Assembly (NCBI GenBank): GCA_018830565.1
Contig: JAHJRX010000003.1
Location: 1-48,923, forward strand
DNA: 48,923 nucleotides
Direction of reading: 5' to 3'
From: a bacterium
Lineage (GTDB): Bacteria; UBA9089; JAHJRX01
How positions within the stretch are numbered: position 1 is the first letter of the stretch; every line of letters starts with the position of its first letter. Shown piece by piece: positions 1 through 48,923 of the stretch. Both the position numbers and the translations under genes were made by a program. Under the pieces are notes generated by a model. That model worked only from the letters and a program-made list of their open reading frames with translations, had not been told where the DNA came from and did not search any database.

Positions 1-2
1 CC

Positions 3-3000
3 GATCGAAGTTATGTTAAGGCCACCGATACCATTAAATTTTACTTCACCTCTACCGAGAAAAACTTAGCAGTGACTATAACTCAAGGTATTCTTACGAC
101 TAACTTAGATAGCAAGGCTGCTGGCGGCCTGACCTTGGCTGATAATGGGACTGCTCCTGATGCCGTAGCTAATGATGGTGTTTACACCGCTAGCTACACT
201 CTCCAAGCCGGCAATACGGTCTTAGACGGAGCTAAGATTATCACCGCTGGTGTTTTAGATCTGGCTGGCAATAGCTTAGCTCCTACGGCAGGAGTAACGT
301 TAGATCAGACCGCTCCTTCCTCCTTAAGTCTTACCATAAATGATACCGCTGGTTACACTGCTTCGACCCAAGTAAGCTTAAGTCTCTCAGCCACAGATGC
401 TTCTGGCTCTGGCTTAGACAAGATCTGCTTCTCTAATGATGGAACTAACTATAGCTCTTGGGAAGACTATAACACAGCTAAGACCTGGACTGTTACTACT
501 GCCGATGGAGTTAAAACCGTTCACTTTAAAGTCAAAGATATTGCTGGAAATGAAGCTACGGCCGTTAGCGATACTACTACTTTAGATACCACCGCTCCTT
601 CGGGAACTATATCTATTGCTAATGGCGATGAATATACGACTTCAGCTGCTGTAACTTTAAATCTCTCTGGCTATGCTGATGGTGGTGGCAGTGGCTTGGA
701 TAAGGTTTGTTACTCTAATGATGGCAGTAGTTATTCTTCCTGGGAGAATGCTGCTGCTACTAAGACTAACTGGAGCTTAACTTCTGGCGATGGCGTTAAG
801 ACGGTCTACTATAGGCTTAGAGATAATGTCGGCAATATCGGGACTTATTCCGATACGATTAAATTAGATACAGTTGCTCCTACTAAAATTTCTGCTTATG
901 TCATCATTGACAGTGGAGCTACTTATTCTACCGATACTACCTTAGATTTCACCTGGAGTGGCTTTACTGATAATTATAGCGATATCGAATGTTTCTACTA
1001 CTCCTTTAGTAATAACGGTGGCACTATTACTGGCACCCAAGTTTTTACTAATACCGGTCAATTAACAGGTTCCTCACAAGGAACGGTAAATATCTATGTT
1101 TGGGCTAAAGATGCTGCTGGGAATATTGGCCAGGCTGTTAATGATACTATCATCGTGGACTCCATTGCCCCTTCTAATTCAGCCACAGTAGTTATTAACG
1201 GAGGAGCAGTCTCTTCTTCAAATACCATCTTAGATTTTACCTGGTCTGGATTTGCTGATACTGGTGGCACCGGTATTACCGGATACTACTACAGCTTTAC
1301 TAATAATCAAGGAACTCCTAATGGGACTTATACTACTTCTACTTCTGGCCAGCTGGTCGGTGCTTCTATTGGAACTGTAAATATCTATGCCTGGGCTAAA
1401 GATGCCGCTGGGAATATTGGCTTAGCTGCAAGTGATTCTATTATGGTAGATATTATTCCTACGGGTACTTTAACAGCCAGCAAAAATAGCGCCAGAATAA
1501 ACGATACTATTCTCTTTACAGCAGCCTTAAATGCCAAAGGATATAATGTTACTATTAACTACGACTCTCTATTGGCAACTCCTATAGGAGCTCAAACTAT
1601 GGCTGATTTAGGTAATGGCTCCTATAGTAAAGAAATAACTGTTACTAAAAATCAAACTAATCCTTCAGCTTCTGTCTCTATGTTGGCCAAAGATATAGCT
1701 AACAATGAATTTACAGCTTCAAAGACTATTAACTTAGATAATACCCCACCAATCTTTACTTCTAATATCAGTAATGATGCTGATTTAATTTATAAAAATT
1801 TAGATACTATAAAATTCGCTTCTACCTGGGATGATAATAATTATACCTTATCAGTAAATTTTAGCAATATAGATTCTTATTATATTTCTGGATCTGAAAA
1901 TATTACGAATAATGGCAATAATACTTATACTATCATCTATATGATAAACAAGAATAATACTAAATCTGATAACAGCAATCTATCTATTAATATAACTGCC
2001 ACTGATACTGCAGGAAATACGAATAGCAATAATAGCTTGGCAGTAACTCTGGATAACACTGCTCCTTCTGTCCCAGTAATTACTCAACCTACTACTCCTA
2101 CTAATTCTTCTACTATTAATGTTTCTGGAGCAGCTGAAAGTAGTTCTACGGTGGAGCTATATGCCAATGGTGGTTATGTCAATAGTGCTACTTCATCTCC
2201 TGATTTTAGCTTTAGTCAAGTACCTTTGTTGGAAGGGGATAATAAGATAACAGCTAGAGTTATTGATCTGGCAGGAAATATTAGTCCTTTTGGCCAAGCT
2301 AAACAAGTTACCTTAGATACTAAAGCTCCTGTCTTTGCTACTCTTAATACTTCTCATTCTTTAATTAAGACAGGAACAAATACTATTACTTTTACTACTA
2401 CAGAAACATTGCAATCTAATCCTACGGTGACGGTAAACAACAAAGAAACTACTTATGATTCTTTAAATGGACTCACTTATACTTATAAGTATCCTATCTC
2501 TGCAAATGGAGAAACTCAAGGACCTACTACGATTAAGATAGTGGGTAAGGATCTATCGGGCAACGAAGGAAGCAATTCTTTTGGCAGCTTTACTATTGAT
2601 ACCACTTCGCCTACTTCCTTAAGTGTTATCATTAACGATACCACTGGTTATACTGCTGCTACTTTAGTCAGTTTGGCTCTTAGTGCTTCTGATGGTAATG
2701 GTTCAGGGATAGATAAGATGTGTTTTTCTAATGATGGTATTACTTATAGTAGTTGGGAGGGCTACAATACTGCTAATACCTGGACCATTACCAAAGGAGA
2801 TGGAACTAAGACTGTTTATTTCAAAGTAAAAGATCTCGTCGGTAATGAATCTTTAGCCGTGACTGATACCACTACCTTAGATCAAGCAGGGCCTGCTGGA
2901 AGCATTAAAATTACTAATGGGGCAGAATATGCTACCACCGCTACGGTGATCTTAAATCTCACTTATAGTGATGAGGGTAGTGGTGTCGATAAAGTATGTT

Positions 3001-4553
3001 ATGCTAATCTTGATAATGAAAGTAGTTATTCTTCTTGGGAAGATCCTACGATTGCTAAAAATTGGACATTATCTAGTGGTGATGGCGAAAAATATGTCTA
3101 TTATAAAATTAGAGATAAAGTTGGACATCTGGCTACTTTTGTTGATCTTATAAAATTAGATACTTTAAAACCTGGTGGCACTCTTACTGCTAACAAGACA
3201 GAAAGTATTAGAGTTGAAGATACGATCATCTTTACCGCTTACTTAGATACTCCATCTTATACAGTAGTGATAAATTATGATGGCTTACTAGAAACTCCCC
3301 TCGGCGATGAAAAGATGGATGACGAAGGTAATGGTAATTATACAATTAAAGCTAAGGTTACTAATAAGAACAATGATAAAGAAGCTTCAGTTTATATCAA
3401 AGCTACAGATACTGCCGGAAATACTTTTACCACGGCCATGAAGGTAGAACTAAACAACGAAATTCCTCCATTACAAGATGATCAAGGCAATGAAGGTGTT
3501 TCTATAAATCCTGCTCCTGTTCCTGTGGAAATTTCTGGAATAAAAGTTGCCTATGAAGTCTATGTTTCAGCCATAAAAATCTCAGGAAAGGTTAAAGGAG
3601 CAAAGTTAGTCTTAGTTAGAGGAGAAGTAGAAAATAGTCCGGTCATTATTCCTCGGGATGATATGTTTAGCAAACAGGTACCGTTAGTGGTTGGAAAGAA
3701 TGAGATTACTATTATCATAAGAGATTCAGCCGATAATGAGTTTGTCAAGACCATCTTTGTAGTTTATACTATTCCTAAAGCTACGGAAATAGTAGGAAAA
3801 GAAGGAAAAGAAGTCATATCGCCAGATAAGTCAAAGGTTGAAATCCCAGAGGATGCTTTAATTAAAGATGAAAAGATCTCTATTAAACCAGCTAACAAAG
3901 ATGAACAAATTAAACCTTATGAAACCCAACAAAAAATTAAACTTTTGGGCATTCCTCATGAGTTTGGCCCAGTAAATATTGTCTTCCATCGACCCGTTAA
4001 GGTTACTTTATCTTATCAAGATAGTGATTGGGATATTAATGGCAATGGCATAAGAGATATTTATCTTGATGGTAGTAAACCTAATGAACTTGATGAAGGT
4101 AAGTTTGAAATTGTCTTTTGGGATGGCAAGGAATGGATAAAAGCAGGAAATAGCATAGTAGATCTTGTAAATAACACAGTCAGCGTAAGGGTCAATCATT
4201 TTACTATCTATGATATTGGTGAATTTCAAGGACAAGATATTCCAGAAAAGTTCAATCTCTACTTGAGTAAGAATCCATTTAAAGCTGGTTCCGATACGAT
4301 ATACCTTACTTATGATCTAACTAAAGACGCTAAAGTGACCATTAAGATATTTAACTTAGCTGGTGATTTAGTAAGAACATTATTGAGCAATGTAAACAGA
4401 GATGCTGACAAAAACATGTCTGAAGCTTGGGATGGTTTAAATAACCAAGGAGAATATATAGGAAGTGGTATCTATGTTTATTACTTTAAAGCTGAATATA
4501 CTGATGGTTCTAAGCCAGATATAGTTTCTAAGCCTGTTGGTGTAGTCAAATGA
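3..4553 (+). CDS. Large secreted Ig-repeat protein, 5'-truncated, FlgD-like C-terminal domain
   Basis: The frame is open from position 3 with no stop, so the gene starts outside the window; the GTG at 72 is only an internal codon. At least 1516 codons are visible. The protein is a string of Ig-like/Big-type repeats with recurring TAPS/TLDTTAP linkers and NDG-S-YSSWE-type motifs (roughly residues 100-180, 190-280, 860-950 and 960-1050 are clearly related). A ZU5-like region follows (about 1250-1400, IPEDALIKDEKISIKP...), then a C-terminal FlgD-type Ig fold (YLSKNPFKAG ... GIYVYYFKAEY) seen at the ends of many exported proteins of uncultured diderms. There is no catalytic motif. A surface or extracellular structural/adhesive role is inferred. 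It is followed 16 bp later by a PorV-like gene, which supports export to the outer membrane. Confidence 0.85.
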   Translation, partial: DRSYVKATDTIKFYFTSTEKNLAVTITQGILTTNLDSKAAGGLTLADNGTAPDAVANDGVYTASYTLQAGNTVLDGAKIITAGVLDLAGNSLAPTAGVTLDQTAPSSLSLTINDTAGYTASTQVSLSLSATDASGSGLDKICFSNDGTNYSSWEDYNTAKTWTVTTADGVKTVHFKVKDIAGNEATAVSDTTTLDTTAPSGTISIANGDEYTTSAAVTLNLSGYADGGGSGLDKVCYSNDGSSYSSWENAAATKTNWSLTSGDGVKTVYYRLRDNVGNIGTYSDTIKLDTVAPTKISAYVIIDSGATYSTDTTLDFTWSGFTDNYSDIECFYYSFSNNGGTITGTQVFTNTGQLTGSSQGTVNIYVWAKDAAGNIGQAVNDTIIVDSIAPSNSATVVINGGAVSSSNTILDFTWSGFADTGGTGITGYYYSFTNNQGTPNGTYTTSTSGQLVGASIGTVNIYAWAKDAAGNIGLAASDSIMVDIIPTGTLTASKNSARINDTILFTAALNAKGYNVTINYDSLLATPIGAQTMADLGNGSYSKEITVTKNQTNPSASVSMLAKDIANNEFTASKTINLDNTPPIFTSNISNDADLIYKNLDTIKFASTWDDNNYTLSVNFSNIDSYYISGSENITNNGNNTYTIIYMINKNNTKSDNSNLSINITATDTAGNTNSNNSLAVTLDNTAPSVPVITQPTTPTNSSTINVSGAAESSSTVELYANGGYVNSATSSPDFSFSQVPLLEGDNKITARVIDLAGNISPFGQAKQVTLDTKAPVFATLNTSHSLIKTGTNTITFTTTETLQSNPTVTVNNKETTYDSLNGLTYTYKYPISANGETQGPTTIKIVGKDLSGNEGSNSFGSFTIDTTSPTSLSVIINDTTGYTAATLVSLALSASDGNGSGIDKMCFSNDGITYSSWEGYNTANTWTITKGDGTKTVYFKVKDLVGNESLAVTDTTTLDQAGPAGSIKITNGAEYATTATVILNLTYSDEGSGVDKVCYANLDNESSYSSWEDPTIAKNWTLSSGDGEKYVYYKIRDKVGHLATFVDLIKLDTLKPGGTLTANKTESIRVEDTIIFTAYLDTPSYTVVINYDGLLETPLGDEKMDDEGNGNYTIKAKVTNKNNDKEASVYIKATDTAGNTFTTAMKVELNNEIPPLQDDQGNEGVSINPAPVPVEISGIKVAYEVYVSAIKISGKVKGAKLVLVRGEVENSPVIIPRDDMFSKQVPLVVGKNEITIIIRDSADNEFVKTIFVVYTIPKATEIVGKEGKEVISPDKSKVEIPEDALIKDEKISIKPANKDEQIKPYETQQKIKLLGIPHEFGPVNIVFHRPVKVTLSYQDSDWDINGNGIRDIYLDGSKPNELDEGKFEIVFWDGKEWIKAGNSIVDLVNNTVSVRVNHFTIYDIGEFQGQDIPEKFNLYLSKNPFKAGSDTIYLTYDLTKDAKVTIKIFNLAGDLVRTLLSNVNRDADKNMSEAWDGLNNQGEYIGSGIYVYYFKAEYTDGSKPDIVSKPVGVVK

Positions 4554-4569
4554 AGAAGGAGGAAGGCCA

Positions 4570-5433
4570 ATGAAGAAGATAATGTTTTTGATGATCATCC
4601 TTCCATTATGGTTTGTTTTGCCTTCTTATGCTGATTCTTTTACCGATCTTCAAATGGGGGCAAGACCTGCGGGCATGGGAGGTGCTTTTGTAGCCATAGC
4701 AGATGACGCTAACGCTCTGTATTGGAATCCAGCTGGGCTTATTCAAAATACTTTTGTGGAATTTACCACTATGCATGGTATTCCTTTTGGAATAAAGACT
4801 CTTTCTACTGATTATATTGCTTATGCTCAACCTTTGGGGCTTCGCTATGGATTTGGAGTGAGTTTCTTAAGAAATGCCGCTAAATTAGAAGAAGGAGTGT
4901 TAAAAAAGACAAGTAAGATGACAGAAGATACATATACTCTTACTTTAGCTTCAGCCGTTAATTCAAAAGTCTCTCTTGGTACTACTATTAAAAGATTAGC
5001 CATTGAGACTAAAATTGAAAGCGGAGCAGGTTTTGGTTTCGACTTTGGTATTCTTTATAAATATAGTGATAGAATATCATTTGGCACTATGTTTAGAAAT
5101 TTGGCTGCAGATGTGAAGGATGAAAAAGTTCCCAATGTCTTTAGAGTAGGAACAGCTATTAAGTGGGGAAAAAACTTACTCTTGGCTTTAGATGTAAATG
5201 GAAAGGAAGGGATAAATAACCAAGAAGAAACTACTTATTTATTACATTTGGGCGCTGAAAAGAAATTTGGTAGGAATTTTGCTTTTAGAATAGGCAGCGA
5301 TCAAGACCAAAATTTAAGTTTTGGATTAGGATTTATTTATAGAACTTGGGTTATGGACTATGCTTATTACAAGAGTAATGCTGATTTGGATTACTCTCAT
5401 CGACTTTCTTTATCATTACACTATAATGAATAA
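4570..5433 (+). CDS. PorV/PorQ-like outer-membrane beta-barrel protein
   Basis: 287 residues with an N-terminal signal peptide (hydrophobic residues 5-20, ending near SYA). Immediately after it comes the family hallmark: a GARPAGMGGAFVAIADDANA segment followed by YWNPAGL, seen in UPF0164/PorV-type barrels. The rest is alternating strands with an aromatic C-terminal end (RLSLSLHYNE). PorV proteins in Bacteroidetes act in type IX secretion, but relatives in other phyla have no assigned function, so only the outer-membrane location is a firm inference. A strong Shine-Dalgarno site (gaaggagg) lies 5' of the ATG, and the gene follows the giant Ig protein by 16 bp, probably co-transcribed. Confidence 0.8.
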   Translation: MKKIMFLMIILPLWFVLPSYADSFTDLQMGARPAGMGGAFVAIADDANALYWNPAGLIQNTFVEFTTMHGIPFGIKTLSTDYIAYAQPLGLRYGFGVSFLRNAAKLEEGVLKKTSKMTEDTYTLTLASAVNSKVSLGTTIKRLAIETKIESGAGFGFDFGILYKYSDRISFGTMFRNLAADVKDEKVPNVFRVGTAIKWGKNLLLALDVNGKEGINNQEETTYLLHLGAEKKFGRNFAFRIGSDQDQNLSFGLGFIYRTWVMDYAYYKSNADLDYSHRLSLSLHYNE

Positions 5434-5436
5434 ACT

Positions 5437-5464
5437 GCTGCAAAATCTTTATAGCAGCTTTTTT
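5437..5464 (+). terminator. Short intrinsic terminator after the PorV-like gene
   Basis: gctgc (5437-5441) and gcagc (5454-5458) form a 5-bp GC stem with a 12-nt loop, directly followed by six T residues. The stem is short, so read-through into the LysM gene is likely. Confidence 0.5.
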
Positions 5465-5485
5465 AAAGAATAAAAGGAGGTAGTC

Positions 5486-6448
5486 ATGAAAAGATTTATT
5501 ATTCTCTTTATTTCTTTGGTTGTCTTTCTTCCAGTGTGGACATTAGCTGTCACAGAGACTTCGGCTGGTAATTTCACCATCGTTATCAAGAAAGGAGATA
5601 CCATCCATAAGATAGCCAAGCAGTATTTGAAGAATCCTAAAGAGTGGCAAAAGATAGTCAAATTTGAAGAAAATAAGCACATCAAAAACCCAAATAAGAT
5701 TTATCCTGGCCAAGCAATTACTATTCCCTTTCATTTATTGAAAGAAGAATATGTCCAAAAACCTATTGCTATTAAGAGCGAAGAAGTAGAAAAACTAAAA
5801 GCTGAAATAAAATCTTTAAAGGCCGAAGTAGAACCCTTAAGGGTTGAAATTAAAGAAAAGAATGATTATATTGCTAAATTAAAAGAAGAATTAACTGAAA
5901 AATGTGCTTACCTTGAAGAACAAAACTTAAAGATCACTAACTTTCAAGATGAAGTATCTACTTTAACGATGTCTTTAAATAATAAAGAGCTGTCTTTAAA
6001 GGAAAAAGAATTACTTTTGGGTAACAAAGAAACACTCTTAAAGGAAAAAGAAGAAGAGCTAAAAGTGGCCAAAGCTGAAGCAGGACAGTTAAGTGAAAGA
6101 TTAGTTAAGATGGAAGAAGAATATAAGTTTGCTCAAAAAGCAGTCAAAGCAGATGAAATGGTAGCCAAGTCTATTATTTCCTTAGAGAGAGCTAAAGAAA
6201 AAGGAGCCTTAAGATATGAAAAACAACTTGTTAAGAGTGCCGAGCTTCTTAAGGAAAAAGCTGCCTGGGCTATGATTCGTAAAGAGTATGAAAGAAGTGT
6301 GGTCTTAGCTGAGGAGTCTATTAAAGATGCCAGTGAAGCTGAGCAGATTGCCGATAATATGGCTGGAAAATATAAGATCTCTTTCTTATTTGATCATTTT
6401 TATTTTTGGAACTTAAAGAATAAGCCTACTTTACTAAGGACAGAATAA
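5486..6448 (+). CDS. LysM-domain, coiled-coil exported protein
   Basis: 320 residues. A signal peptide (1-19) is followed by a LysM-type module at about 29-75 (TIVIKKGDTIHKIAKQYL ... IYPGQAITIP), which in this family binds peptidoglycan. Residues 90-215 are a heptad-rich, Glu/Lys-rich coiled coil with the repeated phrase LKEKE, and 215-300 is helical (SIISLERAKEKGALRYEKQLVKSAELL). The C-terminus (FDHFYFWNLKNKPTLLRTE) is basic and aromatic. The ATG has a perfect aaaggagg 5 nt upstream. It is probably a periplasmic cell-wall-associated protein. The partner and exact role are unknown. Confidence 0.75.
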   Translation: MKRFIILFISLVVFLPVWTLAVTETSAGNFTIVIKKGDTIHKIAKQYLKNPKEWQKIVKFEENKHIKNPNKIYPGQAITIPFHLLKEEYVQKPIAIKSEEVEKLKAEIKSLKAEVEPLRVEIKEKNDYIAKLKEELTEKCAYLEEQNLKITNFQDEVSTLTMSLNNKELSLKEKELLLGNKETLLKEKEEELKVAKAEAGQLSERLVKMEEEYKFAQKAVKADEMVAKSIISLERAKEKGALRYEKQLVKSAELLKEKAAWAMIRKEYERSVVLAEESIKDASEAEQIADNMAGKYKISFLFDHFYFWNLKNKPTLLRTE

Positions 6449-6471
6449 CATCAAAATTTTGATGTTATTCT
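6442..6471. terminator. Perfect 30-nt palindrome overlapping the LysM stop codon
   Basis: agaataacatcaaaa (6442-6456) is followed directly by its exact reverse complement (6457-6471), 15 bp per arm with no spacer. The TAA stop of the preceding gene is inside the left arm. In RNA the innermost pairs would open to a loop; no T-run follows, so it may be a 3'-end stabiliser or protein site rather than a classical terminator. Confidence 0.5.
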
Positions 6472-6540
6472 TGAGAAGAAAAGTAGGGAAAATAAATTTA
6501 GAGGAAAAAACTACCTTCTTTTTATCTTTAAATCTTTTGT

Positions 6541-6569
6541 AGCCAGTGTTTCTCTTTGAAACACTGGCT
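6541..6569. terminator. Hairpin between convergent genes
   Basis: agccagtgttt (6541-6551) and aaacactggct (6559-6569) form a perfect 11-bp stem with a 7-nt loop. It lies between the rightward LysM gene and the leftward cyclo-ligase gene, 4 bp beyond the latter's stop. A T-rich run follows on the plus strand, so it best serves as terminator for the rightward transcript, and probably as the 3' end of the leftward one. Confidence 0.6.
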
Positions 6570-6573
6570 TAAT

Positions 6574-7311
6574 TTATTTCTTAACTTTCTGTGGTCCAGG
6601 TTTTATAGTTTCTTTCTCGGTGACAATTAGGTGGACGGGTAGATCATTAAGATCACGAGGAAAGCTTTTTACAATTTGCAGTTGAAAAGCTAACCCTAAG
6701 CAAGTAACATCTTTTCTTAACTCCAGAAGAAAGCGATCGTAATAGCCTCCTCCATAACCAATTCTATATCCTTCTTGGTCAAAAACCACTCCAGGTACAA
6801 TGACTAAATCAACTTCTTGAGGAGAGATAATTCTTCTATAATTAACTTTGGGTTCCAAAATTCCAAAGGTTCCTATTTCTAATTCTTCTTCCATGTTTTT
6901 TATTTCTGAAATAAGCAATCTTTTTTCTTTAGGTAAAGCAAGAGGTACCGCTACTTTCTTTTTTTGTTTAATTAATTCCATTATGATTTCTCGGGTAACT
7001 ACTTCGCTCCCAAAATTTACATAGGTAAATATAATTTGAGCCTTTGAAACCTCTTGAAGAGAAAATAGTCTTTCTTTTATTTTTCTACTCTTCTCTTCTA
7101 TTTTTTCTTTTTTCAACAAGTTTCTTTTATGAAGAAGTTTATTTCTTAACTCTTGTTTCACATTTTCTTTCTCTTGGTAATTTAAGCTAAAATCTTTACC
7201 AGGATAATGGTTTTTAATCATTAATGGTTTATTTGTTTTGGGGTAAAAAGAGGTTGGTTTTTTAATCTTTTGCCAAATTGGTTTTTGTCTTTTATTAATA
7301 TTTCTCGTCAT
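6574..7311 (-). CDS. 5-formyltetrahydrofolate cyclo-ligase (MTHFS family)
   Basis: Predicted to convert 5-formyl-THF plus ATP to 5,10-methenyl-THF. The family core is clear: KQELRNKLLHKRNLL near the start, a basic loop, VPGVVFDQEGYRIGYGGGYYDRFL (substrate/ATP loop) and a C-terminal P-x-H-x-I-V-T-E-K-E end. The 245-residue reading is about 50 residues longer than usual; the extra N-terminus is Lys/Asn-rich and unlike the family. No good Shine-Dalgarno site precedes the ATG at 7311, whereas a GTG at 7161 (GTG AAA CAA GAG) falls exactly where the family normally begins. The true start may therefore be 7161. It is monocistronic and convergent with the LysM gene. Confidence 0.85.
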   Translation of the reverse strand: MTRNINKRQKPIWQKIKKPTSFYPKTNKPLMIKNHYPGKDFSLNYQEKENVKQELRNKLLHKRNLLKKEKIEEKSRKIKERLFSLQEVSKAQIIFTYVNFGSEVVTREIIMELIKQKKKVAVPLALPKEKRLLISEIKNMEEELEIGTFGILEPKVNYRRIISPQEVDLVIVPGVVFDQEGYRIGYGGGYYDRFLLELRKDVTCLGLAFQLQIVKSFPRDLNDLPVHLIVTEKETIKPGPQKVKK

Positions 7312-7434
7312 CTTCTTTAAAAAATTTTTTTCCTTTTGCCCTCACTTTACTTTTCTCTCAAAAATATTAGTTTAACCAAGTTTCCTGTAGTTGTCAAATG
7401 GTTTCAGCAATTGTGTTAGCCACAAATAATTAAA

Positions 7435-7463
7435 TTGACTTAGAGGGTAATTTTTGATACAAG
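7435..7463 (+). promoter_or_regulatory. Candidate sigma-70-type promoter for livK
   Basis: TTGACT (7435-7440), a 17-nt spacer, then TACAAG (7458-7463), about 40 nt before the livK-like start. The -35 is near consensus and the -10 is weak. Confidence 0.4.
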
Positions 7464-7505
7464 TATGAATAATTTTCTTAGTCTTCTAGCAGGAGGTAAT
7501 TAGAA

Positions 7506-8618
7506 ATGCTTAAGAAGTTGATGATCTTTATTATTCCTATCTTCTTTCTTTTTAATTGTGCCAAAAAAGAAGAGGTCATTAAGATTGGAGGAGTGGGGCC
7601 TTTAACTGGTTCTCAAGCAGAAATAGGACAAGATTTAATTAACGGAGAGAAATTAGCGGTGGAAGAGATTAATGCTCAAGGAGGTCTTTTAGGTAAAAAA
7701 GTAGAATTACTAGCGATGGATGATAAAGCTGATCCTAAAGAAGCGGTAAACGTGGCTCATAAATTTGTTTCTGATCCTGATATCGTAGCGGTGGTAGGCC
7801 ATTTAAATAGTGGCGCTACTCTTCCTGCTTCCATTGTTTATCATCAAGCCAACATGGTGATGCTTACTCCTTCTTCTACTAATCCCAAGGTTACCAAGCA
7901 AGGATTTAAGAATGTCTTTAGAGCTTGTATTACCGATGAGGTTCAAGGACCTTTATGTGCAAGTTTTGCTATCGAGACATTAAAAAAGGAAAAAATTGCT
8001 GTTTTACACGACAAAACAGCTTATGGTCAAGGAATAGCTGAGCAATTTACTAAAACAGTGATAGAAAAAGGTAAGAATCTTTTACTCTTTGAAGGAATTA
8101 CCGAAGGTGAGAGAGATTTTATGGCGATTTTAACTAAGATTAAGAATTTAAACCCAGATCTTCTTTTCTTTGGAGGAATATTCCCAGAAGGCGGTATCAT
8201 TATTAAACAAGCTCGACAATTAGGTCTTAAAGCTACTTTTATGACCGGTGATGGATGTTTTGCTCCAGAATTTATGAGGATTGCTGGTCAAGCTTCAGAG
8301 GGAACGGTGGTTAGTTTCTTAGCTCCTCCTTGGGAAGAGAAAAAGTCTGCTTCTGAGTTTGTTGCTACATTCAAAAAGAAGTATGGAGCAGTAAAGACCT
8401 ATGCTCCTTATGGGTATGAATGTGTGAATATTATTGCTCAAGCCATTAAGATAGCTGGTAAGGTGGAAAGAAGAACGATTTTAGAAGTGATGAACGATCC
8501 TGATTTTTACTACGAAGGCATCTTAGGTAGAACTCAGTTTGATCTTTATGGAGATACCAAGAATAAAGACCTTTATTTTTATGTAGTCAAGAACGGTAAA
8601 TTTCAATTATACAGATAA
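7506..8618 (+). CDS. livK: Branched-chain amino-acid-type ABC transporter substrate-binding lipoprotein
   Basis: 370 residues of the Leu/Ile/Val-binding protein family (periplasmic binding fold type I). Residues 1-18 are a lipoprotein signal with lipobox LFNC, predicting lipid attachment at Cys18. The mature part starts with the family phrase IKIGGVGPLTGSQAEIGQDLINGEKLAVEEINAQGG, has a first-lobe ligand loop (VGHLNSGATLPASIVYHQANMVMLTPSSTNP) and a hinge region KIAVLHDKTAYGQGIAEQF. The substrate may be a branched-chain amino acid, or another amide or aromatic acid; this cannot be told from sequence. The start has aggaggt upstream. It heads the livK-livH-livMG-livF set, although repeat elements separate the first genes. 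Confidence 0.88.
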   Translation: MLKKLMIFIIPIFFLFNCAKKEEVIKIGGVGPLTGSQAEIGQDLINGEKLAVEEINAQGGLLGKKVELLAMDDKADPKEAVNVAHKFVSDPDIVAVVGHLNSGATLPASIVYHQANMVMLTPSSTNPKVTKQGFKNVFRACITDEVQGPLCASFAIETLKKEKIAVLHDKTAYGQGIAEQFTKTVIEKGKNLLLFEGITEGERDFMAILTKIKNLNPDLLFFGGIFPEGGIIIKQARQLGLKATFMTGDGCFAPEFMRIAGQASEGTVVSFLAPPWEEKKSASEFVATFKKKYGAVKTYAPYGYECVNIIAQAIKIAGKVERRTILEVMNDPDFYYEGILGRTQFDLYGDTKNKDLYFYVVKNGKFQLYR

Positions 8619-8626
8619 TTAAAAGA

Positions 8627-8741
8627 GTAAACTTTCAGGTGTCAGCAGGAAGCTTTGACCTAAATATCCTCAAGCAAAATAAGTTTGCGAAAAGTGGTTA
8701 AAAAATTATAGATTTTTGAAAACTGATACCTGAATGCTGAC
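8627..8741. repeat. Intergenic repeat family E, copy 1
   Basis: Starts gtaaactttcaggtgtcag and ends with an approximate inverse (ctgatacctgaatgctgac). The phrase cagcaggaagctttgacc is shared with the copy at 19203. It lies between livK and livH, leaving 29 bp before the livH start. Confidence 0.5.
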
Positions 8742-8770
8742 TAAAAGACAAAGATAATCGATGAAAACAT

Positions 8771-9667
8771 ATGTTTCTCCAGCAAGTTATTAATGGACTT
8801 ACTTTAGGATGTATCTATGCTCTCATTGCTTTAGGTTATACTTTGATCTTTGGCATTATTAAGCTTATTAATTTTGCTCAAGGAGAAGTGTCGATGGTGG
8901 GAGCCTATATCGCCGTGGGAGTGATTATCGTTTTAAGTAAGTTTGGATTTTTAACAGAAAATTTATTTTTAAGTTTAACTTTTGTCTTCTTGGTAACGGT
9001 GATAGGGTGTTCTTTATTAGGAATATTAGTAGAACTGGTGGCTTTTCGTCCCCTTAGAAATTCTCCTTCTCTTAGTGCTTTAATTACTTCTTTAGGAGTA
9101 TCTATCTTTCTCCAAAATGGTTTTATGCTCTTATTTGGCTCTGAGAATAAGATATTTCCTTCTCTTTTCCAAAAACTACTCCCTTTAGGAAATACTCATC
9201 TTTCTTATCTTCAAATATTTATTATTGTCTTATCCTTAATCTTGATGCTATTACTCCACCTTTTTATCAAAAAGACCAAATTAGGCAAATCTATGCGGGC
9301 AGTTTCAGAGGATAAGGTGCTCTCTAATTTAATGGGTATCAACATCAACAAGACCATTAGAAGTACTTTTATTGTAGCTTCTATTTTGGGGGGTGTGTCT
9401 GGAATTATGTTGGGTATGTATTATGGAGTAGCTCGTTACGATATGGGGCTTTTTCCTGGGATTAAAGCTTTTACGGCCGCTATCTTAGGGGGAATTGGAA
9501 ATGTCCCTGGAGCAATGGTGGGGGGAGTGGTCTTGGGAATTGTAGAAAGTTTAAGTGCGGGATATATTTCTGTAGATTATAAGGATGTTTTTGCTTTTAT
9601 TCTCTTGATTATAGTCTTGATCTTTAAGCCTCAAGGATTTTTAGGAGAGAAAGTTTCTCAAGAATAG
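8771..9667 (+). CDS. livH: Branched-chain amino-acid ABC transporter permease LivH
   Basis: 298 residues with about eight hydrophobic segments. The N-terminus QQVINGLTLGCIYALIALGY and the following TLIFGIIKLINFAQGEVSM are diagnostic of LivH-type inner-membrane permeases. The EAA-like cytoplasmic loop (MRAVSEDKVLSNLMGIN) is present near 175-195, and the end (ILIFKPQGFLGEK) is typical. It forms the pore with the LivM half of the next gene. The ATG at 8771 has only a weak upstream ribosome site, possibly because the upstream repeat element displaced the original leader. Confidence 0.92.
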   Translation: MFLQQVINGLTLGCIYALIALGYTLIFGIIKLINFAQGEVSMVGAYIAVGVIIVLSKFGFLTENLFLSLTFVFLVTVIGCSLLGILVELVAFRPLRNSPSLSALITSLGVSIFLQNGFMLLFGSENKIFPSLFQKLLPLGNTHLSYLQIFIIVLSLILMLLLHLFIKKTKLGKSMRAVSEDKVLSNLMGININKTIRSTFIVASILGGVSGIMLGMYYGVARYDMGLFPGIKAFTAAILGGIGNVPGAMVGGVVLGIVESLSAGYISVDYKDVFAFILLIIVLIFKPQGFLGEKVSQE

Positions 9668-9677
9668 TAAACTTGCC

Positions 9678-9816
9678 GTAAGTGTTCAGCTATCAGCCTT
9701 CAGCTTGGACAAGGCCTTACAGCTCAAAAGCGGAAGACACAAAAGGTAGAAATGCTTCGTTTTGCCTTGATTTTATGGTCAAAGCTTTCTACTTAAGCTT
9801 CAGGCTGAATGTTTAT
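9678..9816. repeat. Intergenic repeat family E, copy 2
   Basis: Left end gtaagtgttcagctatcagc; right end gcttcaggctgaatg is an imperfect inverse. The right half, read on the minus strand, carries the core gctttgaccataaaatcaag shared with the copy at 19203. It occupies most of the livH/livMG gap; the remaining 100 bp to 9921 is AT-rich, contains a ttcgcaaacc patch resembling family B ends, and has no gene. Confidence 0.55.
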
Positions 9817-9921
9817 AAATATTGATAAAATTCTAAACTTTAAGCAAATCCAAAGCCTAAATTTTCGCAAACCAATCTTTATCAGCAATACTAATTATGA
9901 AACTTTATAGAATATAGTTTT

Positions 9922-11679
9922 ATGCAAAGAGAAGGTATTTTAAGAAAATCCATCATTTCTTTTTTAATCATAGTCTCTTTAATTAGCCTGCCTTTTATCT
10001 TGCCTACCCAATACTATGTCCATATCTTAGTTCTTTCTGGAGTTTATGTCATTATGGCGACAGGGCTTAATTTGGTAGTAGGTTTGGTTGGTTTATTAGA
10101 TTTAGGATATATGGCTTTTTATGCTGTAGGTGCTTATAGCTGTGCTCTTTTATCTATTCATTACCAAATTTCATTTTGGTTTTTACTTCCTTTGGGGGGA
10201 ATATTAGCGGCAGGTTTTGGAGTATTGTTAGCTTTGCCAGCTTTGAGAGTTAGAGGAATGTACTTAGCTATTGTTACTTTAGGATTTGGAGAGATTACTC
10301 GGCTCATCCTTACTAATTGGGATAGCTTAACTAACGGACCTAAAGGGATAATGGGGGTTTTGCCTCCCCAGATAAATAACTTTACTTTTATCACCCCTAC
10401 TTCATTTTATTATCTAATCTTATTATTAGGAACAGGAGTGGTCCTGGCTACTTACCAGCTAAGCCAGTCCAGAATAGGAAAAATTTGGTTAGCGATTAAA
10501 GATGATGAAGTCGCAGCTTCTGCATTAGGAGTAAATATTATCAAGATGAAGTTAGCCGCTATAGCCATAGGAGCTTTTTTAGCGGGCATGGCTGGTTGTT
10601 TCTTTGTTAGTTGGCAAGGATTTGTAGCTCCCATGAGCTTTACTTTCTTGGAATATATTATTATCTTATCTATTGTCATTTTAGGTGGTCTAGGCAATAT
10701 TTTAGGTTCAGTAGTTAGTGCCTTTATCTTAATTATCTTGCCTGAACTTTTGAGAGAATTTCAGATATATAGGATGTTATTTTTTGGCTTATCTTTAATC
10801 CTGATCATGGTTTATAAAAGTAAAAGAAAGGTTAAAGCCAAGGATGTTACCTACCACGAAGATCTCGAAGTATCAAAAAAAGAGCATTTAAATATCTTAA
10901 AGAGTTTAGAAGTAAAAAATAGTATCAGACCTAAGGAAGGTATAGTTTTAGAAGCAGAAGGAATAAGTAAGAATTTTGGAGGCTTAAGAGCTTTATCTTA
11001 TGTAGACTTTAAAGTTAGAGAATTGGAGATCTTAAGTATTATTGGGCCTAATGGTGCAGGCAAGACGACTCTCTTTAATTGTATCAGTGGTTTAGAAAGA
11101 CCTGATTGTGGCAAAGTGCATTTTCAAGAAAAGAAGATTATCGGAGGTCATAAAGATTTAAAGACTTATCAAATAGCCAAAGCTGGTATCTCTCGAACCT
11201 TTCAAAATGCTCGGCTCTTTGAAAGCTTAAATGTTTTAGAAAATATCCTAATAGGAAGTTATCTTTATCAAGATAAAGAACAAGAAGAAGGAAGGGATAC
11301 TGCTCTCGATATGTTGGATTGTGTAGGTTTGAAAGAAAAGATTAAGGAAGAAGTTAATAGTTTAAGTTATGGCTACCAACGATACTTAGAGATTGCCCGA
11401 GCTTTGGCGACTAAGCCTAAACTACTCCTTTTGGATGAACCAGCGAACGGATTAAATAGGCACGAAAGAGAGATATTAATGAAGTTACTTTTTAAAATAA
11501 GGGAAGAATTAAGGATGACCATTATCTTAATTGAACATGATATGAGGGTAGTAATGAAGATTTCAGATAGGATAGTGGTTTTAGATCACGGAAAAAAGAT
11601 TGCCGAGGGAACGCCTCAAGAGATTAAAGAAAGTTCTTTGGTTCAAGGAGCTTATTTAGGAAAGAATAAAAATGAATGA
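9922..11679 (+). CDS. livMG: Fused LivM permease - LivG ATPase
   Basis: 585 residues, the length of LivM plus LivG. Residues 1-300 are a LivM-type permease (GLNLVVGLVGLLDLGYMAFYAVGAYSCALL; VAASALGVNI coupling loop; ILGGLGNILGSVVSA). A charged linker (about 300-340) leads to an ABC ATPase with Walker A GPNGAGKT near 375-382, signature LSYGYQRYLEIARAL near 479 (SYGYQ instead of the common SYGQQ), Walker B LLLLDEP near 502 and a switch His in LIEHDM. It belongs to the Leu/Ile/Val-type importer, energising the inner-membrane pore. The reading frame is continuous, so the fusion is real in this sequence. No clear Shine-Dalgarno site precedes the ATG. It overlaps livF by 8 bp. Confidence 0.92.
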   Translation: MQREGILRKSIISFLIIVSLISLPFILPTQYYVHILVLSGVYVIMATGLNLVVGLVGLLDLGYMAFYAVGAYSCALLSIHYQISFWFLLPLGGILAAGFGVLLALPALRVRGMYLAIVTLGFGEITRLILTNWDSLTNGPKGIMGVLPPQINNFTFITPTSFYYLILLLGTGVVLATYQLSQSRIGKIWLAIKDDEVAASALGVNIIKMKLAAIAIGAFLAGMAGCFFVSWQGFVAPMSFTFLEYIIILSIVILGGLGNILGSVVSAFILIILPELLREFQIYRMLFFGLSLILIMVYKSKRKVKAKDVTYHEDLEVSKKEHLNILKSLEVKNSIRPKEGIVLEAEGISKNFGGLRALSYVDFKVRELEILSIIGPNGAGKTTLFNCISGLERPDCGKVHFQEKKIIGGHKDLKTYQIAKAGISRTFQNARLFESLNVLENILIGSYLYQDKEQEEGRDTALDMLDCVGLKEKIKEEVNSLSYGYQRYLEIARALATKPKLLLLDEPANGLNRHEREILMKLLFKIREELRMTIILIEHDMRVVMKISDRIVVLDHGKKIAEGTPQEIKESSLVQGAYLGKNKNE

Positions 11680-12391
11680 AGAGATCTTATTGGAAGTAAA
11701 AGATATTTGGGTCTATTATACCAATATTCCTGCCTTGAAAGGTGTTTCGTTAAAGGTAAAAAGAGGAGAGATAGTAGCTCTTTTAGGGGCTAATGGCGCT
11801 GGAAAGACTACTACTTTAATGGCTATTTCTCAAATCTTAAAAATTAAGCAAGGCAAAATATTTTATAAAGGAAGGGATATAACTAATCTTTCTCCAGAAA
11901 AGATAGCTACGATGGGTATAAGACAGATACCAGAACGAAAGAAAGTCTTTCGTTATCTAAAGGTAGAAGATAACTTATTAATGGGTGCTTACTTAGAAAA
12001 AGATAAAGTTAAAATTAAAGAAAACTTAGAGAAAGTTTATCATTTTTTTCCTCAACTTTGGGAAAGAAAGGATAAATTAGGAGATACCTTAAGTGGCGGA
12101 GAACAACAGATGTTAGCTATTGGCATGGCTTTAATGTTAGAAGTAGAACTTCTTCTTTTAGACGAACCTTCCTTAGGACTGGCGCCTAAATTAGTGGAAG
12201 AAACTTTTGAAATCATAACCGAGATAAATAAAAAAGGAACTTCTATCTTATTAGTGGAGCAAAATGTTCAGATGGCTTTAGAGGTAGCTAAACGAGGATA
12301 TGTTTTAGAGGTAAGTCAAATTAAATTTGAAGATTCTGCCGAAGGTCTATTAAAAAATCCTAAAATTAAAGAAGCTTATTTAGGAAGTTAG
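11672..12391 (+). CDS. livF: Branched-chain amino-acid ABC transporter ATPase LivF
   Basis: 239 residues, the normal LivF size. Walker A GANGAGKTTTL (about 37-47), Q-loop region, the LivF hallmark MGIRQIPERKKVFRYLKVEDNL, signature LSGGEQQMLAIGMAL, Walker B LLLLDEPSLGLAP and the family switch segment LLVEQNVQMALE. It pairs with the LivG half of the preceding fused protein. The ATG lies inside the livMG end (8-bp overlap), implying translational coupling. The stop TAG overlaps the first bases of a family B repeat. Confidence 0.93.
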   Translation: MNEEILLEVKDIWVYYTNIPALKGVSLKVKRGEIVALLGANGAGKTTTLMAISQILKIKQGKIFYKGRDITNLSPEKIATMGIRQIPERKKVFRYLKVEDNLLMGAYLEKDKVKIKENLEKVYHFFPQLWERKDKLGDTLSGGEQQMLAIGMALMLEVELLLLDEPSLGLAPKLVEETFEIITEINKKGTSILLVEQNVQMALEVAKRGYVLEVSQIKFEDSAEGLLKNPKIKEAYLGS

Positions 12392-12482
12392 ACCCAATAA
12401 AAATTAGTTTGCGAAAAATTCAGCTTCCTAATAGCTTCCTAATAAGTTGAAAATTCTCTGTCAGTAAACTCTTAAGCTCATG
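12389..12482 (+). repeat. Intergenic repeat family B, copy 1
   Basis: Begins tagacccaataaaaattag, then tttgcgaaaaattcagctt, and continues through ttctctgtcagtaaactctt. The same run is found at 48515-48598 in the same orientation with a small internal difference (an extra ctaatagcttc here). It overlaps the livF stop codon. Confidence 0.65.
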
Positions 12483-12543
12483 TTTATAAATAATAAATGT
12501 TCAATCAAATGAGATCTATAATCTCAAAATCTTGCAATAATAA

Positions 12544-12572
12544 TTGACAATTAAATAAAGGTAAGATACGAT
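12544..12572 (+). promoter_or_regulatory. Candidate promoter for prfB
   Basis: Perfect -35 TTGACA (12544-12549), 17-nt spacer, -10 TACGAT (12567-12572), about 40 nt before the prfB start. It would drive prfB and probably purD and the HIT gene. Confidence 0.5.
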
Positions 12573-12612
12573 AAAATAAAGTTATTAAAGAATATGATAG
12601 GAGTTTAAGCTG

Positions 12613-13726
12613 ATGTGGGAAGAAAAATATTCAGAGATAGAAGAGATTCAAAAAAAGATAGATGATTTAAAGGAGTATCTTTGAATATAAAAAGAATTTA
12701 GAGATAGTTCAAAGATTAGAAAAACTAATTTTAAAGCCTAATTTTTGGAATGAAGGCGAAGAGGCCAAAAAAGTGATGCAAGAACTGAGTCAGGCTAAAG
12801 AAGGGGTAAGTATTATTGATCATTTATCTTCTAAGGTTGAAGATCTAAAAATATTAGTTAAATTAGGCGAGGAAGAAAATGATAGCTCAGTTATTACCGA
12901 AATCGAAAAAGAGATAGCTTTACTCCATAAAGATATAAGGGATCTTGAGTTAAGGAGCTTATTTAAAGAAGAGCATAGTAAAAATAATGCTTTGGTCTCT
13001 ATCCGTCCAGGCACAGGAGGGACAGAATCGTGTGATTGGGCTTCCATGCTTTTAAGGATGTATCTTAGATGGGCAGAGGCTAATGGTTTTAAAGTTTCTA
13101 TTCTCTACTTATTGCCAGACGAAGAAGCCAAAGGCATTAAAGATGTTACTCTTAAGGTAAGTGGTAATTATGCTTATGGTTACTTAAGAGCAGAAGATGG
13201 TGTCCATAGATTAGTAAGGATTTCACCTTTTGATGCCAGTGGAAGACGACATACTTCTTTTGTTTCGGTCTCAGTTATTCCTGAAATAGAAGATGATATC
13301 ATTGTAGAGATAAAAGATGAGGATCTATCCATTGATACTTTTCGAGCTAGTGGTGCTGGAGGGCAACATGTTAATGTTACGGATTCGGCAGTAAGAATTA
13401 CCCATCTTCCTACCAAGATGGTGGTTACTTGTCAAAACGAACGATCTCAATACAAAAACAAGATCAGTGCTTTGAAGGTTTTAAAGTCTCGGTTATATGA
13501 ATATTATCAAAGAGAAAAAGAAGAAAAGATGAAGAAAATTAGGGGTGAAAAAAAAGAGATTGCCTGGGGAAGTCAAATTCGCTCTTATGTTTTTCAACCT
13601 TATACTTTAATCAAGGACCATCGAACTGGAATAGAAAGAGGAGATGGTCAAAAGGTCTTAGATGGTGATCTGATGGATCTGATGATTGCTTTTCTTCAAA
13701 GCAAGGCTAAAGGTAAACAAAGTTAA
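12613..13726 (+). CDS. prfB: Peptide chain release factor 2, with programmed +1 frameshift
   Basis: RF2 recognises UGA and UAA and triggers peptide release. The gene is in two frames: ATG at 12613 reads 23 codons (MWEEKYSEIEEIQKK...EYL) to a TGA at 12682-12684. After CTT (12679-12681) the ribosome skips T12682 and continues with GAA at 12683 to the TAA at 13724. The joined protein is 370 residues, the usual RF2 length. The tripeptide anticodon SPF is at about 204-206 and the catalytic GGQ loop (GAGGQHVN) at about 249-251, both intact. Reading only the second frame would lose about 53 N-terminal residues. purD starts 1 bp after the stop. Confidence 0.95.
12671..12685 (+). promoter_or_regulatory. 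RF2 programmed +1 frameshift site
   Basis: An internal Shine-Dalgarno-like aggag (12671-12675) lies 3 nt before CTT TGA A (12679-12685). This is the classical autoregulatory RF2 slippage site: low RF2 gives a pause at TGA and a +1 shift on CTT/TTT. The spacing matches the known arrangement. Confidence 0.93.
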
Positions 13727-13727
13727 A

Positions 13728-14996
13728 ATGAGAGTCTTGGTGATTGGTTCTGGAGGTCGAGAGCATGCTATTTGTTATCAACTTAAACAAAGTAAAAAAG
13801 TAGAGCAGATTTATGCTATTCCTGGAAATGGAGGCTTAGCTAAGATAGCTTGTTGTCTAAACATTAATCTTGGAGAAGAAGGTTATCTTAAAAAGATTAA
13901 AGAGGTGGTAAATCAAGAAAAGATTGACCTTACTATTGTAGGGTCTGAAACCCCTTTAGTCGATGGGATAGTAGATTATTTTAAAAAAGATGGTTTAAAG
14001 ATATTTGGTCCCCAAAAAGCAGCCGCGATGATCGAAGGAAGTAAAGCCTTTGCTAAAGAATTTATGGTTCGTCACCAGATACCTACTCCAAGATATAAGA
14101 TATTTGAAGATGCTCAAAAGGCTATAAAGTATCTCGAAGAACATAATTATCCTTTAGTGGTTAAATATGATGGTTTAGCTGCTGGTAAAGGTGTCTTTAT
14201 TTGCCAAGGCAAAGAAGAAGCTACCCAGGCTATTGATGATATTTTAGTAAAAAAGATATTTAGTCAGGATAATCCTAAGATAATCATTGAGGATTTTGAA
14301 GAAGGAGAGGAGATTTCTTTATTAGCTTTTTGTGATGGTCAGGATGCCATCTGTTTGCCTTCGGCGCGAGATCATAAACGTCTCCTTGATGGAGATAAAG
14401 GTCCAAATACTGGAGGGATGGGAGCTTACTCACCTTTTCCTTTGGTAGATGATCAGTTATTAAAAAAGATAAAAGAAGAGATCTTGTTACCTACCGTAGC
14501 AGGATTAAGAAATGAAGGCCGGGCTTATGTAGGCGTACTTTACTTAGGATTAATTAAGACTAAAGAAGAGGTTAAGGTATTAGAATACAATGCTCGTTTA
14601 GGCGACCCTGAGGCTCAAGTGCTTTTACCTCGATTAGAAACAGATTTAATAGAGATAATTGAAGCTTGCTTAGAAGGAAGGATTAAAGAAATAAAGGTAA
14701 GGTGGCGTTTAAAATCTTGTCTTTGTGTAGTTTTAGCTTCTTCTGGATATCCGGAGACAGTTAAAAAAGGAAAAGAGATTGAAGGATTGGAGATAGAAGA
14801 TAATGAGGTGATTATTTTTCATGCGGGCACTAGGAGAGAAGGAGATAAGATAGTGACTAACGGAGGAAGAGTCTTAGGAGTAACAGCATTAGGTGAAGAT
14901 ATTTTAGAAGCTAAAGAAAAGGCTTATCAGGCAGTGAAAAAGATTAATTTTGAAGGAATGTATTATCGCTGTGATATAGGGAGAAATTATGCCTGA
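13728..14996 (+). CDS. purD: Phosphoribosylamine-glycine ligase (GAR synthetase)
   Basis: Purine synthesis step 2: 5-phosphoribosylamine + glycine + ATP to GAR. I place the start at ATG 13728 (MRVLVIGSGGREHA), the family's standard N-terminus, not at the upstream in-frame TTG 13686 inside prfB. 422 residues, normal length. Visible: N-domain GSGGREHA, ATP-grasp region VVKYDGLAAGKGVFIC near 145-160, HKRLLDGDKGPNTGGMGAYSP, and NARLGDPEAQV metal-binding motif near 292-302. It starts 1 bp after prfB and overlaps the HIT gene by 8 bp, so all three are probably co-translated. No other pur genes are nearby. Confidence 0.95.
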   Translation: MRVLVIGSGGREHAICYQLKQSKKVEQIYAIPGNGGLAKIACCLNINLGEEGYLKKIKEVVNQEKIDLTIVGSETPLVDGIVDYFKKDGLKIFGPQKAAAMIEGSKAFAKEFMVRHQIPTPRYKIFEDAQKAIKYLEEHNYPLVVKYDGLAAGKGVFICQGKEEATQAIDDILVKKIFSQDNPKIIIEDFEEGEEISLLAFCDGQDAICLPSARDHKRLLDGDKGPNTGGMGAYSPFPLVDDQLLKKIKEEILLPTVAGLRNEGRAYVGVLYLGLIKTKEEVKVLEYNARLGDPEAQVLLPRLETDLIEIIEACLEGRIKEIKVRWRLKSCLCVVLASSGYPETVKKGKEIEGLEIEDNEVIIFHAGTRREGDKIVTNGGRVLGVTALGEDILEAKEKAYQAVKKINFEGMYYRCDIGRNYA

Positions 14997-15333
14997 TTGC
15001 TTATTTTGTAAAATAATTTCTAAAGAGATTAAGAGTAACATCGCTTATGAAGATGAAAAAGTAATGGCCTTTTTAGATGTAAACCCTAAAGCTCCTCTTC
15101 ATATCTTAATTATTCCTAAAAAACATATCTCGACTATCTTAGAGATAGAAGAAGAGGATAAAGAATTAATTGGCCATATTTATTGGGTAGGAAATAAATT
15201 AGCTAAAGAAAATTATATTGACAAGGAAGGATTTAGAGTAATTTTAAACTGCAATAAAAATGCCGGCCAAGAAGTATTTCATATCCATTTTCATCTTTTA
15301 GGTGGTAGGAAATTACATTGGCCACCAGGGTAA
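14989..15333 (+). CDS. HIT-family (HINT-like) nucleotide-binding protein
   Basis: 114 residues, the usual size of bacterial HINT/YcfF proteins. It begins DCLFCKI (zinc-type Cys pair) and ends with the histidine triad HIHFHLLGGR, whose middle His is the catalytic nucleophile in family members that hydrolyse purine nucleoside phosphoramidates. The segment FLDVNPKAPLHILIIPKKHI is the conserved nucleotide-binding strand/loop. Its start overlaps the purD end by 8 bp. The physiological substrate is unknown. Confidence 0.92.
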   Translation: MPDCLFCKIISKEIKSNIAYEDEKVMAFLDVNPKAPLHILIIPKKHISTILEIEEEDKELIGHIYWVGNKLAKENYIDKEGFRVILNCNKNAGQEVFHIHFHLLGGRKLHWPPG

Positions 15334-15379
15334 TGGTAAGCTTATCAAGGTTTATTAAGTTTTAAAAATTTAATTTAAA

Positions 15380-15402
15380 TTTGATTTATTTGGATCTAGT
15401 TT
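15380..15402. repeat. Solo end of repeat family C
   Basis: The patch gatttatttggatctagttt matches the right end of the family C element near 47675-47695 (gatttatttgggtctagtta) with one or two changes. It is a fragment only, lying just before rpsU. Confidence 0.3.
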
Positions 15403-15425
15403 ACTTTTAGAGAGGGGGGATGAAG

Positions 15426-15605
15426 ATGGCTGAGGTATTCGTAAGAGATAATGAATCTTTTGAAAATGTCTTAAGAAGATTTAAGAAAGAATGTCAAAAA
15501 GCTGGCATATTGTCAGAGTTAAAGAAGAGAGCTTTTTATGAAAAACCAAGCGAAAGAAGAAAAAAGAAGATGGAGGCTGCTCGTAGGAAGAAAAGATGGA
15601 GGTAG
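15426..15605 (+). CDS. rpsU: 30S ribosomal protein S21
   Basis: 59 residues from the second of two close ATGs (15420 and 15426). The purine run gaggggg ends too close to the first ATG but is well spaced from the second, giving the standard N-terminus [23 protein letters not shown]. The basic C-terminus [20 protein letters not shown] is typical S21. It sits 42 bp before metK. S21 is lost in some bacterial groups, so its presence is mildly informative. Confidence 0.93.
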
Positions 15606-15647
15606 AAATTTCCATCAGATAATTTAGAAAGGAGATAAGGTATAATT

Positions 15648-16793
15648 ATGAAAAGAAGGTATTTGTTTACTTCAGAATCAGTAACCGAAGGACATCCTGA
15701 CAAGATAGCTGATCAGATATCAGATAGCGTTTTAGATGCGGTTATGGAACGAGACAAGATGGGAAGAGTAGCTTGCGAAACTACAGTTGCTACTGGGATG
15801 GCTTTTATTTGTGGAGAAATTACCACTACCTGCTACGTAGAGATTCCTAAAATTGCTAGAAGTGTAATTAAAGATATTGGTTATACCGATGCAGATTATG
15901 GTTTTGATTACGAAAGTTGTGCTGTGGTGGTAGCTATTGATGAGCAGTCTCCAGATATAGCCTTAGGTGTGGATCGGGATGGAGCAGGAGATCAAGGAAT
16001 GATGTTTGGCTATGCTACTAACGAAACACCAGAATTTATGCCGATGCCTATTATCTTAGCTCATAAATTAACTAAACGGTTAGCTGAGGTACGAAAAAAT
16101 AAAGATATTGCTTTTTTGCGTCCTGATGGAAAGTCTCAAGTTACGGTTGAATACTTTGAAGGTAAGCCAGTTAGAGTGGATAGTGTCGTGATCTCAGCTC
16201 AGCATAATCCAGGAATCTCTTATGAAGTAATTAGAGAGAATATTTTAGAGAAGGTAATTAGAAAAGTGATTTCAGCTGAGCTTTTAGATGAAGAAACAAA
16301 GTATTATATAAATCCTACCGGCAGATTTGTGATCGGAGGTCCTCAAGGAGATACCGGTTTAACTGGAAGAAAGATTATTGTCGATACTTATGGAGGCATG
16401 GGTAATCACGGAGGAGGTTGTTTTTCCGGAAAAGACCCTACTAAAGTAGACCGTTCGGGCTCATATATGGCTCGTTATGTGGCTAAAAATATTGTTGCGG
16501 CAGGCTTAGCTGATCGTTGCGAGGTGCAAATTGCTTATGCTATTGGAGTAGCTGAGCCAGTTTCGGTAATGATCAACACTAAGGGTAGTGCTAGAGTCCC
16601 AGAAGAAGATTTAGAAAAAGTAGTCAAAAAAATGTTCAATCTGACCCCAAAAGGAATTATTGAAACATTAGATTTAAGACGACCTATTTATAAAAAGACA
16701 GCTTGTTATGGCCATTTTGGAAGAGATGAAAAGGAGTTTACCTGGGAAAAAAATAATATGGTAGAAGTTTTAAGATCAGCCTTTAGCTTATAA
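15648..16793 (+). CDS. metK: S-adenosylmethionine synthetase
   Basis: Forms SAM from methionine and ATP. 381 residues, normal length. Motifs: [14 protein letters not shown] (about 13-26), [15 protein letters not shown] (about 111-125), [22 protein letters not shown] (about 249-270), where the family has GGGAFSGKD and this protein has [10 protein letters not shown] strong aaaggaga precedes the ATG. The 42-bp gap to rpsU is too short for a SAM riboswitch and none is seen. ahcY follows after a repeat element, so synthesis of SAM and disposal of its by-product SAH are encoded side by side. Confidence 0.96.
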
Positions 16794-16805
16794 TAAATTA
16801 AAAAA

Positions 16806-16930
16806 GTAAGCATTCAAGTATCAGCTTTAATTAGGAATAAGTCCAGTTAAAGAAAGAGGTGCATATTTTTTCAGAGACGTTACTCCTTGATTTTATTAAC
16901 GTTAGCTGATAGCTATAGCTGAACTTACTT
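16806..16930. repeat. Intergenic repeat family E, copy 3
   Basis: Left end gtaagcattcaagtatcagc, right end gctgatagctatagctgaac then ttac, an approximate inverted pair. The inner patch ccttgattttat is shared with the copies at 9678 and 19203. It fills most of the metK/ahcY gap. Confidence 0.5.
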
Positions 16931-16997
16931 AAAAAGAAATCTCAAGCTTAAAAACGAACAAAAAGTTTATTAAATAATTAAAAGGAGATGGTAAAAA

Positions 16998-18263
16998 ATG
17001 TCTACTCAACAATATGATGTAGCAGATATAAATTTAGCGAGTAAGGGAAGACAGCGAATAAAGTGGGCGGCGAGAGAAATGTCGGTCTTAAGTATCATTA
17101 AAGAGCGGTTTAAGAAAGAAAAACCTTTAGCTGGGGTTAAGATTGCTGCTTGTCTTCATGTAACCTCCGAGACTGCTAATTTAGTTGATACTTTAAAGGA
17201 AGGTGGAGCAGAAGTAGTGCTATGTGCTTCTAACCCTCTTTCTACTCAAGATGATGTCGCGGCTAGTATTGTTTTAGACCTTGGAATACCTGTCTTTGCC
17301 ATTAAAGGAGAAAGCAACGAGACTTACTACCGCCATATTTACAGTACCTTAGAAATTAAACCTGATATAACTATGGATGATGGGGCAGATTTAGTCTCGA
17401 TCATTCATAAAGAGATGCCTGATTTAGCTAAAAAGATGATGGGAGGAACAGAAGAAACTACCACCGGGGTAATTCGACTGAAGAGTTTAGAGGCTAGAGA
17501 TGCTTTAATGTTTCCAGTAATTGCAGTTAATGAGGCAATGACTAAGCATCTATTTGATAATCGTTACGGGACAGGACAAAGTACTATTGATGGTATTCTT
17601 CGAGCTACTAATGTTTTACTTTCCGGCAAAAACTTTGTAGTTTGTGGTTATGGGTGGTGCGGTAAAGGAGTGGCGATGCGAGCTAAAGGCGCAGGAGCTA
17701 AGGTGATCGTGACCGAAGTTAATCCCGTCAAAGCTCTGGAAGCTTTAATGGAAGGTTTTCAAGTAATGCCTATTATGGAAGCTTCAAAGATTGGAGATAT
17801 ATTTGTTACCGTAACTGGCGATATTAATGTGATTAGAAGAGAACATTTTGAAGTAATGAAGGATAAGGCTATCTTAGCTAATTCAGGTCATTTTAATGTA
17901 GAGATTGATATTCCCACTCTGGAAAGTATTTCTAAGTCAAGAAGAACAGTTAGAGAGTTTGTAGAAGAATTTACTTTAAAAGATGAAAAAAAGATCTATC
18001 TTTTAGCTGAAGGAAGGTTAGTTAATTTATCTTCTGCCGAGGGGCATCCTTCTTCGGTAATGGATATGAGCTTTGCTAACCAATCTCTAAGTGCTCAATA
18101 TATGAAGGAAAATAAAGGTAAACTTAAAAATAAAGTCTATGTTATTCCTCAAGAGATAGATGAAGACATTGCTTTTATTAAGTTAAGTTCTATGGGAATG
18201 TCTATTGATGAATTAACGGAGGAACAAAAGAAGTATTTAGCTAGTTGGGAATTAGGAACCTAA
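16998..18263 (+). CDS. ahcY: Adenosylhomocysteinase
   Basis: Hydrolyses S-adenosylhomocysteine to adenosine and homocysteine, using bound NAD. 421 residues, the short bacterial/archaeal type. N-terminus [26 protein letters not shown]; substrate loop [25 protein letters not shown]; Rossmann motif [18 protein letters not shown] near 216-233; [10 protein letters not shown]. The C-terminus stops at ELGT without the Lys/Tyr tail of longer enzymes, as expected for the short type. The aaaggagatgg Shine-Dalgarno site is strong. With metK upstream it completes a methyl-cycle pair. Confidence 0.95.
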
Positions 18264-18304
18264 GAGCTTCTTTTTTTATTTATTAGACTAAAAGGAGTAA
18301 AATT

Positions 18305-18709
18305 ATGATTGGAGTGGTGGTGGTTAGCCACCAAAATTTATCAGAAATTTTAATAGAAACAGCTATTTCTATTATGGGGCATCAAGAAGATATTACTCCA
18401 GTAACATTTTTTTCTCATGAAGATTTAGAAGATCTAAAAAAGAAGATTATTTCAGCCATTAAGAAAGTAGATTCTGGAGGAGGAGTGGTGGTCTTTACTG
18501 ATTTATTAGGGGGAAGTTGTTGTAATGCTTGTGCTGAAATATTAGATAAAGAAAAAATAGTGGTCATTACTGGTTTAAACATAGCGATGTTATTAGATAT
18601 TATGGTTCATAGAAAATTATCTAATTTTAATGAGGTCGTCAAATTAGTTATGTTAGCTGGAGTAAAAAGTATTAAGAACTTAAAAGAGATAATAACCAAG
18701 AATGAGTAA
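18305..18709 (+). CDS. PTS mannose-type EIIA component
   Basis: 134 residues of the ManX-IIA/DhaM-like fold. His9 in VVVVSHQNLSEIL is the predicted phospho-acceptor from HPr. The loop VVFTDLLGGSCCNACAEIL near 60-78 is the family's T-D-L-x-G-G-S motif. It starts the PTS set, is preceded by aaaggag, and overlaps the IIB gene by 8 bp. The transported sugar is unknown, because mannose-family systems carry many hexoses and derivatives. In some candidate-phylum bacteria such systems may be regulatory rather than transporting, but here IIC and IID are present. Confidence 0.92.
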   Translation: MIGVVVVSHQNLSEILIETAISIMGHQEDITPVTFFSHEDLEDLKKKIISAIKKVDSGGGVVVFTDLLGGSCCNACAEILDKEKIVVITGLNIAMLLDIMVHRKLSNFNEVVKLVMLAGVKSIKNLKEIITKNE

Positions 18710-19196
18710 ACAACTTTTAATTGCTCGGATTGATGATCGCCTTATTCATGGACAAGTGGTGGTAGGCTGGGGCAGAGTGATTGGTTTTCAGCTCTACATT
18801 GTCATTAATGATGAAGTAGCTAAGGATAAAACACAGCAAAATTTAATAAAGATAGCCATTCCCGTGGAAGCTAAAGTCTTAATATTCTCAATAGAAGAAG
18901 CTATTGAGAAATTAACTCGGGTAGTAAAAAATAAGAGAGCGATGTTGCTTTTTTCTAATCCTACAGATGTGTTAAAAGTGATAAAAGGTGGATTTAAGAT
19001 TTGTAGCGTCAACTTAGGTGGCTTAAGAAAATCGGAAAAAAAAAGGGAAATTTTACCTACAGTCTTTCTTGATAATGAAAAAATCGAAGTTTTTAAAGAA
19101 TTATCTCTTTTGGGAATTGAAATTGAGTATCGACTTTTACCAGGTGACGAAAAGGTAGACTTTATGGAAGTCTTAAAAAATGGAAAATTTATTTAA
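18702..19196 (+). CDS. PTS mannose/fructose/sorbose-type EIIB component
   Basis: 164 residues, the standard IIB length. The family signature is RIDDRLIHGQVVVGWGR, with His16 the predicted phosphorylation site that accepts the phosphate from IIA. The rest (AMLLFSNPTDVLKVIKGGF, INLGG-like VNLGGLR) matches the family. The last codons lie inside a 23-bp sequence that is repeated at the start of the IIC gene, implying that IIB and IIC once overlapped by about 17 bp. Confidence 0.93.
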   Translation: MSKQLLIARIDDRLIHGQVVVGWGRVIGFQLYIVINDEVAKDKTQQNLIKIAIPVEAKVLIFSIEEAIEKLTRVVKNKRAMLLFSNPTDVLKVIKGGFKICSVNLGGLRKSEKKREILPTVFLDNEKIEVFKELSLLGIEIEYRLLPGDEKVDFMEVLKNGKFI

Positions 19197-19202
19197 TATT
19201 AT
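19180..19202 (+). repeat. 23-bp direct repeat, left copy (original IIC start)
   Basis: An identical 23-bp run starts at 19180 and at 19379. This copy contains the IIB stop and an ATG (19180) with ggaag 9 nt upstream. Translation from it gives only MENLFNIM before a TAA at 19204. The second copy is the start of the present IIC gene. Confidence 0.85.
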
Positions 19203-19336
19203 GTAAGCGTTTAGCCGTCGGGTGCCAGCAGGAAGTTTTGACCATAAAATCAAGACAAAAAAGTCTTTCCTTTACCGCCTTTTTATCTTTTTGTGCCGCA
19301 ATGCCTTATAAAAGCTAAAAGCTGATCGCTGAATTT
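19203..19336. repeat. Intergenic repeat family E, copy 4, inside the IIB/IIC junction
   Basis: Left end gtaagcgtttagccgtcggg, right end aaaagctgatcgctgaat. The core gttttgaccataaaatcaag matches the inverse of the copy at 9678. It is flanked by the 23-bp direct repeat; 19337-19378 is an AT-rich run with repeated atagttatat. Confidence 0.6.
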
Positions 19337-19378
19337 ATATAGTTATATTTATATAGTTATATATGGAAATAGTTATAT

Positions 19379-20098
19379 ATGGAAAATTTATTTAATATTA
19401 TTTATATAGGAATTATAGGAGGGCTTATTAATTTAGATACCACTGTTTTTGCCCAAACTATGATTTCAAGACCATTAGTTACCGCTCCTCTGGTTGGATA
19501 CTTTTTAGGATATCTTTTGGGGTGTCCAGGAGAAGGCTTAAACTTAGGTTTAGTCATTGGAGTTTTATTAGAACTTTTGTGGTTAAATACTTTACCCATG
19601 GGTGCTTCGTTGCCACCTAATGTTTCTTTGCCTTCCACGGTGGGTGTTTCTTTATGCTTACTGATAAAAAAAACAATGGTGGTAGAAATAAATATTTTAA
19701 TTATCATCGTGATCATAGAAGCTTTTATCTTAGGTTCAATCTATGGAAGATTGGAGATATTAACTAGAAATATCTTAAATAAAAAGATAGCTCGAGCAGT
19801 GATTAGCCATGTGAATGAAGGAAAACTTTGGGCAGTAAGTATACTTAATTGGAAATGCATCTCTTATCACTTCTGGTTAGGATTTAGCCTTTGTTTCTTT
19901 TCCATCTTATTTCTCTTTTATCCTACTATCCTTCTTATTAGTTGGTTACCAGCGAAAGTTGTTAAAGGACTTTTATTGGCTAAAACTTTACTTCCTCTTT
20001 TGGGAGTAGCCATCGCTATTAATATGTTTTTTACCAAAAGATTGTTATCTTATCTTATTATTGGTTTTATCTTAGCCTTGGTATGTAAGTTTTCGTAA
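19379..20098 (+). CDS. PTS mannose-type EIIC component
   Basis: 239 residues, slightly shorter than the usual 250-270, with about six hydrophobic segments. The N-terminus GIIGGLINLDTTVFAQTMISRPLVTAPLVGY and the following LGLVIGVLLELLWLNTLPMGASLPPN are the family signature (substrate channel). The ATG at 19379 has no ribosome-binding site; the equivalent ATG with one is the decayed copy at 19180, so expression may be reduced or depend on coupling. The last 26 codons are repeated downstream. Confidence 0.92.
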   Translation: MENLFNIIYIGIIGGLINLDTTVFAQTMISRPLVTAPLVGYFLGYLLGCPGEGLNLGLVIGVLLELLWLNTLPMGASLPPNVSLPSTVGVSLCLLIKKTMVVEINILIIIVIIEAFILGSIYGRLEILTRNILNKKIARAVISHVNEGKLWAVSILNWKCISYHFWLGFSLCFFSILFLFYPTILLISWLPAKVVKGLLLAKTLLPLLGVAIAINMFFTKRLLSYLIIGFILALVCKFS

Positions 20099-20178
20099 TT
20101 AATATGTTTTTTACCAAAGGATTGTTATCTTATTATTTTATTGGTTTTATCTTAGCCTTGGTATGTAAGTTTTCGTAA
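20018..20178 (+). repeat. 80-bp tandem duplication of the IIC 3' end
   Basis: 20018-20097 and 20098-20177 are nearly identical (a few mismatches). The second copy still translates in one frame as NMFFTKGLLSYYFIGFILAL before VCKFS and a stop, against NMFFTKRLLSYLIIGFILAL in the gene. A third, 22-bp piece (20229-20250) repeats the end of the unit (from cttggtatg to cgtaa). Confidence 0.9.
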
Positions 20179-20298
20179 ACGTTCAAGCTGCAGTTAATTA
20201 AAAAGGGTTCTTTTTGGTTCTTTCTTAACTTGGTATGTAAGTTTTCGTAATCGTTCAGGCTACAGCAAAACAGGGGAAGAAAAACTGCAAAATGGGCC

Positions 20299-20402
20299 CT
20301 GTCCAATAAAAAATGCTTAATGAAAGAATGAAAAATTAGTTTTTACCGCCAAAGCACTAAACTATCTTTTTAATTTTTCATTATCTATTGGATAAGGGAC
20401 AG
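20299..20402. repeat. MITE-like inverted-repeat element in the 353-bp IIC/YCF48 gap
   Basis: Left end ctgtccaataaaaaatg; right end, inverted, ctgtcccttatccaatag then ataatgaaaaatt. The ends pair imperfectly around an AT-rich centre. The rest of the gap (20099-20451) holds the IIC duplication and two gtaa(a/t)cgttca(a/g)gct fragments that resemble family E ends; no gene is seen. Confidence 0.5.
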
Positions 20403-20451
20403 TTATTTTTGAAATTAGTTGAACGGTTACAAGTTTTCTTATTAAATTAAG

Positions 20452-21978
20452 ATGAATATATTAGCTATTATCTATCTCTTTGTAATAAGTTTAATATTTT
20501 TTCCGTCTTTGGCCTTGACTAATAGCTACGAAGAACAAGGAACTTATTTGGCAGATAAAAATAAAGCTGCCCTTCATTCTGTATATTTTTGTGATGAAAA
20601 TAATGGTTGGGCTGTAGGTTACCAAGTAAATGTTAAGACTAGCGATGATACAATTAATGATAATGTTGCTTATATTCTTAAGACTACAGATGGAGGGAAA
20701 AATTGGCAGGATATTACTCCCAAGAAAATATTAGAAAAGGGCAAATGGGTTTTTTGGATGGGGGAAAGACTTTATAAAGTCTTCTTTATCGATAAAGATA
20801 ATGGCTGGGTAATAGGCACTCATAGAACTATAGCTAAGACAAGCGATGGAGGAAATAGTTGGAGTGAAATAAATTTTCAGGCAGAGGAAGATAGAACAAA
20901 CGGACATGAAGTCTGGAGAGATATCTTTATTTATCAAGAAGGGGATGCTTATAAAGGCTTCTTGATAGGAGGAAGGTATAAGAATACTGATTATAATTAT
21001 CAAGATGTGGATAATGGGTATAAGCATGAAGGTTTTTTATACCGATATGTTGATGATAATAAGAAAGATAATAATAAAATAGACCTAACTGAAGTAAACG
21101 TCTTTAAAGAAAAGAGGTATAAGCATCTTACTAGTCTAAGTATTAGTTTAGTTAATGGCCATAAGGATGTCTGGGTTACAGGTTATAATTATGAAGGTAA
21201 AAATGATGTTGATAATTTTGGGCTTGTCTATTTCTCTGATGATGGAGGGGTTACCTGGAAAGAGGTAAGTCCTAAGAAAAAAGGGCATTCGGGAAAAGAT
21301 TATTCATTAGCTTGCTATAATAGTATAGCCTTAAGTAGTTACAATGCTTGGGTAGTAGGCACTGATAATACTATCTTGCTTTCCAGTGATTATGGAAATA
21401 GTTGGAAAAACCAAAACTATGAGAAGAAGTTATCCCAAGAAAATCTTAATAAGATATTCTTGGTCACTAATAATCTTGGGTATGCTGCGGGTAATAGAGG
21501 TAACTTATACCTTACTTTAAATGGCGGAGAAACTTGGGAAAAAGATAAAGATATTTCTCTTAAATACTGTGATAAAAAATTTCAAGGAATACATTTTCCT
21601 ACCCTCACTAAGGGATGGATAATTGGAGAAGGAGAGGTAGAAGGGAAAAACATCACTATCTTAAAGTATCTTCAAAGTGAAGAAATTTATTCGAACCAAG
21701 AAAAGGTGGTCATTTATCCTAATCCTTTTATCCCTAACGATTATCTTGAGAAGACAGGAAGTTATAATAGTGGGATTACCATAGAAAATTTATTTCCTTA
21801 TAGTTCTATAAAGATATTTACTACTTCCGGAGAGTTTGTTAAAGAACTTTCCCTCGCTGATGCTTACGGAAGGATCATTTGGAAAGTTGATAGTTCTATT
21901 TCCAGTGGCTTATACTTACTTGCTGGAAAAAGTAAGAATAATAAGAAAACCCTTGGGAAAGTAGTCATTATTAAGTAA
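20452..21978 (+). CDS. Secreted YCF48/BNR-repeat beta-propeller-like protein with sorting-type C-terminus
   Basis: 508 residues. A signal peptide (1-22) is followed by repeated Trp/Gly-rich blades: DENNGWAVGY...LKTTDGGKNW, DKDNGWVIGT...AKTSDGGNSW, YFSDDGGVTW, SYNAWVVGTDNTILLSSDYGNSW, NNLGYAAGNRGNLYLTLNGGETW. These are the YCF48/BNR-type blade motifs of beta-propellers. Residues 425-508 (VVIYPNPFIPNDY ... SGLYLLAGKSKNNKKTLGKVVIIK) form an FlgD/T9SS-like C-terminal Ig domain. It is probably exported; the function is unknown. It interrupts the PTS genes and is flanked by repeats on both sides, suggesting insertion into the operon. Confidence 0.75.
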   Translation: MNILAIIYLFVISLIFFPSLALTNSYEEQGTYLADKNKAALHSVYFCDENNGWAVGYQVNVKTSDDTINDNVAYILKTTDGGKNWQDITPKKILEKGKWVFWMGERLYKVFFIDKDNGWVIGTHRTIAKTSDGGNSWSEINFQAEEDRTNGHEVWRDIFIYQEGDAYKGFLIGGRYKNTDYNYQDVDNGYKHEGFLYRYVDDNKKDNNKIDLTEVNVFKEKRYKHLTSLSISLVNGHKDVWVTGYNYEGKNDVDNFGLVYFSDDGGVTWKEVSPKKKGHSGKDYSLACYNSIALSSYNAWVVGTDNTILLSSDYGNSWKNQNYEKKLSQENLNKIFLVTNNLGYAAGNRGNLYLTLNGGETWEKDKDISLKYCDKKFQGIHFPTLTKGWIIGEGEVEGKNITILKYLQSEEIYSNQEKVVIYPNPFIPNDYLEKTGSYNSGITIENLFPYSSIKIFTTSGEFVKELSLADAYGRIIWKVDSSISSGLYLLAGKSKNNKKTLGKVVIIK

Positions 21979-21985
21979 GATTATT

Positions 21986-22100
21986 TATAGTAGTTATTAA
22001 CGAAAACTAGACATAGGAAATAATACCGAGCAATAAAAGATAAACTCGTTGGCACTCAATTAATTTGCTCTATGTCAAATTTTCATTAATAAGTGCTATA
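21986..22100 (+). mobile_element. MITE-like element family A, copy 1
   Basis: 115 bp with about 30-bp terminal inverted repeats: left tatagtagttattaacgaaa..., right (inverted) tatagcacttattaatgaaa.... The core ataataccgagcaataaaag is conserved in all copies. No ORF. It begins 7 bp after the YCF48-like stop. Confidence 0.8.
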
Positions 22101-22126
22101 AGGTATTTTTATAGACGAAGGCAAGA

Positions 22127-22900
22127 ATGGATAAAAAACTTATCAGTGGTTTTGATTTACTAAAAGTTGCTTTTAGAACTTTGTGTTTCCAGGCAGTGTG
22201 GAATTTTGAGCGGATGTTAAACATTGGTTTTGCTTATGCTATTTTTCCTATCGGTAAGAAGTTATATCCAGAAATAGAAAGCCGAAAAAAGTTTATCATG
22301 AGGCATTTAGATTTTTTTAATACCCATCCTTATTTAGCTTCGATTTCTTTAGGTATAGTGATCTCAGAAGAAGAAAAAGCAGTCAAAGAAGGTAAGCAAG
22401 ATTTAAGTAAGGCCATAGATTTAAAGACAAAATTAATGGGTCCTTTTGGAGCATTAGGAGATAGCTTATTTTGGGCAACTTTGAAGCCACTATTTGGTTT
22501 AGTGGGAGTAATGTTAGTCTTTTGGGGTTTTAATGAATGGGGTCCAGTGGTATTTTTATTAGCTTATAATTTAATTCATTTACCAGTAAGATATTTAGGA
22601 ATAAAGAAAGGATACCAATGGGGTGAAAAAGCTATTGATCGGATTTGTAGTTTTCCTGTTCAAAAGATTATCTTCATAGCTCAAAAAGTAGCGATGTTCT
22701 TAATTGGCTTTGGAATGATTTTTTTAATTAATTTTCATGAGGTCTTTATTCTACCTGAAAATATGAAATTTATCTCTAAAATTATCTTTTTAGTCTTTAG
22801 TATCTCTATGGCTATTGCTATTAGATACCTGAAAAGAGTTTCTTTGCTCTTTACTTTATTTATTGGTTTTAGTATACTAATTGCTCATTTTATTGTCTAG
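22127..22900 (+). CDS. PTS mannose-type EIID component
   Basis: 257 residues. Family landmarks: FRTLCFQAVWNFERMLNIGFAYAIFPI near 16-42, HLDFFNTHPYLASISLGIVISEEE near 61-85, LMGPFGALGDSLFWATLKPL near 106-125, and hydrophobic segments in the C-terminal half. IID works only with IIC as the membrane channel of mannose-family PTS, so the separated gene still belongs to the IIA-IIB-IIC set. The ribosome site is weak (gaaggcaaga). It is followed by HPr and enzyme I. Confidence 0.93.
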   Translation: MDKKLISGFDLLKVAFRTLCFQAVWNFERMLNIGFAYAIFPIGKKLYPEIESRKKFIMRHLDFFNTHPYLASISLGIVISEEEKAVKEGKQDLSKAIDLKTKLMGPFGALGDSLFWATLKPLFGLVGVMLVFWGFNEWGPVVFLLAYNLIHLPVRYLGIKKGYQWGEKAIDRICSFPVQKIIFIAQKVAMFLIGFGMIFLINFHEVFILPENMKFISKIIFLVFSISMAIAIRYLKRVSLLFTLFIGFSILIAHFIV

Positions 22901-22957
22901 GAATTTGAAAAAATTTAGTGGTATCTGACAATAGCTTAAAGGATTTATTATCTTATA

Positions 22958-23227
22958 ATGAAGAAAAAATTAATGATTAAGAATAAATTAGGCTTACATG
23001 CCAGAGCAGCAGCTTTGTTTGTCCAAACAGCCAATAAGCATGAATCAGAAATATTAGTTAAAGCCGTAGGAGGCAATAGAAGAGTAAATGGTAAAAGCAT
23101 TATGGGTGTAATGATGATTGCGGCAGCTTATAACCAAGAGATCTTAATAGAGGCTAAAGGAAAAGATGAGAGAGAAGCTTTAGAAGAGCTAACTGTTTTA
23201 ATAGAAAGTAAGTTTAACGAGGAGTGA
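22958..23227 (+). CDS. ptsH: Phosphocarrier protein HPr
   Basis: 89 residues. His14 in NKLGLHARAAALFV is the site phosphorylated by enzyme I. Ser47 in VNGKSIMGVMMIAA matches the regulatory serine used by HPr kinase, although no HPr kinase gene is in the window. The rest is a full-length HPr fold. It lies 3 bp before the EI gene and shares its operon. No separate catabolite-control gene is visible. Confidence 0.95.
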   Translation: MKKKLMIKNKLGLHARAAALFVQTANKHESEILVKAVGGNRRVNGKSIMGVMMIAAAYNQEILIEAKGKDEREALEELTVLIESKFNEE

Positions 23228-23230
23228 CAA

Positions 23231-24964
23231 ATGCTATACCCTGGGATTGCTGCCTCTTCCGGAATTGCCATAGGAAAAGCTTTTTTGTATGAGGTTGAAA
23301 AGATTAAGATTGACCATTATCAAGTTTCTGAATCTCAGGTAGAAGAAGAGGTTGAAAGATTTAAAGAAGCAGTGCAAAGAACTAAGAATGAAATATTAGA
23401 GGTAAAGAGGAAAATAAGTAATGAGATAAGTAAAGAATATGTCGATATTTTTAAAGTTTATCTTTTAGTCCTAGAAGATCCTTTCTTGATTATCGAAGTA
23501 ATTCAGAAGGTAAAGAAAGAAAAAGTTAATATAGAATATGCCTTATGGGAAGTCCTAGAAGATTTAACTTCTAGTTTTAATGCCTTAGATGATGATTATT
23601 TAAGAGAGCGGGTTTCTGATATCTATGGCATTGGAAGAAAGATATTGCGTAACTTAGAAAATACAAAGAAGGTTTCTTTAAGTGATATTCAAGAGGAAGT
23701 AATTGTAGTCACTCACACTTTATCTCCTTCCGATACCGTCCAAATACAAAAGAGTAAAATAATTAGTTTTGTAACTGAAGTTGGAGGGAAGACTTCTCAT
23801 ACCGCCATTATGGCCCGAGCTTTAAAAATTCCAGCGGTATTAGGGATAAAGGATATTACTACCTGGGTTCAAAACGGGGATTTATTAATTGTTGATGGTC
23901 TTCATGGAATTGTTATTGTCAATCCCAATGAAGAGACTTTAAAAGAGTACCAAGAACAAAAGAAGAAGTTAAGTGAATTTATTGAGGGGTTAACCTCCTT
24001 AAGAGATTTACCTGCTCAAACATTAGATGGCTATAGAGTAGAAATTACGGCTAATATTGAAATTTCAGAAGAAGTAGAATTTGTGAAAAATTACGGAGCG
24101 GAAGGTATTGGTATTTATAGGACAGAGTTCATGTTCTTAGATCGAAGTGAGTTTCCTTCTGAAGAAGAGCAGTTTGAAGAATATAAAAAAATAGTTTCCA
24201 AAATGAATCCTTTTACGACAATTATTCGGACTATTGATCTAGGTGGAGATAAATTAGCTACCCATTTTAATTTTTCTGAAGAAGTAAATCCTTCCTTAGG
24301 CTTAAGAGCAATAAGGTTTTGTTTAAAATTCCCCGATATTTTTAAAAAACAACTTAGGGCTATCTTTAAAGCAAGTAATTATGGCCAAGTAAAGATTATG
24401 TTTCCTATGATTACCTCTTTAGATGAAATTCATCAACTAAAAAAGGCTTTAGAAGAAGTAAAGATAGAATTAAAAAAAGAAAGAGTACCTTTTGATGAGC
24501 AGATGGAGATAGGAATAATGATCGAGACTCCTTCTGCCGCTCTATGTGCAGATATTTTAGCCAAGGAAGTAAATTTTTTCAGTATCGGAACTAATGATTT
24601 AATTCAATATACTTTGGCGGTGGATCGAGGGAATGAAAGAGTAGCTTATTTATACACGTCTTCTCATCCTGCTATTTTACGATTAATCAAATTTGTTATT
24701 GAAGCTGCCCATAAGGAAGGAATTTGGGTAGGGATGTGTGGAGAAATGGCTGGCGATCCTTTGTATGCCCTTCTTCTTTTAGGTATGGGTTTAGATAAGT
24801 TTAGCATGAGTGTTTCCTGTGTCGCTGAGATTAAAGAGATCATTAGAAAGACTACCTTAAAAGAAGCTAAAGAATTAGTTTCAAAAATAACAAATTTACT
24901 AACTGCTGAGGAAGCAGATGAAGTGCTTAAAGAAAAAAGTCAAGAAAAGCTTAACTTAAGATAA
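23231..24964 (+). CDS. ptsI: PTS enzyme I (phosphoenolpyruvate-protein phosphotransferase)
   Basis: 577 residues, full length. It takes phosphate from PEP and gives it to HPr. N-terminal GIAASSGIAIGKAFL; HPr-binding helical region to about 145; active His190 in GGKTSHTAIMARALKIPAVLG; PEP-binding barrel with GIGIYRTEFMFLDR, LRAIRFCL, EIGIMIETPSAAL, FFSIGTNDLIQYTLAVDR and the catalytic Cys in GMCGEMAGDP. With HPr and IIA-IID it makes a complete, self-contained sugar PTS. Confidence 0.97.
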   Translation: MLYPGIAASSGIAIGKAFLYEVEKIKIDHYQVSESQVEEEVERFKEAVQRTKNEILEVKRKISNEISKEYVDIFKVYLLVLEDPFLIIEVIQKVKKEKVNIEYALWEVLEDLTSSFNALDDDYLRERVSDIYGIGRKILRNLENTKKVSLSDIQEEVIVVTHTLSPSDTVQIQKSKIISFVTEVGGKTSHTAIMARALKIPAVLGIKDITTWVQNGDLLIVDGLHGIVIVNPNEETLKEYQEQKKKLSEFIEGLTSLRDLPAQTLDGYRVEITANIEISEEVEFVKNYGAEGIGIYRTEFMFLDRSEFPSEEEQFEEYKKIVSKMNPFTTIIRTIDLGGDKLATHFNFSEEVNPSLGLRAIRFCLKFPDIFKKQLRAIFKASNYGQVKIMFPMITSLDEIHQLKKALEEVKIELKKERVPFDEQMEIGIMIETPSAALCADILAKEVNFFSIGTNDLIQYTLAVDRGNERVAYLYTSSHPAILRLIKFVIEAAHKEGIWVGMCGEMAGDPLYALLLLGMGLDKFSMSVSCVAEIKEIIRKTTLKEAKELVSKITNLLTAEEADEVLKEKSQEKLNLR

Positions 24965-25002
24965 ATATTTAAGTTTAGATGTTTGTCTTATATATGTTAT
25001 AT

Positions 25003-25120
25003 TATAGTAGTTATTAACGAAAACCGGACATAGGAAATAATACCGAGTAATAAAAGATAAACTTGTTTGTCCTCAAATTAATTTGCTCTATGTCAAATTT
25101 TCATTAATAAGTGCTCTATA
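25003..25120 (+). mobile_element. MITE-like element family A, copy 2
   Basis: Same ends as copy 1 (tatagtagttattaacgaaa ... ttcattaataagtgctctata) and the same core ataataccgagtaataaaag. It is 38 bp after ptsI and 40 bp before galT. Confidence 0.8.
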
Positions 25121-25159
25121 TTATATTATTTATATTTAATTTAAGTGAAAGGAGAGTTT

Positions 25160-26155
25160 ATGCCTGAATTAAGAAGGGATCCTATTGTAGGACGTTGGGT
25201 TATTATTGCTACAGAAAGAGGGAAAAGGCCTTCAGATTTTAAAGTTGATAATTTAGACACAGATGCTAAAAATTGTCCTTTTTGTCCAGGAAATGAAGAA
25301 TTTACGCCGTCAGAAATAATAGCTTATCGAGAAAAAAGTACTCTTCCTGATAAACGGGGGTGGTGGACAAGGGTGGTACCTAATAAATTCCCTGCTCTTC
25401 GCATTGAAGGAGAATTAGATCGACAAGCGGTGGGAATTTATGATAGGATGAATGGTATTGGTGCCCATGAGGTGATTATTGATTCTCCTGATCATTTTAA
25501 AACTCCATCAGATTTAGATAATCATTATGTAGAAAAGATTATCTGGGCTTATCGGGATCGGATTATTGACTTAAAGAAAGATTCTCGCTTTAAGTACGTC
25601 TTAATTTTTAAAAATTATGGCCAAGTAGCCGGAGCAAGCATGTCTCATCCCCATTCTCAATTAATAGCTACGCCTATTGTTCCTAAAAGAGTCAAAGAAG
25701 AATTAAAGGGGTCTTTGCAATATTATCGATATAAAGAAAGATGTATCTTTTGCGATATTATTCGTCAGGAGATCAAGACAAAAGAGAGAGTGGTCTTAGA
25801 AAGTGAACATTTTTTATCTTTTACTCCTTATGCTTCTCGATTTCCTTTTGAAGTTTGGATTATTCCTAAGAAACATAAAGCTGACTTTAGTTCAATTGCT
25901 TCTGCGGAAGTAGTAGACTTAGCTAAGATCTTAAAGACTACTTTAGCTAAGATTAAGAATGCTCTTTCTAATCCTGCTTATAATTATATTCTCCACAATA
26001 TACCTGCTACTTTACGAGAAGATTTAGAAGATTATCATTGGCATATAGAGATTATTCCTAAGTTAGTAAATGTAGCTGGTTTTGAGTGGGGTTCTGGTTT
26101 TTATATAAATCCAACCTCGCCTGAAGAAGCCGCTATGTACTTAAGAGAATCATAG
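25160..26155 (+). CDS. galT: Galactose-1-phosphate uridylyltransferase-type nucleotidyltransferase
   Basis: 331 residues from ATG 25160, chosen because aaaggaga is at the right distance and MPELRRDPIVGRWVIIA is the usual N-terminus; the upstream in-frame GTG 25145 overlaps that site. Zinc-type Cys pairs CPFCPGNE and CIFCDI are present. The catalytic segment is SHPHSQ rather than the HPHGQ of classical GalT. The Ser variant is common in bacterial/thermophile relatives and in ADP-glucose phosphorylases, so the substrate may differ. It probably takes part in sugar-nucleotide exchange (Leloir-type). It starts a group with coaE. Confidence 0.85.
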   Translation: MPELRRDPIVGRWVIIATERGKRPSDFKVDNLDTDAKNCPFCPGNEEFTPSEIIAYREKSTLPDKRGWWTRVVPNKFPALRIEGELDRQAVGIYDRMNGIGAHEVIIDSPDHFKTPSDLDNHYVEKIIWAYRDRIIDLKKDSRFKYVLIFKNYGQVAGASMSHPHSQLIATPIVPKRVKEELKGSLQYYRYKERCIFCDIIRQEIKTKERVVLESEHFLSFTPYASRFPFEVWIIPKKHKADFSSIASAEVVDLAKILKTTLAKIKNALSNPAYNYILHNIPATLREDLEDYHWHIEIIPKLVNVAGFEWGSGFYINPTSPEEAAMYLRES

Positions 26156-26196
26156 AAAAAATAGATAAAAAGAACTAAGCAAGAACGGACATAATA

Positions 26197-26808
26197 GTGG
26201 TAATAGTAGGATTAACTGGGGGTATTGCTTGTGGAAAGACTACGGTAGCTACTATATTTAGAGAGTTAAATTTAAAAGTAATAGATGTCGATAAAATAGC
26301 TAAAGAAGTAGTTCTTCCTTATACTGAAACTTGGAAGAAGATTGTAGAGACCTTCAAGGAAGATATCTTAAGTCAAGATTTATCAATAAATAGAAGTAAA
26401 TTAGCTGAGATAATCTTTACTTCTTCTGAAAAAAGAAGACTATTAGACAGCATTACTCATCCGGTGATCTTAGCTCGGATTAAAGAAGAATTAGTTAAAT
26501 TTAAAGAAGAGGAAATAGTAATCATTGATATTCCCTTGCTTTTTGAAGCAGGCATGGAAGGATTAATTAATAAGATTATTGTTGTCTCTGCAGAAAGAAG
26601 ACTTCAAATAGAAAGATTAGTCGAGAAGAATAAGTTAAGTCTTAAACAAGCCCAAGATAGAATAAATGCCCAAATATCTCTTTTAGAAAAAGCTAAAAAG
26701 GCTGATTTTATTATCTATAATAATCAAGGAAAAGAAGAATTAAAGGATGAAGTTAAAAAAGTCTTTAAAGAATTAAAGATTGGACTGAAAAAGAATGAAA
26801 CCACATAG
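26197..26808 (+). CDS. coaE: Dephospho-CoA kinase
   Basis: 203 residues; the last step of CoA synthesis (ATP plus dephospho-CoA). P-loop GGIACGKTT at about 8-16, where most family members have GGIGSGKS/T. DVDKIAKEVV is the CoA/base-binding stretch, and DIPLLFEAGM is the diagnostic motif near 111-120. The start is a GTG directly opening VIVGLTGG; no upstream ATG fits and the ribosome site is weak. It is 41 bp after galT. Confidence 0.93.
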   Translation: MVIVGLTGGIACGKTTVATIFRELNLKVIDVDKIAKEVVLPYTETWKKIVETFKEDILSQDLSINRSKLAEIIFTSSEKRRLLDSITHPVILARIKEELVKFKEEEIVIIDIPLLFEAGMEGLINKIIVVSAERRLQIERLVEKNKLSLKQAQDRINAQISLLEKAKKADFIIYNNQGKEELKDEVKKVFKELKIGLKKNETT

Positions 26809-26854
26809 ATATTTCAAAAATATTCAAGGTGGCTAAATTCTTATCTAAGAAGTA

Positions 26855-26968
26855 GATAGTAGTTATTAACGAAAACTAGACATAGGAAATAATACCAAGC
26901 AATAAAAGATAAACTTGTTTGGAATTAAATTAATTAGCTCTATGTCAGATTTTCATTAATAATTAATA
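26855..26968 (+). mobile_element. MITE-like element family A, copy 3
   Basis: Left end atagtagttattaacgaaaa, core ataataccaagcaataaaag, right end tttcattaataattaata. It lies between coaE and the PfkB kinase; the right terminal bases are diverged. Confidence 0.75.
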
Positions 26969-26990
26969 CAGGAATTTGAAGGTGTAAAAA

Positions 26991-27899
26991 ATGAGTTTAT
27001 TAGTAGTTGGTTCTGTTGCTTTAGATTCAGTTAAGACATCTTTTGGAGAAGTTTCTGAAGTATTGGGAGGAGCAGCGGTATATTCTTCAGTAGCTGCGAG
27101 TATCTTTACCCAAGTTAATTTAGTTGGTGTGGTAGGAGATGATTTTCCTAAAGAATATATCGAGTATTTACAAGGCAGAGGTATTGATACTAAAGGGTTA
27201 AAAGTAACCAAAGGAAAGACTTTTCGCTGGAAAGGTTTATATGAAGAGAATTTAAATGAAGCTATTACTTTAGAAACTCAACTCAATGTTTTTGCTTCTT
27301 TTGACCCAGAGTTACCCCAGGGTTATAAAGATATAAAATATGTATTTTTAGCTAACATTGATCCTACTTTACAATTAAAAGTATTAAGACAAATAAAAAA
27401 GCCTAAGTTAGTAGCTTTAGATACTATGAATTACTGGATTAATCATAAAAAAGACGCTTTGTTAGAAATAATTAAGGAAATAGATGTAATGGTCGTTAAT
27501 GAAGCAGAGGTAAAGCAACTCTCCAAAGAAGATAATATTAATAAAGCTATGGAAAGGATCATGGCTTATGGGTTAAAATGTTTGGTAGTTAAAAAAGGAG
27601 AGTATGGGGTAGTAGCTTTACATCAAGAAGGATTTTTTTTCTTACCGGCTTTTCCTTTAAAAGAAGTAAAAGATCCTACCGGAGCTGGCGATACTTTTGC
27701 CGGTGGTTTTATGGGATATCTATCTAGTCAAGATGAAATTTCTTTTCATTGCCTAAAAGAAGCCATTGCTTATGGGACAGCTTTAGCTTCTTTTAATGTA
27801 GAAGATTTTAGTTTAGAAAGATTAAGATTAGTGAAGAGGGAAGAAGTTTTAGAAAGAGTTAAAAGCTTAAAAAATATGGTGAAGTTTAAGGATAATTAA
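26991..27899 (+). CDS. PfkB-family carbohydrate/nucleoside kinase
   Basis: 302 residues, ribokinase fold. The N-terminus LLVVGSVALDSV and the GG motif EVLGGAAVYSSVAASIF, plus the C-terminal anion-hole motif KDPTGAGDTFAGGFMGYL (Asp at about 227, catalytic Asp in GAGD), define the PfkB family. The substrate cannot be told: sugar, adenosine or a related nucleoside are possible. It is adjacent to coaE and hom but in no obvious common pathway. No Mg or ATP residue is missing. Confidence 0.88.
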   Translation: MSLLVVGSVALDSVKTSFGEVSEVLGGAAVYSSVAASIFTQVNLVGVVGDDFPKEYIEYLQGRGIDTKGLKVTKGKTFRWKGLYEENLNEAITLETQLNVFASFDPELPQGYKDIKYVFLANIDPTLQLKVLRQIKKPKLVALDTMNYWINHKKDALLEIIKEIDVMVVNEAEVKQLSKEDNINKAMERIMAYGLKCLVVKKGEYGVVALHQEGFFFLPAFPLKEVKDPTGAGDTFAGGFMGYLSSQDEISFHCLKEAIAYGTALASFNVEDFSLERLRLVKREEVLERVKSLKNMVKFKDN

Positions 27900-27906
27900 A
27901 GATGAA

Positions 27907-27968
27907 ACCCCTCACCCGTCTCTCTCCTCACAGGGGAAAGGGAAGGGCGAGGAGGACCTCCAGAGGAG
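27907..27968 (+). promoter_or_regulatory. GC-rich hairpin and ribosome-site region before hom
   Basis: A short GC-rich island in an AT-rich genome: ccctcaccc (27909-27917) can pair imperfectly with gggcgagg (27945-27952). The hom Shine-Dalgarno gaggag (27963-27968) is complementary to ctcctc (27924-27929) in the same leader, so ribosome-site masking is possible. Confidence 0.4.
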
Positions 27969-27974
27969 ATTGAA

Positions 27975-29288
27975 ATGTCTACCCAACTTAATAAAATAAA
28001 CATTGGCTTGATAGGATTAGGCACCATAGGCACAGGAGTAGTTAAGATTATCCAGCAGAATCAAGCTCTTTTTAGAGAAAGATTGGGACTAGATTTGTGT
28101 CTAAAGAAAATAGTAGATCTTGATTTAGAGAAAGAAAGGGGAGTCGATCTATCGAGTATAAGCCTATCTAACAATATTTCAGAAATTTTAAATGATCAAG
28201 AGATTAAGATAGTAGTAGAACTTATAGGAGGATATGAACCGGCCCGATCTTATATCCTTACTTCTCTCCGAGCTGGAAAGCATCTAGTTACGGCTAATAA
28301 AGCCCTTTTAGCTAAATGCTGGGAAGAAATTACCGAGACGGCTAAAGAATTTAAGGTAGGAGTATATTTTGAAGCTAGTGTTGGTGGAGGAATTCCCTTA
28401 ATCCTCTCTCTGACTAAAGGTCTTGTTGGCAATCAAATTTCTTTGATTAGTGGTATCTTAAATGGTACTTGTAACTATATCTTAAGCCAGATGACTTATG
28501 AAAAAAAAAGCTTTCCAGAAGCTTTAGCTACTGCTCAAAAAAAAGGATATGCCGAAGCAAATCCTTTTTTAGATATCAATGGAACGGATACTGCTCATAA
28601 ATTAACGATTATCTCTTCTCTTTCCTTTGGACAAAATATTACTTTGGATGATATTTATGTAGAAGGCATTACTCAAATTACTTTAGAAGATTGTCTATAT
28701 GCTCAAGAAGAGTTTGGGTGCCTGATTAAGTTATTAGCTATTGGCAAGATTGCCAATAATAAGATTGAGCTAAGAGTTCACCCTACTTTAATCTCAAAAG
28801 AACATTTACTTTCCCAGGTAAATGGAGTCTATAATGCGGTATATATTGCCGGAGATAATGTGGGTGATTTGCTCTTTTATGGAAAAGGAGCAGGGCAGCT
28901 TCCTACTGCTTCTGCCGTAGTAAGTGATATTGTAGCTTTAGCCAGTCAAATTAATCATCAAGGAATAAACTTCAAAGAATTTTTACCACCGAGAGAAAAA
29001 AAAAGAGAGATCTTACCAGTAGATGACTTATTCTTAAAGTATTATATTCGTTTTACCACTGTGGACAGACCAGGAGTGTTAGCTAAGATTGCTGGAATAT
29101 TAGGTAATAATAATATTAGCGTTGCTTCGGTAGTCCAAAAAGAGTCTTTGGAAAAAGATCTAGTCCATGTGGTGATGCTTACCCATCAAGCCTTAGAAAG
29201 AGATGTAAGAAAGGCAATAACAGAGATTAACTTACTTGAGATAATTAAAGAAAGGTCGGTCTTAATTAGGGTAGGAGAGATGGAATGA
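27975..29288 (+). CDS. hom: Homoserine dehydrogenase with C-terminal ACT domain
   Basis: 437 residues; reduces aspartate semialdehyde to homoserine. Rossmann motif [16 protein letters not shown] at about 11-26; VTANKALLA; catalytic region [12 protein letters not shown] and [14 protein letters not shown], with [20 protein letters not shown]. An ACT regulatory domain at about 355-430 ([19 protein letters not shown]) probably mediates threonine feedback, as known for the family. Start codon context is the GC-rich leader. It overlaps thrC by 4 bp (ATGA), the first of the threonine set. Confidence 0.96.
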
Positions 29289-30349
29289 ATTTAGAAAATT
29301 ATGGAGTTATCAATAGATATCGTGAGTTTTTACCAGTAAGTGAGAATACTCCTATTGTTACTTTAAATGAAGGAAATACTCCTTTAATTTTTGCTTCTAA
29401 TTTAAGCCAGTATCTTGGTAGCGAGATAAAGTTATATCTTAAGTACGAAGGTTTAAACCCTACAGGTTCATTTAAAGATCGTGGCATGACCGTGGCTGTT
29501 TCTAAAGCCAAAGAAGAAGGTGCTCAGATCATTATCTGTGCCTCTACTGGCAATACTTCCGCTTCTGCGGCTGCTTATGCCGCCAAAGGAAGGCTAAGAT
29601 GCGTGGTTTTAATTCCAGAAGGAGCCATTGCCTTAGGTAAGTTAGCTCAAGCTTTAATCTATGGAGCCCAAGTTTTAGCCGTAAAAGGGAATTTTGATGA
29701 AGCTTTAAGTTTGGTCTTGGAGATTACTAAAAGATATCCTATTACTTTAGTTAATTCCTTAAATCCCTATAGATTGCAAGGACAAAAGACCGCTGCTTTT
29801 GAAATATGTGATCTTTTAAAGAAAGCACCTGACTATCATGTTATTCCAGTAGGAAATGCTGGTAATATAACTGCTTACTGGATGGGATATAAAGAATATA
29901 AAGAAAAAGGAAGAATTAACAATCTCCCTAAAATGGTAGGATTTCAAGCAGCCGGGGCAGCTCCTATTGTAGAAAAAAGAGTCATAAAAGACCCCAAAAC
30001 TATTGCTACGGCCATTAAGATAGGAAATCCAGCTAGTTGGAAAAAAGCAGAAGAAGCAAGAGATGAATCAAAAGGTATCATTGATAAGGTTACCGATGAA
30101 GAGATCTTATTAGCTTACAAATTATTAGCTAACTTAGAAGGTATCTTCGTAGAACCTGCCTCAGCTGCTTCGATAGCTGGCATAATAAAAAAGAAGCAAG
30201 AAAACTACTTTCCAAAAGAAGCTACTATTGTCGCAGTGCTTACTGGGCATGGCTTAAAAGATCCCGACTGTGCCATAACGGAAAGTAAAAAGATTACCTT
30301 GGTGGGAGCTAATATAGAAGAGATCCGAAATGCCATAGGATTAAAGTGA
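29285..30349 (+). CDS. thrC: Threonine synthase
   Basis: 354 residues of the short threonine synthase type. It turns O-phosphohomoserine into threonine with PLP, bound at Lys64 in [10 protein letters not shown]. Phosphate loop [13 protein letters not shown] near 188-200; SASVAGI-like [10 protein letters not shown] near the C-terminus; the end is [15 protein letters not shown]. The 4-bp overlap with hom implies coupled translation. Its last codons lie in the first unit of an 84-bp tandem array. Confidence 0.96.
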
Positions 30350-30632
30350 GTCTTTAGCTCTTGAACAGTGCAAGGAAGAAATTGGGTGCGATATCGATAT
30401 ATTGAGATCCGAAATGCCATAGGATTAAAGTGAGTCTTTAGCTCTTGAACAGTGCAAGGAAGAAATTGGGTGCGATATCGATATATTGAGATCCGAAATG
30501 CCATAGGATTAAAGTAAGTCTTTAGTTCTTGAACAGTGCAAGGAAGAAATTGGGTGCGATATCGATATAGAAGAGATCCGAAATGCCATAGGATTAAAGT
30601 AAGTCTTTAGTTCTTGAACAGTGCAAGGAAGA
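30312..30632 (+). repeat. 84-bp tandem array, nearly four units, at the thrC/apgM junction
   Basis: Units start with agatccgaaatgccatagg at 30321, 30405, 30489 and 30574 (84, 84 and 85 bp). Each has a copy of the thrC 3' end, a stop, and the sequence cagtgcaaggaag. The last, partial unit provides the apgM ribosome site (caaggaag) just before the ATG at 30635. Units 1-2 (agtgag, gctctt) and 3-4 (agtaag, gttctt) differ, and unit 4 restores the exact thrC end peptide [11 protein letters not shown]. Confidence 0.95.
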
Positions 30633-30634
30633 TT

Positions 30635-31822
30635 ATGAAGTATATAATTATTGTCGGCGATGGGATGGCTGATTATCCATTAGAAGAGTTAGGAAATAAA
30701 ACTCCTCTTCAAGTAGCTCGGACGCCAAATTTTGATAAATTAGCTAAGGGAGGTATGGTAGGTTTAGCTAAGACTATTCCCGATGGCTTATCACCAGGAA
30801 GTGATGTAGCTAATCTTTCTATTTTAGGTTATAATCCCAACACCTATTATCCTGGAAGAGCTTCGTTAGAAGCAATAAGCCAAGGAATTATCTTAGAAAA
30901 AGAAGAAATAGCCTTTAGGTGTAATTTAGTAACGGTTGAAGATGGAATTATGATAGATTATAGTGGGGGACACATTACTACTTTAGAGGCAGAAAAATTT
31001 ATAGCTTTACTAAATCAAAGAATGGGTAAGGATAATTTAATATTTTATCCCGGAGTGAGTTACCGTAATCTAATAATCACCTCTCTTCTGCCAGTAGAAA
31101 GTTTACCAAGTTTAATTTGCTTTCCACCCCATGATATTACGGGAAAGAATATTTTAGAATATCTACCTAATCATGAGCTAATTAAAGAGATAATGTTTAC
31201 TTCGCAAAATATATTAAAAGAAAACAAGCTAAACTTAGAGAGAAAGCAAAGCAATAAAAGAGAAGTAAGCATGGTTTGGCTTTGGGGTCCAGGTTCTTTA
31301 CCTTCTATGCCCAAGTTTAGTGACCTATTTTCTTTAAAAGGGGCTAATATTGCGGCGGTAGATTTAATAAAAGGGATAAGCAAGAGCATAGGTTTTGAAG
31401 TTATAAAAGTAACAGGAGCTACTGGTTACTACGATACTGATTATCAAGCTAAAGCTAATTATGCTCTCCAGGCTTTGGAAGAGTTTGACTTGGTTTATAT
31501 CCACATCGAAGCACCGGACGAAGCTTCTCATAATGGAGAGATAAGTGAGAAAATCAAAGCGATTGAAGAAATAGATCAGAAAGTATTAGGAACAATCTTA
31601 GAAAAAGTAGAAAGATATCAAGATTACAAAATTTTACTCATTACTGACCATTATACACCTGTTTCTTTAAAAACTCATACTAAAGAAATAGTTCCTTTTA
31701 TTGTTTATGGAACTTCTATCGAAAAAGATGACATTGTTCTTTTTGATGAAGAAAGTGCCAAGGATAGCTCTCTTTATTTTGAAGAAGGATACAAATTAAT
31801 GGAGTGGTTTATAAACAAGTAG
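30635..31822 (+). CDS. ApgM-family enzyme; probable homoserine kinase substitute
   Basis: 395 residues from ATG 30635 (MKYIIIVGDGMADYP), chosen over the upstream TTG because the repeat array supplies aggaag directly before it. It is the archaeal-type, cofactor-independent phosphoglycerate mutase fold (alkaline phosphatase superfamily): GDGMADYPLEEL, SPGSDVANLSILGYNP around the catalytic Ser, and metal-binding HIEAPDEASHNG and ITDHYTPVSLKTHT. A subset of this family found beside hom and thrC, in genomes lacking thrB, has been proposed to be homoserine kinase (TIGRFAM 'proposed homoserine kinase'). The hom-thrC-apgM-lysC order and absence of thrB here fit that proposal. Phosphoglycerate mutase remains the alternative. 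Confidence 0.85.
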   Translation: MKYIIIVGDGMADYPLEELGNKTPLQVARTPNFDKLAKGGMVGLAKTIPDGLSPGSDVANLSILGYNPNTYYPGRASLEAISQGIILEKEEIAFRCNLVTVEDGIMIDYSGGHITTLEAEKFIALLNQRMGKDNLIFYPGVSYRNLIITSLLPVESLPSLICFPPHDITGKNILEYLPNHELIKEIMFTSQNILKENKLNLERKQSNKREVSMVWLWGPGSLPSMPKFSDLFSLKGANIAAVDLIKGISKSIGFEVIKVTGATGYYDTDYQAKANYALQALEEFDLVYIHIEAPDEASHNGEISEKIKAIEEIDQKVLGTILEKVERYQDYKILLITDHYTPVSLKTHTKEIVPFIVYGTSIEKDDIVLFDEESAKDSSLYFEEGYKLMEWFINK

Positions 31823-31850
31823 ATTATTGAGAGATTATTAAGGAGTTATT

Positions 31851-33062
31851 GTGGAGATATTAGTTCAAAAATATGGAGGAACGAGTGTAGGGAGTATTGA
31901 AAGAATTAAAAAAGTAGCGGAAAGAGTGATAGAAGCCAAGAATGAAGGAAATAATGTGGTAGTGATTGTTTCAGCGATGAGTGGTGAAACAGATAAGTTA
32001 ATAGGTATGGCTAAAGAAATTACCAAAGATCCAAATTATCGAGAATTAGATATGTTAATCTCTACCGGAGAACAAATTTCAGGAGCTCTTTTAGCTATAG
32101 CTTTAAATGCTAAAGGATATGAGGCTATTTCTCTTACGGCTTCGCAAGTTAAGTTATATACTGATATTTCTCATACTAAAGCTAAGATTACTAAGATTGT
32201 TCCAGAGAGATTATTAAAGGAATTAGAAAGAGGTAAAATTGTTATTGTTGCTGGTTTTCAAGGAATTACAGAAGAATCTGAAATTACTACTTTAGGAAGA
32301 GGAGGTTCAGACACCACTGCGGTAGCTATTGCTGTTTCATTAGGAGCTAGAATATGTGAAATATATACAGATGTAGATGGCGTTTATATGGCTGATCCTC
32401 GGATTGTAGTAGAAGCTAAGAAATTAGAAAGAATCTCTTATGAAGAGATGTTAGAGCTAGCTAGCTCTGGTGCTAAAGTATTACAATCTCGGAGCGTAGA
32501 GTTTGCTAAAAAATACGGGGTAATTATTCATGTAAGGTCAAGTTTTGACAAGAGTAAAGGTACTTTGATTATGGAAGGAGGAAAAAAGATGGAAGAAATA
32601 TTAGTCAGCGGCGTAACTTATGATAAAAACCAAGTTAAGATTACAATCTTTGAAATCTTAGATCAACCAGGAATTGCAGCTAAAGTATTTTCAAAATTAG
32701 CTGAGAAAAATATCAATGTTGATATGATTATCCAAAGCGCTGGCAAAGATATGAAAAATAATATCTCTTTCACGGTGACAAGGGAAGATTTAAATTTAAC
32801 TATTGAGACTATGAAAGAGATAACTAAGGAAGTAAAAGCTCAAGGTTTTGAATATGATGATCAGGTAGCTAAGGTTTCTCTTGTAGGAATTGGAATGAGA
32901 AGCCATAGTGGCATAGCTTCTTCTATGTTTCAAGCCTTAGCTTTAGAAGGAATAAATATTGAGATGATTAGCACTTCAGAGATTAAGGTATCTTGCGTGA
33001 TCAAAGAGTCTCAAACTGAAAGAGCAGTAAAAGCTATTTATAAAGCCTTTAACTTGGCGTAA
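31851..33062 (+). CDS. lysC: Aspartate kinase
   Basis: 403 residues, usual length. It phosphorylates aspartate for lysine, methionine and threonine synthesis. N-terminal VQKYGGTSVGS; VIVSAMSGETDKL; TTLGRGGSDTTAVAIA; DVDGVYMADPRIV. Two ACT modules follow (about 260-400; TIFEILDQPGIAAKVFSKLAEKNINVDMI and VSLVGIGMRSHSGIASSMFQALA), the feedback sites. The start is GTG; the leader consists of three related 11-12-bp units containing the ribosome site aaggag. It closes the threonine cluster. Confidence 0.96.
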   Translation: MEILVQKYGGTSVGSIERIKKVAERVIEAKNEGNNVVVIVSAMSGETDKLIGMAKEITKDPNYRELDMLISTGEQISGALLAIALNAKGYEAISLTASQVKLYTDISHTKAKITKIVPERLLKELERGKIVIVAGFQGITEESEITTLGRGGSDTTAVAIAVSLGARICEIYTDVDGVYMADPRIVVEAKKLERISYEEMLELASSGAKVLQSRSVEFAKKYGVIIHVRSSFDKSKGTLIMEGGKKMEEILVSGVTYDKNQVKITIFEILDQPGIAAKVFSKLAEKNINVDMIIQSAGKDMKNNISFTVTREDLNLTIETMKEITKEVKAQGFEYDDQVAKVSLVGIGMRSHSGIASSMFQALALEGINIEMISTSEIKVSCVIKESQTERAVKAIYKAFNLA

Positions 33063-33076
33063 ATTTTGGAGGTAAA

Positions 33077-33439
33077 ATGTTATTATTAGTATTAAACAAT
33101 TTAGTTTGGGCAAATAGTGGCCAAAATGCTTCACCAGGGGGAAGTTTTATGGTCACCATGTTGCCATTTCTGGTTATTGTGCTTATCTTTTATTTTTTGT
33201 TAATTCGTCCCCAACAAAAGAAAGAAAGAGAACATCAAGAGACACTAAAATCACTAAAAAAAGGGGATAATGTCTTGACTACTGGAGGAATATATGGAGA
33301 AATTATGGAAGTTTTTGAGGATTCTTTGATCGTTAAAGTAGCTCCGGCTGAGATAAAGATAAAGATAGCGAGAAATGCTATTGCTGGGTTAATTAAGGAT
33401 AAACAAAAAGAAGAGAAGAAGAAAGGCTCTAAAAACTAA
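33077..33439 (+). CDS. yajC: Preprotein translocase accessory subunit YajC
   Basis: 120 residues. One transmembrane helix (about 28-47, VTMLPFLVIVLIFYFLLI) is followed by the family signature RPQQKKEREHQE and LKKGDNVLTTGGIYGEIMEV. YajC sits with SecD and SecF on the SecYEG channel. Here secD and secF follow after three extra genes. Ribosome site ggaggt is 5 nt from the ATG; 14 bp separates it from lysC. Confidence 0.93.
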   Translation: MLLLVLNNLVWANSGQNASPGGSFMVTMLPFLVIVLIFYFLLIRPQQKKEREHQETLKSLKKGDNVLTTGGIYGEIMEVFEDSLIVKVAPAEIKIKIARNAIAGLIKDKQKEEKKKGSKN

Positions 33440-33501
33440 AGATAAATAGGTATTTGTCCGATACTTAAATAAGATTTTAACTTTGAACAAGGTGACTCTT
33501 T

Positions 33502-34656
33502 ATGGGTAATTTTATGGGTAAGATGTATGTTTATTTAATAGTAATAGTATTCTTGGTTTCTGTATCTCCAAATCCGCTCTTAGCAGGGGAAGATGGAGAA
33601 GCTTATTTTACTAAAGGCATAGAATTTTATTTTAAAAACAATATCCAAGAAGCTATTTTAAATTTTAAAGAAGCTTTAAAGTTAGAGGCTAATAAAGCTG
33701 CCTACCATCTTTATTTAGGAAGATCTTATTATAAAATAAACCAGACCGAAGAAGCTATTAAAGAACTTAAAGAAGCTCTAAAAGTAGACCAAAAGATGAA
33801 AGAAGTTCATAGTTTGTTAGGCGAGATATATTTTGAAAAAGGTCTTTGGAGTAAAGTTATTGAAGAATATGAGAAGTTTTTAGCTAAAGATGGCAAGGGT
33901 TTTGAAGTGTATTTTAAATTAGGACAAGCTTATCTAAAGATAAAAGATATAGAAAAGTCTTTGGAATACTTAAAGAATGCCTCTAATATAAATGACAAAG
34001 ATGCTTCTGTTTATTTTTATATAGGGAAAGGTTACTTTGAAAAAAAAGATTGGACTTCGAGTATTAGTTTTTTAAGTATGGCCATTAAGTTAGAAGGTAA
34101 TAATCCTTTATTTTATTTTTGGCGAGGAAATGCATACTTTGCTAGTGGAGATTACAAAAGCCCAGAAGATAATTATTGGCAATCAGTAAATGATTATCGA
34201 AAAGCTATTGATTTTGGAATGAATGAAGCCTTGATGTACTTTATGTATGGAAATACTTTGTTAAATCGAGCTTTTTATTATATTGATACTAATAGATCTT
34301 CCGAAAGTTTAGATTTTTTAGAAGCCGCAGTAATTGGATATCTGAAAGCACTTTCTTTAGATTCCACTGCTTCTAATGGACTTAATAACTTAGGATTAGC
34401 TTATTACTACTTAGATAGATTAGAAGATGCGGTAGAAAGCTATAAGAAAGCGGTGGAGCTTGAACCAATGATTACTTTCTTTCATGATAATTTAGGGGAT
34501 GCTTATTATAAAATGGGAAAATTTAAGCAAGCTATTGGAGAATGGAAGTTAGTTTTAGAGCTTGAACCTGAATATAAAAATGGGAAATATGGTTACCTTC
34601 CTTCATCGGCTTTAGATGTCAAAGAAAAGATAAAGAAAGCTCATCGAAGAAAGTAA
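33502..34656 (+). CDS. Secreted or periplasmic TPR-repeat protein
   Basis: 384 residues. A signal-like N-terminus (hydrophobic about 9-26) leads to TPR repeats: AYFTKGIEFYFKNNIQEAILNFKEAL, AYHLYLGRSYYKINQTEEAIKELKEAL, VHSLLGEIYFEKGLWSKVIEEYEKFL, VYFKLGQAYLKIKDIEKSLEYL, SVYFYIGKGYFEKKDWTSSISFL, LNNLGLAYYYLDRLEDAVESYKKAV, FHDNLGDAYYKMGKFKQAIGEW. About eight to nine repeats are visible, a protein-binding scaffold. No catalytic residue. The position in a sec operon suggests a role at the envelope, but this is inference. Confidence 0.85.
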   Translation: MGNFMGKMYVYLIVIVFLVSVSPNPLLAGEDGEAYFTKGIEFYFKNNIQEAILNFKEALKLEANKAAYHLYLGRSYYKINQTEEAIKELKEALKVDQKMKEVHSLLGEIYFEKGLWSKVIEEYEKFLAKDGKGFEVYFKLGQAYLKIKDIEKSLEYLKNASNINDKDASVYFYIGKGYFEKKDWTSSISFLSMAIKLEGNNPLFYFWRGNAYFASGDYKSPEDNYWQSVNDYRKAIDFGMNEALMYFMYGNTLLNRAFYYIDTNRSSESLDFLEAAVIGYLKALSLDSTASNGLNNLGLAYYYLDRLEDAVESYKKAVELEPMITFFHDNLGDAYYKMGKFKQAIGEWKLVLELEPEYKNGKYGYLPSSALDVKEKIKKAHRRK

Positions 34657-34666
34657 ACTCCTTCCT

Positions 34667-36160
34667 TTGTCAACAATACTACCAAATTATTTAACATTCT
34701 TGAGGTTTTCTTTGAAGGGTCATTTGAAAAGGTATCCTCTTATTATAATTTTATTATTAATTCTTACACCTCATTCTCTAAGAGGGATAGAAGAGTCTCC
34801 TACGAGTTTAAAAAATGAAAAAGGGGGTATTCTCTCTGGGTTTCCAGAAGTGTACCTAAGAGAAAATAGCTTTTCTTTAAAAGAACAAAAGCCGGAAATG
34901 AAATTTAATCAGAGAGAGAGAACTGAAATCAGTAATTCAGATTACAGAAGCGATCTTTTAGACTTGGAGAGAGAGAAAAGAAGAATAGAAGTTAAAGCAA
35001 GTTTTTATACTCTTCGAAATGATACCCGGCCCCTTATAGAGACCAAGATTAAAGAAGAGAAACTTGCTTTTTCTTTGCCTAAGGCCTTGGAATTTTCTGG
35101 CGAAGTTTCTCCTTTTTTAAAAGAAGTTGCTGAGCCTTTAGTAGTAGTAAAAGAAAAATACCAAAGATTGTTAGATAATTTCATAGAGAAGGTAAACTTA
35201 GAGATTAATAAGATTGAAGATAAGACCAAGAAATTAAAGAATACTTTAACTGAAATTGATTTAAGAGTGAGTCAATTAGCTAAAAGGAATTTAGGAGTAT
35301 CTGAAGAGAAAAAAGCTAAAAAAGAAGCCTCTAAAAAAAAAGGGATAAAAAAGGGGATTGAAGAAGATATTGAAGAAGATATTGAAGAAGATATAAAGGA
35401 AGTAAGCATTAAAGAACCAAGTATTAAAGATATTAAAGATATTAAAGAATTAGAATTAAGTCTTAAAGAAGAGGATATTTTAAAAGAAACAAAGGAAGAA
35501 GAGGTGCCGGTAGAAGAACTTTCCTCAGGGATAAAAGAAGAAATCCCAATTACTTTAAAAACGGAAATCGAGAAAGAAAGGGAAAAAAAGGAGAGCCTTA
35601 AGGAGTGGAGAAACAAAGTAGAGATAGCTAATACCAAAAAGATCTTAATTTACTCGATAAGTTTTATCTTAGTAGGACTTTTCTCTTATTGGTGGATAAA
35701 AAAGAGAAAAGCTAAGGTTGCTAAGAAATTTTATAATAAAACAACTGCAGATACTAATGAAATTAAGAGTAAGGTTGATAATTTAGAAAGGTCATATCGG
35801 ACCTTAACTGGAATAAACGAGAAACTAAATCAGGAATTACAAACTGTGGAAGAAAGAGAAAGAAAGATCGAGAGCATGCTTGGTAAAATAGATGAAAAGT
35901 TATCAAAGGTAGATACCGATCTTCTTACGGTAAAAAAAACCGAAGATAAAAGAGTAATCAAAAAGGAGCCTTTACCAACCAAAGAAAAAAAATCTTTATT
36001 ACCGGCCAAACAAAGAGAAACTGATCAAGAAAGAGACCTTTTCTATGCTCAAATATATAAATATCATCACGAGGGATTAGATGTTGAAGAAATTGCCAAA
36101 CTTACTAATCTAAGCGGGAGTGAAATAGAACTTATTTTGGAGTTAAAAGAGAGTGAATAA
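34667..36160 (+). CDS. Membrane-anchored coiled-coil protein with HTH-like C-terminus
   Basis: 497 residues, TTG start. One hydrophobic segment near 23-40 (PLIIILLLILTPHSLRG) and a second near 328-346 (KILIYSISFILVGLFSYWW) flank a long charged region with Glu/Lys-rich short repeats (KKGIEEDIEEDIEEDIKEVS). Coiled-coil helix follows at about 365-425. The last 45 residues (YKYHHEGLDVEEIAKLTNLSGSEIELILEL) resemble the small helix-turn-helix tail seen on DUF6115/DUF2802-type proteins. The function is unknown. No Shine-Dalgarno is clear and the start may lie elsewhere. It overlaps the HD gene by 8 bp. Confidence 0.6.
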   Translation: MSTILPNYLTFLRFSLKGHLKRYPLIIILLLILTPHSLRGIEESPTSLKNEKGGILSGFPEVYLRENSFSLKEQKPEMKFNQRERTEISNSDYRSDLLDLEREKRRIEVKASFYTLRNDTRPLIETKIKEEKLAFSLPKALEFSGEVSPFLKEVAEPLVVVKEKYQRLLDNFIEKVNLEINKIEDKTKKLKNTLTEIDLRVSQLAKRNLGVSEEKKAKKEASKKKGIKKGIEEDIEEDIEEDIKEVSIKEPSIKDIKDIKELELSLKEEDILKETKEEEVPVEELSSGIKEEIPITLKTEIEKEREKKESLKEWRNKVEIANTKKILIYSISFILVGLFSYWWIKKRKAKVAKKFYNKTTADTNEIKSKVDNLERSYRTLTGINEKLNQELQTVEERERKIESMLGKIDEKLSKVDTDLLTVKKTEDKRVIKKEPLPTKEKKSLLPAKQRETDQERDLFYAQIYKYHHEGLDVEEIAKLTNLSGSEIELILELKESE

Positions 36161-36824
36161 AAAGAGAGTAACCTTAGAAAAGGTTAAAGACCACCATAAG
36201 GTAAGGATATATTTAGATAAAGCCAATGAATATTTAGGAGTAATAGGCTTTACCGAACATGGAGAACGTCATGCTAATTTAACAGCTAAGATTGCTTATA
36301 ATATTATAGATAGGTTAGGCTATAAAGAACCTCTGGCCGAACTATCGGCTATAGCTGGATATTTACATGATATAGGCAATATGGTCCACCGGGATTTTCA
36401 TAGCCAATCAGGTGCTTTAATGGCTGCTGAAATATTATATGATTTAGGCATGCCCTGTGAAGAAGTAGCTGAAGTTATAGCAGCGATTGGTAACCATGAA
36501 GAAGATATGGGAAATCCAGTTAATCACATTGCAGCTGCGGTAATATTGGCTGATAAATCTGATGTCCATAGAAGTAGAGTTCGCACTACGGCCATGATTA
36601 AATTTGATATTCACGATCGAGTAAATTACGCTGCTCATCATTCTTTTTTAGATGTAGATCCAAAAAACAAAAATATTAACTTAAATATTACAATTGATAC
36701 AAAAATATCCCAGGTTATTGAATATTTTGAGATATTCTTATCTCGAATGATTATTTGCCGCCGAGCAGCTGAATCTTTAAATTGTAGTTTTCATTTAATA
36801 ATTAATGAAGTAAAATTATTATAG
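36153..36824 (+). CDS. HD-domain metal-dependent phosphohydrolase
   Basis: 223 residues. The HD pattern is intact: H40 (EHGERHANLTAKIA), H72-D73 (GYLHDIGNMVHRDFH), H115 (NHEEDM) and D134 (ILADKSDVHRSR). The family covers nucleotide and signalling-nucleotide hydrolases; the substrate is unknown. GTG start inside the preceding gene (8-bp overlap). The final TAG stop is formed by the first bases of a MITE-like copy (36822-36824 lies in tatag), so the C-terminus may have been altered by the insertion. Confidence 0.85.
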   Translation: MNKKRVTLEKVKDHHKVRIYLDKANEYLGVIGFTEHGERHANLTAKIAYNIIDRLGYKEPLAELSAIAGYLHDIGNMVHRDFHSQSGALMAAEILYDLGMPCEEVAEVIAAIGNHEEDMGNPVNHIAAAVILADKSDVHRSRVRTTAMIKFDIHDRVNYAAHHSFLDVDPKNKNINLNITIDTKISQVIEYFEIFLSRMIICRRAAESLNCSFHLIINEVKLL

Positions 36825-36936
36825 TAATTATTAATGAAAGTTAGACATAAGAAATAATACCGAGCAATAAAAGATAAACTTATTTGGAGTTAAAAATTAA
36901 TTTGCTCTATGTCAAATTTTAATTAATGAGTATTAT
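36819..36936 (+). mobile_element. MITE-like element family A, copy 4
   Basis: Left end tatagtaattattaatgaaa, core ataataccgagcaataaaag, right end ttttaattaatgagtattata. It overlaps the end of the HD gene and provides its stop codon. Confidence 0.8.
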
Positions 36937-36983
36937 ATAAAGTATAATAGATATATGGTTCAATAAAGAATAAAATAAAAAAG

Positions 36984-38291
36984 ATGAAAAAAAATATCTA
37001 TCCAAAGTTAATATTTTACCTTTTAGTCATTATTATGGCAGTGGTCTTAACGTATCCTCTTAAAGAGAAGATAAAATTAGGTTTAGATCTACAAGGAGGA
37101 GTTCATTTAGTCTTGGAAGTAGATAAGGATTATCTTCCTGAAGGCACAGAGCTTGGTGATGCGGTAGATAGAGCCTTAGAGATCATTAGAAATCGGGTAG
37201 ATGAATTTGGGGTCTCGGAGCCCATTATTCAAAAGCAAGGGAAGGAAAAGATTCTGGTGCAACTTCCAGGTATTAAAGATATAGAAAGAGCTATTAATCT
37301 AATTGGTAAGACTGCTTTATTAAAATTTAAATTAGTCAATGAAGATAATTTAGAAGAAGCAATAGGAGGTAAAGCTTTTGAAGGCTATGAATTACTTTAT
37401 CAAGAAAATGAGAACAAGAGAAAAGCTCCTCTTCTTTTAAAAATAGAGCCTGAGCTAACGGGAGCTAATTTAATTGAGGCCCAAGTAAAATTTGATCCTA
37501 ATATGTTTAACCGTCCTTATATTGCTATTGAACTTGACGAAGAAGGAGCTAATAAATTTGCTGAGATTACTGGAACTAATCTTAATAAAAGATTAGCCAT
37601 AGTTTTAGATGACAAGATAAAGTCAGCTCCAGTAATTAAAAGTAAGATCTCAGATGGAAAAGCAGTCATTGAAGGAGACTTCACTTTAGAGGAAGCTAGA
37701 GATTTAGCCATGGTTTTACGAGCTGGTAGCCTTCCGGCGCCCATTAAGATTATAGAAAAAAGAGTGGTAGGGCCTACATTAGGAGAAGATTCTATTAAAA
37801 AAGGAATATCAGCTGTCCTCATTGGCCTGGTAATAATCATTATCTTTATGTTAGCTTATTATAAATTATCTGGCTTGGTGGCAAGCTTAACTTTATTAGT
37901 TAATCTAGTCATTATCTTTGCTCTGATTTCTTTATTTAAAGCTACTTTAACTTTACCTGGCATAGCTGGTATTGCCTTAACTATTGGTATGGCGGTGGAT
38001 GCTAATATCATCATTTATGAAAGAATTAAAGAGGAATTAAGATTAAATAGGACGATTAGAGCTTCTATAGATACTGGATACCAAAGAGCTTTTAGTGCCA
38101 TTTTTGACTCAAATTTAACTACCTTAATTATTGGTTTTGTTCTCTTTGTATTTGGCCGTGGTCCTATTAAGGGTTTTGGAGTTACTCTTTCTATTGGCAT
38201 TATCACGACTATGTTCACGGCTGTTTATATGTCTAAAGTTATCTTTGATTTTATAAATTTTAAATACCGTTTAAATAAATTGAGCATCTAA
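36984..38291 (+). CDS. secD: Protein-export membrane protein SecD
   Basis: 435 residues. N-terminal transmembrane helix, then the P1 region LGLDLQGGVHLVLEVD (about 33-48), ALEIIRNRVDEFGVSEPIIQKQG, AIELDEEGANKFAEIT, VVGPTLGEDSIKKG before the transmembrane bundle, and AVDANIIIYERIKEELRLNRTI (about 337-358). It uses the proton motive force with SecF to help pull proteins out of SecYEG. It is followed by secF after 22 bp. Confidence 0.96.
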   Translation: MKKNIYPKLIFYLLVIIMAVVLTYPLKEKIKLGLDLQGGVHLVLEVDKDYLPEGTELGDAVDRALEIIRNRVDEFGVSEPIIQKQGKEKILVQLPGIKDIERAINLIGKTALLKFKLVNEDNLEEAIGGKAFEGYELLYQENENKRKAPLLLKIEPELTGANLIEAQVKFDPNMFNRPYIAIELDEEGANKFAEITGTNLNKRLAIVLDDKIKSAPVIKSKISDGKAVIEGDFTLEEARDLAMVLRAGSLPAPIKIIEKRVVGPTLGEDSIKKGISAVLIGLVIIIIFMLAYYKLSGLVASLTLLVNLVIIFALISLFKATLTLPGIAGIALTIGMAVDANIIIYERIKEELRLNRTIRASIDTGYQRAFSAIFDSNLTTLIIGFVLFVFGRGPIKGFGVTLSIGIITTMFTAVYMSKVIFDFINFKYRLNKLSI

Positions 38292-38313
38292 TGATAAACA
38301 AAAGAGTGTCTTT

Positions 38314-39231
38314 ATGATGACAAATATTGACTTTATAGGCAAGAGAAAGATAGCGATTGTGTTTTCTTTATCTTTAATTATTCTTAGTGCTTTTTTTATC
38401 TTTGTCTTTAAAGGTTTAAATTATGGTGTTGATTTCACAGGAGGAGCATTAGTCCAGATTAAATTTAAGCAGAAGATCACGGTTTTTGATTTAGAGAAGA
38501 TGAGAAGTTCTTTTAAAAAAGAAAATCTTAATGTGGATATTCAATATTTAGGAGAAATGAAAAATGAGCTTATGATTAAAACAAGACTGGCTAAAGAAGG
38601 AGATGTTTCTCAAACAATAGAGAAGATTATCAAGAGAGATTTTAAGGATTTTGAAGTATCGAGAAGTGAAATGGTAGGGCCAACCATTGGCAAAGAATTA
38701 AAGAAGTTAGCTTTACTTTCTGTCGTCATAGCCAATATAGGTATCTTATTATATTTATCTTTCCGTTTTGAATACCGCTTTGCTATTGGTGCTGTGGTAG
38801 CGTTAGTTCATGATGTCTTTATTACTACCGGTATTCTTTCGATGGCTAACTATGAATTTAATAGCTCCATTATTGCTGCTTTATTAACCATTAGTGGTTA
38901 TTCAGTTAACGATACTGTTGTTATCTTTGATCGGATTAGAGAAAATATGAAGACAATGAAGAAGATTAGTTTTTTAGAAATAGTCAATAAAAGCATTAAT
39001 CAAACTTTAAGCCGAACATTGCTTACTTCTCTGACGGTTTTTTTTGCCACAGTTTCCTTATTTGTTTTTGGAGGAGAAGTAATCCATGGTTTTGCTTTTG
39101 TTTTTTTAGTGGGTATTATTATTGGTACTTATTCTACCATATACATAGCCTCTGCTTTTGTGGCGCAGTGGCATCTTTACGATGAAAAGAAGAAGAAACA
39201 AGAGCTTCAAATTCCAAAATATAGAAGGTAG
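38314..39231 (+). CDS. secF: Protein-export membrane protein SecF
   Basis: 305 residues with six hydrophobic segments. Typical stretches: LNYGVDFTGGALVQIKF (about 34-50), SEMVGPTIGKELKKLALLSV, VALVHDVFITTGILSMANYEF, ISGYSVNDTVVIFDRIREN, and NKSINQTLSRTLLTSLTVFFA. It is the partner of SecD. Start choice: two ATGs adjoin (38314 and 38317), both plausible, with a weak ribosome site. Confidence 0.96.
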   Translation: MMTNIDFIGKRKIAIVFSLSLIILSAFFIFVFKGLNYGVDFTGGALVQIKFKQKITVFDLEKMRSSFKKENLNVDIQYLGEMKNELMIKTRLAKEGDVSQTIEKIIKRDFKDFEVSRSEMVGPTIGKELKKLALLSVVIANIGILLYLSFRFEYRFAIGAVVALVHDVFITTGILSMANYEFNSSIIAALLTISGYSVNDTVVIFDRIRENMKTMKKISFLEIVNKSINQTLSRTLLTSLTVFFATVSLFVFGGEVIHGFAFVFLVGIIIGTYSTIYIASAFVAQWHLYDEKKKKQELQIPKYRR

Positions 39232-39252
39232 TAGGAATACATTTACTTCCAA

Positions 39253-39369
39253 TATAGCACTTATTAATGAAAATTTGACATAGAGCAAATTAATTTTTAA
39301 CTCCAAATAAGTTTATCTTTTATTACTCGGTATTATTTCCTATGTCTATTTTTATTAATAACTACTATA
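39253..39369 (-). mobile_element. MITE-like element family A, copy 5 (inverted)
   Basis: Reverse orientation: tatagcacttattaatgaaa at the left, tttattaataactactata at the right. The inner core, inverted, is ataataccgagtaataaaag. The rest of the 514-bp secF-rnhA gap has the tRNA below and AT-rich DNA with no gene. Confidence 0.8.
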
Positions 39370-39487
39370 AAGATTGAACTTTCCTTTCACCCACCTCGCC
39401 ATTTTACTGGCTTTTAAGTAAAATTTAACTCTTCAAATTTATTTTGCCAATAACTTTTAGTGTCTTAAATCTTCTGACAAGATTTTC

Positions 39488-39574
39488 TGGTGCCGAAGGG
39501 GGGACTTGAACCCCCACGGAATTTCTTCCACTAAGCCCTGAACCTAGCGCGTCTACCAGTTCCACCACTTCGGC
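39488..39574 (-). tRNA. tRNA-Leu (anticodon CAG)
   Basis: 87 nt on the minus strand with an encoded CCA end (39488-39490). Acceptor gccgaag pairs with cttcggc, the T arm is gggggttcaagtcccccc, and the long variable arm ggaagaaattcc is a class II feature. The anticodon stem ctagg/cttag closes the loop ttcaggg, giving CAG (39538-39540), which reads CUG. A 7-bp aaatctt/aagattt hairpin (39467-39485) lies just 3' of it and could be a processing or end structure. Confidence 0.95.
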
Positions 39575-39639
39575 AGTATTCCTCTCCCATCTAATTCTCT
39601 CGAAGACTTAAGGCGAGGAAACGATTTTGATCATTAATA

Positions 39640-39700
39640 TTTGGAGCTTATTTAAACTTTGGACTTGATTTGACATTTGAGCTTTGGATTTTGGATTTTT
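39640..39700. repeat. Phrase-like repeat tract upstream of tRNA-Leu
   Basis: A run of related words: tttggagctta, tttggacttgatttgacatt, tgagctttggattttggatt. These are similar, imperfect short repeats built on tttgga and tttgaca; no gene or clear hairpin. Confidence 0.35.
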
Positions 39701-39745
39701 ATAAAAGTTTAAAGAGAAAACTACCTGCTCATTTTTATTTTGCAT

Positions 39746-40168
39746 TCAACCTTCTAAAGCCTTAAAAGAACAAGCTTTTTGAGCTAAGTCATTAGCTAAT
39801 TTATTTTTTTGGCGAGGTAGGTGAGAAATATTAAATTCTTTAAAATTCTTAATGAATTTACCTACTTCCATAATTAAAGATTGGAGTATTTTATCTTTAA
39901 CCTTATATTCTCCATTTATTTGCCTTACCATTAATTGACTATCACTAAATACTTGCACTTGGGAACAATTCTTTTTACTTGCTATTTCCAAGCCATAAAT
40001 TAAAGCTTTATACTCAGCAATATTATTGGTAGTATCTCCAATGTATTTACTAAACTTATCAACTAAGTTATGGTCTTGGTCAAAAAAGATAACCCCTATT
40101 CCTCCTGGCCCAGGATTACCTTTACAAGCTCCATCGGTATAAATAATAAGCTTATTATCTGTTTCCAT
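39746..40168 (-). CDS. rnhA: Ribonuclease HI-like protein
   Basis: 140 residues from ATG 40168 (METDNKLIIYTDGACKGNPGPGG). It cuts RNA in RNA-DNA hybrids. The Asp of YTDGACKGNPGP, the Glu in NIAEYKALIYGLE, and the Asp in VFSDSQLMVRQING are the metal-binding triad, with the later Asp in NDLAQKA. It is the short bacterial/archaeal RNase H type. I prefer ATG 40168 to the GTG at 40207: ggaaag is at a suitable distance. The preceding sequence is a duplicated copy of the zinc-ribbon gene end. Confidence 0.9.
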   Translation of the reverse strand: METDNKLIIYTDGACKGNPGPGGIGVIFFDQDHNLVDKFSKYIGDTTNNIAEYKALIYGLEIASKKNCSQVQVFSDSQLMVRQINGEYKVKDKILQSLIMEVGKFIKNFKEFNISHLPRQKNKLANDLAQKACSFKALEG

Positions 40169-40266
40169 CTTCATCTTTCCAATATAATAATATAACACAA
40201 TTTTCACATTTATTTGTTTCCATCTTCATCCTCCCAGTATAATATTCTAACACAATTTTCACATTT
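40161..40266 (-). repeat. 55-bp period duplication at the zinc-ribbon/rnhA junction
   Basis: 40161-40211 and 40216-40266 match over 51 bp with about 5 mismatches. On the minus strand copy 1 ends the zinc-ribbon gene (KCENCVRILYWEDEDGNK-stop); copy 2 would read KCENCVILLYWKDEDGNR-stop. Both carry an ATG GAA ACA start for rnhA; only copy 2's opens the full gene. Confidence 0.92.
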
Positions 40267-40929
40267 AATGAGATCTGAAGTAAGTTTAACTTCATTCTCA
40301 ACTTGAGGAGGTAAAGCTATAAAACAACCTTGACAGATATTATTCTTTACCGGCACAATAGCTAAATTATTCTTACTCTTAAAAAGCTTGTAATATAAGT
40401 TTAATGAATATTGGTTAACTTTTTTAGAAGTAGTCTCTTGAGTCTCTTTTAAATTTTGCAAATTCTTCTTTTTTTCTTCTATATCGCGATGATATTCTCT
40501 TTCTAAGCTATTTAGTCTTTGCTCCTCTTTATTAATTATCTTTTTTTCTATCTCTAATTCTTTAGAAGAAACTTCTACCGTTTCCATTATCTCGATAATT
40601 TTATCTTCTAATCGTGATATTTCTTCCTTGGTAGATAAAATTTCATTATTTAAAGCCTCCATCTCTTTTTGAGTCTTTACCTTGTATATCTGCTCATTAT
40701 ATCGTTTGAACTCTTCATTTTTTACACTAAGCTTTCTTTCTTTGCTTCTTAAATCCTTTTCTATATTTTCTAACTCTTTTTCTCTCAAGTTGAATTTTTC
40801 TTTACATTTTAAAAACTCGTTTCTTAGCTTTTCCAATTCTAACGGCAATCTTTCTATTTCTGCAGATATCCTTACAATTTCCTGATCGATCTTTTGAAGA
40901 TCAATAAGATATGGAATTTGTGAATTCAT
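40210..40929 (-). CDS. Coiled-coil zinc-ribbon protein (COG1579/HP0958-like)
   Basis: 239 residues. Residues 1-180 are an antiparallel coiled coil (YLIDLQKIDQEIVRISAEIERLPLELEKL ... NNEILSTKEEISRLEDKI), followed by a four-cysteine zinc ribbon, CQGC (about 198-201) and CENC (about 222-225). Relatives bind RNA or flagellar proteins; the role here is unknown. It is leftward and probably co-transcribed with rnhA. The last codons have been duplicated before rnhA. Confidence 0.88.
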   Translation of the reverse strand: MNSQIPYLIDLQKIDQEIVRISAEIERLPLELEKLRNEFLKCKEKFNLREKELENIEKDLRSKERKLSVKNEEFKRYNEQIYKVKTQKEMEALNNEILSTKEEISRLEDKIIEIMETVEVSSKELEIEKKIINKEEQRLNSLEREYHRDIEEKKKNLQNLKETQETTSKKVNQYSLNLYYKLFKSKNNLAIVPVKNNICQGCFIALPPQVENEVKLTSDLIKCENCVRILYWEDEDGNK

Positions 40930-40960
40930 TAATCATCTCCTATGATAAAGCCTAATAATA

Positions 40961-41064
40961 TACCCAAATAAATCAGGTTGGTAATTTTAGAATACAGAAG
41001 GACAGAATATTCTGAATTCTGAATACTAAGGACTTAATTTTCGCCAACTAATTTTCATTGGGTA
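40961..41064 (-). repeat. Intergenic repeat family C, copy 1
   Basis: 104 bp: tacccaaataaatcaggttg ... tcgccaactaattttcattgg. The other copy (47572-47690) is in the opposite orientation, with the shared centre cagaattcagaatattctgt as read in that copy. The end caatgaaaattagttggcga is close to the start of family B. Confidence 0.75.
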
Positions 41065-41066
41065 TA

Positions 41067-41099
41067 AATAAAAAAGTGTACTCAAGGCGAGTACACTTT
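41067..41099 (-). terminator. Strong intrinsic terminator for a leftward transcript
   Basis: aaagtgtactc and gagtacacttt (41073-41083 and 41089-41099) make a perfect 11-bp stem with a 5-nt loop. On the minus strand the stem runs into tttttt (41075-41070). No annotated gene ends there. Confidence 0.8.
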
Positions 41100-41186
41100 A
41101 ATTAAACAAAAATATTATTCTTATCAAACTAAAATATGCTTTTATTCTTATCATAAAACTATAATCGGTTAACTAACCCCCTAACA
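41067..41186 (-). ncRNA. Candidate small RNA or attenuated leader (about 120 nt)
   Basis: A consensus promoter upstream (41193-41221) would start RNA near 41186, and the intrinsic terminator at 41067-41099 would end it. The transcript contains a possible 18-codon ORF (MIRIKAYFSLIRIIFLFN, minus strand from about 41154) ending 1-3 bp before the hairpin, without a clear ribosome site. It is either an independent small RNA, or an attenuator leader to the zinc-ribbon gene about 140 bp downstream. Confidence 0.45.
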
Positions 41187-41192
41187 CAATCT

Positions 41193-41221
41193 ATTATAAA
41201 TAATATCTAAACAGTTGTCAA
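41193..41221 (-). promoter_or_regulatory. Consensus sigma-70-type promoter, leftward
   Basis: On the minus strand TTGACA (41216-41221), spacer of exactly 17 nt, then TATAAT (41193-41198): both hexamers match the consensus completely. Confidence 0.75.
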
Positions 41222-41249
41222 TAAATTCTAGATAATTTATATAAAATAA

Positions 41250-41278
41250 TTGACTTTACTCAACTAACTCAGTAATAT
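41250..41278 (+). promoter_or_regulatory. Candidate promoter for ruvX-mltG
   Basis: TTGACT (41250-41255), 17-nt spacer, TAATAT (41273-41278), about 45 nt before the ruvX start. Back-to-back with the leftward promoter at 41193-41221. Confidence 0.45.
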
Positions 41279-41322
41279 GTACATATTATTAATACAGGAA
41301 AATACAGGAAGTTAAACAATAG

Positions 41323-41748
41323 ATGAGTATTATAGGTTTAGATATTGGTGATAAGACAATAGGCATTTCAGTAAGCGATCCAGGAAAGTCAATTGCTCTG
41401 GGACTTAAAACTTTAAAAAGAGAAAATATAAAAGAAGATCTAACTAAAATAAAGAAGGTTGTTGATGATTATAAAACAGAAAAGATAGTTTTAGGCTATC
41501 CTAAAAATATGGATGGTAGTATAGGCAAATCTGCTCAAAAGGTTTTAGATTTTGAAAAAGAATTAAAGAGTTTTATCGATTTAGAAACTGTCTTTTGGGA
41601 CGAAAGATTGACTACCTTAGAAGCAGAAAAACTCTTAATTCACGGAAACGTCAAGAGAAAGAAGAGAAGAGAAGTTATTGATACCCTTTCCGCAGTATTG
41701 ATTCTACAAAATTATTTAGATTATTATAAGAATAGAGGTAAAATGTGA
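41323..41748 (+). CDS. ruvX: RuvX/YqgF-family Holliday junction resolvase-like RNase
   Basis: 141 residues, usual length. RNase H-fold residues: GLDIGDKTIGISVSDPG (first Asp), LGYPKNMDGSIG, WDERLTTLEAE and the final DTLSAVLILQNYLD. The family is linked to pre-16S rRNA 5' end maturation and proposed to resolve recombination junctions. It overlaps mltG by 4 bp (GTGA), so they are co-translated. Confidence 0.95.
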   Translation: MSIIGLDIGDKTIGISVSDPGKSIALGLKTLKRENIKEDLTKIKKVVDDYKTEKIVLGYPKNMDGSIGKSAQKVLDFEKELKSFIDLETVFWDERLTTLEAEKLLIHGNVKRKKRREVIDTLSAVLILQNYLDYYKNRGKM

Positions 41749-42758
41749 AGAAGATTTTAACGATTACCTTTATTGTGACCATATTTATGATCACTATCTT
41801 TAAAGAACCCCTAGTAAAGTATCTTGGTAATTTTATAGAACAAGAAGCTATAAAGAGAAATAAAAGTTACCAAGAGTGTCTGGTCATTATTCCTCCTGGT
41901 AAAAATGTAAAAGAGATTGCTAAAATATTAGAAGAGAAAAAGATTATCTTTAGTCAGAGAATCTTTATTGCCTTAACTAAGGCATTAAACGTCGAGAATA
42001 AACTAAGAATAGGAAGATATAAACTTAATAATAAGATGCGATCTCTTCAAATTATTGAAAGATTACAAAGAGGGGGAGAAGGGTTATACAAATTTACTAT
42101 TCCCGAAGGATACACTTTTCAACAAATAGCTCTCTTTTTAGATGAAAAAAAGTTGGTCGATAAAGATAAATTCTTAAGAAACTATAATAATGTATTCCTA
42201 TTAAAAGAAAGAGAGAGGAAGAATTGTTTAAATTTAGAAGGCTATCTTTTTCCAGATACCTATGAATTATTATTTAGGTTCAAAGAGGTAGATGTCATTA
42301 AGATGATGATTCATCGTTTTTATGAAGCAGCCGGAGACAATTATCAAGAATTAGCCAAGAAAGCAGGAATAAGCCTGCATGAAGCCGTAACCCTAGCTTC
42401 GATTATTGAAAAAGAAGTTAAAGCTCCGGAAGAGAAAAAGATTATATCAGCAGTCTTCTATAATAGATTAAAAAAAAGAATGCCCCTTTCTTCTTGTGCT
42501 ACCGTAATGTATGCTTTAGGAAAGCACAAAGAGAAGCTTTTATATGAAGATTTAAAGATTAATTCTCCTTATAATACTTATTTAAGATTAGGGTTTCCTC
42601 CGGGTCCTATTTGTAGTCCAGGCAAAGAAAATTTACAAGCTGCTGTCTCTCCTGCTCCGGTAGAATATTTATACTTTGTTTCTTTAGGAAATGGAAGACA
42701 TAAATTTTCTAAGGATTACCTTCGGCATGTAAAAGCAAGAAATACTATTAAAAAATAA
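41745..42758 (+). CDS. mltG: Endolytic murein transglycosylase MltG/YceG-like
   Basis: 337 residues. An N-terminal membrane helix (4-19) precedes a LysM-like part and the YceG domain. The catalytic Glu is about residue 222 in SIIEKEVKAPEEK. YNRLKKRMPLSSCATVMYALG and YNTYLRLGFPPGPICSPGKENLQAAVSP follow the family, although LSSCATV replaces the common LQTDPTV. It is thought to end growing glycan strands. GTG start, overlapped with the ruvX stop; the gap to the next gene is 46 bp. Confidence 0.95.
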   Translation: MKKILTITFIVTIFMITIFKEPLVKYLGNFIEQEAIKRNKSYQECLVIIPPGKNVKEIAKILEEKKIIFSQRIFIALTKALNVENKLRIGRYKLNNKMRSLQIIERLQRGGEGLYKFTIPEGYTFQQIALFLDEKKLVDKDKFLRNYNNVFLLKERERKNCLNLEGYLFPDTYELLFRFKEVDVIKMMIHRFYEAAGDNYQELAKKAGISLHEAVTLASIIEKEVKAPEEKKIISAVFYNRLKKRMPLSSCATVMYALGKHKEKLLYEDLKINSPYNTYLRLGFPPGPICSPGKENLQAAVSPAPVEYLYFVSLGNGRHKFSKDYLRHVKARNTIKK

Positions 42759-42804
42759 CTGGTTTTCGGTAACTCGATCAAGCAACATAAAGGTTAATAA
42801 AAAC

Positions 42805-43263
42805 TTGTTAAGAAGAGCTACCTCTAAAGATATACCTGAAATTCAAAAGATAATTAATTATTATGCTTCTAAGGGATATATGCTTCCCCGTTCTTTAAAT
42901 GAGCTCTACGAAAATACTGGTAATTTTTTAGTAGAAGAGGAAGAAGGTAAAGTAGTAGCGTGTTGTGGTCTTTATATAGTTTGGGAGAATTTAGCTGAAA
43001 TTAAGTCCTTAGCGGTTAAGGAAGAATATCAGCATAAAGATTTGGGAAAGAAATTAATTAAGGAATCTTTAGTCCAAGCTAAAAGATTAATAATTAATCA
43101 AGTATTTGCCTTAACCTTTATTCCAGAATATTTTGAGAAACTTAACTTTAAAAAAATAGACAAGGGTAACCTACCCCATAAAATTTGGTCAGATTGTATT
43201 AAGTGTATCCATTTTCCTAATTGCAATGAAACAGCGGTAGTAATTTCATTAGAGGAGACTTAA
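42805..43263 (+). CDS. GNAT N-acetyltransferase, N-acetylglutamate-synthase-like
   Basis: 152 residues of GNAT fold: RRATSKDIPEIQKIIN, strand LVEEEEGKVVACCGLYI, acetyl-CoA loop KSLAVKEEYQHKDLGKKLIKESL and ALTFIPEYFEKLNFKKI. The cysteine-rich tail PHKIWSDCIKCIHFPNCNET, together with LPRSLNELYEN, is typical of short ArgA-like N-acetylglutamate synthases in several bacterial groups. No arginine genes are adjacent, so this is by family resemblance. TTG start; ends with TA-ATG overlap of the next gene. Confidence 0.8.
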   Translation: MLRRATSKDIPEIQKIINYYASKGYMLPRSLNELYENTGNFLVEEEEGKVVACCGLYIVWENLAEIKSLAVKEEYQHKDLGKKLIKESLVQAKRLIINQVFALTFIPEYFEKLNFKKIDKGNLPHKIWSDCIKCIHFPNCNETAVVISLEET

Positions 43264-43760
43264 TGAATGGATTAGATCTTGCTCTTTTAGTAGTTCTAAG
43301 TATCAGTGCTATTATTGGACTTTGGAAAGGAATTACCCGGGGCATATTTTCTTTAATAGCTATCATTACAGGAGTTGTGATTTCAAGTAAGTATTATCTT
43401 ATTGTAAGCATCGCTCTTCATAACTATATTAAGTCTAGTCTTTGGTCGAATATAGTAAGTTTTATTATTATATTGACAATCATCACTTTAATTATTAGTC
43501 TTATGGGAACCTTAGTTAAAAGATTAATGGGCATTTTAGCTTTAGGTTGGATAGATCATTTAGGTGGTTTAGCCTTTGGAGTGGTAAGGGGGATATTGAT
43601 AGGCGGTTTAGTAATTATGATGATGAATATATTTCCTATTGAGGAAGGTAAAAAAGTATTGGCCAAATCTACCTTGTCTCCTCACTTACTTCAAGTAACA
43701 AAAAATCTTTTATCCTTATTGCCAGAAGAGTTTTGTTATCCTTTTAAAGATTATCTCTAA
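43263..43760 (+). CDS. cvpA: CvpA-family membrane protein
   Basis: 165 residues with four hydrophobic segments. The start NGLDLALLVVLSISAIIGLWKGITRGIFSLIAI and the later GWIDHLGGLAFGVVRGILIGGLV match CvpA-type inner-membrane proteins (linked in E. coli to colicin V production and envelope homeostasis). The exact role is unknown. Its ATG shares the A of the previous TAA (1-bp overlap). Confidence 0.82.
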   Translation: MNGLDLALLVVLSISAIIGLWKGITRGIFSLIAIITGVVISSKYYLIVSIALHNYIKSSLWSNIVSFIIILTIITLIISLMGTLVKRLMGILALGWIDHLGGLAFGVVRGILIGGLVIMMMNIFPIEEGKKVLAKSTLSPHLLQVTKNLLSLLPEEFCYPFKDYL

Positions 43761-43816
43761 TAAAGTTAGCTAAGAAATAAAGTAAGCTAAGAAAAATAAT
43801 TAAGAAAGAAAAAGTA

Positions 43817-45052
43817 GTGGAAGAAGAGATTAGTATTTTAGATTATCTTAAAGTTATTTATAAGTATCGTTTGGGAATTATATCTTTAGTAGTGATTACT
43901 TTATTAACTACGACGGTAATCACTCTTCGATTGCCAAAAACTTACCAAGCTACTACTACTTTGGCTGTGTTAACCACAGTTCCGATGGAGACAGAAAAAG
44001 AGAAAGGCAATAGATCGGAATATTCCATAGAAACTTATGTAAATTTAGTAAAAAATCTTACTTTTTTACAACAAATTCTTGATAAATATCACCTAGATCT
44101 TCCTCCCTTGAAATGGAATATCTTTGATTTTGAAAAGCAAATTAAGGTAGAGAAGATCTCTAATTCAAAATTAATTAAGATTAAATTTAGTTTTAATGAT
44201 CCAGAAAAAGCAAGGTTAATTTTACAGGATATTGCTGAAAGAGCGGTGATTTTAAATCAAGATATTATTAAAAATACCACTAAAGATACCAATAAGTTTT
44301 GTCAAGAACAACTTCAATTAGCTTCCAAAAAATTAGAAAAAGCAGAGAAAAATTTATTGGAATTTAATTGTAGTTCTAATTTAAACTCAATTAGTAAAGA
44401 GATGGAACTTTTAATTACTACCAAAGGTGAGCTAAAGACAAAGTATGATAGGACTTGTTTAGAGATAGAAGAAAAGGAATCTCGATTAAAGGAAGCAGGT
44501 TTTCAAATTAAAGATGAAGCCAAGATAATTTTTCTCAAGAAATCAGTTGCTGAAGACCCAAGTATAGCCAATTTAATGAATCTCCAAAAGAATGAAGAGA
44601 TTAAATCTTTACAATTAAGTACTGAAACTATAAATCTTCTTTATCAAGACTTAAGAAAATTAATGGTCGATACTTCTATTGATTTAAAAGGCCTTTATGC
44701 TAATAAGAAGAGTATGGAAAATAGTTTGAAGATTAACGAAGAAAGGCTTTCTAAAGTTCAAAGTAAGGTTGCCCAGGTAAAGAGCAAAAAAGAAGAATTA
44801 GAAAGAGATTATAATTTATCAGAAGAGAATCTCTTAAATATCTCTCAAATTTATAATAAGAATGAGTTTAGAATGGCTTCGGTCATGGATAACTTAAGAA
44901 TTATTGATTATCCTATCAAGCCAATTTATCCTTCTTCTCCTAAGGTAGGAATAATTATAGGAATGGCTTTTTGTCTTAGTTTATTTATGGGAATATTCTT
45001 AGCTTTTATTAAAGAGTGGCTTCATAAGGTAAGTTTTAATGAGATAAGATAA
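43817..45052 (+). CDS. Wzz/GumC-type polysaccharide chain-length protein
   Basis: 411 residues, GTG start. A membrane helix (about 16-37), a periplasmic domain starting YQATTTLAVL, a long coiled coil (about 150-345), and a C-terminal proline-rich patch IDYPIKPIYPSSPKVG before the second helix (about 378-402). No tyrosine kinase domain follows, so it is the membrane-only form. It probably sets chain length of an exported polysaccharide. Its last 54 bp overlap the end of the convergent phosphomannomutase gene. Confidence 0.85.
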   Translation: MEEEISILDYLKVIYKYRLGIISLVVITLLTTTVITLRLPKTYQATTTLAVLTTVPMETEKEKGNRSEYSIETYVNLVKNLTFLQQILDKYHLDLPPLKWNIFDFEKQIKVEKISNSKLIKIKFSFNDPEKARLILQDIAERAVILNQDIIKNTTKDTNKFCQEQLQLASKKLEKAEKNLLEFNCSSNLNSISKEMELLITTKGELKTKYDRTCLEIEEKESRLKEAGFQIKDEAKIIFLKKSVAEDPSIANLMNLQKNEEIKSLQLSTETINLLYQDLRKLMVDTSIDLKGLYANKKSMENSLKINEERLSKVQSKVAQVKSKKEELERDYNLSEENLLNISQIYNKNEFRMASVMDNLRIIDYPIKPIYPSSPKVGIIIGMAFCLSLFMGIFLAFIKEWLHKVSFNEIR

Positions 45053-46393
45053 ATGATCTTCCACTGTCTTTCTCATCTCCTCAAGATCCTTTTCCAAAGC
45101 AGCTTCAAACCTCAAGACCAGGGCAGGTTGGGTATTAGAAGCTCTAATTAATCCAAAACCACCAGGAAACTTAATGCGGGCTCCATCTATCTCAATAACC
45201 TCATAATTTCTTTTAAAGTGCTCTTTTATCTTCTTCACTATCTTAAATTTTAAGTAATCAGGGCAGTTAACCCTAATCTCTGGAGTGTTAAAAGTAGTGG
45301 GCAGGTCAGCTAAAAATTTAGATAACTTCTTCTTATTTTTTTTTAAAACTTCAATTAATCTACAAGTGGTGTAAATCGCATCATCAAAGCCAAAATAACG
45401 ATCCGCAAAGAAGATATGACCACTCATTTCCCCTGCTAAGACAGCTTTTTCTTCTTTCATCTTAGCCTTAATTAAAGAATGGCCCGTCTTCCACATTATC
45501 GGTATTCCCCCATGTCTTTGAATGTCCTGATATAAAAGGTCTGAACATTTTACCTCCCCAATAAATTTAGCACCAGGAATAAACTTTAGTATTTCCCGAG
45601 AAAAGATCATCATTAATTTGTCTCCCCAAATGATATTCCCCTCTTCATCAATCACCCCAATTCTATCGGCATCACCATCATAAGCAATACCTAAATCAGC
45701 TCCTTCTTTTAAAGTTACTTGGATTAAGTCTTGCAAATATTCAGGCACCGTAGGATCTGGGTGATGGTGAGGAAAACTACCATCAGGTTCAGTGTAAAGT
45801 TCTATTAAATGACAGTTTAAGTTTTTAAGAATTTTTGGTACTACTAGCCCGGCGGTGCCATTACCACAATCAATAACTATTTTTATTCTACGATCATTGC
45901 TTAAATCCTTAAAACAATCAATAAGATATTGAGTATATCTTGAAATAATATCAATTTTAACTACTTCTCCTTTTCCTTGTTTGAAATTTCCTTCTTCCGT
46001 TACTCTTAAAATTTCTTGAATCTTCTCTCCGTAAAGGGCTTCTTTTCCTAAGCATAGTTTTAACCCATTGTATTCTGGAGGATTATGACTTCCGGTAACC
46101 ATTACTCCTCCTCCTACCTCTAATTGATGAAGAGCAAAGTAAAGTGAGGGAGTAGGGCAGATTCCTAAATCTAAAACATCTAACCCAGTAGAAGTAATTC
46201 CTTTAATTAAACTTTCGGCAAGTAAAGGAGAGCTCAATCTTGTATCTTGACCGATAGCTATCTTGGTAATCTTCTCCTCTTGAGCTATCGAGCCATAAGC
46301 TTGACCAATCTTGAATGTTATTTCCTCTGTTAAGTCAACACCTGCTACTCCTCTAATATCGTATTCCCGAAAAATATTTTTCTCTATTTTCAT
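44999..46393 (-). CDS. Phosphomannomutase/phosphoglucomutase
   Basis: 464 residues from ATG 46393 (MKIEKNIFREYDIRG), preferred because aaagg is well spaced from it but too near the ATG at 46402. Alpha-D-phosphohexomutase family: FREYDIRG; catalytic serine loop VTGSHNPPEYNGLK; metal loop AYDGDADRIGVID; sugar loop GEMSGHIFF; phosphate loop RASNTQPALVLRFEA. It interconverts hexose 6- and 1-phosphates, feeding GDP-mannose via the manC product upstream. It overlaps the convergent chain-length gene by 54 bp. Confidence 0.93.
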   Translation of the reverse strand: MKIEKNIFREYDIRGVAGVDLTEEITFKIGQAYGSIAQEEKITKIAIGQDTRLSSPLLAESLIKGITSTGLDVLDLGICPTPSLYFALHQLEVGGGVMVTGSHNPPEYNGLKLCLGKEALYGEKIQEILRVTEEGNFKQGKGEVVKIDIISRYTQYLIDCFKDLSNDRRIKIVIDCGNGTAGLVVPKILKNLNCHLIELYTEPDGSFPHHHPDPTVPEYLQDLIQVTLKEGADLGIAYDGDADRIGVIDEEGNIIWGDKLMMIFSREILKFIPGAKFIGEVKCSDLLYQDIQRHGGIPIMWKTGHSLIKAKMKEEKAVLAGEMSGHIFFADRYFGFDDAIYTTCRLIEVLKKNKKKLSKFLADLPTTFNTPEIRVNCPDYLKFKIVKKIKEHFKRNYEVIEIDGARIKFPGGFGLIRASNTQPALVLRFEAALEKDLEEMRKTVEDHLSYLIKTYLMKPLFNKS

Positions 46394-46411
46394 GCCAGCC
46401 ATACCTTTCTA

Positions 46412-46527
46412 CAAATACTTGATAATTTTCTCTTTAAGTCCAATTAAAATCAACAAGATCGGCATTCGACAGTTGCTCTTTATCTTTTGCATCTTTACAA
46501 ATATTTTATCGTCTTCTCTTCTTTAAG
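46412..46527 (-). repeat. Decayed duplicate of the manC 3' end before pmm
   Basis: manC ends RLKEEKTIKYL-stop; 72-85 bp further on the minus strand the sequence again reads GLKEKIIKYL-stop, about 80% identical in DNA over some 33 bp. After the first stop a short frame begins MQKIKSN, recalling the MKIEKN start of pmm. Confidence 0.65.
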
Positions 46528-47550
46528 TCTGTCTACAATCTTTTTTACTTCCTGAGATTTATCCTTAGGACATACCAGGATAGCATTTTTGGTAACTACC
46601 ACCACTATATCTTTTAAGCCTATGGTGGCTACTAATTTTTCACCCCCATAAATGATAGAATTTTGGCTATTAATATCAATGATATTAGCTCCTACCATAA
46701 TATTACCTCTTTGATCTTTTTCAGCAACTTCATCTAAAGCCGCCCAACTTCCTACATCATTCCAACTAATATCAGCAGGAATAACCAAAGCCTTATCGGT
46801 ATGTTCCATAACGGCGTAATCAATAGAAATAGCTTCTACTTCAGAGTAAAATTTCTTTAATCCTTCTTTTTGGCTGGAAGCATTCCTTAAGATATTTAAT
46901 CTTTCATCCAGAGAAGGAAGATATTTCTTTATTTCTTCTAAGATTATCTTAGCTTGCCAAACAAAGATTCCTCCATTCCAGAAATAATTTGGGTCTTTTA
47001 AATATCTTTTAGCAGCATTAAGATCGGGTTTTTCAGTAAATCTTTTTACTTTAAATCCAAAAGAGATCTTCTCCCCGCCTTCAATATAACCATACCCTGT
47101 TTCTGGTTTATTGGGTTTTATGCCAAAAGTAACTAAATATCCAAGACGAGCTGCTTCTGCTGCTTGTCTTAGTAATCTTAAAAATTCTTCCTTTTTTTGA
47201 ATAATATGGTCAGCAGGAAGCACCACCATTATTGATTGAGGATCAATTTCATTGATATAGAAAGCCGAAACAGCAATAGCCGGTGCCGTATTTTTACCCA
47301 CAGATTCAATAATAAAGTTCAAGTTCTCTTTTGGACAGATCTCTTTTAATTGAGCTTTTATCTTCTGGAGATGTCTTTTATTAGTTACTACATAGATATG
47401 GTGAAGAGGAATTAAAGAAGAGATACGTAAAACTGTATCTTGAATCATGGTATTATTGCCGACAATTTTAAGTACTTGTTTAGGGGATGACACTCGACTT
47501 AAAGGCCAAAATCTTGTTCCTTGACCTCCAGCCATAATTATTGCATACAT
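46495..47550 (-). CDS. manC: Mannose-1-phosphate guanylyltransferase
   Basis: 351 residues, the short form without an isomerase domain. N-terminal MAGGQGTRFWPLSR is the nucleotide-binding signature; PKQVLKI follows. VLPADHII, VTFGIKPNKPETGYGYIEGG, KRFTEKPDLNAAKRYL, WNGGIFVW, SIDYAVMEHTDKALVIPADISWNDVGSWAAL are all family motifs. It makes GDP-mannose from mannose-1-phosphate and GTP. With pmm it forms a GDP-mannose module next to the chain-length gene. Confidence 0.94.
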   Translation of the reverse strand: MYAIIMAGGQGTRFWPLSRVSSPKQVLKIVGNNTMIQDTVLRISSLIPLHHIYVVTNKRHLQKIKAQLKEICPKENLNFIIESVGKNTAPAIAVSAFYINEIDPQSIMVVLPADHIIQKKEEFLRLLRQAAEAARLGYLVTFGIKPNKPETGYGYIEGGEKISFGFKVKRFTEKPDLNAAKRYLKDPNYFWNGGIFVWQAKIILEEIKKYLPSLDERLNILRNASSQKEGLKKFYSEVEAISIDYAVMEHTDKALVIPADISWNDVGSWAALDEVAEKDQRGNIMVGANIIDINSQNSIIYGGEKLVATIGLKDIVVVVTKNAILVCPKDKSQEVKKIVDRLKEEKTIKYL

Positions 47551-47571
47551 AAATTACCTTCCTTGGAAATA

Positions 47572-47690
47572 TATCCAATGAAAATTAGTTGGCGAAAATT
47601 AAGTCCTTAGTAGTCAGTAGTCAGAATTCAGAATATTCTGTCCTTCTGTATTCTGGATTCTGAAATTGCCAACTTGATTTATTTGGGTCT
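47572..47690 (+). repeat. Intergenic repeat family C, copy 2
   Basis: Opposite orientation to the copy at 40961: tatccaatgaaaattagttgg, then aaattaagtccttagtagtc, then cagaattcagaatattctgt and the end ttgatttatttggg. It is longer by about 15 bp than copy 1 because of an added agtagtc-type duplication. Between manC and the IMPase gene. Confidence 0.75.
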
Positions 47691-47700
47691 AGTTATTGTT

Positions 47701-48489
47701 TTAAGTAAGTAAGAGAGAGCTTAATGGGTCTAAAACTTCCTTATGAAGTAATCCATTTGAGACTACAAACCCCTTGGTATTAGTAGTCCATCTATTTCCC
47801 TCAAAATCTGTAGCCAATCCACCTGCTTCTTCTACCAGAAGAAGGCCAGCCGCAAAATCCCATACTTGATCACTAAATTCTATTTCTAGATCTACTTTGC
47901 CTTCCGCTAAGTAAGTCAAACTACGAGCAGTAGAACCAAACATTCTTAAATTAAAAACCCTATCAACAAGAGTATCAAGAGAAGAGAGCATAAGCTTTTT
48001 ATTAAAAGTTAACCGACTGTCAAAGATAAGAGTAGCTTCTTTCAACTTTTTCTTAGTAGAAACCTTAATCTTCTTTCCATTAAGAAAAGCACCTCCCCCT
48101 TTTTCTCCTACATAAAACTCTCCTGTTACTGGCATATATATAACTCCAAAAATTACCTCTTCTTGGTATTCCAAAGCGATGGATACTCCAAAGATCTTTA
48201 TAAGATGAATATAATTATGGGTTCCATCTAAAGCATCTATTATCCATCTAAAATCAGAAAGAGAAGAAGGATACTTACCTTCTTCTCCTAAGATATTATC
48301 TTCTGGAAAATCTTTCTTTATTAAACTTACTATCTTTCCTTCTGACTCTAAATCTACATTACAAACTAACTCTCTTTTTTCTTTAGAGTTAACAAAAGAA
48401 ATCTTACCAAAATTATTTATTAAGATTTCTCCAGCTTGTTGAGCAGCTAAAATAGCTAAATTCTTTCTCTCTTCAATCTTTAATTCCAT
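47701..48489 (-). CDS. Inositol-monophosphatase-family phosphatase
   Basis: 262 residues, usual size. Metal-binding motifs: GEEGKY (Glu), IDALDGTHNYIH (DxxDGT, where most have DPLDGT), and the second WDFAAGLLLVEEAGG motif near 215-230. Family members act on inositol phosphates, sugar phosphates or adenosine bisphosphate; the substrate here is not clear. A consensus-like promoter is found upstream (48633-48662). Confidence 0.92.
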   Translation of the reverse strand: MELKIEERKNLAILAAQQAGEILINNFGKISFVNSKEKRELVCNVDLESEGKIVSLIKKDFPEDNILGEEGKYPSSLSDFRWIIDALDGTHNYIHLIKIFGVSIALEYQEEVIFGVIYMPVTGEFYVGEKGGGAFLNGKKIKVSTKKKLKEATLIFDSRLTFNKKLMLSSLDTLVDRVFNLRMFGSTARSLTYLAEGKVDLEIEFSDQVWDFAAGLLLVEEAGGLATDFEGNRWTTNTKGFVVSNGLLHKEVLDPLSSLLLT

Positions 48490-48514
48490 CTTTCTTTTTT
48501 CCTTGTTTTTATTT

Positions 48515-48598
48515 TAGACCCAATAAAAATTAGTTTGCGAAAAATTCAGCTTTCTATAAGTTAAAAATTCTCTGTCAGTAAACTCTTAAGCTAATGGT
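48515..48598 (+). repeat. Intergenic repeat family B, copy 2
   Basis: Same start tagacccaataaaaattag and tail ttctctgtcagtaaactctt as the copy at 12389, in the same orientation. It lies in the leader of the leftward IMPase gene. The remaining 400-bp region to 48891 has a 12-bp direct repeat ataagattttac (about 48696-48719), the promoter and the transposase upstream sites; no other gene. Confidence 0.65.
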
Positions 48599-48632
48599 TT
48601 TCTGAAAAACTATGGACAATCATCTAAAGAAA

Positions 48633-48662
48633 AATATACCATAGCTGATATAGATATGTCAA
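48633..48662 (-). promoter_or_regulatory. Candidate leftward promoter for the IMPase gene
   Basis: On the minus strand TTGACA (48657-48662), 18-nt spacer, TATATT (48633-48638), giving a leader of about 140 nt containing the family B repeat. Confidence 0.5.
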
Positions 48663-48816
48663 TCCATTCAGTCGAAGGTTGAGCAATTCTCATTATAAGA
48701 TTTTACATAAGATTTTACAAAACAGATTAACCACTTTGTCCCTTTCCTTTCCTTAAATAGTAAATTGGTTTTCATTAACTAATCGGCAAAGGGGCATATT
48801 TGTGTAATACCAAAAT

Positions 48817-48912
48817 GAAAATGTCCTAATCTGGCAAAATGAAAATGTCCTGTTTAAGGATGTAAAATATCCCTCAAAAAAGGAGGGAGAAATGGAAGAA
48901 AAGGACATTTTC
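48817..48912 (+). promoter_or_regulatory. Three sites flanking the start of the transposase-like gene
   Basis: gaaaatgtcc occurs at 48817-48826 and 48841-48850 (24-bp spacing) and its exact reverse complement ggacattttc at 48903-48912, inside the first codons. A likely protein-binding or element-end arrangement. Confidence 0.5.
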
Positions 48913-48923
48913 GAAATGAGCAA
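48892..48923 (+). CDS. Start of a probable transposase gene, truncated by the window
   Basis: ATG at 48892 with aaggaggg at a good distance reads MEEKDIFEMS before the window ends. The short peptide recalls the start of ISNCY-type transposases, but ten residues are too few for proof. The direct and inverted gaaaatgtcc copies around it support an insertion-sequence end. Confidence 0.4.
   Translation, partial: MEEKDIFEMS

Follow-up and report, generated by a model that had tools for sequence, protein, structure and literature searches.

Frequent short local duplications at gene junctions, probably sifted by purifying selection, in a metagenome-derived bacterial genome

Why should the end of one gene be repeated, at one operon junction after another, just ahead of the gene that follows? 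We addressed this question in a window of 48,923 nucleotides, which is contig C3 of a metagenome-derived assembly (genome code G000; 1.70 Mb, 86 contigs, 99.3% complete). Family searches confirmed the names of the window genes discussed here, namely EIIA, EIIB, and EIIC of a mannose-type PTS (IIC belonging to PF03609), ThrC, ApgM (proposed homoserine kinase group), a CdsZ-like zinc-ribbon protein, RNase HI, GMP (ManC), and a PgmG-like phosphomutase. An earlier note on this DNA had listed five duplications, at IIB/IIC, the IIC 3' end, thrC/apgM, zinc-ribbon/rnhA, and manC/pmm. The first four came out of an ungapped scan of the window for repeat pairs (score ≥20, low-complexity filtered), which also returned a nested pair and a repeat within a gene; Tandem Repeats Finder, together with a repeat search, recovered the same four. 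Markov resamples of the window gave zero pairs at the scan threshold, and the four lie far above chance. The fifth, manC/pmm, fell below the ungapped scan (best score 15, where 99% of random real windows score 18 or less) and was significant only with gaps, as a diverged 34-bp match of ~76% identity (score 17.5 versus a 99.9% shuffle quantile of 15). The nearest relative available for comparison, G001, belongs to a sister genus in the same family (69–72% protein identity, ~25% diverged), and most of the window is collinear with it, with DNA identity of 71–79% over long blocks.

Table 1. Coordinates of duplicated units and associated features in the window.
Feature	Position	Strand	Description
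IIB/IIC overlap, copy 1	19180..19202	+	IIB stop and start of 8-codon mini-ORF MENLFNIM (then stop)
IIB/IIC insert	19203..19378	+	176 bp separating the copies
IIB/IIC overlap, copy 2	19379..19401	+	Contains the real IIC start
IIC 3' end tandem pair	20018..20178	+	80 bp, stop codon included, 95% identical
Nested pair 3' of IIC duplication	20157..20265	+	37 bp, 92%, period 72
thrC/apgM array	30320..30632	+	84-bp unit, 3.7 copies, 97–99% identical
Zinc-ribbon/rnhA copy 1 (first transcribed)	40210..40267	-	Zinc-ribbon stop and strong Shine-Dalgarno
Zinc-ribbon/rnhA copy 2	40155..40209	-	Real rnhA start, ATG at 40174
rnhA mini-ORF	40155..40229	-	MKMETNKCENCVILLYWKDEDGNR (then stop); 24 codons, opened by copy 1
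manC/pmm copy 1, manC 3' end	46496..46529	-	Gapped alignment
manC/pmm copy 2, diverged manC 3' end directly before pmm	46410..46440	-	Gapped alignment
manC/pmm mini-ORF	46409..46492	-	27 residues, from old start to copy 2 stop; ends 6 bp before pmm start

At the IIB/IIC junction, a perfect 23-bp pair flanks the insert, and the short peptide of Table 1 is the sole product of the start in copy 1. G001 has this sequence once: the end of IIB and the start of IIC lie within GGAATGGAAAATTTATTTAGTATTATT, where the genes overlap out of frame by 17 bp, and the extra length of our genome relative to G001, 197 bp, matches the period of the pair. The insert carries a dispersed inverted-repeat-like element, with partial matches at window positions 9685–9793 and on contigs C62 and C35, as well as AT-rich tandem repeats of 14–16 bp. 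The suggestion that repeat elements had landed between copies holds clearly at this junction alone within the window. The IIC 3' end is likewise present once in G001; here it has an additional partial copy at 20229, and the nested pair records an event in that place that was either later or more complex. A REP-like end adjoins this duplication.

The zinc-ribbon/rnhA junction contains a 55-bp tandem pair (40155–40267, ~90% identical; 89–90%). As proposed earlier, the repeated units at IIB/IIC and at zinc-ribbon/rnhA include the downstream start codon, with copy 1 opening a mini-ORF and copy 2 holding the real start. That copy 1 has the better Shine-Dalgarno site is clear for rnhA (GGGAGG before the ATG in copy 1, GGAAAG in copy 2) and weak for IIB/IIC (GGAAG versus GGAAA). 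The start in rnhA copy 1 (ATG AAG ATG GAA ACA) lies in the final 20 bases of the zinc-ribbon gene, and the mini-ORF overlaps this gene and the start of rnhA by 20 bp each. The zinc-ribbon and rnhA proteins had no match in G001, and distant relatives are mixed: in G010 the rnhA match either abuts the zinc-ribbon gene end or overlaps it, and spacers separate the two genes in G002, G004, and G012. Given these comparisons, the view that the two genes may formerly have overlapped leans mainly on the sequence itself, namely the start inside the zinc-ribbon gene end.

The repeated unit at thrC/apgM comprises the end of thrC with its stop, the apgM Shine-Dalgarno sequence, and a filler of ~24 bp; the start codon of apgM (ATG at 30635) is outside it. 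The corresponding spacer in G001, 400 bp between aligned flanks, is long and of unrelated sequence, and a former overlap of thrC and apgM therefore cannot be inferred. At manC/pmm, the copies are an old, diverged pair, the reality of which is supported by the state of G001, where the genes are 2 bp apart and the second copy is absent.

Duplications of the same kind occur elsewhere in a 550-kb sample of this single metagenome-derived genome (about a third of 1.70 Mb, window included), in which genes were called by a simple longest-ORF rule. The strongest case beyond the window, and a sixth junction for the argument, is at L099:9483, at the start of a gene that we take to be ispH from its sequence, MEIIVAENAGFCYGVKRAINLA. 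Here the end of the upstream gene, a TAATG overlap, and roughly 34 codons from the ispH start make up a 157-bp duplication; G001 has one copy with the identical 1-bp TAATG overlap, and the extra length in our genome, 156 bp, matches the period. At a gene that is presumably floA, named from its sequence, a jump of ~170 bp backward and then another one forward make a visible two-jump rearrangement, and this gene too is single-copy in G001. Deleting the extra copy in silico leaves tight or overlapping genes at IIB/IIC (-17 bp), L060:7759 (-4), L061:3985 (-4), and L099:9483 (-1). Thus, the idea that packed genes were parted by duplication finds support in the G001 state, overlapping at IIB/IIC and ispH and abutting at manC/pmm, and overlap loss by duplication is caught here, with single-copy relatives, at two overlapping junctions. 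Duplication across an overlap provides a one-step and nearly damage-free route to overlap loss. A survey of overlapping genes describes earlier studies as covering the creation of overlaps and not their loss, and its own account of loss requires shifts of start or stop codons (PMC4161906).

Are gene junctions targeted? The scan proposed in the earlier note, run on the 550-kb sample, found many more pairs at gene boundaries than would be expected if they were placed uniformly. In a period-matched simulation, units of the observed sizes placed at random fell within genes out of frame (70%) or in frame (13%), at boundaries (9.9%), or between genes (7%), whereas 21 boundary and 6 intergenic pairs were observed away from contig ends (IIB/IIC added by hand; p about 1e-16 for 21/27 versus 9.9%). 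The earlier note knew of no described process covering all five of its cases, but a filter that does nothing more than spare reading frames predicts 58.5% of pairs at boundaries. The observed share was 75–83% across thresholds, an excess that is marginal (p 0.03–0.09 by threshold; p 0.05 for 21/27) and leaves room for a weak extra junction preference. Our best reading is that most of the junction enrichment follows from the frame-sparing requirement, with no targeting needed, and apparent targeting of operon junctions can largely be a by-product of selection. Stop codons, which the earlier note took as the straddled feature, are not singled out, because gene starts and gene ends are affected about equally.

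The in-gene pairs bear directly on this filter. Away from contig ends, 7–8 are in frame and 0–1 out of frame, the exception appearing only at the loosest score; scaled from the observed harmless survivors by the simulated proportions, the number of frame-breaking events inside genes would be ~110 if selection did not act. In a simulated test of the gene caller, half of such frame-breaking events were mislabelled as junctions and 38% were labelled 'disrupted gene'. No observed pair received the latter label, and in a collapse test only floA, where the duplication is at the gene 3' end, merged two predicted ORFs. These two results argue against frequent junction mislabelling.

The rate of duplication is raised in this genome. 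Counting pairs with scores of at least 24 that lie outside single genes, we found 33 in 550 kb (6.0 per 100 kb), compared with 6 in 427 kb of G001 (1.4 per 100 kb; p 0.00017), 7 in 518 kb from the rest of the phylum (1.36 per 100 kb; p 0.00005; one CRISPR array in L267 omitted), and 7 in 1.14 Mb from other phyla (0.62 per 100 kb; p 1e-10). The net period has a median of 80 bp (interquartile range 71–89), with 26 of the 33 between 55 and 106 bp. Identity between copies ranges from 87% to 100%, and the events are therefore spread over time. The genome resembles a naturally occurring system in which short duplications of a characteristic size arise at a high rate. Base composition was discarded as a cause of the rate, as G001, despite its lower rate, is the more AT-rich of the two genomes (GC 30.8% versus 33.7%), and so was loss of MutS, which is absent here and equally absent in low-rate G001. 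Our gene search found none that explains the raised duplication rate.

We consider it probable that these observations reflect two processes: slippage or template switching in replication, which often duplicates short local stretches, and purifying selection, which sifts the products. In this model, the lineage would often generate short local tandem duplications with a net gain of mostly 55–106 bp, probably through a nascent DNA strand that moves back along its template or changes to another one within the replication fork, sometimes with several jumps that would leave filler between the copies. Purifying selection would then discard nearly all duplications that shift the frame inside a gene. 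When a unit spans a boundary, the upstream gene would keep its stop in copy 1 and the downstream gene would find its ribosome-binding site and start in copy 2, allowing such duplicates to survive even where the genes had overlapped, as selectively neutral changes; a single step would part the overlapping genes and leave a mini-ORF behind.

The structure of the copies bears on this mechanism. About half of the pairs are direct tandem copies with no insert, and A-B-A structures with filler also occur. Among 19 spaced pairs, ~10 have fillers that significantly resemble their surroundings in direct orientation, and one has such a filler in inverted orientation. Local fillers in direct orientation and the floA double jump would be expected of a fork in which slippage or template switching happened repeatedly. 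Two features weigh against the mechanism: microhomology at the breakpoints of tandem copies, calculated from period and copy length, is short (0–8 bp), and the narrow size of ~80 bp is not predicted by simple slippage.

That narrow period, together with the A-B-A structures with filler and the boundary share slightly over the neutral-filter expectation, is what might be expected of a dedicated activity of this lineage, for example a nicking or integrase-like enzyme making staggered cuts ~80 bp apart at junctions, with duplication by fill-in; such an activity would prefer translated gene junctions, produce duplications of a set size, and actively loosen overlapping operons. We regard it as unlikely, as the units and fillers of different loci have no common sequence beyond dispersed palindromes, starts and ends are equally affected, and the filter model explains most of the enrichment. 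Moreover, the genome has neither of two enzymes sought. Cas1 (PF01867) was not found in G000, with 9 of 14 control genomes positive, and Ku (PF02735) was not found in G000 or G001, with a positive Bacillus subtilis control. The absence of Ku also led us to reject Ku-dependent end joining with NHEJ fill-in.

Small mobile repeats could insert with long target-site duplications and be tolerated when they land in an overlap, and the element within the IIB/IIC spacer, the REP-like end next to the IIC 3' duplication, and the many dispersed palindromic or MITE-like repeats in the genome all fit such a process. Most pairs, however, have no dispersed repeat inside or between the copies, about half have no insert at all, and two other copies of the IIB/IIC element, inspected by eye, have no flanking 20-bp duplication, making mobile repeats an improbable general source. 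A shared mobile unit was also rejected, because fillers are not common to different loci.

A similarly improbable account is regulatory innovation, in which the junctions were kept since translation of the two neighbours would be coupled through the mini-ORF or the added ribosome-binding site, a role proposed for mycobacterial interspersed repetitive units (MIRUs). At rnhA, manC/pmm, and L105:17736, the frame of the mini-ORF does reach the copy 2 stop, ending within ~20 bp of the real start and preserving a chain of coupled frames; at IIB/IIC, ispH, and L060:7759 it does not, and the genes are uncoupled. Duplication across an overlap necessarily leaves a start in copy 1, and whether the frame that it opens reaches the copy 2 stop depends on the period modulo 3. 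Coupling in ~3–4 of 9 cases, a small number, is no better than the one-in-three chance set by reading frame, and selection for coupling was rejected on these grounds. A role as structured RNA was discarded as well: an Rfam search at the repeats gave no hit, and fold prediction found no stable or unusual structure in the units.

Finally, an artefact of assembling a metagenome-derived genome is very improbable, for although the assembly is fragmented (86 contigs) and contig ends carry more arrays than expected (7 of 64 ends versus 1.2, in keeping with arrays at which the assembler stopped), assembly errors would ignore reading frames, yet frame-breaking in-gene copies are essentially missing, copies differ by up to 13%, and arrays exceeding the assembly word size would be expected to break contigs.

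How do duplications attributed to slippage or template switching compare with known systems? In neo-CRISPRs, off-target spacer integration duplicates a short sequence around an insert to give an A-B-A structure. The A-B-A spacing seen here had prompted us to consider this origin, but many of our arrays lack an insert, the fillers are frequently of local origin, and a Cas1-made neo-CRISPR was rejected for lack of Cas1. Bacterial minisatellites have been searched for as motifs of at least 20 bp in at least two repeats that are at least 90% identical (PMC2884548). The likeness to minisatellites or VNTRs lies in tandem units of tens of bp, unrelated from locus to locus; judged as head-to-tail copies of at least 20 bp and ~90% identity, the IIC 3' end (95%) and thrC (97–99%) qualify, rnhA is borderline (89–90%), and manC/pmm falls short (~76%). 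Here, however, many duplications are two-copy, recent, with filler, and across gene boundaries, and the repeat density is 4–10 times that of the comparison genomes.

MIRUs (PMC12548453, citing Supply et al., 1997) lie at operon junctions as short repeats, and the small ORF that they leave is coupled to the gene downstream. Our repeats resemble them in their place and in leaving a small ORF, which overlaps or abuts both neighbours at the three coupled junctions named above and not at the three uncoupled ones. MIRUs, however, are one dispersed and apparently mobile family, whereas each unit here copies its own junction, and MIRU-type homology between units or fillers was not found across loci, except for one dispersed palindrome at L062:5997. 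Template-switch (MMBIR) rearrangements in E. coli involve short microhomology, insertion of nearby sequence, and repeated switching in replication (PMC3161906). Most of the events described there span kilobases or more, and inversion is common among them, whereas ours are ~80 bp and direct. They share with ours short microhomology and inserts of nearby sequence, the latter matching the flanks directly in ~10 of the 19 fillers, and floA is a two-jump event.

Two dispersed families were present in the sampled 550 kb of the genome that holds the window. The MITE-like element is ~130 bp long and has imperfect terminal inverted repeats (TATAGCACTTATTAATGAAAATTTGACATAG ... CTATGTC..TTTTCGTTAATAACTACTATA); one motif from it gave 21 exact matches in this sample, with 18 on sampled contigs beyond the three window positions tabulated here. 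The second family is REP-like, its inverted ends resemble GTAAACGTTCGGCTGTCAGC, and one of its copies sits between the two copies of the duplicated IIB/IIC overlap.

Copies of the two dispersed families (L105, a sampled stretch of the same genome)
Feature	Position	Strand	Source
REP-like copy	window:19203-19340		
REP-like copy	window:9685-9793		
REP-like copy	L105:13194-13290		
MITE-like motif, exact match	window:39269	+	motif search
MITE-like motif, exact match	window:25102	-	motif search
MITE-like motif, exact match	window:22084	-	motif search

Whole-genome searches found neither MutS (PF00488; as a control, the search recovered it from 11 of 14 known genomes) nor Ku in this genome or its sister-genus relative G001 (both 98-99% complete), and Cas1 was likewise not found in the former. 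A CRISPR array with a period of ~65 bp lies at L267:2430-5200 in G013, a different genome of the same phylum.

A 51-bp in-frame repeat (window:1080 and 1371; period 291) falls within coding region 72-4553, which encodes a 1,493-residue protein. At L064:9403-9650, elsewhere in the sampled genome, a two-jump rearrangement rebuilt the 3' end of a floA-like gene and altered its last residues; the G001 counterpart of this region is single copy.

What the first reader, a model, noticed from the sequence alone, without database searches (positions are those of the whole stretch)
19180..19401. IIC start duplicated around a repeat element, leaving a decoy mini-ORF
A 23-bp sequence at 19180 and again at 19379 flanks a family E element. 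The first copy has ggaag at a correct distance and encodes only MENLFNIM; the second, the actual IIC start, has no ribosome-binding site. This looks like an insertion with a long target duplication, or a tandem duplication filled later. It may lower IIC relative to IIA/IIB.
Basis: partly seen in the sequence, partly recalled or inferred. Interest (0 to 1): 0.65.

Follow-up and report, generated by a model that had tools for sequence, protein, structure and literature searches.

The report
Mobile repeat between duplicated gene start
A small, decayed mobile DNA repeat sits between two copies of the spot where two sugar-transport genes once overlapped; both proteins survive, but the second gene's start is now 182 bases away from the end of the first, so the two are probably no longer translated in step.

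Summary
A perfect 23-bp repeat (19180-19202, 19379-19401) flanks a repeat element between the IIB and IIC genes of a mannose/sorbose-type PTS operon. A same-family relative (L005/G001) has the site empty: one copy, with the IIC ATG overlapping the IIB stop by 17 nt. That settles insertion plus duplication.

The element (19203-~19332) is a decayed MITE. Its terminal repeat is GTAANCGTTCAGC (79 genome hits against 9 for the control pattern; hundreds in phylum relatives). The family makes 8-bp target duplications, and the same terminal repeat bounds IS66-type transposase genes in relatives. It therefore looks like an IS66 (ISBst12-group) MITE. An 8-bp rule makes a 23-bp target duplication unlikely. 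The 46-bp stretch after the element is built of slipped 14- and 16-bp tandem repeats of IIC-start-like sequence. Best model: a short tandem duplication of the IIB/IIC junction, plus MITE insertion into the first copy and erosion of the element's right tip.

The 'no RBS' claim does not hold: both starts have equally weak SD-like sites (-3.4 and -3.3 kcal/mol). What was probably lost is IIB-IIC overlap coupling. Any effect on IIC level is untested. A locally complex but ordinary mobile-element event.

The parts
18305..18709 (+). PTS EIIA (mannose/fructose family)
   Evidence: PF03610 7.3e-24
18702..19196 (+). PTS EIIB (sorbose family); its last 17 nt are the first 17 nt of repeat copy 1
   Evidence: PF03830 4.5e-44; sequence
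19180..19202 (+). repeat copy 1: end of IIB plus relic IIC start (MENLFNIM-stop)
   Evidence: empty site in L005
19203..19332 (+). decayed IS66/ISBst12-type MITE; left terminal repeat GTAAGCGTTTAGCC, right tip eroded after GCTGAA
   Evidence: 73% identity over 107 bp to the two-ended copy at window 9678-9816, E 2.5e-10; terminal-repeat family
19333..19378 (+). AT-rich stretch made of tandem slippage units (ATTTATATAGTTAT x2.1, ATAGTTATATATGGAA x2.1, the last running into the second copy) resembling pieces of the IIC start
   Evidence: TRF; repeat D5 19332-19356 vs 19385-19409, 84%
19363..19395 (+). second mini-ORF MEIVIYGKFI-stop whose TAA overlaps the present IIC start as the IIB stop once did
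   Evidence: read directly from the sequence; its own start has no SD
19379..19401 (+). repeat copy 2: actual IIC start
19379..20098 (+). PTS EIIC, intact; stop codon TAA comes from a MITE GTAA end
   Evidence: PF03609 2e-24; 71% identical to L005 IIC from residue 1
20013..20172 (+). 80-bp tandem duplication (93%) of the IIC 3' end
20247..20430 (+). second, two-ended MITE of the same superfamily with an exact 8-bp target duplication AAGTTTTC (20239-20246, 20431-20438)

Best explanation
Ancestrally IIB and IIC overlapped by 17 nt and IIC was probably translated by coupling to IIB termination. In this lineage a short stretch of the junction (about 31-37 bp, ATGGAAAATTTATTTAATATTATTTATATAG plus a few bases) was tandemly duplicated. 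IIB kept its end in copy 1 and IIC its start in copy 2. An IS66 (ISBst12-group) MITE then inserted into copy 1 after ATTAT, presumably with its usual 8-bp target duplication; its right tip and that duplication later eroded, and the AT-rich spacer grew by 14- and 16-bp slippage. Shown: insertion plus duplication (empty site in a relative), family identity, the family's 8-bp rule, the slippage units. Inferred: the order of events, loss of coupling, and that IIC now starts independently from a weak SD-like GGAAA supplied by the 16-bp slippage repeat.
For: Empty site in L005/G001 with the 17-nt IIB/IIC overlap. Terminal-repeat family: 79 hits against 9 for the reversed control, up to about 650 in phylum relatives. 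8-bp target duplications: 10 of 137 candidate pairs with at least 7/8 matches against 0.84 by permutation; two 68-bp copies in the relative L005, 8/8 and 7/8; two more exact in other relatives. The same terminal repeats bound IS66-transposase genes (PF03050) in L232-L234. Published ISDge4 (ISBst12 group) has ends GTAACTGCTCAGCA and an 8-bp repeat (PMC12898284). The bases right after the element (ATTTATATAG) are those that follow the insertion point in intact IIC; that 10-mer occurs 3 times in the window, all here. TRF units. The same operon shows a clean 8-bp MITE insertion plus tandem duplication at the IIC 3' end.
Against: The repeat copies end exactly at the element boundary, as a true target duplication would. 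The right tip and 8-bp duplication of this copy are not recognisable, so the 8-bp rule is carried over from relatives of the element. The similarity of the spacer to IIC is only suggestive once its AT-rich make-up is corrected for (p 0.06). No same-genus genome shows an intermediate. Window and relative are draft assemblies.
Confidence: 0.6

Rival explanations
1. Direct insertion with an exceptional 23-bp target duplication; the element's right tip was later lost and the spacer grew by slippage.
For: The repeat is perfect and ends exactly where the element begins. Variable duplications of 3-26 bp are reported for the YPAL element of Yersinia (PMC2229807).
Against: The readable target duplications of this family here are 8 bp and none is 9 or more. 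46 bp of non-element sequence separate the recognisable element end from copy 2.
Confidence: 0.18
2. MITE inserted first with an 8-bp duplication and broke IIC (leaving MENLFNIM-stop); a later tandem duplication or template switch restored the IIC start by copying the left flank, and a second MITE copy was lost.
For: Flank-plus-terminal-repeat tandem duplications next to this MITE do occur: 20077-20265 and the 86-bp array at L166:1757-2309.
Against: Needs a broken intermediate and an extra precise loss; the second copy here carries no terminal-repeat tip.
Confidence: 0.17
3. Assembly artefact in a draft genome with short repeats.
For: The window is a contig of an 86-contig draft genome.
Against: Both reading frames (IIB end, IIC start) are intact across the junction, and the spacer has its own unique sequence.
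Confidence: 0.05

Closest known systems
IS66 family, ISBst12 group (for example ISDge4 of Deinococcus geothermalis, PMC12898284)
   Same: Ends begin GTAAC..TTCAGC/CTCAGCA; 8-bp target duplications; IS66-type transposase genes bounded by this terminal repeat in phylum relatives.
   Different: The window's element is about 130 bp and non-coding; no IS66 transposase (PF03050) was found in the genome itself, so it has no resident helper that we could detect.
Bacterial MITEs in general (RUP, ERIC, YPAL; reviewed in PMC2229807)
   Same: Short, non-coding, inverted ends, many copies, near genes.
   Different: A different terminal repeat and target rule (8 bp, GTAA ends).
Overlapping, translationally coupled gene pairs (here PTS EIIB/EIIC)
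   Same: The relative has a 17-nt overlap with no SD before IIC (-0.4 kcal/mol).
   Different: Here the stop and the start are 182 nt apart.

Membership tests
IS66/ISBst12-derived MITE | Terminal inverted repeats beginning GTAA | tested here: met
   Family: two-ended copies. This copy: left end met, right tip eroded after GCTGAA.
IS66/ISBst12-derived MITE | 8-bp target duplication | tested here: inconclusive
   Met for the family; not readable at this copy because its right junction is rearranged.
IS66/ISBst12-derived MITE | Shared ends with an autonomous IS66 transposase element | tested here: met
   L232: 1505-bp element, one 476-aa open frame, ends GTAACCGTTCAC; L233, L234 with similar ends. 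None shows a clear 8-bp duplication of its own.
IS66/ISBst12-derived MITE | No coding capacity, multiple copies | tested here: met
   About 130 bp, no ORF of 60 aa or more; 79 termini genome-wide.
IS66/ISBst12-derived MITE | Mobilised in trans by the transposase | not testable with these tools
   Needs an experiment.
Element with a long (23-bp) target duplication | Duplication directly abuts both ends | tested here: not met
   46 bp lie between the recognisable right end and copy 2.

The most novel reading that the evidence does not exclude
Insertion of this MITE family sometimes provokes template-switch duplications of the flanking sequence, so that genes hit at their ends are rebuilt around the element. 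IIC carries such events at both ends, and the slippage unit upstream of IIC has rebuilt a weak ribosome site and a coupling-like mini-ORF (19363-19395).
Probability: 0.12. Interest if true: 0.5.

Novelty: new member of a known kind. Interest (0 to 1): 0.27.

Why it matters
It is a clear case, with an empty site in a relative, of a MITE landing at an overlapping gene pair without destroying either gene, because the overlap was duplicated. It also points to a very abundant IS66-type MITE superfamily in this candidate phylum (no description of it was found in the papers searched), which would help gene-start calling and annotation there.

Tried and rejected
Rfam: nothing in the element. RNA fold of 19175-19420 is no more stable than shuffles (z 0.56), so no structural switch. 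No terminator-like site, and promoter-like sites are no more frequent than in shuffles, so a promoter or terminator role for the element is not supported. A resident transposase was sought: PF03050 and PF01609 gave no hit in the genome. A general rule of long duplications around this MITE was tested in 57 fetched stretches: exact repeats of 18 bp or more that flank or contain an element end were clear only here, at the IIC 3' end and in L166, so it is not a rule. More distant PTS relatives have varied IIB/IIC spacing and other gene orders and did not help with the order of events. Paper searches for IS66-type MITEs found only general material.

Full report
What is there. The window carries a mannose/sorbose-type PTS operon: EIIA 18305-18709, EIIB 18702-19196, EIIC 19379-20098, a YCF48-like repeat protein at 20452, EIID 22127, HPr 22958 and enzyme I 23231. 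The 23-bp sequence ATGGAAAATTTATTTAATATTAT occurs exactly twice in the window, at 19180 and 19379, and nowhere else. Shuffled sequence of the same make-up gave no repeat longer than 14 bp at such distances. Copy 1 is not just a decoy: its first 17 nt are the last codons and stop of IIB, read in another frame.

The empty site. The nearest relative (L005, the same locus as G001 in the same family; IIB 68% and IIC 71% identical) has a single copy. ATGGAAAATTTATTTAGTATTATTTTTATAGG starts IIC and overlaps the IIB stop by 17 nt. Joining the two flanks of the window gives a sequence that aligns with the relative without a gap. So the window state is derived: something was inserted and 23 bp were doubled.

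The element. 19203 to about 19332 begins with GTAAGCGTTTAGCC and is 73% identical over 107 bp to another copy in the window, 9678-9816, which has both ends. The terminal motif GTAANCGTTCAG (one mismatch allowed) has 79 hits in the 1.7-Mb genome against 9 for the reversed control, and exact hits number up to about 650 in relatives of the same phylum against 0-3 for the control. Paired copies are about 40-310 bp long. Among candidate pairs, matching flanks are in clear excess at 8 bp: 10 against 0.84 expected from permuted flanks, none at 9 or more. Examples are AAGTTTTC, AATTATAG, TATTATTC and AATAAGGA. Two 68-bp copies in L005 have 8/8 and 7/8, and copies in other relatives show the same. In relatives, IS66-type transposase genes (PF03050) are bounded by the same terminal repeat; L232 is a 1505-bp element with one 476-aa open frame. 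The ISBst12-group element ISDge4 has ends GTAACTGCTCAGCA and made an 8-bp repeat on transposition (PMC12898284). I therefore file the element as a decayed IS66/ISBst12-type MITE. The genome itself has no detectable IS66 transposase.

Why 23 bp. A family that duplicates 8 bp should not leave 23. The right side of the element is also not a clean junction: after GCTGAA the terminal repeat is lost, and 46 bp of AT-rich sequence follow before copy 2. That stretch consists of a 14-bp unit twice and a 16-bp unit twice, the latter running into copy 2. It opens with ATTTATATAG, which is what follows the insertion point in IIC and is found in the window only at this locus; corrected for composition this is suggestive, not proof (p 0.06). 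Collapsing the slippage units leaves a tandem pair of about 31-bp junction sequences with a MITE in the first. The simplest history is junction duplication, then MITE insertion in copy 1, then erosion. In that order IIC was never broken. A direct 23-bp target duplication and an insertion-first history remain possible; variable duplications of 3-26 bp are on record for YPAL (PMC2229807).

The other end of IIC. A two-ended MITE of the same superfamily lies at 20247-20430 with an exact 8-bp duplication. The IIC 3' end before it is tandemly doubled (80 bp, 93%), and the stop codon of IIC is the TAA of a MITE end. L166 shows a third place where MITE end plus flank is tandemly repeated, in 86-bp steps. 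Duplication near this MITE thus recurs but is not the rule.

Consequence for translation. In the relative, IIC has no SD (-0.4 kcal/mol) and overlaps IIB, which suggests coupling. In the window the IIC start is 182 nt beyond the IIB stop. The SD-like energy is -3.3 for IIC and -3.4 for the relic start, against -7 to -9 for well-equipped genes. The GGAAA upstream of IIC was made by the 16-bp slippage repeat. A second mini-ORF (19363-19395) ends across the IIC start as IIB once did; it has no SD of its own and may be incidental. There is no stable RNA structure, terminator or promoter excess in the element. Reduced IIC output is plausible and unproven.

Verdict. Real, well explained and ordinary in kind; the unusual part is the double rearrangement around one gene. 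The abundant IS66-type MITE superfamily of this phylum may deserve its own description.

Noticed in passing
window 20013-20172 and 20157-20265: 80-bp tandem duplication of the IIC 3' end and further copies of CTTGGTATGTAAGTTTTCGTAA next to a MITE; the IIC stop codon derives from the MITE end.
   Followed up: partly
L166:1757-2309 (G000:C31): Array of 86-bp tandem units, each made of flank plus a MITE terminal repeat, ending in a two-ended 83-bp MITE.
   Followed up: partly
window 30312-30650: 84-bp tandem repeat array (about four units).
   Followed up: no
L005:4487-4554 and L005:1042-1109: 68-bp MITE of the same kind in the relative, upstream of IIA and elsewhere, with 8-bp target duplications.
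   Followed up: yes
G013 and G018 (same phylum): More than 640 exact terminal-repeat hits per genome: a very large MITE load.
   Followed up: no
window 20452-21978: YCF48-like BNR-repeat protein gene between EIIC and EIID, with no SD; a similar gene follows IIC in the relative L005.
   Followed up: no
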